Shown: positions 1 through 37,541 of the stretch, piece by piece
Layout of the letters: the number at the start of each line of letters is the position of its first letter
How positions within the stretch are numbered: position 1 is the first letter of the stretch
Assembly (NCBI GenBank): GCA_024279935.1
Contig: JAJRQZ010000149.1
Coordinates: 1 to 37,541, forward strand
DNA length: 37,541 nt
Direction of reading: 5' to 3'
DNA from: Bacteroidota bacterium
Lineage (GTDB): Bacteria; Bacteroidota; Bacteroidia; Bacteroidales; F082
Made by a program: the position numbers and the translations under genes
Notes under the pieces: generated by a model
Told to the model about the DNA's origin: nothing
The model's input: only the letters and a program-made list of their open reading frames with translations
Databases searched by the model: none

Positions 1-86
<86 letters not shown>

Positions 87-97
87 CTTTTAAGAAT

Positions 98-126
98 GCC
101 TGCGCAAGAGCGCAGGCTTTTTTTTT
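98..126 (+). terminator. Rho-independent terminator of the rRNA operon
   Basis: A perfect 8-bp GC-rich stem GCCTGCGC / GCGCAGGC (98-105 with 110-117) encloses the tetraloop AAGA and is followed by nine T (118-126). It lies about 12 bases after the 5S rRNA 3' end, as expected for the end of an rRNA transcript. Confidence 0.95.
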
Positions 127-529
127 GGGCGCCGTTAACCTGATTATCTGCTGAAGAAGAACATTAATTACAATAATTCTCCCAAGCCTTTTTATAGTTG
201 AATCTTTTTCCTTCTTAGAATACAACAACAATCTGTTTTACAACCAACTATGGCCGATTTTATTAAACAATAGTTAAACAACGGAATTTATTTCCCCCTA
301 TTTTAATAGCTCAGCGAACTTTTGGTGTTTAAATGACGTCTATAATTACATAATCGGATAAAAATTACATTTCTTCAATATTTAACATTAATCGGTGGCT
401 TGTAATATTATCCATAATTAGTTAAAATTATTATTTTTATTAATAAGTGTTGACCCATTTAAGAATTTGCGTAAATTGGTCAATTATTTTTACCAAATCT
501 AACATTATAGCACATTAAAGTAAAATGAT
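127..529. other. AT-rich intergenic leader, no gene seen
   Basis: About 400 bases separate the rRNA terminator from the first secreted-protein gene. I see no convincing ORF, tRNA, riboswitch or repeat. The sequence is strongly AT-rich and probably holds the promoter and 5' leader of the gene starting at 530; the best promoter candidate is listed separately. Confidence 0.5.
450..479 (+). promoter_or_regulatory. Candidate Bacteroidota-type promoter for the secreted protein at 530
   Basis: TTG at 450-452 is followed after 19 bases by TAAATTGG at 472-479, one mismatch from the Bacteroidota -7 consensus TAnnTTTG. The spacing fits the -33/-7 arrangement of this phylum. It leaves a leader of about 45 bases before the ATG at 530. 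The match is imperfect, so this is tentative. Confidence 0.35.
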
Positions 530-3486
530 ATGAAGCGAAGATTTTTACCTTTAAGTTTGTTTTTGATTTTCACAATGTTAGGAGGATTCATTTTGAGTTC
601 TTCGGGCATAATACAAAGCAAAAAGTACTTAGTAAGGTCATACCCGAAAGACGCACTTTCGAAAGGAAACAAACAATCAGCAGAATATTTAAAGTTGTTG
701 AGAAACAATCAACACACCGGATTGATAAATCCCAAAGACCTTGTTGAGGTTCGAAATTCATTGTCGGAAATGAACACCAACAGGTCCGGGGTTGAAATCA
801 GCTGGAACGAGTTGGGCCCCGACAATTTTGGCGGCAGGACAAGAGCAATTGTATTCGACAATCAAGATGCTTCCGGAAATACTGCAATAGCAGCCTCGGT
901 AAGCGGGGGATTATGGAAGACGACGGATATGGGGACAACCTGGTCGAAAATTAATCAGGCCTCATCAAATTTAAATGCTTCCTGCATGATACAAACCCAA
1001 AGCGGCGACTATTACGTGGGGACCGGCGAGAGTTTTTCGGCCAATGTACAATCAGGTCTTGGGCAGATGGGCTATTCCGGCGGTTTTATGGGAAAAGGCA
1101 TATTTAAATCTACCGACGGTGATAATTTCACCTTACTAAGCTCCACCTCCCCTACCCTCAACGACCAAGCAGGGGACTGGGCATTTGTAAACGAACTTGC
1201 AATGGATCAAGCCAACGGACGACTTTATACATCCACAAACACAGGATTAAAATATTCGGACGATGGCGGTAGTTCGTGGAGCTTGGCCAAAGACGCAGAT
1301 GGCAATGAATTAATTGATAACTCAACTGATGTCCAAGCAGGTACGAGCGGTTTAGTCATTGCGTCGGTAAACAATTTAGCGTATGTTTCTTATGACGGAA
1401 ACCCAACGAATTTTGTTCTTCGCTCATTCGACGATTCTCTTGGGATGCTTCCTGCAACTAACGTAAAAAGAATTGAGTTTTCAATAGCCCCGTCCGATGA
1501 AAATATAGTTTATGCCAGCGTGGTGAATCAGTTTGAGGAAATTTATAATGTTTATCGTTCCGCAAATAAAGGGGAAAGTTGGGACGTGGTGCTCCCTGGC
1601 TCCGAATCGATGGTTATTCTTGGCGGGCAAGGAGTTTATAATAATGTTATAAAAGTTTATCCTGACAACCCGAACAAACTATTTATTGCCGGTATTAATT
1701 TATGGGTTGGGGAAATGGTTCAGGAAGAAGGATTTTTTGCCTGGGAATCTGTTTCACAAGGTTTTTTGGCGCAGGCGCTAATAATTATCTACATGTCGAT
1801 ATCCACGATATTGCGTTTAGAAACGGGTCAAGCAACCAGTTCCTGGTAGGAACCGATGGGGGTGTCTATATCGGTGAGCATAGCCAAGGTGAGTTCACAT
1901 ACAAATCAGGCAACCGCAATTACACCACAAGCCAGTTCTATTCTGTCGGCTTTTCAGGCGTTCAGAATTATGTTATTGGCGGGGCTCAGGATAACGGTTC
2001 AATTTTAATAACCGGTAAAGGCAATACCGCAAAGCAAGGAAAAGAGATAATGGGGAGCGGTCTAGCATTCCAGAACGGTGGCGACGGAGGCCCTGCAGTG
2101 ATATCGCAAATAAATAAAGACGTGCTTGTTGCTAGTACAACTTTTGGAAATGTCAGAAGATCTGACGATGGCGGGGAAAACTATTCCGCCAACTCACAAT
2201 TCTTGGATGGCATAGGCAATTTAAACGCATTCAAAACACCTATGGCATTATGGGAAAGCTTCGACAACCCAAACAGCAGGGATTCAATAATGTTCTATAA
2301 CAGGACCGGTGACACAATTCCGGCAGGAACAAATACAATGATGCAAAGTGCTAATAGCGGCCAGCCATTTTATTTTGATATGCCTTATGAGCTTCTCAAT
2401 AAAGATTCCATTAAAATTGTTGACCCTGTTTCATCAAGATTTTTCCTGGCAACAGCCAACCATATTTACATGACAACAGAACTTCATAACTTTGCTAAAA
2501 CACCTGAATGGTGGGAAATAGCTAACAATGATTTTACAGTATTTGGAGGTATTCCCCATTGTATCGCTTTTTCAAGCGACGCAAATCATGTTTTTGTAGG
2601 AACTCAAAATGGTGAACTGTTCCGCATATCAAATCTTGCCTTGGCATATAACTTCGATCGTGCCGACGTCAGCAGTCCTTCGAGCATAGTTTCCGTCGAA
2701 AAGTTACCTATTTATGAAAGTGGCGGCACAGAAGAAATTTCACAAATCATCACTTCCATTTCAGTTGACCCGCAAAACGCAAATAATATCCTTGTCACTT
2801 TAGGGAACTACGGAAATGATCAATACATAATGTATAGTACAAATGCCCTTGATCAGGTTCCGACCTTTGAATCAAAACAAGGAAACCTGCCAAAAATGCC
2901 GGTTTATTCCTCGGTAATCGAAATGAAAGATGGTTATATAGCCATCATAGGTACGGAAAACGGGGTATTTAGCACTTCCGATATCACATCAACTTCTCCC
3001 AGCTGGAATCAAGAATACTCAGCAATGGGAAGCGTTCCAGTTTTTGAGCTGAAACAACAACTGATTGGCAAGGAAAAAATCACCATAGAGAAAAACGGTG
3101 AAGAGTTCGTTTTTGAGGGTGTCCACAACAAAGGGTTAATTTATGCTGCGACCTACGGCAGAGGATTGTTCTACACAGGTAAATTCTGGCAACCACCTAC
3201 AGGTGTTGGCGAAATAAAAGATAACAGCAACAAGTATTTAAGCCTTGTAGTTTATCCCAACCCTTCGCATGAGTATGTTAACATCGAAATCGACGCTACG
3301 GAAAACACAAATGCCAGGATTTCCATTTACGCCTTGAGTGGCAAATTGCTTATCGATACCGAAAGGATGCTGAACAAGGGCAACAATGTTTTAAACCTTA
3401 ATATCGATATGCTTAAAACAGGAACATATCTTGTTAGAACAGCCTCCGAAGGGAAAATTTATACCAACAAAATAATGGTTAATTAA
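530..3486 (+). CDS. Secreted BNR/sortilin-type beta-propeller protein with T9SS sorting domain, split by a frame change
   Basis: This is one gene read in two frames. Frame one starts at ATG 530 with a signal peptide (KRR then a hydrophobic stretch to about residue 24) and stops at 1849. The second frame, open across 1702-3486, continues the same protein. Adding one T to the six-T run at 1762-1767 joins them into a 985-residue product. The protein has BNR/Asp-box-like repeats (SGGLWKTTDMGTTW, SDDGGSSWS, SANKGESW), typical of sortilin/VPS10-like or exo-sialidase-type propellers. The C-terminal ~80 residues are a type A T9SS sorting domain (VVYPNPSHEYVNIEI, then SGKLL and GTYLVR, ending in KIMVN). 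It is likely exported across the outer membrane and attached to the surface or released. No catalytic residues could be assigned, so an enzymatic role is not claimed. It probably forms an operon with the next gene, 28 bases downstream. The frame change may be a sequencing error, a mutation or recoding. Confidence 0.8.
1761..1769 (+). other. Frame-change site on a slippery-type T6 run
   Basis: GGTTTTTTGG spans this site. In the upstream frame the codons are GGT TTT TTG, so the heptamer T TTT TTG has the X XXY YYZ form of a -1 ribosomal frameshift site, and -1 is the direction needed to enter the downstream frame (GGC GCA GGC GCT). Homology-like continuity breaks exactly here. A sequencing or real one-base deletion in the homopolymer gives the same picture. 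Confidence 0.6.
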
Positions 3487-3514
3487 TTTATCGCAAAAAG
3501 AAAAAAAATCAGAT

Positions 3515-5803
3515 ATGAGAAATCTATATTCAATGTTAAGTCTAATAATGCTGCTCTTTGCGGTATCGCTTTACGGACAACAAAGAGTTTATGCCCCGTC
3601 CTTAAGTTTACCTGAAAACGGGGATACTGAGCTGGCACCTAACATTACCCTCGATTGGAATGCAGTAACCGGCGGGACTTTAGAGGTTTTGTATGAATTG
3701 CAACTTGCAACTACAGAGGACTTTAGTGATGCCGTTACTTTTCCGAAAACAGATATTACCGCAAAAGATATGACTGAGTTGGATTTCGGCGGGACATATT
3801 TTTGGAGAGTAAAAGCTTTTGACGGTGATGATGTCTCTGATTGGTCGGAAACTTGGAGTTTTACGGTAGCAACTACTGTTTTTTTGGACAAACCCAATGA
3901 CGGAGCAATGGTTTATGCCGATCCCAATGTGAGCTGGAATGAATTAACAGGCTTGTCAAAATATCAAATCCAAATCGACACCTCGTATATCTGGAATAAT
4001 GTCGCATTACAAATTACTGACGATTTGTTTGGGTCTTTCATTATCGATGAAACAAACATGTGGCTGGTAGGCGATGCCGGAACCATATTACATTTCAACG
4101 GTACTGAATGGTCAACAGTTGACGCTGGGACCTCAGAAGCGCTTAACGCTATTTATTTCGTGGATGCGGATAATGGGTTCATCGTTGGTAGCAACGGCAC
4201 ATTCCTTAGTTACGACGGTAATGCCTGGACTGCACTTGATGCTGGTGTTACGGACAATCTTGCGGGTGTCGCATTTGCTGATGCAGACAATGGATACGCC
4301 GTTGGCGACGGCGGGCTGATATTAAAATACGCATCAGGAACATTTACCGTTGAGACTGCGACGGATGGAGGTTCGGAAATAACTGACAACTTATATGATA
4401 TTGATGTTGTTGACGCAAACAATTACTGGGCTTGCGGAAAAGGCAAGGTCGTGATTAATTATAACGGTGCGGAATGGACAGGCAGCGACGTAGGAACCAA
4501 GGATCATTATTCAGTATGGTTCAACTCAGCAACTGATGGCTGGATTGCATCTAAATCAGGCAAGATCAACCATTATGACGGCACTGAATGGACTGAGATC
4601 TCGGGAATCACAAGTAAAAACCTTTATGGCATTTCATTTGACGGCTCAACTGGTTATGCAGTGGGCAAATCAGGGACCATGTTGGTTTATGATGGTGCTG
4701 AATGGTCACAAATCACCTCCGGGACAACATCGAATTTAAATACTGTTTTTGTAAATACAGGATATGGTATTGCCGCAGGAGATGGCGGAAGCTTGATTAA
4801 TAAAGCAGGAGAGGGTTTTAACAGCCCATTTGCCAAAATTATTAGTGTTGTTGCCGATTCGACAAATTATGACTTTACAAACCTTTTGTTCGGCAAATCG
4901 TTCTATTATAGGATGAGGGCAATGCACGCCTCGGATACATCGGCATGGTCGGCTGCCAAATCAATGACAACGTTTGCATATCCTGAAATAGTATCCCCCT
5001 CGAACGGCAGTAGTGACGAACCATTGAAAATTACTTTTGAATGGAGCGAATACAGCGGGGTTACAAGATATTATGTGGAAGTTTCAAAAACCGATGACTT
5101 TGCTGCCTCACTGAATTATATTAGCGATTCGAATTCCGTTACTATTAATAACTTCAACTTTTCGCAACAATACTTCTGGAGGGTAAGGGCCGAACATCCT
5201 GATGATATTTCCGACTGGACCGACCCAAGTAGCTTTACTACTCTCGACAATATAACTCTTCTAGCACCTGAGGACAATGCCATTGGAGTAATCAGAAGCG
5301 TTCAGTTTGTCTGGGAAGAAGTTCCTGGTGCGGTTTCGTATGAAATTTTTATCGACAAAGATTCAAATTTCCCGACACCTGAGATCGGTTTTACCGAAAA
5401 GTCATTTTATCAAATAATAAGCCCGCTTGAGGAAAAGGAAACTTATTTCTGGAAAGTTAGGGGAGTTGCAGGACTGGATACTTCTTCCTGGAGCAATGTT
5501 TGGTCGTTCGAGGTTGAAGGTCCCGACGCGATAAAAGATATCTTTACGGAAAAATCAGTTATTTTATATCCTAATCCTTCACACGGCGACTTTAGCATTG
5601 ATATAAATAGTAACGATATTGCTGAATACCAAATTACTGTTAGCGATATGAATGGTAAAATGATTTACCAAACTTCATTTACCTCAAGTGTTGGATCTAA
5701 CATTGTTAATTTAAATATTGACAATAAACTATCGAAAGGAGTTTATATGATTGATATAAAACGCGGCAAGCTATCAGTGAACAAGAAACTATTTATCAAA
5801 TAG
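3515..5803 (+). CDS. Secreted FnIII/YCF48-type propeller protein with T9SS sorting domain
   Basis: The product is a 762-residue secreted protein. Residues 1-21 form a signal peptide ending at GQQ. Four FnIII-like modules carry the recurring signature YFWRV-(K/R)-A...(S/D)-W-S; they lie at about 28-118, 122-162 plus 436-487, 489-577 and 579-667. Between residues ~163 and ~435 lie about seven 40-residue repeats of the form GYAVGxxGTxLxYDGxxW, resembling YCF48/BNR propeller blades, placed inside the second FnIII-like module. The last ~85 residues are a type A T9SS sorting domain (ILYPNPSHGDFSIDI, then NGKMIY and GVYMIDI). The protein is likely surface-exposed or released, and probably acts in binding or adhesion, because no enzyme motif is visible. 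It lies 28 bases after the frame-split propeller gene and is followed by a strong terminator, so the two form a likely operon. Confidence 0.85.
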   Translation: MRNLYSMLSLIMLLFAVSLYGQQRVYAPSLSLPENGDTELAPNITLDWNAVTGGTLEVLYELQLATTEDFSDAVTFPKTDITAKDMTELDFGGTYFWRVKAFDGDDVSDWSETWSFTVATTVFLDKPNDGAMVYADPNVSWNELTGLSKYQIQIDTSYIWNNVALQITDDLFGSFIIDETNMWLVGDAGTILHFNGTEWSTVDAGTSEALNAIYFVDADNGFIVGSNGTFLSYDGNAWTALDAGVTDNLAGVAFADADNGYAVGDGGLILKYASGTFTVETATDGGSEITDNLYDIDVVDANNYWACGKGKVVINYNGAEWTGSDVGTKDHYSVWFNSATDGWIASKSGKINHYDGTEWTEISGITSKNLYGISFDGSTGYAVGKSGTMLVYDGAEWSQITSGTTSNLNTVFVNTGYGIAAGDGGSLINKAGEGFNSPFAKIISVVADSTNYDFTNLLFGKSFYYRMRAMHASDTSAWSAAKSMTTFAYPEIVSPSNGSSDEPLKITFEWSEYSGVTRYYVEVSKTDDFAASLNYISDSNSVTINNFNFSQQYFWRVRAEHPDDISDWTDPSSFTTLDNITLLAPEDNAIGVIRSVQFVWEEVPGAVSYEIFIDKDSNFPTPEIGFTEKSFYQIISPLEEKETYFWKVRGVAGLDTSSWSNVWSFEVEGPDAIKDIFTEKSVILYPNPSHGDFSIDINSNDIAEYQITVSDMNGKMIYQTSFTSSVGSNIVNLNIDNKLSKGVYMIDIKRGKLSVNKKLFIK

Positions 5804-5823
5804 TTATAAATAAACAACTTATT

Positions 5824-5857
5824 AAAGGGCTTTGATAACTCAAAGCCCTTTTTTTTT
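5824..5857 (+). terminator. Rho-independent terminator of the two-gene T9SS operon
   Basis: A perfect 11-bp stem AAAGGGCTTTG / CAAAGCCCTTT (5824-5834 with 5841-5851) encloses ATAACT and runs into a T tract to 5857. It begins about 20 bases after the stop codon at 5803. Confidence 0.95.
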
Positions 5858-5882
5858 ATATAAAGCAGTTATTAAAAGAATA

Positions 5883-6059
5883 GTTACTACTCAGCAGGTT
5901 TATCAAGTTGATTATCAATAGCCCCATGCTTCAGCGTGGGGCTATATATTTGAAATCTCAGTAGTTTTGGCGGAAATTTTGTGTTTTTCAAACAAAAATC
6001 GTGACGTAACGGATAGGTAACCAATGAGTTAATATTTTTCTCTACTGCTGAGTAGTAAC
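5883..6059. mobile_element. Putative MITE-like palindromic element with internal hairpin
   Basis: A perfect 15-bp inverted repeat, GTTACTACTCAGCAG at 5883-5897 and its complement at 6045-6059, bounds a 177-bp segment. Inside it, 5918-5945 forms a 13-bp hairpin (ATAGCCCCATGCT / AGCGTGGGGCTAT, loop TC, one G-T pair) that resembles REP-type hairpins associated with TnpA/RAYT (IS200/IS605-related) elements. There is no transposase. A 65-residue minus-strand reading frame crosses the element but looks incidental. The mobile nature is inferred from structure; no target-site duplication was identified. Confidence 0.5.
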
Positions 6060-6069
6060 AAAGAATAAG

Positions 6070-6094
6070 ATTAGGTTTTATCAAGAAACCTAAT
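6070..6094 (-). terminator. Weak hairpin at the end of the outer-membrane protein gene
   Basis: A 9-bp AT-rich stem ATTAGGTTT / AAACCTAAT (6070-6078 with 6086-6094) overlaps the minus-strand stop codon at 6090-6092. The U tract on the minus strand is interrupted (CTTATTCTTTG), so termination is possible but unproven. Confidence 0.35.
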
Positions 6095-6881
6095 ATTTAT
6101 TGAAGCGCTTGCCCCAGCTAAGACTAATATACAATTGAGGGAAAATAATTTGGTTCTCTGAATAGGCCATGACCGTCATTCCGGCAGGCAATGCATCGAT
6201 GGTCGTGCCCACCTCCAATACTTTCATCTTTGTGCTTTCTTTTCCAAACTCAAAGTTAAGCCCCAGCTTAAAATATGCACCGGGATGAATAGTTATTTCC
6301 CCGAAGCCATTTGAGAAAGGCGCCCTGCCAAATTCCCCAAGCCAATCTCTTTTCGCGGGATCCTTATCATAAACACGCGCAACTATCTCATACGATGGAG
6401 GAGAATAGCCCGGGTTGGTTTGATAAATAACGTAGAGATAGTAAGGCTTGGCAATACCTAAGCTTATTCCTGTACCGTAAACAAACCTAACTTCCACCCC
6501 ACCCCAATACGGTTTTCGGTTCAGAAGTCTCTTCCAGCTCACACCTCCTCGTAGGAAAAAAGTATCGTTCTTCTTGCCAAAGATGTACCTTTTAGCATTC
6601 TCATAAGGTTGTTGAAGCTTTATTTGGTTGAGTGCGCGATAGTAAGTAAAACTAAAGTCCCACATCCGGGTTTTGAATATCGACATGCGCTTACCGCTAC
6701 GGTACTGTACGCCATAACCTAAATTGTTTGATACGAACCCGTATGTCGTTGTTCTGTTATAGAGTACTTTATTCTCGGATGTATCAAGGAATTCGGTATC
6801 GAACTGAGCATTTGCATCAATGCCAAACAACAGCATTGCCAAGAAAAGTAAGATATAGGCGTGACTTTTCATAAAATGCAA
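6090..6881 (-). CDS. Predicted outer-membrane beta-barrel protein, function unknown
   Basis: The product is a 263-residue exported protein. The N-terminus is a signal peptide (hydrophobic ILLFLAMLLFGI, cleavage likely after NAQ). The mature part is rich in alternating aromatic/polar strands (TTYGFVSNNLGYGVQYRSG, MWDFSFTYYRAL, GGVEVRFVYGTGISLG, PGAYFKLGLNFEFG, QLYISLSWGKRF), the pattern of a small beta-barrel ending in an aromatic last strand. I do not recognise a specific family or substrate. Two in-frame ATG codons lie nine bases apart at 6881 and 6872; the second gives the more typical MKSHAYILL signal peptide, so the true start could be 6872. It lies 45 bases downstream of a small lipoprotein gene on the same strand. 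Confidence 0.8.
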   Translation of the reverse strand: MHFMKSHAYILLFLAMLLFGIDANAQFDTEFLDTSENKVLYNRTTTYGFVSNNLGYGVQYRSGKRMSIFKTRMWDFSFTYYRALNQIKLQQPYENAKRYIFGKKNDTFFLRGGVSWKRLLNRKPYWGGVEVRFVYGTGISLGIAKPYYLYVIYQTNPGYSPPSYEIVARVYDKDPAKRDWLGEFGRAPFSNGFGEITIHPGAYFKLGLNFEFGKESTKMKVLEVGTTIDALPAGMTVMAYSENQIIFPQLYISLSWGKRFNKY

Positions 6882-6926
6882 ATTTTCAACACTTGAGGTT
6901 GATAAGTAAAATAAAGAAAAAACGTT

Positions 6927-7055
6927 CTAGTATTTCGATTCTTTTTGATACTTATGTGTTTCGCCATAAGCAGCGCATTTACTTGAAGATGTGCAAGATG
7001 TTGCAAAAGCAAACAATAAAACCGCGGCGGAAATAAGTACTAATAATTTCTTCAT
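6927..7055 (-). CDS. Small lipoprotein, 42 residues
   Basis: A short reading frame runs from ATG at 7055 to TAG at 6927-6929. It begins MKKLLVLISAAVLLFAF and has a lipobox-like ATSC with the lipidated cysteine at residue 21. About 20 mature residues follow, including SSKCAAYGE and a lysine/tyrosine-rich tail ending in SKY. The layout (basic start, hydrophobic core, lipobox, very short mature part) supports a real lipoprotein, probably anchored in the inner or outer membrane. I recall similar tiny lipoproteins with a KCAAYGE-like core in Bacteroidota genomes, but no function is known to me. It precedes the outer-membrane beta-barrel gene on the same strand by 45 bases and may share its transcript. 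Confidence 0.75.
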   Translation of the reverse strand: MKKLLVLISAAVLLFAFATSCTSSSKCAAYGETHKYQKESKY

Positions 7056-7176
7056 AAATTTGAATGTCTTTTTATAAAATGATAATATATAGTATCTCTG
7101 ACAAAGAAAAACAGATTTTCTATAAATAACAAGCTTTTTTATAGATTATTGCTAAGTTTACACAAATTTTTATCAA

Positions 7177-7863
7177 GTGAATCCACAAATTGAGGAAAGT
7201 TGGCTGGAAGCCCTGCGCGATGAGTTTGAAAAGGACTATTTTAAATCCTTAAAATCATTCTTGAAAGAAGAGAAATCGAATCACAAAATATATCCGCCAG
7301 GGAACAAGATTTTCACGGCTTTCAACTTATGCCCCCTAAATGCCGTAAAGGTAGTAATTATCGGACAGGACCCCTATCATGGGCCGGGCCAGGCTCATGG
7401 TTTAAGCTTCTCTGTTCCACATGGCATTCAAATCCCGCCATCCTTGCGGAATATTTATAAGGAAATAAACGACGATTTGAATATTCCTATACCCAAGACC
7501 GGAAATCTTGAAAAGTGGGCAAATCAGGGAGTTTTGATGCTCAACGCTATACTGACGGTTAGGGCCAACCAGGCAGCATCGCATCATAATAGGGGTTGGG
7601 AAAGGTTTACCGATATGGCAATAAAAACCATTAGCGACTTGAGAGCAGGAATTGTTTTTTTGTTATGGGGGAATTTTGCCATTAGCAAGAAGAAATTAAT
7701 AGATACCGACAAGCATTATATCCTAACGACTGTTCACCCCTCCCCTCTCTCCGCCAACAGGGGCTTTTTCGGCTGTAAGCATTTCTCGAAAACCAATAAA
7801 ATACTTCGCGAGAACGGCATTGGCGAAATCGACTGGGATCCTGTCTCAGCTAATCATGCTTAA
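7177..7863 (+). CDS. ung: Uracil-DNA glycosylase, family 1
   Basis: The enzyme removes uracil from DNA, starting base-excision repair of deaminated cytosine or misincorporated dUMP. The 228-residue length is normal for the family. The family-1 water-activating motif [18 protein letters not shown] is present, with the catalytic Asp at residue 65. The leucine-loop motif [13 protein letters not shown], with its conserved His, lies near the C-terminus. The start is a GTG at 7177 giving MNPQIEESW, which fits the usual N-terminal length. The gene converges with the methyltransferase gene and their 3' ends overlap by 18 bases, so each transcript's tail is antisense to the other. Confidence 0.97.
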
Positions 7864-8568
7864 ACAAGCCAAATAATCAAAATGGCTTCCTTCTGTTATC
7901 AAGCCCACCTCAAAACCAGCTTTGCGAGCATAATAATCCAGGTTGCCAAAGTCGATAAACAACCATTTAAAAGGCTTTGACCTTATTCCATTGTATTCAA
8001 ACTCATATTCCACTTCTCCATAGTATTCCTCGCTCAAGTCAAGCAAAAGGGAGCCATCGCCTTCTTGGTATAAATAAAGCAGGTCCGACGAGTCAAGCAA
8101 TATTTTCCCTCCCTTTTTAAGAAGGGACCTGGCATGAGCCAAAAACCTCTCCAGACCGGCAAGATCAGAGGCGATACCGATACCGTTCATCAGTAGCAGG
8201 AGCGTATCGAACTTTTGTCCGTAAAACTCAAATACATCACCGGCATAAACTTTATCAAGCCCCCGTTTTCTCATTAATGCAACCAAGCCTTCCTGAATTT
8301 CAAGCGAACTAACATCAATTCCGCGTTCCTGAAGCCAGATTGAATGCGCACCAAGCCCGGCGCCAATATCCAACACCTCACCCTGACACATCGATAGCGC
8401 AAGCTTTTCGATTTCGGGCATATCTTCGTAGGAACGGAAAAAGTAAGAAACAGGAATTTCTTCCTTATCCGCCTTATCGCTATGAATAGTTATTATGGCA
8501 TTAATTTCCCCGTTAAAAAAATCGCTGCAAGCCATTTCCAATGGTGAGCCAAGCCTTTCATATCCCAT
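7846..8568 (-). CDS. Class I SAM-dependent methyltransferase, substrate unknown
   Basis: The 240-residue cytosolic protein has a Rossmann methyltransferase core. Motif I is [19 protein letters not shown], followed by an acidic residue region (SLEIQEG) that would bind the ribose of SAM, and motif IV-like [13 protein letters not shown]. The segment [14 protein letters not shown] is the usual motif VI. The N-terminal ~70 residues are a family-specific cap. Nothing in the context identifies the methyl acceptor. It is divergent from rdgB, sharing an 87-base promoter region, and its 3' end overlaps ung by 18 bases. Confidence 0.85.
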
Positions 8569-8581
8569 TATGTATTTTTTG

Positions 8582-8589
8582 CAAAATTA
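8582..8589 (-). promoter_or_regulatory. -7 box of the methyltransferase promoter
   Basis: TAATTTTG on the minus strand matches the Bacteroidota -7 consensus TAnnTTTG and lies 13 bases upstream of the start codon at 8568. I see no clear -33 TTG at the usual spacing. Confidence 0.4.
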
Positions 8590-8624
8590 AAGAATAAATA
8601 AAACCTTATTAAGATGCGAAATAT

Positions 8625-8632
8625 TACTTTTG
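8625..8632 (+). promoter_or_regulatory. -7 box of the rdgB promoter
   Basis: TACTTTTG matches TAnnTTTG and lies 23 bases upstream of the rdgB ATG. The 13-base context ATTACTTTTGCCG recurs exactly upstream of the gene at 25033, supporting a shared promoter type. No good -33 element is evident. Confidence 0.45.
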
Positions 8633-8655
8633 CCGTTTTATAAACGTTTTTAAGT

Positions 8656-9240
8656 ATGCACAAACTAATTTTTGCAACAAACAACCCACATAAGCTTCAA
8701 GAAATAAAACAAATACTTAATAATGGGTTTTATATTTCAGGCCTGAGCGAGATTGGTTTCAACGAGGACATAGCCGAGACCGGCACTACTTTAGACCAAA
8801 ATGCATCCTTAAAGTCAAAAGTGATACATGATAAATTCAAGCTTGATGTTTTCGCCGATGATACCGGTCTTGAGGTTGAAGTCCTTGATAACGACCCGGG
8901 AGTATATTCGGCGCGCTATGCCGGTGAAGAAGGCGACAGTGAGGCAAACATCAAAAAGTTATTGTTGAAGCTTGAGGGACAAGAAAACAGAAAAGCACGT
9001 TTCAGAACAGTTATATCACTCATCATCAACGATAAAGAATATTTATTTGAAGGGGTAGCCAATGGTAGCATCTCACGGAAAAAACATGGTTGTTCAGGAT
9101 TTGGTTACGATCCCGTTTTTTTCCCTGAAGGCTGTCATAAATCATTTGCCCAAATGACCCCGGAGGAGAAAAACAAAATAAGCCACCGGGCCAAAGCCAT
9201 GGCTAAACTGGTACAGTTCCTGAAAAACGGCACTGATTGA
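8656..9240 (+). CDS. rdgB: Non-canonical purine NTP pyrophosphatase (RdgB/HAM1)
   Basis: The enzyme hydrolyses dITP, dXTP and ITP to monophosphates plus pyrophosphate, keeping deaminated purines out of nucleic acids. The 194-residue length is standard. The N-terminal FATNNPHKLQEI matches the family substrate-binding T-x-N-x-x-K pattern. The segment FADDTGLEVEVL carries the metal-binding acidic pair (D68, D69), followed by PGVYSARYAG. The C-terminal SGFGYDPVFFPEG and SHRAKAM close the active site. It has its own promoter divergent from the methyltransferase gene. The link with the purine island further on is thematic only. Confidence 0.96.
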   Translation: MHKLIFATNNPHKLQEIKQILNNGFYISGLSEIGFNEDIAETGTTLDQNASLKSKVIHDKFKLDVFADDTGLEVEVLDNDPGVYSARYAGEEGDSEANIKKLLLKLEGQENRKARFRTVISLIINDKEYLFEGVANGSISRKKHGCSGFGYDPVFFPEGCHKSFAQMTPEEKNKISHRAKAMAKLVQFLKNGTD

Positions 9241-9279
9241 TCATCAACAATATTATCGAGGACAATATCGTAAAATTCC

Positions 9280-9313
9280 TTTGCCCAGAAATACCTAATA
9301 ATTCTTAACTTTG
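9280..9313 (+). promoter_or_regulatory. Promoter of the PASTA / T9SS / RluD operon
   Basis: TTTG at 9280-9283 and TAACTTTG at 9306-9313 match the Bacteroidota -33 and -7 boxes with a 22-base gap, slightly longer than usual. The start codon at 9403 would have a leader of about 85 bases. Confidence 0.5.
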
Positions 9314-9402
9314 CCCATTAATTATTGCAATATTTTTACACTTTCAAAGTTATCAGGTTGTCAATCTCTATTATCAATGACTGACAAAAATAATTTAAAA
9401 CA

Positions 9403-10263
9403 ATGGGTTTCTTTTATTTCCTTGGTCGCAAAAATTTTTATATTCATTTCGGGATTATCTTACTATTGATAGTCGTTATCTTCTTTGGCGTTTTAAAGTC
9501 GCTGGATATATACACTCAACATGGCAAAGTGTATTTAGTGCCCGACTTTTACGGAAAAACGGTTGGCCAGCTTATTGACAATCACTATGATGAATATTTT
9601 GACCTTATCATTATCGACTCCGTTTATGATAAACGCAATGAAAAAGGAGCAATCTTGATGCAAAACCCAAAAGCCGGATCCAAAGTAAAACAAGGCAGGC
9701 ATATTTACTTGACCGTTGTCGCACAACAGCCTGAAAAAACAATAATGCCCAACCTAAAAAACCTATCGCTGCGGCAGGCCATTGTTACTTTGGAAATGAA
9801 CAAGCTTAAAGTTGGGCATTTGAATTACGCGGACTATTTTGCAAGGAATGCCGTAATAGACCAATTGATCGACGACGAAACCATAGAGGAGGGCACTGAG
9901 ATCAATACTGGTTCGGAGATAGACCTTGTAGTAGGAAAGGGCAAAATAGATGTTAAAGTAAATCTTCCGTTGTTGATAGCAAAAAAACCAAGAGAAGCCG
10001 TAAAGGCACTCCATTATGCCTCCTTAAACAAAGGAAAAGAGTATTTTATGGATGTTGACGACAGCAGTCACGCCAGGGTGTATAAAACAGAACCAGATAT
10101 ATCGAAGACCGATTTAGTTGAATTGGGCAAGGAAATAAATATTTGGTACCGCTCCGACGAATCCTTCGATTTCGACTCATATCTCTTAAAGTTCACTTCG
10201 GACACACTTGATGTCGATTCAGCTAATTTTGAAAATAACGCCAAGATAAACAATGAATTTTAA
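9403..10263 (+). CDS. Membrane-anchored PASTA-domain protein
   Basis: The 286-residue protein has a short cytosolic N-terminus, one transmembrane helix (about residues 14-34, IHFGIILLLIVVIFFGVL) and an extracytoplasmic part with two clear PASTA domains. The first is VPDFYGKTVGQL...NPKAGSKVKQGRHIYLTV; the second is MPNLKNLSLRQAIVTLE...GTEINTGSEIDLVVG. A more degenerate third follows (LPLLIAKKPREAVKALH). PASTA domains bind peptidoglycan or muropeptide-like ligands in other bacteria. There is no kinase or transpeptidase domain, so it is probably a cell-wall sensor or scaffold. Its end overlaps the next gene by 11 bases, so the two are translationally coupled, and the order PASTA protein, T9SS protein, RluD-like synthase is one I associate with Bacteroidota. 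Confidence 0.88.
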   Translation: MGFFYFLGRKNFYIHFGIILLLIVVIFFGVLKSLDIYTQHGKVYLVPDFYGKTVGQLIDNHYDEYFDLIIIDSVYDKRNEKGAILMQNPKAGSKVKQGRHIYLTVVAQQPEKTIMPNLKNLSLRQAIVTLEMNKLKVGHLNYADYFARNAVIDQLIDDETIEEGTEINTGSEIDLVVGKGKIDVKVNLPLLIAKKPREAVKALHYASLNKGKEYFMDVDDSSHARVYKTEPDISKTDLVELGKEINIWYRSDESFDFDSYLLKFTSDTLDVDSANFENNAKINNEF

Positions 10264-12394
10264 AGCTTTTTTATCATTATTGATCATTTTGGGTTTCAGC
10301 ACGCTAAATGCTCAGGAACTTCTCAACGGACTTCAGTTCAACGAATCCGTCAAACAGGAAAACAAGAAATCACCGACGAATAATATCGCATACTCTATTG
10401 AAGTAGCCCAAAAACTGAAGCTTCCTTTTTTTGATGACTTCGCTAGCTCAAAAGTTTATCCTGATGCTAGCTTATGGATGGACAATTATGTGTTCGTCAA
10501 TAGCGATTTCCCCTTTCGTCCGACCAATATCGGTGTTGCAACTTTTGACGCCATAGACGAAACCGGGGCCATTTACTCAAATGCCGATTGGATACCTTTC
10601 GAGGCTGATGTGTTGACGTCGAAACCAATCAGGCTGGATTCGGTTTTCTACCCTGTCAGCAGAAAATTAAGCCCCGCCGACTCTCTTTACCTGAGTTTTT
10701 ACTATCAACCCCAAGGTCGTGGCGAGGAGCCTGAGCCCTGGGACACATTAATACTTGAAATGAGCCATCCCACCGGCGACACGGTTTTTACGCATTATGA
10801 TTCAATAAACGTGAACATAGAATATTATTTGAACTCATTGGGCTCCGACACTATTTTCCCGGGCGACACACTATGGAGCCCGCCCGGCTGCGACACTAAT
10901 CTCTATATTATTAATTACAGCACTCTAACAATTAACGATCCGTTTGTTACAGTTCTTTGCGATTCGGTAATGGAAGCCGAATATATTTGGGAGAGGGTTT
11001 GGGGTACCGAAGGAATGAAACTTTCGGAATTCCAGGATTTATATGACAAGGACTTCCTCCAGGTGATGATACCTATAATCGACACTATCTATTTCCACGA
11101 CAATTTCCAGTTCCGGTTCCGCAATTACGCAAGTATTGCCGACGATGTGATTCCAAGCTGGAAAAGCAATGTGGACCAATGGAATGTTGATTATATATAT
11201 TTGAATTATAACAGAAAAATTTCCGACACAACCTATCGCAGGCTCGTTTTCTCCGAAAGGGCGCCAAGCTTTCTTAAAAAATATGAGGTAATGCCTTACA
11301 GACAGTATAAAGCCGATGCGCCTATCAATACGTTACGCCCTGATATTGAGATGTATATATCTAATCTCGACAAAATCGGACATAACACTAATTACAGATA
11401 CAGCCTGCAACAAGTAAACGGCGACTATAAAAAGTCCTATAACGGGGGAAGTTGCAACCTGCCTCCTTTTTACTCATTCGGATTTCAAAACTGCGAAACG
11501 GGATGCGGGGCGGCACATGCATGTCCTCCTACAAATTCTTTTAATTTCGATTTTGATGTTGACACGGCATCATATATTATAAAGCACTATATAAGCGATT
11601 CTTCCGAAGCGAACATCCTTGTGGATTCTGCAATTTACCGTCAGGGATTTTATAATTATTATGCTTATGACGATGGCACGCCCGAATTTGGATATGGGCT
11701 TGAACCGGCAGGAGCAAGTTTAGGCTACCGTTTTACGTTAAGCCTCGCCGATACTATTTACGGGGTACAGATGTATTTCAACAAAACCTTTAACAACTCC
11801 AACGAAAAATCTTTCGACCTGCTCGTTTATCGCGACAATAACGGCGTCCCCGGCGACATTGTTATGCGCCAGGAAGGTCTTAAACCAAAATGGGAAAATG
11901 GTTTATATAAGTTTCATTCGTACATTTTCGATGAACCTCAAGTATTGAGCGGAACGTTCTATGTTGGTTGGGAACAATATGAAGCCGGATTGCTTAACGT
12001 TGGTTTCGACACCCACTTTAATTCGAGCAACAACTTGTTTTATAATATAGAAGGAATTTGGTATCAGAGCAACTTCAACGGCAGTTTGATGATACGGCCA
12101 ATTATCGGAAGTGTGGGCAACGAACTGGTTTTTGGCACTGACGAACAAAAAGCAGGCTCATCACACATAAAGATTTATCCAAATCCTGCAAATACACAAT
12201 TCAGGCTTGACATCTCCAGCATCAGCAATCCGGTAGATGCTATTATAAAGGTGTCCAACTTATATGGATTAACTGTGATTGAAAGAAAAGACGCAAATAC
12301 AACATTTTTTATCAGTAATTTACCTAAAGGACTATACCTTGTGAAAGTAATTGACGGAAATAAAATACTCAGCTCAAAACTAATAATCAACTAG
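10253..12394 (+). CDS. T9SS type A sorting-domain protein, function unknown
   Basis: The 713-residue secreted protein has a signal peptide (residues 1-20, cleaved near LNAQ). The middle contains a conserved-looking segment LPFFDDFASSKVYPDASLWMDNYVFVNSDFP, a short cysteine-rich part near residues 393-425 (CNLPPF, NCETGCGAAHACPP), and a beta-rich region near 470-620. The C-terminal ~85 residues are a type A T9SS sorting domain (KIYPNPANTQFRLDI, then LYGLTV, GLYLVKV and a final KLIIN). Export through T9SS to the surface or medium is well supported; the job is not known to me. It overlaps the PASTA gene by 11 bases and its stop is one base before the RluD-like start, so all three genes form a tight operon. 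Confidence 0.85.
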   Translation: MNFKAFLSLLIILGFSTLNAQELLNGLQFNESVKQENKKSPTNNIAYSIEVAQKLKLPFFDDFASSKVYPDASLWMDNYVFVNSDFPFRPTNIGVATFDAIDETGAIYSNADWIPFEADVLTSKPIRLDSVFYPVSRKLSPADSLYLSFYYQPQGRGEEPEPWDTLILEMSHPTGDTVFTHYDSINVNIEYYLNSLGSDTIFPGDTLWSPPGCDTNLYIINYSTLTINDPFVTVLCDSVMEAEYIWERVWGTEGMKLSEFQDLYDKDFLQVMIPIIDTIYFHDNFQFRFRNYASIADDVIPSWKSNVDQWNVDYIYLNYNRKISDTTYRRLVFSERAPSFLKKYEVMPYRQYKADAPINTLRPDIEMYISNLDKIGHNTNYRYSLQQVNGDYKKSYNGGSCNLPPFYSFGFQNCETGCGAAHACPPTNSFNFDFDVDTASYIIKHYISDSSEANILVDSAIYRQGFYNYYAYDDGTPEFGYGLEPAGASLGYRFTLSLADTIYGVQMYFNKTFNNSNEKSFDLLVYRDNNGVPGDIVMRQEGLKPKWENGLYKFHSYIFDEPQVLSGTFYVGWEQYEAGLLNVGFDTHFNSSNNLFYNIEGIWYQSNFNGSLMIRPIIGSVGNELVFGTDEQKAGSSHIKIYPNPANTQFRLDISSISNPVDAIIKVSNLYGLTVIERKDANTTFFISNLPKGLYLVKVIDGNKILSSKLIIN

Positions 12395-12395
12395 C

Positions 12396-13439
12396 ATGGA
12401 ACACGAGAATCAGGAAATTACTGATGAAAAGGGTGAGTTGTTCGAACACTTCAGATTTATTGCCGATCAGGGTCAATCCGCATTGAGGATCGATAAATTC
12501 TTACAGGGCAAAATTGAAAATGTCTCTCGAAACAAAGTTCAACAAACAGCTGCGGCAGGAAACATCCTGGTAAACGGGAAGGCCGTAAAACAAAATTATA
12601 AAGTAAGGCCAAGAGATGTTATAAGTATAGTTTTGTCAACACCACCGCGCGAAATAGAGATTTTCCCCCAGGAGATACCTTTGAATATAATTTACGAGGA
12701 TGACGACCTTTTGATCATCAATAAACAGGCAGGTTTGGTAGTTCATCCCGGACACGGGAACTATGATTCAACCCTGCTCAACGGACTCGCATATTATTTT
12801 GCAAAGACAGATCAGAAAATAGAAAACGGCTTCGGCTATCTTGTCCACAGGATAGACAAGGACACATCAGGTTTATTAATGCTTGCCAAGAACGAGCTTG
12901 CTCAAAGCAAGATAGGAAAACAGTTCTTAGACCACAGCATCGACAGAAAATACCATGCCATAGTTTGGGGCGACTTTGCAGAAGACAAGGGGACTATTGA
13001 AGGACACATTGGCAGAAGCCTGAAAGACAGGAGGGTAATGACTGTTTTTCCTGGTGGCGAATACGGCAAACATGCTATTTCACATTATAAGATCATAAAA
13101 CGCCTTGGTTATGTGAGCATGGTCGAATGCCAGTTGGAAACCGGCAGGACACATCAAATTAGGGCGCACTTCCGTTATATCGGCCACCCTCTGTTTAATG
13201 ATGCCAGATATGGCGGAGATCAAATTTTAAAGGGAACTACTTTCACAAAATACAAACAATTCGTTCAAAATTGTTTTAAGATCCTACCTCGCCAGGCCTT
13301 GAACGCATATTTGTTGGGCTTTGTTCATCCGTCCAGCGGCAAAAAGATGCTCTTCGAGTCCGAGATGCCCGCCGATATGCAAACAGTCCTCGAAAAATGG
13401 GATAATTATTCCAGGCACAAGGATTTGTTTGAAGATTAA
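12396..13439 (+). CDS. rluD: RluD/RluA-family 23S rRNA pseudouridine synthase
   Basis: The enzyme isomerises specific uridines to pseudouridine in 23S rRNA. An N-terminal S4 RNA-binding domain spans about residues 28-80 (LRIDKFLQGKIENVSRNKVQ...ILVNGKAVK). The catalytic domain follows, with motif II HRIDKDTSGLLMLAKN, catalytic Asp at residue 154. Motif III-like GRTHQIRAHFRYIGHPLFND is present. The 347-residue length is typical of Bacteroidota members. RluD identity rather than another RluA-type enzyme is the usual annotation for this arrangement but is not proven here. The stop lies one base before the convergent xdhC stop, and no hairpin terminator separates them. Confidence 0.92.
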   Translation: MEHENQEITDEKGELFEHFRFIADQGQSALRIDKFLQGKIENVSRNKVQQTAAAGNILVNGKAVKQNYKVRPRDVISIVLSTPPREIEIFPQEIPLNIIYEDDDLLIINKQAGLVVHPGHGNYDSTLLNGLAYYFAKTDQKIENGFGYLVHRIDKDTSGLLMLAKNELAQSKIGKQFLDHSIDRKYHAIVWGDFAEDKGTIEGHIGRSLKDRRVMTVFPGGEYGKHAISHYKIIKRLGYVSMVECQLETGRTHQIRAHFRYIGHPLFNDARYGGDQILKGTTFTKYKQFVQNCFKILPRQALNAYLLGFVHPSSGKKMLFESEMPADMQTVLEKWDNYSRHKDLFED

Positions 13440-13440
13440 T

Positions 13441-14406
13441 TTAATTTCCCGAGTTTTTCTCCTTGATAATTTTTGCCGCAATGCTAATAGCAATCTCCGT
13501 TGGCGTACTGCTGTTGATATCCAGGCCTATAGGCGCATCTACCTTTTTCAGGGCTTCTTTGGCATATCCCTTTGCTAATAACTTCTTGAATATAACCGCT
13601 ACCTTAGTCTTGCTGCCCATCATCCCAAGATATCTAATGTCCTTGTTCAGCAGCTGTTTAAGAATCCTCATGTCGCTCTTATGCCCAAAACTCATGATTA
13701 CCACATAAACATTATCTCCCTCAGGTATATATTTTGCTGTTCTCTTATAATTGATAATCTTTTTCGAATTAGCGTAAACATTTTGTTTATAGGTAGTTAG
13801 ATACTTATCCCTATTATCGAACACACTGATGTGGAAACCCAGCCTCTTGAAAATCATACTCAGTTCAACACTCACATGTCCACCACCAAAGATGTATAAA
13901 AAGTCGTTGAAACCAAGTCGTTCTGTAAGGCTCCAGTGCTCCTTATCGCTGATAATGCTGCTAAAATGGCTGTTCGAACTAAGTTCGCGGTTGAACACAA
14001 AACCGTTTTCGTTAAATACAAGCCTCCCCGACTTCGATTTCCTGATTGATTCGCTCAGGGGCAGATAAGTGCTATCCAGCGTATAAAATGCAATCCATTG
14101 GGTTCCTGAGCACATCATACCCGAGGAATCTTCATCTTTCGATGAGTTGTGGATTTGTTTTTTCAGGAATATTCCAGAGGGCCGTTCAAATTGCTTTCTT
14201 GCCAATTCCACCATCTCAAATTCCATTTGCCCGCCCCCGACCGAACCCGAAAGTTTTCCGTCGCTTGACACAGCCATCTTAAAGCCCTTCTTGCCCGGGC
14301 TACTACCCTTATTATCAATAACCACCAGCAAAACAACCTTACAATCATTTTTTAGTCTCGAACTTATAAATTCCCAGATATTCATAGATTTCTTTAAAGT
14401 GTTCAT
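13441..14406 (-). CDS. xdhC: XdhC/CoxI-family molybdenum-enzyme maturation factor
   Basis: XdhC-type proteins bind molybdenum cofactor and promote its sulfuration and insertion into xanthine dehydrogenase-family enzymes. The 321-residue protein shows the N-terminal XdhC part: GSSPGK at 34-39, GSVGGGQMEFEM near 54-65 and GMMCSG at 96-101, where the Cys is the conserved one. The C-terminal Rossmann part has LYIFGGGHVSVEL at about 170-182 and YLGMMGSKTK further on. Its start codon overlaps the stop of the mocA-like gene (ATGA, 14403-14406), so both are translationally coupled and form a cofactor-maturation unit. The unit is divergent from the ygfK operon, whose XdhD-like enzyme, together with XdhAB further on, are its probable clients. 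The family also includes YqeB-type homologues in E. coli; which one this matches best is not resolved. Confidence 0.92.
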   Translation of the reverse strand: MNTLKKSMNIWEFISSRLKNDCKVVLLVVIDNKGSSPGKKGFKMAVSSDGKLSGSVGGGQMEFEMVELARKQFERPSGIFLKKQIHNSSKDEDSSGMMCSGTQWIAFYTLDSTYLPLSESIRKSKSGRLVFNENGFVFNRELSSNSHFSSIISDKEHWSLTERLGFNDFLYIFGGGHVSVELSMIFKRLGFHISVFDNRDKYLTTYKQNVYANSKKIINYKRTAKYIPEGDNVYVVIMSFGHKSDMRILKQLLNKDIRYLGMMGSKTKVAVIFKKLLAKGYAKEALKKVDAPIGLDINSSTPTEIAISIAAKIIKEKNSGN

Positions 14407-15008
14407 CCTGTTTTGGATTGGGCAAAGGTAAATTTTTCGTAATCATCAACGGTATTTATATTGATTAAAATATTGCTGTTCGACACTTCCAGGTCAACTC
14501 CCTTGTTCGAGGTTAATATAGTTTTGAGATTTATGGCTTCCACCTTGAGACTTAGTATTTCCTTAATGATTTTAGCTGACAATAAAACCGGATGGCCACC
14601 CCTCCCCTTATATAATATCCTTACATAATCATTATCCCTGATGCTCTCGTCCATCATCTTCAGGATTGCAGAATCAGCAAAGGGGTTATCAACATTATGA
14701 ATAAAAACACTATGGCAGTTCTTAAGTTTTTCTAAACCAAGCCGTATAGAATAAGGCCTTCCTCTGTCAACCTCATGGTTCTCTACCAGCTGAAGCCTGC
14801 GGTACTTGTTCTTCAAAAAAGATTTAAAAAAAGCAGCGCCACCTCTATTGGCAACAACAACTATCGAATTGCACTCCATCTTGTCATAGGCAATAATAAT
14901 GTTCTCAAGGAATGTCATCCCGTTGGCAAGCTCGAGCGCAAACTTGTTTTTGCCCATACGGGAAGAATGCCCGGCTGCCAGGATTACCGCTGAACTATTA
15001 TGTTTCAT
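14403..15008 (-). CDS. mocA: MocA/MobA-like molybdopterin nucleotidyltransferase
   Basis: The family transfers CMP (MocA) or GMP (MobA) onto molybdopterin; xanthine dehydrogenase-family enzymes usually use the cytosine dinucleotide form, so the MocA reaction is favoured by context. The 201-residue length fits MocA. The N-terminal nucleotide-binding signature LAAGHSSRMGKNK occupies residues 10-22, and the metal-binding region is HNVDNPF, where family members usually have a D-x-P motif. RILYKGRGGHPVLLS is the typical GHP loop. It is the first gene of a two-gene leftward unit with xdhC and lies 84 bases from the divergent ygfK operon. In E. coli, mocA (ygfJ) is also next to ygfK, which supports the assignment. 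Confidence 0.88.
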   Translation of the reverse strand: MKHNSSAVILAAGHSSRMGKNKFALELANGMTFLENIIIAYDKMECNSIVVVANRGGAAFFKSFLKNKYRRLQLVENHEVDRGRPYSIRLGLEKLKNCHSVFIHNVDNPFADSAILKMMDESIRDNDYVRILYKGRGGHPVLLSAKIIKEILSLKVEAINLKTILTSNKGVDLEVSNSNILININTVDDYEKFTFAQSKTG

Positions 15009-15027
15009 TAAATATCCTTTTCATAAA

Positions 15028-15035
15028 CAAATATA
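15028..15035 (-). promoter_or_regulatory. -7 box of the mocA-xdhC promoter
   Basis: TATATTTG on the minus strand matches TAnnTTTG and ends 19 bases upstream of the mocA start codon (15008). The -33 region is weak. It lies within the 84-base divergent spacer shared with ygfK. Confidence 0.4.
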
Positions 15036-15043
15036 AACAAATA

Positions 15044-15073
15044 TTGATTTTTCCAGCCTTTTCATTAGATTTG
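15044..15073 (+). promoter_or_regulatory. Promoter of the ygfK-hyuA purine operon
   Basis: TTG at 15044-15046 and TAGATTTG at 15066-15073 have the Bacteroidota -33/-7 layout with an exact 19-base gap. The -7 box ends 19 bases before the ygfK ATG at 15093. Its -33 box lies close to the opposing mocA -7 box, so one regulator could affect both directions. No purine riboswitch-like structure is visible. Confidence 0.6.
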
Positions 15074-15092
15074 TTTCCGAAATAATAAGCTT

Positions 15093-18000
15093 ATGACCGA
15101 CAGTTTTTCGACAATGCCATTAGATAAAATATTGAAAATAATTTTATCCCAATATGACAATCAAAAAAGCATATTCGGCATTACGGAAACAATGTTTTTT
15201 AATCCTGTAAATAAAAGCAAATTAAGGAGCCAGCTCTACGGCAAGACTCTTGAAACTCCCATTGGCGTTGCTGCCGGACCGCATACACAATTGTCTCAAA
15301 ATATTGTAGCTGCCTGGCTTTGCGGCGCAAGGTTCATAGAATTAAAAACTGTCCAAACCCTTGACGAACTAGATGTCCCGAAACCTTGCATCGATATGCA
15401 AGACGAAGGATATAATTGCGAATGGTCGCAAGAACTTAAAATCCAGCAGTCTTTCGAACAATATCTCGATGCCTGGATAATAATTCATATACTTAAGGAT
15501 AAGTTCGCCTGGCACTCATCAGATATTGGTACAATTTTTAATATGAGCGTAGGCTACGATTTAAAAGGTATTCTGAGCGATAAGGTACAATGGTTCCTCA
15601 ATAAGATGAAAGATGCCTCAACTGAGCTCGACCAAAAAATCAGGAGTATTGAAAATATTTATCCGGATATAGGCAACATAAATATAAATCCCTGTATATC
15701 AGACAATATCACATTGTCCACAATGCATGGTTGCCCTGCGGACGAGATAGAGACAATTGGCTTATATTTAATTGAAGAGAGGAAACTACATACTTCTATC
15801 AAATTAAACCCAACTTTATTGGGTAAAGAAAAACTACTTGAAATAATATCGAACTCCGGTTTCGACACCCGGGTTCCTGACATTGCTTTCGATCATGACC
15901 TGAAATATGAGGATGCAACAAAGATAATAGAAAACCTTCAAAAAAAGGCTCAGATGTGCAGTCTTCAGTTTGCGGTTAAATTAACCAACACTTTGGAGAG
16001 CAGAAATCATAAGGACATTTTCAATACAAATGAAGAAATGATGTATATGAGCGGCAAAGCCTTGCATCCTGTTTCAATAAACCTTGCAGCCAAACTACAA
16101 AATGATTTCAAGGGCAAACTGAACATTTCTTTTTCCGGTGGTGTCGATGCTTTCAACATAAGCAAAACCTTAAATTGCGGACTGAGCCCTGTAACGGTCT
16201 GCAGCGACCTGCTGAAACCGGGAGGCTATGGAAGGCTAAAACAATATATTGACAATCTGAAAGACACATCAATCGTTAATAAAGCATCGGCTTTAATAAA
16301 ACTCAATGAATACGCTGCTGAGACACTGAAATCAAAACTATATAGAAAAACAGGATTCACTGAACCCAGCATCAAAACACAACGCAAATTAAGCACTTTC
16401 GATTGCATACACGCGCCTTGTATTGATACCTGCCCGACAAATCAAGGAATCCCTGATTATTTGTACTACAGTTCAAAGGGTGATTTCGGAAAAGCCGCAG
16501 AAGTAATTCTCAAAACAAATCCTTTCCCACATTCAACGGGCATGGTCTGCGACCATCTTTGCCAAACAAAATGTACGCGCATAAATTATGATTCAGCTGT
16601 TTTAATAAGGGAAGTAAAAAGATTTGTTGCTGAAAACTATATAATTGGTAATTACACAAAAAACACTAATGCAAATAAAACACCCCTTATTTCGATAATT
16701 GGTGCAGGACCTTCCGGTTTATCATGTGCATATTTTACGGCAAAAGCAGGTTTCAGGGTGCAGGTTTTTGAAAGCAAGGCAAAAGCCGGCGGAATGGTTC
16801 AAGGGGCAATCCCTGCATTCCGCTTAAGCGATGAGGCTATTAGTCAGGATATTAACGCTATCATTAAACTTGGAGTTGATATTTTTTATAATTCCGATGT
16901 CAACAATGAACTATTTAAAAAACTAAAACAAGAATCTGATTATATCTATATTGGCACAGGAGCGAAAAAATCAAAGATACCTGAATTACAGGGAATTGAC
17001 AGCAAGGGAGTACTTGACCCTCTAGATTTTTTGTTTAGAACAAAAGAAAACAAAAGAAGTGGTATTGGGAAAAACGTGTTAATTATCGGTGGCGGAAATA
17101 CTGCTATGGATGCTGCCCGCACGGCATACCGAATGATAGGCAAAAACGGGAAAGTTACTATTGTTTACCGAAGGACGATCAAGCAAATGCCGGCTGATGC
17201 AGGGGAAATCAAAGCCGTGCTTGACGAAGGCATTAAAATAACGGAACTAACAAGCCCCGTTGAAATTATATCAGAAAACGGAAAAATCAAATCGCTGCTG
17301 TGCCAAAAGATGAGACTAGGCGAAAAAGACAGCTCCGGGAGGGCTAAGCCCGTTGTAATACCGGATTCATATCTTGAGCTCTCAGTTGACACATTGATTC
17401 CTGCCATAGGACAGGAAATAGATATAGACTTTGCAACAAAGGAAGAACTTATTACAAAAAAAGGCAAATACGAAACCAAAATACCAAACATATTTATCGG
17501 TGGCGACGCCCTACGAGGTGCTTCTACGGCCATTAACGCAATTGGGGACGGCAGAAAGGCAGCAGAGGAGATAATCAAAAAAGCGGGAGCCGCTAACAAA
17601 CCCGAGCATGATCATTACGATAAAGAATTCGACGACAATCAACTTGCAATTGCCAAATCAACAAGAATACATTCACAAAACCCCAGGGAAACATCTCTTT
17701 CCGACAGAAAGAACTTCAACCTTACTAACTCAACTCTCTCAAAAGAAGAAATAATAACAGAAGCTTCACGATGTTTATTATGCGACGAAGTTTGTAATGT
17801 GTGCGCAACAGTTTGCCCGAATCTTGCGTTTCACTCCTTTAAGATTGAACCTCAATCATTTAAACTTCAAAAGATTAGTGAGAAAGGTATAGATGGAAGT
17901 TATACGCACATATTTAGCATAAAACAAAAACGTCAGATCATCCATCTTGCCGATTGGTGCAACGAATGTGGCAACTGCACTACTTTCTGCCCTACGGCAG

Positions 18001-18341
18001 ATGCCCCTTTTATAGAAAAGCCCCATCTTTATTTCAATAAAGAAGTTTTTGAAAAAGAAAAGGACGGCTTTTATTACGGGAAGAAAAACGGCATCGATTA
18101 TTTATTTGCATATTACGACAAGCAACTGCATAAATTAGTAAGGGATGATGACAACTTTATATTTGAGAACAAAAACGTATGGGTGAAGCTAAATACTAAA
18201 GATATGCATATAAAAGATTACAAATTGCTCACCGACAGCAAGTTTGAACAGTTTATGCAAATTCCGGCCGAAATGAGCATCCTTATGCTTGCTGCTGAAA
18301 GTTTTTATTGTAATTTGCAAGAAATCAAATCAAAGAACTAG
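15093..18341 (+). CDS. ygfK: YgfK-family iron-sulfur flavoprotein (putative selenate reductase family), purine catabolism
   Basis: The 1082-residue multidomain oxidoreductase has YgfK architecture. Residues ~1-400 resemble a dihydroorotate-dehydrogenase-like barrel (IGVAAGPHTQLSQNIV, STMHGCPADEIE, SFSGGVDAF). Residues ~437-500 form the GltD-type Fe-S region (CIHAPCIDTCPTNQ, then CDHLCQTKC). An FAD fold follows (SIIGAGPSGLSCAYF, ~535) with an inserted NAD(P)H fold (VLIIGGGNTAMDAARTAYR, ~663), ending in the FAD-contact FIGGDALRGASTAINAIGDG. The C-terminus holds ferredoxin-like cysteine clusters at ~893-905 (CLLCDEVCNVCATVCP) and ~954-964 (CNECGNCTTFCP). Such proteins move electrons between NAD(P)H and a partner or purine substrate; gut-anaerobe work has linked ygfK to urate breakdown. 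The exact reaction is not asserted. It is the first gene of the rightward purine operon, 12 bases before the next gene. The name 'selenate reductase' comes from homology only. Confidence 0.92.
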   Translation: MTDSFSTMPLDKILKIILSQYDNQKSIFGITETMFFNPVNKSKLRSQLYGKTLETPIGVAAGPHTQLSQNIVAAWLCGARFIELKTVQTLDELDVPKPCIDMQDEGYNCEWSQELKIQQSFEQYLDAWIIIHILKDKFAWHSSDIGTIFNMSVGYDLKGILSDKVQWFLNKMKDASTELDQKIRSIENIYPDIGNININPCISDNITLSTMHGCPADEIETIGLYLIEERKLHTSIKLNPTLLGKEKLLEIISNSGFDTRVPDIAFDHDLKYEDATKIIENLQKKAQMCSLQFAVKLTNTLESRNHKDIFNTNEEMMYMSGKALHPVSINLAAKLQNDFKGKLNISFSGGVDAFNISKTLNCGLSPVTVCSDLLKPGGYGRLKQYIDNLKDTSIVNKASALIKLNEYAAETLKSKLYRKTGFTEPSIKTQRKLSTFDCIHAPCIDTCPTNQGIPDYLYYSSKGDFGKAAEVILKTNPFPHSTGMVCDHLCQTKCTRINYDSAVLIREVKRFVAENYIIGNYTKNTNANKTPLISIIGAGPSGLSCAYFTAKAGFRVQVFESKAKAGGMVQGAIPAFRLSDEAISQDINAIIKLGVDIFYNSDVNNELFKKLKQESDYIYIGTGAKKSKIPELQGIDSKGVLDPLDFLFRTKENKRSGIGKNVLIIGGGNTAMDAARTAYRMIGKNGKVTIVYRRTIKQMPADAGEIKAVLDEGIKITELTSPVEIISENGKIKSLLCQKMRLGEKDSSGRAKPVVIPDSYLELSVDTLIPAIGQEIDIDFATKEELITKKGKYETKIPNIFIGGDALRGASTAINAIGDGRKAAEEIIKKAGAANKPEHDHYDKEFDDNQLAIAKSTRIHSQNPRETSLSDRKNFNLTNSTLSKEEIITEASRCLLCDEVCNVCATVCPNLAFHSFKIEPQSFKLQKISEKGIDGSYTHIFSIKQKRQIIHLADWCNECGNCTTFCPTADAPFIEKPHLYFNKEVFEKEKDGFYYGKKNGIDYLFAYYDKQLHKLVRDDDNFIFENKNVWVKLNTKDMHIKDYKLLTDSKFEQFMQIPAEMSILMLAAESFYCNLQEIKSKN

Positions 18342-18353
18342 TTATTAAAATAT

Positions 18354-19826
18354 ATGTACATGACAAAAGAACAAATTTTAGAGAACACCATAAAGCGCTG
18401 CCGCGAAAAAAAGATAATACTACCTACTTACAAGCAAATGCGCAATCCCGAATTAATCCCTGAGAAAATCAAGGGGAATTTAAAGTCAATAGGATTATGG
18501 GACCTAAACTCACTTAACCTATTCAGGATCAACTGGAAAAACGAGCCCATTAGCAATGGGGGCGGTTTTGGCAATGTGAATTATTTGGAATTACCACAGG
18601 AGCTTACAGGTGTAAAAGCAAGGATAATATTGTTAATAGGAAAATATTTCCCCACCGGGGCTCATAAGGTAGGCGCTACCTTCGGCCCCTTAGTCGAGAA
18701 ACTCATTAGCGGACGTTTCGACCCTACCCGTCAAAAGGCACTTTGGCCCTCAACCGGAAACTATTGCCGTGGAGGCGCTTATGATTCTCATCTCCTTGGT
18801 TGCGAGTCGATTGCAGTTTTACCACAAGGAATGTCGAAGGAACGTTTCGACTGGCTGCACAAGGTGGGCGCAGAGGTTTTTGCAACCCCCGGAACCGAAA
18901 GCAACGTAAAAGAGATTTACGACAAAGTGAAGGAATTAAAAGCCGAGAGAGGCGACAGCATCGTAAACCTCAACCAATTCGAGGAGATAGGCAATCCTTT
19001 ATGGCACTATGCAGTTACCGGCCCGGCAATGGAAGAGGTCTTCAATTCCATTAAGAAAGAAAACAGTAAATTCTCAGGTGTTTTCCTTACGCAGGGTTCT
19101 GCCGGAACCCTGGGCTGTACCGATTATCTAAGGGAAGTTTATCCAAATATGAAAGTGTGCGCGGGTGAGGCCCTGCAGTGCCCTACCCTTTTGGAAAACG
19201 GTTATGGCGAACATCGTATCGAAGGTATTGGCGACAAGCATGTTCCATGGATACATAACATTAAAAACATGGATATGGTCGCAGGCATCGACGACAAACC
19301 GAACATTCGCCTGATGCGCCTGTTCAACGAAAAAGCAGGAAAAGATTTCCTGGAAAAAGAATTAGGTATCGACAAGTTGATTATAGGACAATTGAACTTA
19401 TTGGGCATCTCGGGTATCGCCAACTTAATGGGTTCGATAAAACTGGCAAAATACTACGAAATGACAGAGGACGATATTGTATTCTCAGTTGCTACGGATT
19501 CAATGGAGATGTACCAGTCGCGGCTTGTAGAAGAGAATGATTCTCACGGAAACTTCAGTAATCGCGATGCTGCGGTATGTTTCGATGCCGACCTGCTCGG
19601 GCTAAACATCGACCATATTATAGAGATGAACTATTACGAAAAGAAACGGATGCACAATCTAAAATATTTTACATGGATAGAGCAACAGGGAAAGACCGTA
19701 GAAGAACTAAACGCACAATGGTACGATGACAACTATTGGTCGTCGCGTTATTCAAAAGTTGAAGAATGGGACAGGGAAATAATGGAATTCAACGAGAAAA
19801 CCGGAGTTATAAATGAGTATTTATAA
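18354..19826 (+). CDS. PLP-dependent fold-type II enzyme with TrpB-like GAHKVGA lysine motif, novel subfamily
   Basis: This 490-residue cytosolic enzyme belongs to the tryptophan-synthase-beta/cysteine-synthase fold. The likely PLP Schiff-base lysine is K105 in KYFPTGAHKVGATFGPL, similar to the TrpB context GAHK. The substrate-carboxylate (asparagine) loop is PSTGNYCRGGAY at 132-143, and a glycine-rich phosphate-loop-like stretch TQGSAGTLGCTDYL follows near 245-258. The long C-terminal region has VATDSMEMYQSRL and many aromatic/acidic residues. It is clearly not the usual YgeX/DpaL (about 400 residues, with a different lysine context). Located between ygfK and a second PLP enzyme in a purine-catabolic operon, it is a candidate replacement for diaminopropionate ammonia-lyase or a lyase acting on another amino-acid intermediate; that is inference. 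An alternative in-frame ATG lies at 18360. The gaps of 12 and 28 bases to its neighbours indicate one transcript. Confidence 0.8.
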   Translation: MYMTKEQILENTIKRCREKKIILPTYKQMRNPELIPEKIKGNLKSIGLWDLNSLNLFRINWKNEPISNGGGFGNVNYLELPQELTGVKARIILLIGKYFPTGAHKVGATFGPLVEKLISGRFDPTRQKALWPSTGNYCRGGAYDSHLLGCESIAVLPQGMSKERFDWLHKVGAEVFATPGTESNVKEIYDKVKELKAERGDSIVNLNQFEEIGNPLWHYAVTGPAMEEVFNSIKKENSKFSGVFLTQGSAGTLGCTDYLREVYPNMKVCAGEALQCPTLLENGYGEHRIEGIGDKHVPWIHNIKNMDMVAGIDDKPNIRLMRLFNEKAGKDFLEKELGIDKLIIGQLNLLGISGIANLMGSIKLAKYYEMTEDDIVFSVATDSMEMYQSRLVEENDSHGNFSNRDAAVCFDADLLGLNIDHIIEMNYYEKKRMHNLKYFTWIEQQGKTVEELNAQWYDDNYWSSRYSKVEEWDREIMEFNEKTGVINEYL

Positions 19827-19854
19827 TTAGCTTACTACTAATGCCTTAAAAGTC

Positions 19855-21102
19855 ATGAGCACGAAATTTCACTACCAATGCACCAATTGCGGCAAGGAGC
19901 ACCCCGAAAACGAGGTGAGATACCTATGCCCTTCGTGCGAAGCTCACAACTCTAATCTTTCACCGCCTAAAGGCATCTTAAAAACGGTTTATAACTTTAA
20001 GGAGCTACTTAAAAACAATATGGGCTTCGATGATTTATCGCAATCTCATTTTATTGATTTACTACCAATCGACAGCATAAAAAGCCTCCCGCGACTAAGC
20101 GTTGGCAACACGCCCCTTTATCTAATCGATAAGATCGGCAATTCCGGTCTTGGGTTTAATCTATATTTAAAAGACGACTCTCAAAACCCGACCTATTCTT
20201 TTAAGGACAGGGCATCGGCATTGGTTTCCGCCTATGCCAAAGAAAAAGGGCTAGGCACTATAATCACTGCCTCCACCGGAAATGCCGGTTCATCGCTGGC
20301 CGGGATCTGCGCATCGCAAAACCAAAAGGCCATAATTCTTGTTCCTGCCAATGCCCCAGTCGCAAAGCTCACTCAAATAATAATGTACGGTGCAAATATT
20401 ATCCCGGTAAACGGAACTTATGACGACGCTTTTGACTTAAGCATTAAAGCCACCGAGGAATTTGGCTGGTTTAATCGCAATACTGCTTTCAACCCTCTAA
20501 CTATTGAAGGAAAAAAGACCGTTGCTTTTGAGCTCTTTGAACAAATGCATTATAAACTGCCCGACAGGATTTTTGTGCCGGTTGGCGATGGAGTCATTAT
20601 TTCAGGCGTATATAAAGGATTTGAGGACTTGCTAAAACTCAATATTATAGATAAAATCCCTTGTGTTGTTGCCGTTCAGGCGAAAGAAAGCGATAATCTC
20701 ATCAGAAATATCGAAAACGATGATTTTGAGATTCAAGCCAGCACAACTTTGGCCGATTCTATTTCAGTTGACATCCCCCGTAATTTTTATATGGCACAAG
20801 ATTTCATTTCAAAATACAAGGGCGAATATTTATGTGTCAGCGACGATGAAATACTGATAGCATCCTCAACACTCTCAAAAAACACCGGACTCTTTGCGGA
20901 ACCGGCAGCCGCAACGGCATTTGCAGGATTTTTGAATTATATGGCAAATAAAAAACTTGAAAACAATTCAGACAATATTGTCCTCCTTACAGGGAGTGGG
21001 CTGAAAGATTTAAGGAGCATCAACTCCCTTATAAAAATGCCAAATCCCATTGAGAACAATATGGAAAGTTTTATGAAGTTAATTTCAAAAACCGTATTAT
21101 AA
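19855..21102 (+). CDS. Threonine-synthase-like PLP enzyme with N-terminal zinc ribbon
   Basis: The 415-residue enzyme begins with a rubredoxin-like zinc ribbon: C9-x2-C12 and C25-x2-C28 (YQCTNCGKE...YLCPSC). A fold-type II PLP domain follows. The lysine is K117 in NPTYSFKDRAS, the asparagine loop is STGNAGSS near 140-147, and the late segment VLLTGSGLKDL completes the cofactor pocket. The whole resembles archaeal-type threonine synthase (ThrC), in which zinc-ribbon N-termini occur. Threonine synthase converts O-phosphohomoserine to threonine. Because thrA/thrB are not nearby and the gene is embedded between another PLP enzyme and an xdhD-like gene, a catabolic role such as deamination of 2,3-diaminopropionate or a related beta-substituted alanine is plausible. 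That role is inferred from context. It lies 28 bases after the previous gene and 63 bases before the xdhD-like ATG. Confidence 0.85.
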   Translation: MSTKFHYQCTNCGKEHPENEVRYLCPSCEAHNSNLSPPKGILKTVYNFKELLKNNMGFDDLSQSHFIDLLPIDSIKSLPRLSVGNTPLYLIDKIGNSGLGFNLYLKDDSQNPTYSFKDRASALVSAYAKEKGLGTIITASTGNAGSSLAGICASQNQKAIILVPANAPVAKLTQIIMYGANIIPVNGTYDDAFDLSIKATEEFGWFNRNTAFNPLTIEGKKTVAFELFEQMHYKLPDRIFVPVGDGVIISGVYKGFEDLLKLNIIDKIPCVVAVQAKESDNLIRNIENDDFEIQASTTLADSISVDIPRNFYMAQDFISKYKGEYLCVSDDEILIASSTLSKNTGLFAEPAAATAFAGFLNYMANKKLENNSDNIVLLTGSGLKDLRSINSLIKMPNPIENNMESFMKLISKTVL

Positions 21103-21136
21103 GAACACCCTTAAACGGATTTACATTCATTTATAG

Positions 21137-21144
21137 TATATTTG
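21137..21144 (+). promoter_or_regulatory. Possible internal -7 box upstream of the xdhD-like gene
   Basis: TATATTTG matches TAnnTTTG and ends 21 bases before the ATG at 21166. No good -33 TTG is visible at the usual distance. It overlaps a TTG codon at 21142 that an automated caller could take as a start. It suggests that the second half of the operon may have its own promoter. Confidence 0.35.
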
Positions 21145-21165
21145 GCTTATAGAAATAAACTACAG

Positions 21166-23733
21166 ATGATAACATTTTCACTAAATGGAAAAATAATCGA
21201 ATATAAAGGCGATGAGGACAAAACCCTTCTTGATTTCCTTCGCAACACCTTACATATCACTTCAGTAAAAGACGGATGTTCGGCCCAGGCCGCTTGTGGA
21301 GCATGTACTGTTGAAATAAATGGTAAAGCTAAGCTGTCATGCGTCACTAAAATGGGCAAGTTGAGGGATGCCCGGATATTCACACCAGAGGGATTCCCTC
21401 CCTATGTCTTAAAAACTTTAGCAAACAGCTTCGTCAACGAAGGGGCAGTTCAATGTGGCTTTTGCACACCCGGATTTATTAGTCGGACAAAAGTTCTTTT
21501 ACAGGAGAACCAACGACCAAATATTGATGAAATACGCAAAGCCATAAAACCACATTTATGCCGCTGTACCGGATATAAAAAAATAGAATCAGCCATTCAG
21601 CAGTCAGCAAAAGCAATTGAATACCAGGACAATGTAGAACCCAGAAAGTCTTCAGGGAAAATTGGCGATTCATATCCGAAATATCAAGCTTATGAAACAG
21701 CCATAGGAAAGCGCAAATTTGTAGATGATATATTCTTGGACGGAATGTTGTACGCCGCGCTTAAATTCAGTGATTATCCCAGGGCTAGGATTAAAAGAAT
21801 CGACATCTCAAAAGCAGAAGCAATTCCAGGGGTCATAAGGGTTTTTACAGCAAAGGACATTCCTGGCGAACAATATATCGGCCTGATCTTAAACGACTGG
21901 CCCATAATGCTCGACGAAGGTGAGACCACGAACTACATAGGCGATGTTTTAGCAGGGGTTGTTGCCGAAAGCGAGGAGGTAGCAAGGCAGGCCATTAAGG
22001 CAATAAACATTGATTATGAGGTTCTTAAGCCAATAACTGATGTGTTTGAGGCGATAGATGGCGAACGAATCCATTCAGTCAGGCCCAACAATTTTGAAAC
22101 AACACAGTTCACTATCGGCGATGTTGAAAGTACAATAAAAAAATCGGCAATCATTAGTAAAGGAAAATACCGAACCCAGAGGATAGAACATGGATTTCTG
22201 GAAAAAGAGGCTGCGATCGCGCGCCCAGGCAACAATGGTGGAATAGAGGTATTCAGTCAGAGTCAGGGAATATACGAGGACAGGCGTCAGATAGCGATGA
22301 TCTTAGGAATTCCGGAAGAAAAAGTGCGTATCATCCTTATTCCCAACGGTGGAGGTTTCGGTGGAAAAGAAGACCTTAGCGTCCAGGGACAAGCCGCATT
22401 ATTTTCTTTTTTATTGAACAAACCGGTAAAACTAAGCTTGAGCCGTGAGGAATCGATACGTTTGCATCCGAAAAGGCATCCGGTTTATATGGACATAACT
22501 ATAGCCACCGATAAAAAAGGGAAATTTACTGCCCTGAAACTAAGGGCCGTTGGCGATACCGGAGCATACGCCTCCGTTGGGATGAAAGTCATGGAGCGCG
22601 TAGCCGGACATGCAGCAGGTGGATATTATATCCCTGTAATAGATATAGAGGCAAAAACAGTTTATACAAACAATATCCCAAGCGGCGCCATGAGGGGCTT
22701 TGGGGCAAACCAGGCTGCTTTTGCCCTGGAAAGCTGTATTGACGACATTTGCCGACAGGCAAATTTCGACAGGTGGAAATTCCGCTACGAGAACGCGCTT
22801 GTGGATGGCCTCACTACATCAACAGGACAAAAACTTGAGGCTGTTGGGATTAGAGCATGCCTAAAAGCCGTCAAGGAAGATTTCTACAATGCCAAATACG
22901 CAGGAATTGCCTGTGCCATAAAAAATTCGGGTGTTGGAAACGGTATGGACGACGAGTCCAAAGTTATCATCGAAATAGTTGGCGAAAACAAAATCATCCT
23001 TAAACACGGCTGGACGGAAATGGGGCAAGGAGTGCATAATATGGCATTGCAAACACTATGCGAAGAAACAGGAATAGAAGCTGGAATCATCCGTGTTGAG
23101 GTTGACACAAAAGCACAAATAAAAACCGGCATGACAACATCCTCGCGCGCCACAGCCTTAGTTGGCCTTGCAGTGATAGATGCCGCAAAAAACCTAAAAA
23201 ACGACTTAAAAACATCATCCCTAAGAGATTTATCGGGCAAAGTTTATAAAGGGCGGTTTATTTGCGATTGGACTTCCAAACCGGGGACAGATAAAGAAAA
23301 CCCGATAATCCATTATTCTTATGGATATGCAGCACAAGTTTGTTCAATTAACGATAATGGTGAGATCACGAAAATTATCGCAGCCCATGATGCCGGGAAA
23401 ATCATGAACCCCATGCTTTTTGAAGGCCAGATTGAAGGTGGTGTGCACATGGGCCTGGGGTATGCCTTAAGAGAGGACCTGCCAATGAAAGACGGGTTTT
23501 TGATTCATGACAACATGAGGAAACTGGGAATCCTTCGCGCTCATGAAACACCTGAAATAATAGTAAAAGGCGTTGAGGTGAAAGACCCCATTGGCCCTTA
23601 TGGAGCCAAAGGCATGGGTGAAATAGGGCTTGTACCGACGGCCGCCGCCGTCGCAAATGCGCTTTATGCCTTTGACGGCAACAAACGTTTTGAACTACCA
23701 CTAAAAGAAAAGAACAATGGCACTGATTCTTAA
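21166..23733 (+). CDS. xdhD: XdhD-like molybdenum hydroxylase (2Fe-2S plus molybdopterin domains, no FAD domain)
   Basis: The single polypeptide of 855 residues joins an N-terminal two-cluster 2Fe-2S part to a C-terminal molybdopterin-binding part, as in E. coli XdhD, with no flavin domain between them. Ferredoxin-type cysteines are in CSAQAACGACTVEINGKAKLSC-like spacing; the second cluster is CGFCTPGF and LCRCTGYKK. The Mo part has the family residues: Q in SQSQGIYED, GGGFGGKED with the Glu, GAMRGFGANQ with the Arg, MGQGVHN, and the catalytic Glu in GAKGMGEIGL. It should hydroxylate or reduce a purine ring; electrons likely pass to a separate partner, for which YgfK is a candidate. I chose the ATG at 21166 over an in-frame TTG at 21142 because the protein then starts MITFSLNGK like relatives, and the TTG lies inside a promoter-like box. 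Its 3' end overlaps ssnA by 17 bases. Confidence 0.92.
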   Translation: MITFSLNGKIIEYKGDEDKTLLDFLRNTLHITSVKDGCSAQAACGACTVEINGKAKLSCVTKMGKLRDARIFTPEGFPPYVLKTLANSFVNEGAVQCGFCTPGFISRTKVLLQENQRPNIDEIRKAIKPHLCRCTGYKKIESAIQQSAKAIEYQDNVEPRKSSGKIGDSYPKYQAYETAIGKRKFVDDIFLDGMLYAALKFSDYPRARIKRIDISKAEAIPGVIRVFTAKDIPGEQYIGLILNDWPIMLDEGETTNYIGDVLAGVVAESEEVARQAIKAINIDYEVLKPITDVFEAIDGERIHSVRPNNFETTQFTIGDVESTIKKSAIISKGKYRTQRIEHGFLEKEAAIARPGNNGGIEVFSQSQGIYEDRRQIAMILGIPEEKVRIILIPNGGGFGGKEDLSVQGQAALFSFLLNKPVKLSLSREESIRLHPKRHPVYMDITIATDKKGKFTALKLRAVGDTGAYASVGMKVMERVAGHAAGGYYIPVIDIEAKTVYTNNIPSGAMRGFGANQAAFALESCIDDICRQANFDRWKFRYENALVDGLTTSTGQKLEAVGIRACLKAVKEDFYNAKYAGIACAIKNSGVGNGMDDESKVIIEIVGENKIILKHGWTEMGQGVHNMALQTLCEETGIEAGIIRVEVDTKAQIKTGMTTSSRATALVGLAVIDAAKNLKNDLKTSSLRDLSGKVYKGRFICDWTSKPGTDKENPIIHYSYGYAAQVCSINDNGEITKIIAAHDAGKIMNPMLFEGQIEGGVHMGLGYALREDLPMKDGFLIHDNMRKLGILRAHETPEIIVKGVEVKDPIGPYGAKGMGEIGLVPTAAAVANALYAFDGNKRFELPLKEKNNGTDS

Positions 23734-24988
23734 AAACGCAATATTCATCGACTGGAAAACCCTTGTGTTCAGAGAAACTAATATCAGGATTGAAGAGGGA
23801 ATAAACGGTTCTATACAATTATTGGATGATTTAAGCAAGGCAGAAATATCCAAAAAGGATGAAATACTCGATTGCAATGGTAAATTTGTCAGCAAGTCGT
23901 TTGCAGTAGGGCATCATCATGCTTATTCAGCTTTGGCAAAAGGAATGCCGCCACCCAAAAAAAATCCGGCGAATTTTGTGGAGATACTAAAATATATTTG
24001 GTGGAAGCTCGATAAGAATCTCGATAAAAACACTATTGAAGCAAGTGCGCTTGCCACCGCAACGGCATGTGCCAAGGCAGGTGCCACCTTCATCGTCGAT
24101 CATCATGCATCGCCGAACTTCATTGATGGATCGCTCGACATAATTGCCGATGCATTTGACAAAGTAGGGATAAGCCATCTGCTATGTTATGAGATTTCTG
24201 ACAGGGACGGAAAACAAAAAGCCCTGATGGGACTTGAGGAAACCAACAGATATCTATCGCAACATCAAGGACTTGTAGGTCTTCACGCCTCATTTACGCT
24301 AAGCAGTTCAACTTTGGATATGGCTGCCGAGCTAATGCAGAAGTATGATACCGGAATACATATCCATGTTGCTGAGGACAAATATGACCAGGAAGATTCA
24401 ATCAAGAAATACAATAAAAGAGTTGTTGAAAGGTTAAATGATTCCGGGTTTCTAAGCTCAAGCAAAACAATACTGGCACATTGCCTGCATATTAACGATA
24501 AGGAAAGAAGCTTGATAAAGGAATCTGACGCATTTGTGGTCCAAAACACCGAAAGCAACCTCAACAACGGTGTTGGGTTTTTTAATTCAAATAATCTCGG
24601 CAGCAGGATAATGCTTGGAACCGATGGCATGCACAGCGACATGATAAGAAGCGCCCACTACGCTTACTTTGTTGGCCAAAGCATGGGCAAAATAAGTTTT
24701 TCGGAAATGTATAAGCGCTTCCGTATGGTTCATAATTATCTTGACATCAACAGTTTTCATGGCGACGGGGACAATAATCTTTTGGTTTTGGACTATGATT
24801 CCCCAACAGAGGTAAATAAAGACAACTTCCTGGGCCATTTCATCTTCGGTTTATCCTCCAATCATGTACAGCATGTAATATCGAACGGGCAACTGATCGT
24901 AAAAAACAGAATCCCACAAAAGATCGACGAGTCTGAAGTTTTGGGTTTTTGCAGATATCAGGCGAAACAGCTTTGGGAGAGATTATGA
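23717..24988 (+). CDS. ssnA: SsnA-family amidohydrolase
   Basis: SsnA is a metal-dependent amidohydrolase of the chlorohydrolase/guanine deaminase superfamily. The 423-residue protein has VGHHHAYSALAKGM (metal-ligand histidines near 66-68), HIHVAED at 215-221, AHCLHIN at 254-260 and GTDGMHSDM with the metal-binding Asp at 303. SsnA is encoded beside ygfK and xdhD in E. coli and is linked to urate/purine degradation in gut anaerobes, where a ring-opening or deaminating hydrolysis is the logical role. The exact substrate is not read from sequence. The start overlaps the xdhD-like gene by 17 bases, indicating translational coupling. The next gene begins 44 bases later. Confidence 0.93.
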   Translation: MALILKNAIFIDWKTLVFRETNIRIEEGINGSIQLLDDLSKAEISKKDEILDCNGKFVSKSFAVGHHHAYSALAKGMPPPKKNPANFVEILKYIWWKLDKNLDKNTIEASALATATACAKAGATFIVDHHASPNFIDGSLDIIADAFDKVGISHLLCYEISDRDGKQKALMGLEETNRYLSQHQGLVGLHASFTLSSSTLDMAAELMQKYDTGIHIHVAEDKYDQEDSIKKYNKRVVERLNDSGFLSSSKTILAHCLHINDKERSLIKESDAFVVQNTESNLNNGVGFFNSNNLGSRIMLGTDGMHSDMIRSAHYAYFVGQSMGKISFSEMYKRFRMVHNYLDINSFHGDGDNNLLVLDYDSPTEVNKDNFLGHFIFGLSSNHVQHVISNGQLIVKNRIPQKIDESEVLGFCRYQAKQLWERL

Positions 24989-25007
24989 TGCCAAAGCATC
25001 AAATAAT

Positions 25008-25015
25008 TACTTTTG
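25008..25015 (+). promoter_or_regulatory. Internal -7 box upstream of the membrane-GNAT gene
   Basis: TACTTTTG lies 17 bases before the ATG at 25033 and shares 13 bases (ATTACTTTTGCCG) with the rdgB promoter region. No -33 element is evident at proper spacing. It may allow independent expression of the last two genes of the operon. Confidence 0.4.
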
Positions 25016-25032
25016 CCGAATAATTATTTATT

Positions 25033-25653
25033 ATGGACGCTCAAATACTTCAAAATATAGGATATGTGGCCTCGGGGCTAATAGCATTCTCGATGACCAT
25101 GAACTCGATAGTGAAATTCAGGTGGATAAACCTGCTTGGAGCCAGTTCGTTCGCCATCTACGGTTTTTTAATTTCCGCCTACCCTGTAATGCTCTTGAAC
25201 GGTTTTATCGTTATTGTTGATATTTATTATTTGATTAAAATCTATAATAAATCACAACTATTTGATACACTGCAGATTAAAGCCAACAATCAATATCTCC
25301 TTAAATTTCTGGAATATAACAAGAAGGACATCCAAAAATACTTTCCCGGATTTGAATACAAAGCCGAAAAAAACACCATTAGTTTTTTTGTTTTGAGGAA
25401 TATGGCTGTTACCGGCATCTTCCTTGCTCACAGGGAAGACAATAATATTCTAAAAGTTGGCCTCGACTATGTTATTCCGGAATACAGGGATTTCAAGAAC
25501 GGCAAATATGTTTATCATCATTTAAACAAATATTTCAAGAAAGTTGGTTTTGAAAGAATTATCACTACGGCCGGAACCCCTGTCCACAAAAAATATTTAA
25601 AAAAACTTGGCTTCAAGGAAACCAAAGAAGGATTATTTGAAAAGTCAATATGA
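25033..25653 (+). CDS. Membrane protein with YgjV-like N-terminus and GNAT-like C-terminus
   Basis: The 206-residue protein has about three hydrophobic segments in its first 72 residues: ~7-27 (IGYVASGLIAFSMTMNSI), ~30-50 (WINLLGASSFAIYGFLISAY) and ~52-71 (VMLLNGFIVIVDIYYLIKIY). These resemble the YgjV-type inner-membrane family. The C-terminal ~110 residues look like an acetyltransferase (GNAT) fold: FFVLRNMAVTGIFLAHRE, then LDYVIPEYRDFKNGKYVYHHL, and a final FERIITTAGTPVHKKYLKKLGF, the usual GNAT ending. The fold calls rest on pattern recognition. It sits between ssnA and hyuA and its stop overlaps the hyuA ATG by four bases (ATGA), so the two are translationally coupled. It might modify or help move an intermediate, but no role in purine breakdown is known to me. 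Confidence 0.7.
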   Translation: MDAQILQNIGYVASGLIAFSMTMNSIVKFRWINLLGASSFAIYGFLISAYPVMLLNGFIVIVDIYYLIKIYNKSQLFDTLQIKANNQYLLKFLEYNKKDIQKYFPGFEYKAEKNTISFFVLRNMAVTGIFLAHREDNNILKVGLDYVIPEYRDFKNGKYVYHHLNKYFKKVGFERIITTAGTPVHKKYLKKLGFKETKEGLFEKSI

Positions 25654-26978
25654 GCAAAATGAAGTTGTTAATCAAGAATGGGCATATAATAAATGAAGAT
25701 GAAAGTTTTCAGGCAGATATTTTATGCGAGGGAGGAAAAATAACCCAAATATCTGAACACATTGACCAACAATTACTTGACTGCGACTTTATTGATGCAA
25801 GCGGAAAATATTTATTGCCGGGCGGTATCGACCCACATGTGCATTTTCATTTACCAACCAAGGCAGGTTTCTCATCCGATGATTTCCTGAGCGGAAGCAA
25901 GGCCGCTTTGTTTGGTGGCACAACAAGCATTATTGATTTCGTTACGCCAAAAAAAGGCCAAAAACTTCCCGACGCATTAAAAGAACGCCTAATTGAGGCA
26001 AAAGACTGTAGATGTAATTATTCTTTTCACATAAGTCCCATCGAATGGAGAGATTCCTTAAAAGAAGAAATAAGATATTGCATCAATAAAGGTTACAATA
26101 CTTTTAAAGTATATATGGCCTATAAGGACAGCATCGGGCTTGATGATTCAAGTTTGAAAAAAGTAATGAAAGTAGTTGCTGCTGAAGGTGGTACCATAAC
26201 TGTTCATTGCGAAATGGGCGATAAAATAGACGGGCTAAGGAATAAATTCACCGCGGAAAACAAGACAGGTGTTGAATACCATCCGCTTTCGCGACCCAAC
26301 GAGACTGAATCCAGGGCAGTTAAAAAAGCACTTGAGTTTGCAAAGGAAACATCTTGCCCGATTTATATAGTACACGTCTCCACAAAAGAATCGCTTAGGC
26401 ACATTAAGCAGGCGAAAAAACTTGGACAGGAGGTTTATGCCGAAACCTGCCCTCAGTATCTTTTACTGAACGACACGAAATATAAAGGGGATTTTTATGA
26501 TACTGCTAAATATGTAATGAGCCCGCCATTAAGGAAAGAGGATGACAACCTAGCACTATGGGAAGCCCTGGGGGATGGAACAATCGACACTATTGGTACG
26601 GATCATTGTCCTTTTTCACTATCACAAAAAGAATATGGCATCGATGATTTCCGAAAAATCCCGAATGGTGCCGGAGGAGTGGAGCACAGGCATAAACTAC
26701 TTTATACTTATGGTGTGCTTGCAAATAAAATAACTATAAATCAATTTGTTGCGCTAACATCTGCTAATGCGGCAAAAGTTTTCGGCATGTTTCCCGACAA
26801 GGGAATAATAAAAGTTGGCGCCGATGCTGACATCATAATCTGGGACCCCCAACCAAGTTCCACTATTTTAAGCAATAATCATTATTCGACTTGCGATTTG
26901 GATATATATGACGGATTTGCTGTAAAAGGAAATGCCGATTTAAGCATATTGGGGGGTGAATTGAAAAAACGCCCATAA
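25650..26978 (+). CDS. hyuA: Dihydropyrimidinase/D-hydantoinase-family amidohydrolase (HyuA)
   Basis: The enzyme opens cyclic ureide (hydantoin or dihydropyrimidine-type) rings to N-carbamoyl amino acids. The 442-residue protein has all metal ligands: HVHFH at 63-67, the carboxylated lysine in NTFKVYMAYK (K153), VHCEMG (H186), VHVSTKESL (H242) and GTDHCPFS (D318). E. coli HyuA is slightly longer and lies in the equivalent ygeW-ygeX-ygeY-hyuA group. In the inferred pathway it opens a ring derived from the imidazole or pyrimidine part of the purine, giving a ureido product for YgeY and YgeW. It ends 11 bases from the stop of the convergent ygeW gene, and I see no terminator hairpin between them. 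Confidence 0.95.
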   Translation: MSKMKLLIKNGHIINEDESFQADILCEGGKITQISEHIDQQLLDCDFIDASGKYLLPGGIDPHVHFHLPTKAGFSSDDFLSGSKAALFGGTTSIIDFVTPKKGQKLPDALKERLIEAKDCRCNYSFHISPIEWRDSLKEEIRYCINKGYNTFKVYMAYKDSIGLDDSSLKKVMKVVAAEGGTITVHCEMGDKIDGLRNKFTAENKTGVEYHPLSRPNETESRAVKKALEFAKETSCPIYIVHVSTKESLRHIKQAKKLGQEVYAETCPQYLLLNDTKYKGDFYDTAKYVMSPPLRKEDDNLALWEALGDGTIDTIGTDHCPFSLSQKEYGIDDFRKIPNGAGGVEHRHKLLYTYGVLANKITINQFVALTSANAAKVFGMFPDKGIIKVGADADIIIWDPQPSSTILSNNHYSTCDLDIYDGFAVKGNADLSILGGELKKRP

Positions 26979-26989
26979 AACTACTTGCG

Positions 26990-28174
26990 TTACCACACTC
27001 TTTTAGAGCTCCCTTTAATTATTTTTTCGATAGTTTCAGCCGGTTTCTCAAAGCTGTTTGCAAGCATCATGGCAGCAATGATATATGGTTTATACGAAGC
27101 TTCTTTATAGGTTTCTATTCTAAACTTCTCGAAAACCTCAGCCGATACTTCACCGTTTTCACAGGAAACGCCCGAGATATCTGCTGGTAGGCAATGCATA
27201 TAAAGGGCATTCCCGTTTTTTGTCGTTTTCATTTTTTCGGCATTATATTCCCAATTCCTGAACTTATAATTCTCTTTCAGTGCCTCCAGTTCAAGGTCGG
27301 CCAGATGCTTTTTGTCCTTATTTTTCAGAAATTCCGTTCTTTCCTGCATTATATGAAAAGGCGCCCAGCTTTTGGGATAAACAATATCGGCATCGGCAAC
27401 AGCTTCTTCCATACTGTTGCTTACCTTAAAACTGCCACCGCTCAATTCGGCGTTTTTGCCAGCCAGGCCAACAATCTCCGGTATCAAATTATACGCCTCA
27501 GGATGAGCCAGTTCCACAGTCATTCCAAAGCGTGTAAGTAAAGCGATAATTCCTTGAGGCACCGAAAGCGGCTTGCCATAACTTGGTGAATAAGCCCATG
27601 TCATAGCTATCTTTTTGCCTTTTAGCTCATCCAGGGAACCAAAATATTTTTTAAGGTGCAAGAGGTCGGCCATTGACTGGGTAGGATGGTCCATATCGCA
27701 TTGCAGGTTTATTATTCCAGGCCTTGTTGACAAAACACTATTTTCATAACCATCGTCGAGGGCAGCGGCAACCTCGCGCATGTATTTGTTTCCTTCACCT
27801 AGATACATATCATCGCGTATGCCTATAAAATCACTTAGGAAGGAAATCATATTGGCAGTTTCCCTAACTGTTTCCCCGTGAGCAATTTGCGATTTTGTCT
27901 CGTCCATATCCTGCACTTCGAGTCCTAGCATATTGGCAGCAGAAGCATAAGAAAAGCGCGTCCGTGTGGAATTGTCCCTAAAAATAGAAACGGCTAGCCC
28001 TGAGTCGAAAAGACGAGGCGAAATGTTTTGCTCCCTAATCAGCTTCAACAAGGATGCTATTTGAAGTATGGCTCTCAGATCATTTTCGTTTTTTTCCCAT
28101 GTCAAAAGGAAATCTTTTTTATAAAGGTCTGTTTTTATTTCTGATAACGTTTTAATTCTTTGTTGTAGATTCAT
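26990..28174 (-). CDS. ygeW: YgeW-family knotted carbamoyltransferase
   Basis: YgeW belongs to the knotted transcarbamylases; E. coli YgeW has been described as a catabolic type. The 394-residue protein has the carbamoyl-phosphate loop FRDNSTRTRFSYASA (STRTR at 69-73), the knot-associated region near MTWAYSPSYGKPLSVPQG, HPTQSMADLLH for carbamoyl phosphate and HCLPADISG for the second substrate. In this context it likely works in the degradative direction, phosphorolysing a ureido compound to carbamoyl phosphate plus an amine, which can be used for ATP. No carbamate kinase gene is present in the window to finish that step. It is the last gene of the leftward operon, 63 bases after ygeY. Confidence 0.95.
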   Translation of the reverse strand: MNLQQRIKTLSEIKTDLYKKDFLLTWEKNENDLRAILQIASLLKLIREQNISPRLFDSGLAVSIFRDNSTRTRFSYASAANMLGLEVQDMDETKSQIAHGETVRETANMISFLSDFIGIRDDMYLGEGNKYMREVAAALDDGYENSVLSTRPGIINLQCDMDHPTQSMADLLHLKKYFGSLDELKGKKIAMTWAYSPSYGKPLSVPQGIIALLTRFGMTVELAHPEAYNLIPEIVGLAGKNAELSGGSFKVSNSMEEAVADADIVYPKSWAPFHIMQERTEFLKNKDKKHLADLELEALKENYKFRNWEYNAEKMKTTKNGNALYMHCLPADISGVSCENGEVSAEVFEKFRIETYKEASYKPYIIAAMMLANSFEKPAETIEKIIKGSSKRVW

Positions 28175-28237
28175 ATTTCTATTATTTTAATCCTTTTTCT
28201 GAAGTAGCAGGTTTGGAGCCGGGCTTAATTATTCATA

Positions 28238-29425
28238 TCAAAGCTCATAGGCAAAGGCTGCATAAAAGGCCGAGGCAGCCACCAAATCATCAATAGCAAC
28301 CTTCTCGTTCGGGGCATGTGCAAGCACTTCGTTACCCGGGCCGAAACCTATTGTTGGAATACCATAGATACCGTTTATCACAACTCCATTTGTCGAAAAA
28401 GTCCATTTGTCGATCAGTGGTTTTTTTGAGAAAAGTTTTTCAAATGCTTTAACACCGGCCTGCACTATTTTGTGGCTTCCAGGTATTTTCCATGTAGGAT
28501 AGTATTTTTCCATACCATATTTAATCCCCGTATAAGCTTCTTCTTCATAGTTAAGAACCTCCACTTCGGCATCCATTCCCTCTATCAGGCTCTCTATTTC
28601 TTTTATAGCCGATTCCTTGGTTTCGCCCCATGTCAACCTCCTGTCGAGATGCAGACGGGCAAAATCGGAAACTGCACAAAGCGAGGGGCTCCCGGAAACA
28701 AATTCAGAAATTGTTATGCTACCTTGTCCCAGAAACTCGTCATAAGCAAGCCTTTTGTTAAGCTTTTCGATTTCCAGTGCCACCCTGGAAGCCATATAGA
28801 TAGCATTTTTACCCCTCTCGGGAGCAGAGCCGTGGGAAGCGAGACCGTAAAAACTGACATGAATTTCCATCCTTCCCCTATGTCCGCGATATATATTTAG
28901 GTTTGTCGGTGCAGTACTGATGGCAAAGTCGGGCTTAATACCATCCTCCTCGACGATATATTTCCAACAAAGCCCGTCGCAGTCCTCTTCCATCACGCTT
29001 CCGACAAAATAAACCTTAAGATCCTTATCAAAGCCCAATTCCTTCAAAATCCTGGCTGAGGTAACAAAGGCAGCAGGGCCTCCTTCCTGGTCAACGGTAC
29101 CCCTGCCGTGAACAAAGCCATCCTTTATTTCCCCGCCGAGAGGATCAAAATCCCAATTTCCGGCATTACCCATATCAACCGTGTCCATGTGCCCGTCGAT
29201 AGCAAGAACCTTTTTGCCATTCCCGATCCTGCCTATCACATTTCCGAGTCCGTCAATTGTAACTTCGTCAACACCAGCCTCCAACAATTGTCTTTTAAGT
29301 TCCAATTGCACTTCCTTCTCTCCCTTGCTAAGCGATTTTATCTGAACCAGCTTCGACAGATTATCTGCTGTATAATCCCTATACTTTTCTGACAAGATGT
29401 TTATTTTCGAATAGATATCACTCAT
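28238..29425 (-). CDS. ygeY: YgeY-family M20 metallohydrolase
   Basis: M20 enzymes cleave peptide or amide bonds using two zinc ions. The 395-residue protein has DGHMDTVDMG (H79, D81), HGRGTVDQEGGPAAFV with the bridging Asp at 112, MEEDCDGLCW with the acid/base pair at 146-147, and a late HAPNEKV supplying a His ligand. E. coli YgeY lies in the same cluster as YgeW, YgeX and HyuA; the likely job is hydrolysing an N-carbamoyl or related amide intermediate of purine breakdown. The precise substrate cannot be read from sequence. It lies 14 bases after xdhB and 63 bases before ygeW in the leftward operon. Confidence 0.93.
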   Translation of the reverse strand: MSDIYSKINILSEKYRDYTADNLSKLVQIKSLSKGEKEVQLELKRQLLEAGVDEVTIDGLGNVIGRIGNGKKVLAIDGHMDTVDMGNAGNWDFDPLGGEIKDGFVHGRGTVDQEGGPAAFVTSARILKELGFDKDLKVYFVGSVMEEDCDGLCWKYIVEEDGIKPDFAISTAPTNLNIYRGHRGRMEIHVSFYGLASHGSAPERGKNAIYMASRVALEIEKLNKRLAYDEFLGQGSITISEFVSGSPSLCAVSDFARLHLDRRLTWGETKESAIKEIESLIEGMDAEVEVLNYEEEAYTGIKYGMEKYYPTWKIPGSHKIVQAGVKAFEKLFSKKPLIDKWTFSTNGVVINGIYGIPTIGFGPGNEVLAHAPNEKVAIDDLVAASAFYAAFAYEL

Positions 29426-29439
29426 TTTTATAATTTAAA

Positions 29440-31707
29440 TTATTTTTTATTACGTACAGCATATAAAGCCAGCAAGGTTTTTTCCGCTGTAAAAGGTGCA
29501 TCGAAGTCGGGTTTCGAGGCCGGGTTAAAGCTACGAACGGCATCCCTAAGGGCAAAATAAGCCCCTATGCCATACATCAACGGTGGCTCGCCAACAGCCT
29601 TCGACTTCAAGATTGCCAATTCCGGCCCTTCTGTCTCCAATTCAAGGATATCGACCTTTTCAGGAGCAGAAAAAATATCCGGCACCTTATATTTTGATAA
29701 GCTGTCGGCCAAAAGTCTTCCTCTGTCATCATATTTCAACTCCTCCATTGTCATCCAACCAATACCTTGCATCAAAGCACCCTCCACCTGTCCTTTGTCG
29801 ATCCCGATATTCATGCTGTTTCCGAAGTCGTGTACTATTTTAACATCTTCTACTTTATATACGCCTGAAACACAATCTAGTACAACAGAAGTATAAGCGG
29901 TTCCGTAAACATGATAAGCGAAAGGATGCCCCCTTTCGGTATTTTTATCAAAATGGATTAGCGGTGTGGCATAATGACCAATTTCGGAAAGTTTTACCCT
30001 TTTTAGGAAAGCGGTCTCGACCAGTTTTTCCCAACTTAAGCCTCTGTTTTTTCTTATCGTGGATATTTCCCCGTCAACAAAAGCCACTTCACCGGCATCA
30101 GCCTCAAGAACCTCAGCTGCAACTTCTTCGAGACGCTTGCGAATCTCCCGACAGGCAATCAGCACGGCCTTGCCGTTCAAATCGGCACCGGTGCTAGCTG
30201 CCGTGGGCGATGTGTTTGCGACACGGCTTGTATTTGTGGATTCTATTTTTATTCGCTGTATGTCAATCGAGAAAGCCTTGGCCGCAAGCTGCATTAGCTT
30301 GGTATTTACCCCCTGCCCCATTTCGACTGCCCCCGTGCTAAACCCTACACTACCGTCCTGATAAACATGAACCATTGCCCTAGCCTGGGTCATAGGGGTT
30401 TTGGTAAAAGAAATACCGAAACAAACCGGCATCAATGAAAACCCTTTCTTGATAAATACACTATCGGAATTAAATTTCCGAATCCGCTGTATTTCAGATA
30501 TTATATCGAACTTTTCATAAATCTTATCCCAACTTTTGATAGCATTATTACTATCGCAAGACTGGCCATAATGAAAACGATCGTTTTTACGGATAAGGTT
30601 CTTTTCTTGAATCAGACTCCTTTCTACTCCAATCATTTCGGCGGACAAAGCAATGGCAGACTCAATGACAAACATAGCCTGTGGCCCTCCAAATCCCCTA
30701 AAAGCAGTAAAAGGATGAAGGTTTGTTTTGCAGGAATATGCTGTAGCCTCGGTATTCGGAATAAAATATGAGTTGGCTACATGAAACAAGGTTCTTTCTA
30801 AAATAGCCGGGCTCAAATCGGCTACGGCCCCGCCATTTTGATAATAAGTTACTTTATATGCTTTTATTTTCAGGTTTTTATCCAGACCTATCTTAAAATC
30901 AGAACTATAAGGATGCCTCTTCCCGCTCGCAATAATATCATCAGCGCGATCTAGCACAAGTTTCACTGGTTTGCGAAGTTTCCTTGCTGCCAGAGCGGCC
31001 ATTACAGCCCATGCTGTTGCCTGATCCTCCTTTCCTCCGAAAGCACCGCCCAAGCGGGTTACATCGACTTCCACATCGTTCATCGACAGCCCTAAAACCT
31101 GCGCTACTGTCTTTTGAACCGCAGTAGGGCCCTGAGTTGATGAATATATTTTAATATTATCCCGTTCCAGCTGGATGGCATAAGAAGCATGAGTCTCAAT
31201 ATAGAGGTGTTCCTGGCCTCCGCTGTCTGCTTTACCGGAGAAAACATATTCACAATCGGCAAAAGCCTTATCAACATCACCGCTTTTAAAAGTTCGGGCA
31301 GGAAAAAGCAAACTTCCTTTTTCCTTTGCAGTTCGCGGATCCGTTATTATTTCCAGCTCCTGATATTCAATATCAATAAGATGCAAGGCTTCCCTTGCCT
31401 CATAATGACTGTTTGCCACGATAATGGCTATTGGCTGACCAATAAAGTGAACTTTATCTTCTGCCAACAAGACCTCGTCATTGATGATACCGCCAATTTG
31501 GTTTTCTCCCGGAATATCGCCGGCGGTCAAAACATCAATGACGCCTTTCGAATTTTTGGCTCTTGAATAATCGATACTAAGGATGCTGGCATGGGCAACA
31601 TCAGCCAGGAACGGAACAGCATGCAGAGTTCCTCCAAGTTCGCGGATATCGTCAACGTAAATAGACTCCCCCCTTAAATGACCGCTAGAATCAATATTCT
31701 TCATCAT
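29440..31707 (-). CDS. xdhB: Xanthine dehydrogenase, molybdopterin-binding large subunit
   Basis: The 755-residue subunit matches the Rhodobacter-type XdhB. All active-site residues of true xanthine dehydrogenases are visible: the Gln in STQGPTAVQ, the Glu in GGAFGGKEDQ (bovine E802 equivalent), the Arg in TAFRGFGGPQ (R880 equivalent) and the catalytic Glu in KAVGEPPLMYG (E1261 equivalent). NTSPTAASTGADLNG is also diagnostic of the xanthine dehydrogenase clade. It should oxidise hypoxanthine/xanthine or reduce urate, with electrons passed through XdhA to NAD. It starts inside the end of xdhA (17-base overlap), so the two subunits are coupled. It differs from the XdhD-like enzyme in lacking an N-terminal Fe-S part, giving two molybdenum hydroxylases in one locus. 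Confidence 0.95.
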   Translation of the reverse strand: MMKNIDSSGHLRGESIYVDDIRELGGTLHAVPFLADVAHASILSIDYSRAKNSKGVIDVLTAGDIPGENQIGGIINDEVLLAEDKVHFIGQPIAIIVANSHYEAREALHLIDIEYQELEIITDPRTAKEKGSLLFPARTFKSGDVDKAFADCEYVFSGKADSGGQEHLYIETHASYAIQLERDNIKIYSSTQGPTAVQKTVAQVLGLSMNDVEVDVTRLGGAFGGKEDQATAWAVMAALAARKLRKPVKLVLDRADDIIASGKRHPYSSDFKIGLDKNLKIKAYKVTYYQNGGAVADLSPAILERTLFHVANSYFIPNTEATAYSCKTNLHPFTAFRGFGGPQAMFVIESAIALSAEMIGVERSLIQEKNLIRKNDRFHYGQSCDSNNAIKSWDKIYEKFDIISEIQRIRKFNSDSVFIKKGFSLMPVCFGISFTKTPMTQARAMVHVYQDGSVGFSTGAVEMGQGVNTKLMQLAAKAFSIDIQRIKIESTNTSRVANTSPTAASTGADLNGKAVLIACREIRKRLEEVAAEVLEADAGEVAFVDGEISTIRKNRGLSWEKLVETAFLKRVKLSEIGHYATPLIHFDKNTERGHPFAYHVYGTAYTSVVLDCVSGVYKVEDVKIVHDFGNSMNIGIDKGQVEGALMQGIGWMTMEELKYDDRGRLLADSLSKYKVPDIFSAPEKVDILELETEGPELAILKSKAVGEPPLMYGIGAYFALRDAVRSFNPASKPDFDAPFTAEKTLLALYAVRNKK

Positions 31708-33112
31708 ACAAACTATTAGTGGTCATTATGTTAAGAATGTCTTTTTGTTCGAATTCATCAGGGAACAACTTCAAAAAATGCTGAAGAAACAACTGACGAA
31801 GCAATAAACTTTTATATCTGCTGCTGCCACGAATATCACTTATGGGCAATATCTCTGATTTAATGACAGGAAGTACGGATTCCAGCGTCGGGATGCTCAA
31901 TTCCTTTCCTTTGAGGAAACCGGAGCTTTGCGACATGAGCTTTGGAACGGCAGCAACACCTCCTGCCGAAAAATAAACTTCCTTTATCAATTTATTATCA
32001 ACAGTAATCCCAAGGCTTGTGTTTACGGAAGCTATATCCAGATATGTACGTTTACTGACTTTCTCGAAATTAAAGTTCATGTCCATATCCGTATTTACTA
32101 AAATATATTTTATTATCTCATCCGGCTTCAAGCTTGTTTCTTTATAACTGACAAAAAAATCCTTTAAGGCAAGTTGTCTTTGTTCGGAATCTTTGTTTTC
32201 CAGAACCAATCTGGAATCAAATGCCAGCAGCATTATACTAATATCACCTATTGGAGAGGCATTAACTATATTTCCGGCAAGAGTTCCCATATTCCTTATT
32301 TGTTCCGAAGCAATTAATGGCAGGAAGTCAGACAGTTGAGGGAGGTGCTCCATTATCAATCCGTTCCGGAAGAAATCGTTAACTGTAATTCCTGCACCTA
32401 TTTTTATTGTGCCATCTTCCTCGGCAACCTTATCACTAACGAAATCCCCGGCACGGGCAATCTTTTCATGGCGTAAACTGTCAGCTTGTTGTACCATCAA
32501 GTCTGTTCCGCCTGATATCAAAATCCCGTCCATGTTGGTTTTGATGGTTTCTATCTCCGCAAGCCGCTTTTCGATTCCCGAGAAATAATAAGGCAACCAT
32601 CCTTTTTTAATCATTTGTTCAATCTCGCTTCCAAAAAGGAGGACTTGTTTTAATTCATCTACTTTGACTGCTGCCTTCTCTATGGATTTATAACCTGTAC
32701 AACGGCATATATTCCCGCCCAACGAATCAACAGCGGCACTATTTTGAGACGACAGAAGGTGAGCCGTTAGCGCAACCACAAAACCGGGAGTACAAAAGCC
32801 ACATTGAGTTGCTGAGTTTTCCGCCATGGCATTTTGAACCGGTGATAAGCCATCAAGATTAAGACCCTCGACACTAACTATATGTTTGCCATCGGCATTT
32901 ACCAAGGGAGTAAGGCAGGAAACAATTGATTTATAAGTCAATATACCGTTAACCAAACTACCTTCCAATACCGTGCACGCTCCGCAATCACCCTCGCGGC
33001 AGCCAATTTTTGTAGCTGTCAGATGCATTTCAGTCCGGATAAAATCGAGCAAAGAACTTCCTTCTTCCTTTTCTGTCTTTATGGTTTGATTATTTAATAT
33101 GAATTTTATCAC
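31691..33112 (-). CDS. xdhA: Xanthine dehydrogenase, 2Fe-2S and FAD small subunit
   Basis: The 473-residue subunit fuses a two-cluster 2Fe-2S part to a FAD domain, the Rhodobacter XdhA layout. Cluster ligands are CREGDCGACTVLEG and a later SIVSC, then TQCGFCTPGF and NICRCTGYK. The flavin part has GGTDLMVQQAD, IRNMGTLAGNIVNASPIGDI and KRTYLDIASVNTSLGI, followed by a CO-dehydrogenase flavoprotein C-terminal domain. It passes electrons from XdhB molybdopterin to NAD. The start is a GTG at 33112 giving MIKFILNNQ; no upstream in-frame alternative is needed. It heads the leftward operon and overlaps xdhB by 17 bases. A promoter-like -7 box ends only four bases upstream of the GTG, so the transcript may be nearly leaderless. 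Confidence 0.95.
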   Translation of the reverse strand: MIKFILNNQTIKTEKEEGSSLLDFIRTEMHLTATKIGCREGDCGACTVLEGSLVNGILTYKSIVSCLTPLVNADGKHIVSVEGLNLDGLSPVQNAMAENSATQCGFCTPGFVVALTAHLLSSQNSAAVDSLGGNICRCTGYKSIEKAAVKVDELKQVLLFGSEIEQMIKKGWLPYYFSGIEKRLAEIETIKTNMDGILISGGTDLMVQQADSLRHEKIARAGDFVSDKVAEEDGTIKIGAGITVNDFFRNGLIMEHLPQLSDFLPLIASEQIRNMGTLAGNIVNASPIGDISIMLLAFDSRLVLENKDSEQRQLALKDFFVSYKETSLKPDEIIKYILVNTDMDMNFNFEKVSKRTYLDIASVNTSLGITVDNKLIKEVYFSAGGVAAVPKLMSQSSGFLKGKELSIPTLESVLPVIKSEILPISDIRGSSRYKSLLLRQLFLQHFLKLFPDEFEQKDILNIMTTNSLYDEEY

Positions 33113-33116
33113 AAAT

Positions 33117-33124
33117 CAAAGTTA
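33117..33124 (-). promoter_or_regulatory. -7-like box directly upstream of xdhA
   Basis: TAACTTTG on the minus strand matches TAnnTTTG and ends four bases before the GTG start of xdhA. No clear -33 TTG is seen at the usual 19-21-base distance. If used, transcription would begin at about the start codon. Confidence 0.3.
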
Positions 33125-33365
33125 TGATTTTTTTTGAAAAGAAAGGATTGCCAAGGTATAAAAATCAAAATCAAAAGTAAGGGTAAGTTCCACTTTAGCT
33201 GTCATAGTTTTATAAGACCGCTTTCAATGTCAATTGTAATTGATATTATTATTGACTCGACATATATTTTTCCAACATCCGTTTATCCTTCAAAAATCAA
33301 AACAATGAAACATCCATTTTTAATTTTAAACACACAGGAAAATGATTATTCTGCAAAAATACATT

Positions 33366-33441
33366 CATCGGATTAAGCGGATTTAACGGATGTTTTTCGC
33401 TTGCGAAAAACTAAAATCCGCTTAATCTGTTAAATCCGATG
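33366..33441. repeat. Long imperfect palindrome (intergenic repeat type)
   Basis: The segment starts CATCGGATT and ends AATCCGATG. A perfect inner stem GTTTTTCGC / GCGAAAAAC (33392-33400 with 33403-33411) lies at the centre. Between these, the arms carry the paired words GGATTAAGCGGATTTAA and AAATCCGCTTAATC in a slightly offset order. This type of AATCCGCTTAATC-like intergenic palindrome is one I recall from Bacteroidota genomes. It could act as a terminator-like or mRNA-stability hairpin in either direction. Confidence 0.65.
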
Positions 33442-33474
33442 ATAAATATAATATGCTAGATGACAATTAATTAC

Positions 33475-33508
33475 AAAATTATAAACAGATGAAAATTATA
33501 AACAGATG
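33475..33508 (+). repeat. Perfect 17-bp tandem duplication covering the vWA gene start codon
   Basis: AAAATTATAAACAGATG occurs twice back to back (33475-33491 and 33492-33508). Each copy ends in an ATG. The first ATG opens a six-codon frame (MKIINR) whose TGA overlaps the second ATG, the start of the vWA-protein gene, as ATGA. Confidence 0.9.
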
Positions 33509-35581
33509 AAAAAGTTTACAGCACTATTTTTACTAATCATGTCTTTTGCTACATACAGTTTGTTTGCAAATGGCGTGGCGATCAAGAATGCGGCCAACAG
33601 CGAGTATTTTAAGCTAATAAGCTCCGATGTTCAAGTTACGGTTTACGATCAGATAGCTATTGTTGTCTCAACACAAGAATTCCTGAACAATACAGGCGAG
33701 AAATCAATGATCAAATATGCTTTCCCCCTGGCAGAAGATGCAAATGGCATAGGCTTAAGATGGAAAATAAATAACATCTGGTATTCGGCCAACTTATCAG
33801 CTTCGCCCCAGGACACAACACTACCCGGTGGCGGCGGTGGCAACACCAACCTGCAGGACTTTCTCGGCAGCACTCCACTTTTTTTCCCACTGTTGGATTC
33901 AATATCAAACGACTCCACTTTGGTGATTGAACTGACCTATGTTCAACTTTTACCCTACGACTTTTACCAAGTTGATTTTATGATTCCAAATGATTATTCG
34001 CTTATTCAGGGCGATGTTCTGGAGTCGCAGCATATCGCGTTCTCACTTGAATCGCAACGTATGATAACGGATATTGAATTGTTGAGCCATACGGCCGACA
34101 CAATTTTCTTTAATGACAGTATCGCGCAATTTGAACATTCGGAACATGAAACGGCCGCAATTGCTGATTATTCGGGCATTTATAAACTTAGCCCTGATGA
34201 TTTAGGCTTGTTTTCATATAGCACATACATTACTGACACAGCTTTTAACTGTGACGACTACGGTAATGGTTTTTTCACCTTCATAGTAGAGCCGGATCCA
34301 CAGTCGGAGGGTATCGACAAGGTATTTACATTGATTATCGACCGCTCGGGAAGCATGACAGGAAACAAAATAGTTCAGGCAAGGGATGCGGCAACATATA
34401 TAGTGGAGAACCTGAACGAAGGGGACTATTTCAATATCGTTGATTTTTCAAGTGATGTTTCAAGTCTTTTTGAAGATCATGTTGCATTCGATTTAGGTTC
34501 GCAGGCAACTGCCCTGGATTATATCGATGGTTTGTATGCAGATGGTCTGACAAATATATCAGGTGCATTTTCAACTGCCATACCCGACTTTGCATCCAAC
34601 GACACGACTTTAGCAAACATTATTATTTTCCTCACTGATGGCGAGGCTACTACGGGTATTACTGATACTGAAGGAATACTGACACATATACGCGACTTGA
34701 TAATCTCAAACGAGGTCAACAACCTTCAAATACACACTTTCGGCATAGGTGATTATACAAACGAATACCTGCTTACGCAAATAGCCTCCCAAAACAATGG
34801 CCTTAGCGAATTTCTGGGCAACGACGAACTAGAAGAAGTTATCACTAAATTCTACAGAAAAATCAGGAACCCGGTGTTGATAAATACATCTATGGAAGTA
34901 AGCCCTCCTTTGTTGACCCAAATATTCCCCGACCCTCTCGATAATTTATATCTGGGACAGCAATTGATCGTGGTTGGCAGATACGACTCGTCGGCAAATA
35001 TAATCGTGAACTTTAGCGGGGAAGCTTTCGGCCAACCCCAGACCTATCAATATAGCGTTGACCTGGTCGATACGACTATTCAAACAAACATGTTTCTTAC
35101 CAAGTTGTGGGCTAAAAGGAAAATGGATAACTTATTTATACTTTATCATTCATTTGACGAGAATTCTACTGAGGCTGAGGAAATTAAAGATGAGATTGTT
35201 GACATAAGCATTTGTTATAACGTAATGAGCCCCTTTACATCATATACCGGTGGTGGATGCGGAACAACTTTCATCGAATATGACTCTCCGGATACCGAAT
35301 ATGGCGAAAAGTCTTCTTTTGCCTCACCAAATCCGTTTCTGACCGATGTTACCATTCATTTTAAGATTAGCGTACCGAATTTTGAAGAAGCCACCATTAG
35401 GATTCTTGATGCTTTTGGCCGGCTAATTGATGTTTCCAAACAAAAACTATCAGGAAAAGGAGAATATATACTGCACTGGGATGGTCGCGACAAAAATGGC
35501 AATATGGTCCCTAAAGGCTATTACTTTTATACTATACAGTATGGAAGCCAAAGTATTAGCGGTAAAATGATAAAGTTGTAA
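33506..35581 (+). CDS. Secreted VIT/von Willebrand A-domain protein with T9SS-like C-terminal domain
   Basis: The 691-residue exported protein has a signal peptide (residues 1-21, MKKFTALFLLIMSFATYSLF, then ANG). Residues ~30-190 resemble a VIT domain, as found before vWA in inter-alpha-trypsin-like proteins (VTVYDQIAIVVSTQEFLNNT, MIKYAFPLAEDA). A vWA domain spans about 270-445, with the MIDAS motif DRSGSM at 279 and a later FLTDGEATTG. A short PGGGGGN linker lies within the VIT part. The C-terminus (SPNPFLTDVTIHFKI, then DAFGRLIDV, KGYYFYTIQYG and a final KMIKL) is a FlgD/T9SS type-A-like sorting domain. It is likely surface-exposed with metal-dependent protein binding; its partner is unknown. 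It is divergent from the purine island and converges with purM, 45 bases apart. Confidence 0.88.
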   Translation: MKKFTALFLLIMSFATYSLFANGVAIKNAANSEYFKLISSDVQVTVYDQIAIVVSTQEFLNNTGEKSMIKYAFPLAEDANGIGLRWKINNIWYSANLSASPQDTTLPGGGGGNTNLQDFLGSTPLFFPLLDSISNDSTLVIELTYVQLLPYDFYQVDFMIPNDYSLIQGDVLESQHIAFSLESQRMITDIELLSHTADTIFFNDSIAQFEHSEHETAAIADYSGIYKLSPDDLGLFSYSTYITDTAFNCDDYGNGFFTFIVEPDPQSEGIDKVFTLIIDRSGSMTGNKIVQARDAATYIVENLNEGDYFNIVDFSSDVSSLFEDHVAFDLGSQATALDYIDGLYADGLTNISGAFSTAIPDFASNDTTLANIIIFLTDGEATTGITDTEGILTHIRDLIISNEVNNLQIHTFGIGDYTNEYLLTQIASQNNGLSEFLGNDELEEVITKFYRKIRNPVLINTSMEVSPPLLTQIFPDPLDNLYLGQQLIVVGRYDSSANIIVNFSGEAFGQPQTYQYSVDLVDTTIQTNMFLTKLWAKRKMDNLFILYHSFDENSTEAEEIKDEIVDISICYNVMSPFTSYTGGGCGTTFIEYDSPDTEYGEKSSFASPNPFLTDVTIHFKISVPNFEEATIRILDAFGRLIDVSKQKLSGKGEYILHWDGRDKNGNMVPKGYYFYTIQYGSQSISGKMIKL

Positions 35582-35626
35582 TAAAAGAGGGGCAGGGCTT
35601 GTAGTTTGAAACGCCTATGTCCGTGA

Positions 35627-36793
35627 TCAATATACGAAACTGCCGTAGGCAGAAGATATGGTCAATCGTTTATTGGGGTATTCCTCAACTCTACCAATAA
35701 CTTTGGCATCTACCCCAAAGGATTTTGAGATACTTATGATATCAGCCACAATATCCTGTGGCACATATAGTTCCATACGGTGGCCCATATTGAACACCTT
35801 ATACATCTCCATCCATTCAGTACCCGATTGTTGTTGAATTAATTTAAACAAGGGGGGAGTTTCAAACAACTTGTCTTTAATAATGTGTAAATTCTCGATG
35901 AAATGAAGGACTTTTGTCTGGGCGCCCCCGCTACAATGTATGATTCCGTTTATTTGCCGGCGGTATCTTCTTAAAACTTCTTTGATGATCGGAGCATAAG
36001 TCCTTGTTGGGGCAAGCACAAGTTTTCCTGCATCAACACCATCAACCTCTGTCATGTCGGTTAGCCTCATGTTTCCGGAATAAACCAGTCCGGCAGGCAC
36101 GGAGGGGTCAAAACTCTCAGTATATTTTTTCGCAAGGTATTTCCCGAACACATCGTGGCGGGCAGAGGTTAGCCCGTTGCTCCCCATTCCTCCGTTATAT
36201 TCTTCCTCGTAGGTCGATTGCCCGAAAGAAGCCAGGCCTACAATAAGGTCGCCGGGCTGGATATCATTCTCGACAACATCTTCCCTTTTCATCCTTGCAG
36301 TTACAGTGCTATCAACAATTATCGTACGAACAAGATCTCCTACATCAGCTGTCTCGCCTCCCGTGAGGACCATATTGATATCCATTTCGCGCATTTTGCC
36401 GAGAAAGGACTCGGTTCCGCTTATAATTTCGGCAATAACTTCGCCGGGAATAAGATTTTTGTTCCTGCCGATGGTTGAAGAAAGCAAAATATCGTCGGTG
36501 GCGCCTACACAAAGAAGGTCGTCGGTATTCATCACTACGGCATCTTGTGCAATTCCCTTCCAAACGGAGACATCCCCGGTTTCCTTCCAATAAAGATACG
36601 CCAACGAAGATTTTGTGCCGGCCCCGTCAGCATGCATTATGTTGCAGTATTCATCATCGCCGCCTATAACATCAGGGATTATTTTACAAAATGCATTCGG
36701 GTACAGTCCTTTATCAAGGTTCTTTATTGCTGAATGAACATCTTCCTTGGAGGCAGAAACCCCTCTTTTATCGTATCTGGATTGGGAATTCAT
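35627..36793 (-). CDS. purM: Phosphoribosylformylglycinamidine cyclo-ligase (AIR synthase)
   Basis: PurM closes the imidazole ring in purine synthesis: FGAM plus ATP gives AIR, ADP and phosphate. The 388-residue protein is the longer Bacteroidota form. Diagnostic segments are SRYDKRGVSASKEDV, the ATP/substrate region MHADGAGTKSSLAYLYW, the metal-binding DAVVMNTDDLLCVGA, LTGGETADVGDLV and GLASFGQSTYEEEYNGGMGSNGLTSARH (split here by short insertions). IHCSGGAQTKVLHF and FNMGHRMELYV are the late conserved parts. The gene is monocistronic as far as can be seen, 68 bases downstream of the OmpA-type gene on the same strand. It places purine synthesis next to purine catabolism, with no evidence of shared control. 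Confidence 0.95.
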   Translation of the reverse strand: MNSQSRYDKRGVSASKEDVHSAIKNLDKGLYPNAFCKIIPDVIGGDDEYCNIMHADGAGTKSSLAYLYWKETGDVSVWKGIAQDAVVMNTDDLLCVGATDDILLSSTIGRNKNLIPGEVIAEIISGTESFLGKMREMDINMVLTGGETADVGDLVRTIIVDSTVTARMKREDVVENDIQPGDLIVGLASFGQSTYEEEYNGGMGSNGLTSARHDVFGKYLAKKYTESFDPSVPAGLVYSGNMRLTDMTEVDGVDAGKLVLAPTRTYAPIIKEVLRRYRRQINGIIHCSGGAQTKVLHFIENLHIIKDKLFETPPLFKLIQQQSGTEWMEMYKVFNMGHRMELYVPQDIVADIISISKSFGVDAKVIGRVEEYPNKRLTISSAYGSFVY

Positions 36794-36861
36794 TATCTAT
36801 CCAACATTCTTATTAATACATCGGTTAAAGCAGATCCGTGTATAAACGGTTCACTAAACCA

Positions 36862-37541
36862 TTAATTATTAAATGTTAACTTATGTGTTTTCTTGTTGAA
36901 GCTGAAATCACCGAACAGTTTAAGTGCATTATCCCCAAAAACAAGTCCGTAACGCAATTTATGCTTTACTTTTAGTCGTACGTCCTTTACGGTTTTGTTT
37001 GCAATAGTAATCTCGGGGATAATAATAACAGCATTGTTCCTAATGGAATTATCAACAAGTATTTCTTCGGCATTGCCTTCAAAATCCTCTTTACCGATTG
37101 CGCCGCCTTTCAGCAAAGTTAGAGCTTTGTCGAGCGATATCATGGCTTCCGAGTGCCTGTCGTAGGCAAATTCCTCATAATAACCCATGATCACGCAAGT
37201 GGAGATGAAAGTCCCTGTGTTTTTTTCTTCCTTAAAGATGGTTGAATTATCATCGGGATTTATAAGGACATTCAATTCTTTTATATCGATATTGGTCGCT
37301 GAGGGCACATAGTCCTTTCGCAGCACCCTGAATTCCGTTCTCCTGTTAAGTTGATGTGCGAGTTCCTTTTCTTTTTCCGTCTGAAGCGAATTAATGAAAT
37401 CCTCTGTTAGTTCGGTACCTTCCTTAAAATCAACACCATTGCGGCTAACAGTTTTCTTAAGTATCCTCGGCACGCGCTCGCCATATCCTTTGGCAATAAG
37501 CCTATCAGGTTCTATTCCCCTTATTATCAGATAGTCCACAA
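36862..37541 (-). CDS. OmpA-type protein with C-terminal retropepsin-like domain (5' part outside the window)
   Basis: Only the last ~226 residues are in the window. The GTG at 37539 that could serve as a start is internal, because the first visible residues (DYLIIRGIEPDRLIAKGYGE) are mid-way in an OmpA C-terminal peptidoglycan-binding domain, which ends at HQLNRRTEFRVLRKDYVP. After a ~25-residue linker, residues ~105-225 resemble a retropepsin-like aspartic protease fold: a YDRHSEAMIS strand-turn where proteases have DTGAS, KALTLLKGGAIGKEDFEG, IPEITIANKTVKDVRLKV and GLVFGDNALKLFGDFSF. The catalytic D is kept but the TG is not, so activity is uncertain. Location would be the outer membrane or periplasm. 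The fold assignment is by pattern only. Confidence 0.7.
   Translation of the reverse strand, partial: VDYLIIRGIEPDRLIAKGYGERVPRILKKTVSRNGVDFKEGTELTEDFINSLQTEKEKELAHQLNRRTEFRVLRKDYVPSATNIDIKELNVLINPDDNSTIFKEEKNTGTFISTCVIMGYYEEFAYDRHSEAMISLDKALTLLKGGAIGKEDFEGNAEEILVDNSIRNNAVIIIPEITIANKTVKDVRLKVKHKLRYGLVFGDNALKLFGDFSFNKKTHKLTFNN

Follow-up and report, generated by a model that had tools for sequence, protein, structure and literature searches.

The reductive uric acid pathway is known from E. coli, C. difficile, and C. sporogenes (PMC12507026, PMC12990295). In surveys of urate degraders, ygeX served as one of six markers (PMC12542679, in the part of the paper available), or any PF00291 gene near ssnA was counted as YgeX (PMC12507026). 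Bacteroidota is not among the phyla named in the available parts of these two papers and 'Bacteroid' has no occurrences in Li et al., yet ygfK is present in 79 of 295 genomes of the Bacteroidota order studied here. A 2025 commentary did not decide between an ancient origin of the pathway and a recent adaptation to the gut (PMC12990295).

The window analyzed here, a 37,541-nucleotide stretch of a genome from an uncultured bacterium of this order, carries 13 contiguous genes at positions 13441–33112 that correspond to the reductive urate pathway and, in addition, a second xanthine dehydrogenase. A preliminary description had read them as twelve genes forming a urate-type catabolism island with two molybdenum (Mo) hydroxylases; the open reading frames at these coordinates and their NCBIfam scores confirmed the island and its gene list, the count being 13, and the arrangement is conserved in relatives, so it is not due to chance alone. 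At gathering thresholds, Rfam models matched a single 5S rRNA, cut at the start of the window, and nothing within the island.

The first two genes, on the minus strand, encode an xdhC-like Mo-hydroxylase maturation factor (13441..14406), over the cut-off for Pfam XdhC_C (122 bits) and below those for NF045664 (208 versus 350) and TIGR02964 (132 versus 162), and a MocA/YgfJ-like nucleotidyltransferase (14403..15008), over the cut-off for Pfam NTP_transf_3 (85 bits) and below that for TIGR03310 (117 versus 186). The plus-strand genes begin with ygfK (15093..18341; TIGR03315, 925 versus 835), whose product is 37% identical to E. coli YgfK and is the proposed yanthine (2,8-dioxopurine) reductase. 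It is followed on the same strand by PLP-A (18354..19826; 490 residues), a CysK/CBS-like PLP enzyme of fold type II with a PALP score of 56.5 bits and no NCBIfam family over cut-off, and PLP-B (19855..21102; 415 residues), a PLP enzyme resembling ThrC, with a cysteine motif at the N terminus and a PALP score of 222 bits. Next are a fused FeS+Mo hydroxylase of the XdhAC/xdhD type (21142..23733, plus), the proposed reductase of urate to yanthine, and an ssnA-like amidohydrolase (23717..24988, plus), for which SsnA is the best family at a score below cut-off (NF005540, 374 versus 444; 32% identity to E. coli SsnA over 395 columns). A conserved gene with a possible membrane N terminus and a GNAT-like C terminus (25033..25653, plus), on sub-threshold Pfam matches only (GNAT, E 0.029; MtN3, E 0.034; YgjV, E 0.047), separates ssnA from hyuA (25650..26978, plus; TIGR02033, 495 versus 393; hydantoinase-type ring opening), as it does in relatives, genome G132 included. 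The remaining genes, all on the minus strand, encode the YgeW carbamoyltransferase (26990..28174; NF005538, 666 versus 453), the YgeY M20 hydrolase (28238..29425; NF009555, 499 versus 321), and the second Mo hydroxylase, with a Mo subunit of the XdhB type (29440..31707; TIGR02965, 803 versus 849.5) and a FeS+FAD subunit of the XdhA type (31691..33112; TIGR02963, 328 versus 467), these being the best families at scores below cut-off.

The gene at 21142..23733 had initially been called xdhD. It belongs to TIGR03311 (868 versus 830) and scores only 204 versus 1102 for TIGR03313, which we take to be the family of E. coli XdhD. The stretch that holds Glu606 in E. coli XdhD is absent from this predicted urate reductase, so that Glu606 is unusable as a marker of urate reduction. 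Carbamate kinase, expected to lie outside the island, is encoded on contig C59 of the same genome (TIGR00746, 366 versus a cut-off of 358).

Neither the window nor its genome (completeness 96.5%) yielded a DpaL (YgeX). The best match to TIGR03528 scored 46.5 bits against a cut-off of 532 and was PLP-B itself, with PLP-A at 19.5 bits; the DpaL model NF006058 had no match in the genome at E ≤ 1e-50; and none of the genome's five other PALP proteins matched the DpaL models at E ≤ 1e-40. The island is as first described in lacking DpaL and in having two other PLP enzymes in the operon, between ygfK and the xdhD-type gene, and the genome search does not refute the idea of a variant ending. These two models and the PALP inventory rule out a DpaL hidden under another name, and a DpaL missed through assembly gaps of one metagenome-assembled genome is unlikely because 68 ygfK genomes have PLP-B without DpaL. 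No diaminopropionate lyase was among the Foldseek and VIA matches listed for PLP-A and PLP-B, a result that excludes nothing.

Gene presence, scored at set thresholds in the 295 genomes of the order, gave 79 carriers of ygfK, 76 of PLP-A, 73 of PLP-B, and 9 of DpaL. The expected conservation of the PLP genes with ygfK was observed: PLP-A is found in 73 of the 79 ygfK genomes and PLP-B in 69 (the other 10 having ygfK without PLP-B), and PLP-B occurs in 4 of the 216 genomes without ygfK, leaving 212 with neither. Within the ygfK genomes, 68 have PLP-B without DpaL, one has both, four have DpaL without PLP-B, and six have neither; DpaL is thus present in 4 of 10 genomes without PLP-B versus 1 of 69 with it (Fisher p 6.5e-4, relatedness ignored). 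Of the 68 genomes having both PLP genes, 41 have them no more than 4 kb apart.

Individual genomes show how the genes of the proposed ending vary. In G303, PLP-A, DpaL, and xdhD stand in a row, with DpaL 2 bases after PLP-A, i.e. in the slot of PLP-B. In G132, the operon is colinear with the window and contains no PLP gene, xdhD beginning 26 bases after the end of ygfK; its DpaL, on another contig, groups with E. coli YgeX. G085 has ygfK, PLP-A, and DpaL with PLP-B not found, G148 has PLP-B and DpaL with PLP-A not found, and G188 (78% complete) has a cluster without either PLP gene and without DpaL. The DpaLs from four genomes or loci bearing PLP-A (G303, G187, G085, and SAR324 locus L127) group in a single clade (ultrafast bootstrap 98) and carry Phe168 and Tyr192, where five other DpaLs compared have Tyr and Trp; Asp120 and Asp189 are retained. 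Taken together, co-occurrence, the exchange in G303, and the natural loss in G132 support a replacement at the gene level, and PLP-A and PLP-B together probably replace DpaL, the island probably working like the reductive urate pathway with a non-orthologous ending.

The variant ending had been placed in Bacteroidota, which is too narrow, as the PLP-A/PLP-B pair also accompanies ygfK/ssnA in members of Cloacimonadota, Spirochaetota, and Chloroflexota; the titles of the genome records appear to point to sediments, lakes, and brines. Of 80 PLP-A loci kept, 33 have no visible PLP-B, many of the stretches being short, and 13 of those have urate-cluster genes; L100, L102, and L143, for example, show hyuA, ssnA, and xdh with no PLP-B. 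A urate marker is absent from 9 of 47 PLP-B-bearing loci. These loci count against the joint replacement, as do G148, G188, and the six ygfK genomes showing neither PLP-B nor DpaL.

The AF2 model of PLP-A (pLDDT 92) is nearest in predicted structure to β-cyanoalanine synthase, OASS, and CBS (Z 37–35, r.m.s. deviation 1.9–3.1, 288–326 residues aligned). With Fn1055, CysK, and CBS it shares this core fold, and with Fn1055 an HRIEG(I)xD motif, whose aspartate (Asp294, invariant in 46/46 PLP-As) aligns with that of HRIEGISD in Fn1055. PLP-A differs from these enzymes in its 490 residues with extra terminal parts, in an identity of 20–28% to its fold neighbors (top rows of the structural alignment), and in a DKH after GIG that is invariant in 46/46 PLP-As, and it scores well below the cysteine synthase cut-off (TIGR01139, 90.9 versus 350.95). 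Fn1055 is a cysteine hydroxyl-lyase yielding serine, according to the available part of PMC9865163; that of PMC12940168 names Asp232 among the key catalytic residues and calls it critical for L-cysteine specificity, water activation not being attributed to it there.

PLP-B (AF2 model, pLDDT 90) has the ThrC fold in its predicted structure (Z 43–38, r.m.s. deviation 2.0–2.4, 307–372 residues aligned), is 32–35% identical to bacterial ThrCs (top rows of the structural alignment), and is over the cut-off of the threonine synthase model TIGR00260 (183 versus 167). Two positions separate PLP-B from ThrC, as represented by four solved sequences found at E ≤ 1e-40: in 38/38 PLP-Bs, T, M, or L stands in place of the Arg of NPxRxEGQKT and Asp in place of the Asn of PVGNAG. 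The distribution of the PLP-B gene tracks ygfK. We take the two ThrC residues to be phosphate-binding. PLP-B and DpaL have the PALP domain in common and agree in the position of the PLP-lysine (E. coli Lys77, aligned with the K of SFKDR); apart from its score far below the DpaL cut-off, PLP-B differs in an identity of 28% over 127 columns and in having Thr and Asn at the positions of Asp120 and Asp189.

Judged by homology to enzymes tested by others, the second xanthine dehydrogenase would convert xanthine to urate, the TIGR03311 enzyme urate to yanthine, and YgfK would reduce yanthine; SsnA and HyuA would then open the rings to give 2,3-diureidopropionate, from which YgeW and YgeY would remove the two ureido groups to yield 2,3-diaminopropionate (DAP), with carbamate kinase encoded elsewhere. 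DAP is converted to pyruvate and ammonia by YgeX/DpaL in E. coli, a step for which PLP-A and PLP-B are proposed here, PLP-B as a DAP- or serine-cleaving lyase. Since PLP-B lacks the two ThrC residues and PLP-A has the aspartate of the cysteine hydroxyl-lyase, a route from DAP through serine to pyruvate appears possible, and we tentatively prefer it: PLP-A would replace the β-amino group of DAP by water, in a β-replacement of the CysK/CBS kind, giving serine and NH3, and PLP-B would eliminate serine to pyruvate and NH3. Our second choice, rather unlikely, is that PLP-B is an L-DAP lyase and that PLP-A handles or epimerizes the D-isomer, a form that a solo DpaL deals with unaided. Such a split is disfavored because the PLP-A-paired DpaLs keep Asp120 and Asp189, given the roles that we assume for these residues; a need for PLP-A once its partner has lost Asp120 is weakened likewise.

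Among explanations in which the two enzymes do not act jointly, one would have PLP-B alone replace DpaL as the DAP ammonia-lyase, with PLP-A on a side branch from DAP (or albizziin) to serine, cysteine, or the like for biosynthesis. The resemblance of PLP-A to β-replacement enzymes and its retention next to DpaL in G303 and G085 agree with this. However, PLP-A is tied to ygfK as tightly as PLP-B (73 versus 69 of 79), G132, with its E. coli-like DpaL, also lacks PLP-A, and the E. coli K-12 cluster has no annotated PLP-A-like gene, and we consider this explanation unlikely.

It is improbable that the pair are a cysteine synthase and a threonine synthase in the operon by chance, with another dehydratase cleaving DAP. 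PLP-B could serve threonine synthesis, because the window's genome showed no further canonical threonine synthase (PF14821, and with it the E. coli-type ThrC N-terminal domain, being absent), and its TIGR00260 score and two serine/threonine-dehydratase-like proteins elsewhere in the genome would fit. The genome, however, has a cysK-like gene elsewhere, PLP-B is not distributed like a housekeeping gene, its two ThrC residues are altered, and in G303 its slot is taken by DpaL. A second ThrC-like gene of the window's genome (on contig C69) is a TIGR03844 'cysteate synthase' with no thr gene among the neighbors checked, and PLP-B as an ordinary housekeeping ThrC is disfavored. Equally improbable is a service of PLP-A to the Mo hydroxylases, e.g. 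in supplying sulfur or selenium for the cofactor, with an ending by PLP-B only: in 18/80 loci PLP-A has one xdh gene cluster nearby, and G099, where ygfK, PLP-B, and DpaL gave no match at the applied thresholds, has PLP-A next to xdh, xdhC, and an 8-oxoguanine deaminase gene, but G132 keeps an xdhD-type enzyme without PLP-A, and two Burkholderiaceae loci have PLP-A and PLP-B beside multihaem cytochromes with no xdh recognized.

The preferred two-step ending, with PLP-A and PLP-B acting in turn, offers an assayable function for families of which PLP-A is unnamed in NCBIfam and PLP-B is over cut-off for threonine synthase models only. In its widest and more doubtful form, PLP-A would be a diaminopropionate hydroxyl-lyase (serine + NH3) whose partner, either PLP-B or a DpaL of the PLP-A-paired clade, forms pyruvate, and the pathway would then be ancient, a property of free-living anaerobes across many phyla rather than an adaptation to the gut. 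To our knowledge, diaminopropionate hydroxyl-lyase activity is in no named family. A distinct ending in several phyla, with titles pointing to sediments, lakes, and brines, makes the ancient-versus-gut question testable. A six-marker survey that includes ygeX might overlook clusters that end this way, and a rule of PF00291 near ssnA would mislabel them. Literature searches, in which coverage of the key papers was incomplete, met no description of the PLP-A/PLP-B ending, and the available parts of PMC8289736 and PMC8259983 hold nothing on it.

Compared with the reductive uric acid pathway as described, the island likewise has a putative urate-reductase-type Mo enzyme, YgfK, an SsnA-like amidohydrolase, HyuA, YgeW, YgeY, and a separate xanthine dehydrogenase, with YgfK, HyuA, YgeW, and YgeY all over their family cut-offs, and it would pass through the same intermediates down to DAP. 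It differs in having two other PLP enzymes in place of YgeX/DpaL, in lacking a YgfM-like gene, and in the extra conserved gene at 25033..25653. As YgeX/DpaL was not found, the cluster is not a full member of the known system and is best regarded as a variant that would work like it, one that is not restricted to Bacteroidota.

The 13 genes that fill positions 13441-33112 form three apparent units, as judged from strand and spacing: the MocA-like and XdhC-like genes on the minus strand, ygfK through hyuA on the plus strand, and the second XDH (a separate two-subunit molybdenum hydroxylase), ygeY and ygeW on the minus strand. In the plus-strand unit, ygfK is followed after 12 bases by PLP-A (18354-19826), which is followed after 28 bases by PLP-B (19855-21102) and, after a further 39 bases to its listed start, by the xdhD-type gene encoding the proposed urate reductase. 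This gene overlaps ssnA, and a small gene without a named family (25033-25653) lies 44 bases beyond ssnA and overlaps hyuA. Relatives conserve the small gene in this place, between ssnA and hyuA, and genome G132, which has neither PLP gene, retains it as well. Outside the island, the window begins with a 5S rRNA truncated by its start (1-87; Rfam, 56 bits) and encodes a PurM-like protein at 35627-36793 (98 bits versus a PurM cut-off of 236). The host genome comprises 3.73 Mb in 181 contigs, the window being C157, and is 96.5% complete and 2.1% contaminated.

According to the available text of Li et al. (2025, PMC12507026), XdhD converts urate to yanthine, YgfK reduction is coupled to SsnA, HyuA yields 2,3-diureidopropionate, YgeW and YgeY lead to 2,3-diaminopropionate (DAP), and YgeX (DpaL) produces pyruvate. 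The Percudani commentary (PMC12990295) assigns the first step in C. sporogenes to XdhAC. By homology, the window would encode all steps as far as DAP (SsnA scores under its family cut-off); a carbamate kinase gene is located on a different contig. Family-model searches found no YgeX/DpaL in the window or the rest of its 96.5% complete genome. At locus L168, on contig C166 of the same genome, two overlapping genes encode proteins resembling a serine/threonine dehydratase and an ornithine cyclodeaminase.

Both PLP genes show strong co-occurrence with ygfK across the order. Among 100 relatives, ygfK was over cut-off in 37, PLP-A was present in 39 (E≤1e-20) and PLP-B in 35 (E≤1e-40), with DpaL-family matches in two (TIGR03528, E≤1e-30), neither over the TIGR03528 cut-off. 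An evenly drawn sample of 295 genomes of the order, overlapping with the 100 relatives, contained ygfK in 79 (E≤1e-180; 69 over cut-off), PLP-A in 76 (E≤1e-60), PLP-B in 73 (E≤1e-80) and DpaL in nine (NF006058, E≤1e-50; all over cut-off). ygfK and PLP-B occurred together in 69 genomes, ygfK only in 10, PLP-B only in four and neither in 212 (Fisher 4.9e-51, a p-value that ignores relatedness); the corresponding counts for PLP-A were 73, six, three and 213. The two PLP genes share a contig in 43 of the 68 genomes with both, within 4 kb in 41 of these. PLP-A was recognised at 26 of 40 loci examined; by hand count in the neighbourhood table, the next recognised same-strand gene is PLP-B at 20 of the 26, and by hand count an xdhD-type gene follows PLP-B at 19 of those 20. 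The block stays intact where ygfK is distant, either far off on the same contig (G006) or on a different one (G083).

Each PLP protein has a PALP domain and belongs to fold type II; pairwise BLASTP detects no significant similarity between PLP-A and PLP-B. The PLP-A model (pLDDT 92) is closest to structures of β-cyanoalanine synthase, OASS and CBS (top 17 rows: Z 37-35, r.m.s. deviation 1.9-3.1, 288-326 aligned residues, 20-28% identity), and the PLP-B model (pLDDT 90) to threonine synthase, ThrC (Z 43-38 in the top nine rows). Four solved ThrC sequences have an Arg in NPxRxEGQKT and an Asn in PVGNAG, residues that we take to bind the substrate phosphate; both are absent from all 38 PLP-Bs. 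An acidic group where ThrC would bind phosphate would fit a substrate that carries an amine. Asp120 and Asp189 of E. coli DpaL align with Thr and Asn of PLP-B. In PLP-A, the motif HRIEGIGDKH, with Asp294 found in 46 of 46 sequences, aligns with HRIEGISDEF of Fn1055, a cysteine hydroxyl-lyase that, in the available text of PMC9865163, exchanges the cysteine thiol for water to give serine. Counting along the alignment, the residue matching Asp294 would be Fn1055 Asp232, allowing for a four-residue offset between the crystallised chain (340) and the protein (336). According to the accessible part of PMC12940168, Asp232 is one of the key residues in catalysis and is critical for specificity towards L-cysteine; the title of the D232N structure names an α-aminoacrylate intermediate.

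The aspartate match between PLP-A and Fn1055, together with the residue changes in PLP-B, leads to the hypothesis of a two-step route, in which PLP-A would convert DAP and water to serine and ammonia and PLP-B would convert serine to pyruvate and ammonia, the steps summing to the overall DpaL reaction. Both DAP isomers are equally good for YgeX, as cited in the available text of Li et al. (2025, PMC12507026), and the two PLP enzymes may alternatively split the isomers between them.

The 79 ygfK genomes comprise 68 having PLP-B without DpaL, one with both (G148), four having DpaL without PLP-B (G085, G132, G187 and G303) and six in which neither was seen (G120, G125, G143, G188, G249 and G283; 70, 96, 77, 78, 88 and 82% complete, respectively). 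The gene order is PLP-A, DpaL, xdhD in G303, with two bases between PLP-A and DpaL, and ygfK, PLP-A, DpaL in G085 (NF006058, 425 versus 276). G132 keeps the order and orientation of the window (ygeY, ygeW, hyuA, unknown gene, ssnA, xdhD, ygfK, mocA) with the PLP genes absent and 26 bases from the ygfK end to the xdhD start; its DpaL is on a separate contig and shares 46% identity with E. coli YgeX. These arrangements are most naturally read as a solo DpaL covering the work of both PLP genes and another DpaL type replacing PLP-B alone. In line with this, DpaLs from PLP-A genomes or loci (three of the order and SAR324 L127) form one clade in a comparison of nine sequences (ultrafast bootstrap 98), and all four have Phe168 and Tyr192 where five other DpaLs have Tyr and Trp; in G187, DpaL and PLP-A are on different contigs.

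The strongest points against replacement of DpaL by the pair are PLP-A without its partner (G099, L100, L102 and L143), the failure to recognise a further threonine synthase in the genome of the window, and the genomes G148, with PLP-B and DpaL but no PLP-A, and G188, with neither PLP gene and no DpaL. PLP-A may instead be a side-branch enzyme. On a G099 contig (C119, locus L064), PLP-A appears to share an operon with genes for xdh subunits, xdhC and 8-oxoguanine deaminase, and that genome has no ygfK, PLP-B or DpaL match; this context may reflect a purine-linked role outside the urate pathway.

A PLP-A alignment scan of genome contigs matched 593 stretches, 588 encoding relatives. In the best 80 of these 588 loci, PLP-B was recognised in 47 and DpaL in one. 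The 47 include 38 with at least one urate-cluster gene, 22 with at least two and nine with none; urate-cluster genes occur in 13 of the 33 loci in which PLP-B was not recognised. Many of the stretches are short. Cloacimonadota L096 carries hyuA, ssnA, ygfK, ygeY, ygeW, PLP-A, PLP-B and xdh genes on one stretch, and ygfK and/or ssnA also accompany PLP-A in Spirochaetota L158 and Chloroflexota L125 and L120 (L120: SsnA 533 versus 444, hydantoinase 535 versus 393). Halanaerobium kushneri L135 has a YgeY-like protein, a carbamoyltransferase and a xanthine permease (448 versus 414), and Acetomicrobium L129 has YgeY over cut-off, a dihydroorotate-dehydrogenase-like protein and xdh genes, with neither ygfK nor ssnA seen on either stretch. 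The L120 and L135 carbamoyltransferases score closer to ornithine carbamoyltransferase than to YgeW. Carbamate kinase is often found near PLP-A (one neighbour cluster in 20 of the best 80 of 588 loci, two members identified). In two Burkholderiaceae MAGs (L119 and L150), PLP-B/PLP-A directly adjoin OmcA/MtrC decahaem cytochromes and no urate gene was recognised at either locus, so the pair can also form a stand-alone module. A possible link to selenium comes from Anaerolineae L118 (14345-18867), where genes for a membrane protein resembling a proton antiporter and for the elongation factor SelB (352 versus 242 bits) come after the PLP-A/PLP-B block.

No earlier description of a two-PLP ending was found in the literature searched, some relevant papers lying outside its coverage. 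In PMC2276186, a 2008 study of selenium-dependent molybdenum hydroxylases, the marker table includes ygeX, ygeY and ygfK, and the available text names no PLP genes of the PLP-A/PLP-B kind. The pathway itself is already known, and the variant ending in PLP-A and PLP-B is judged to be new.
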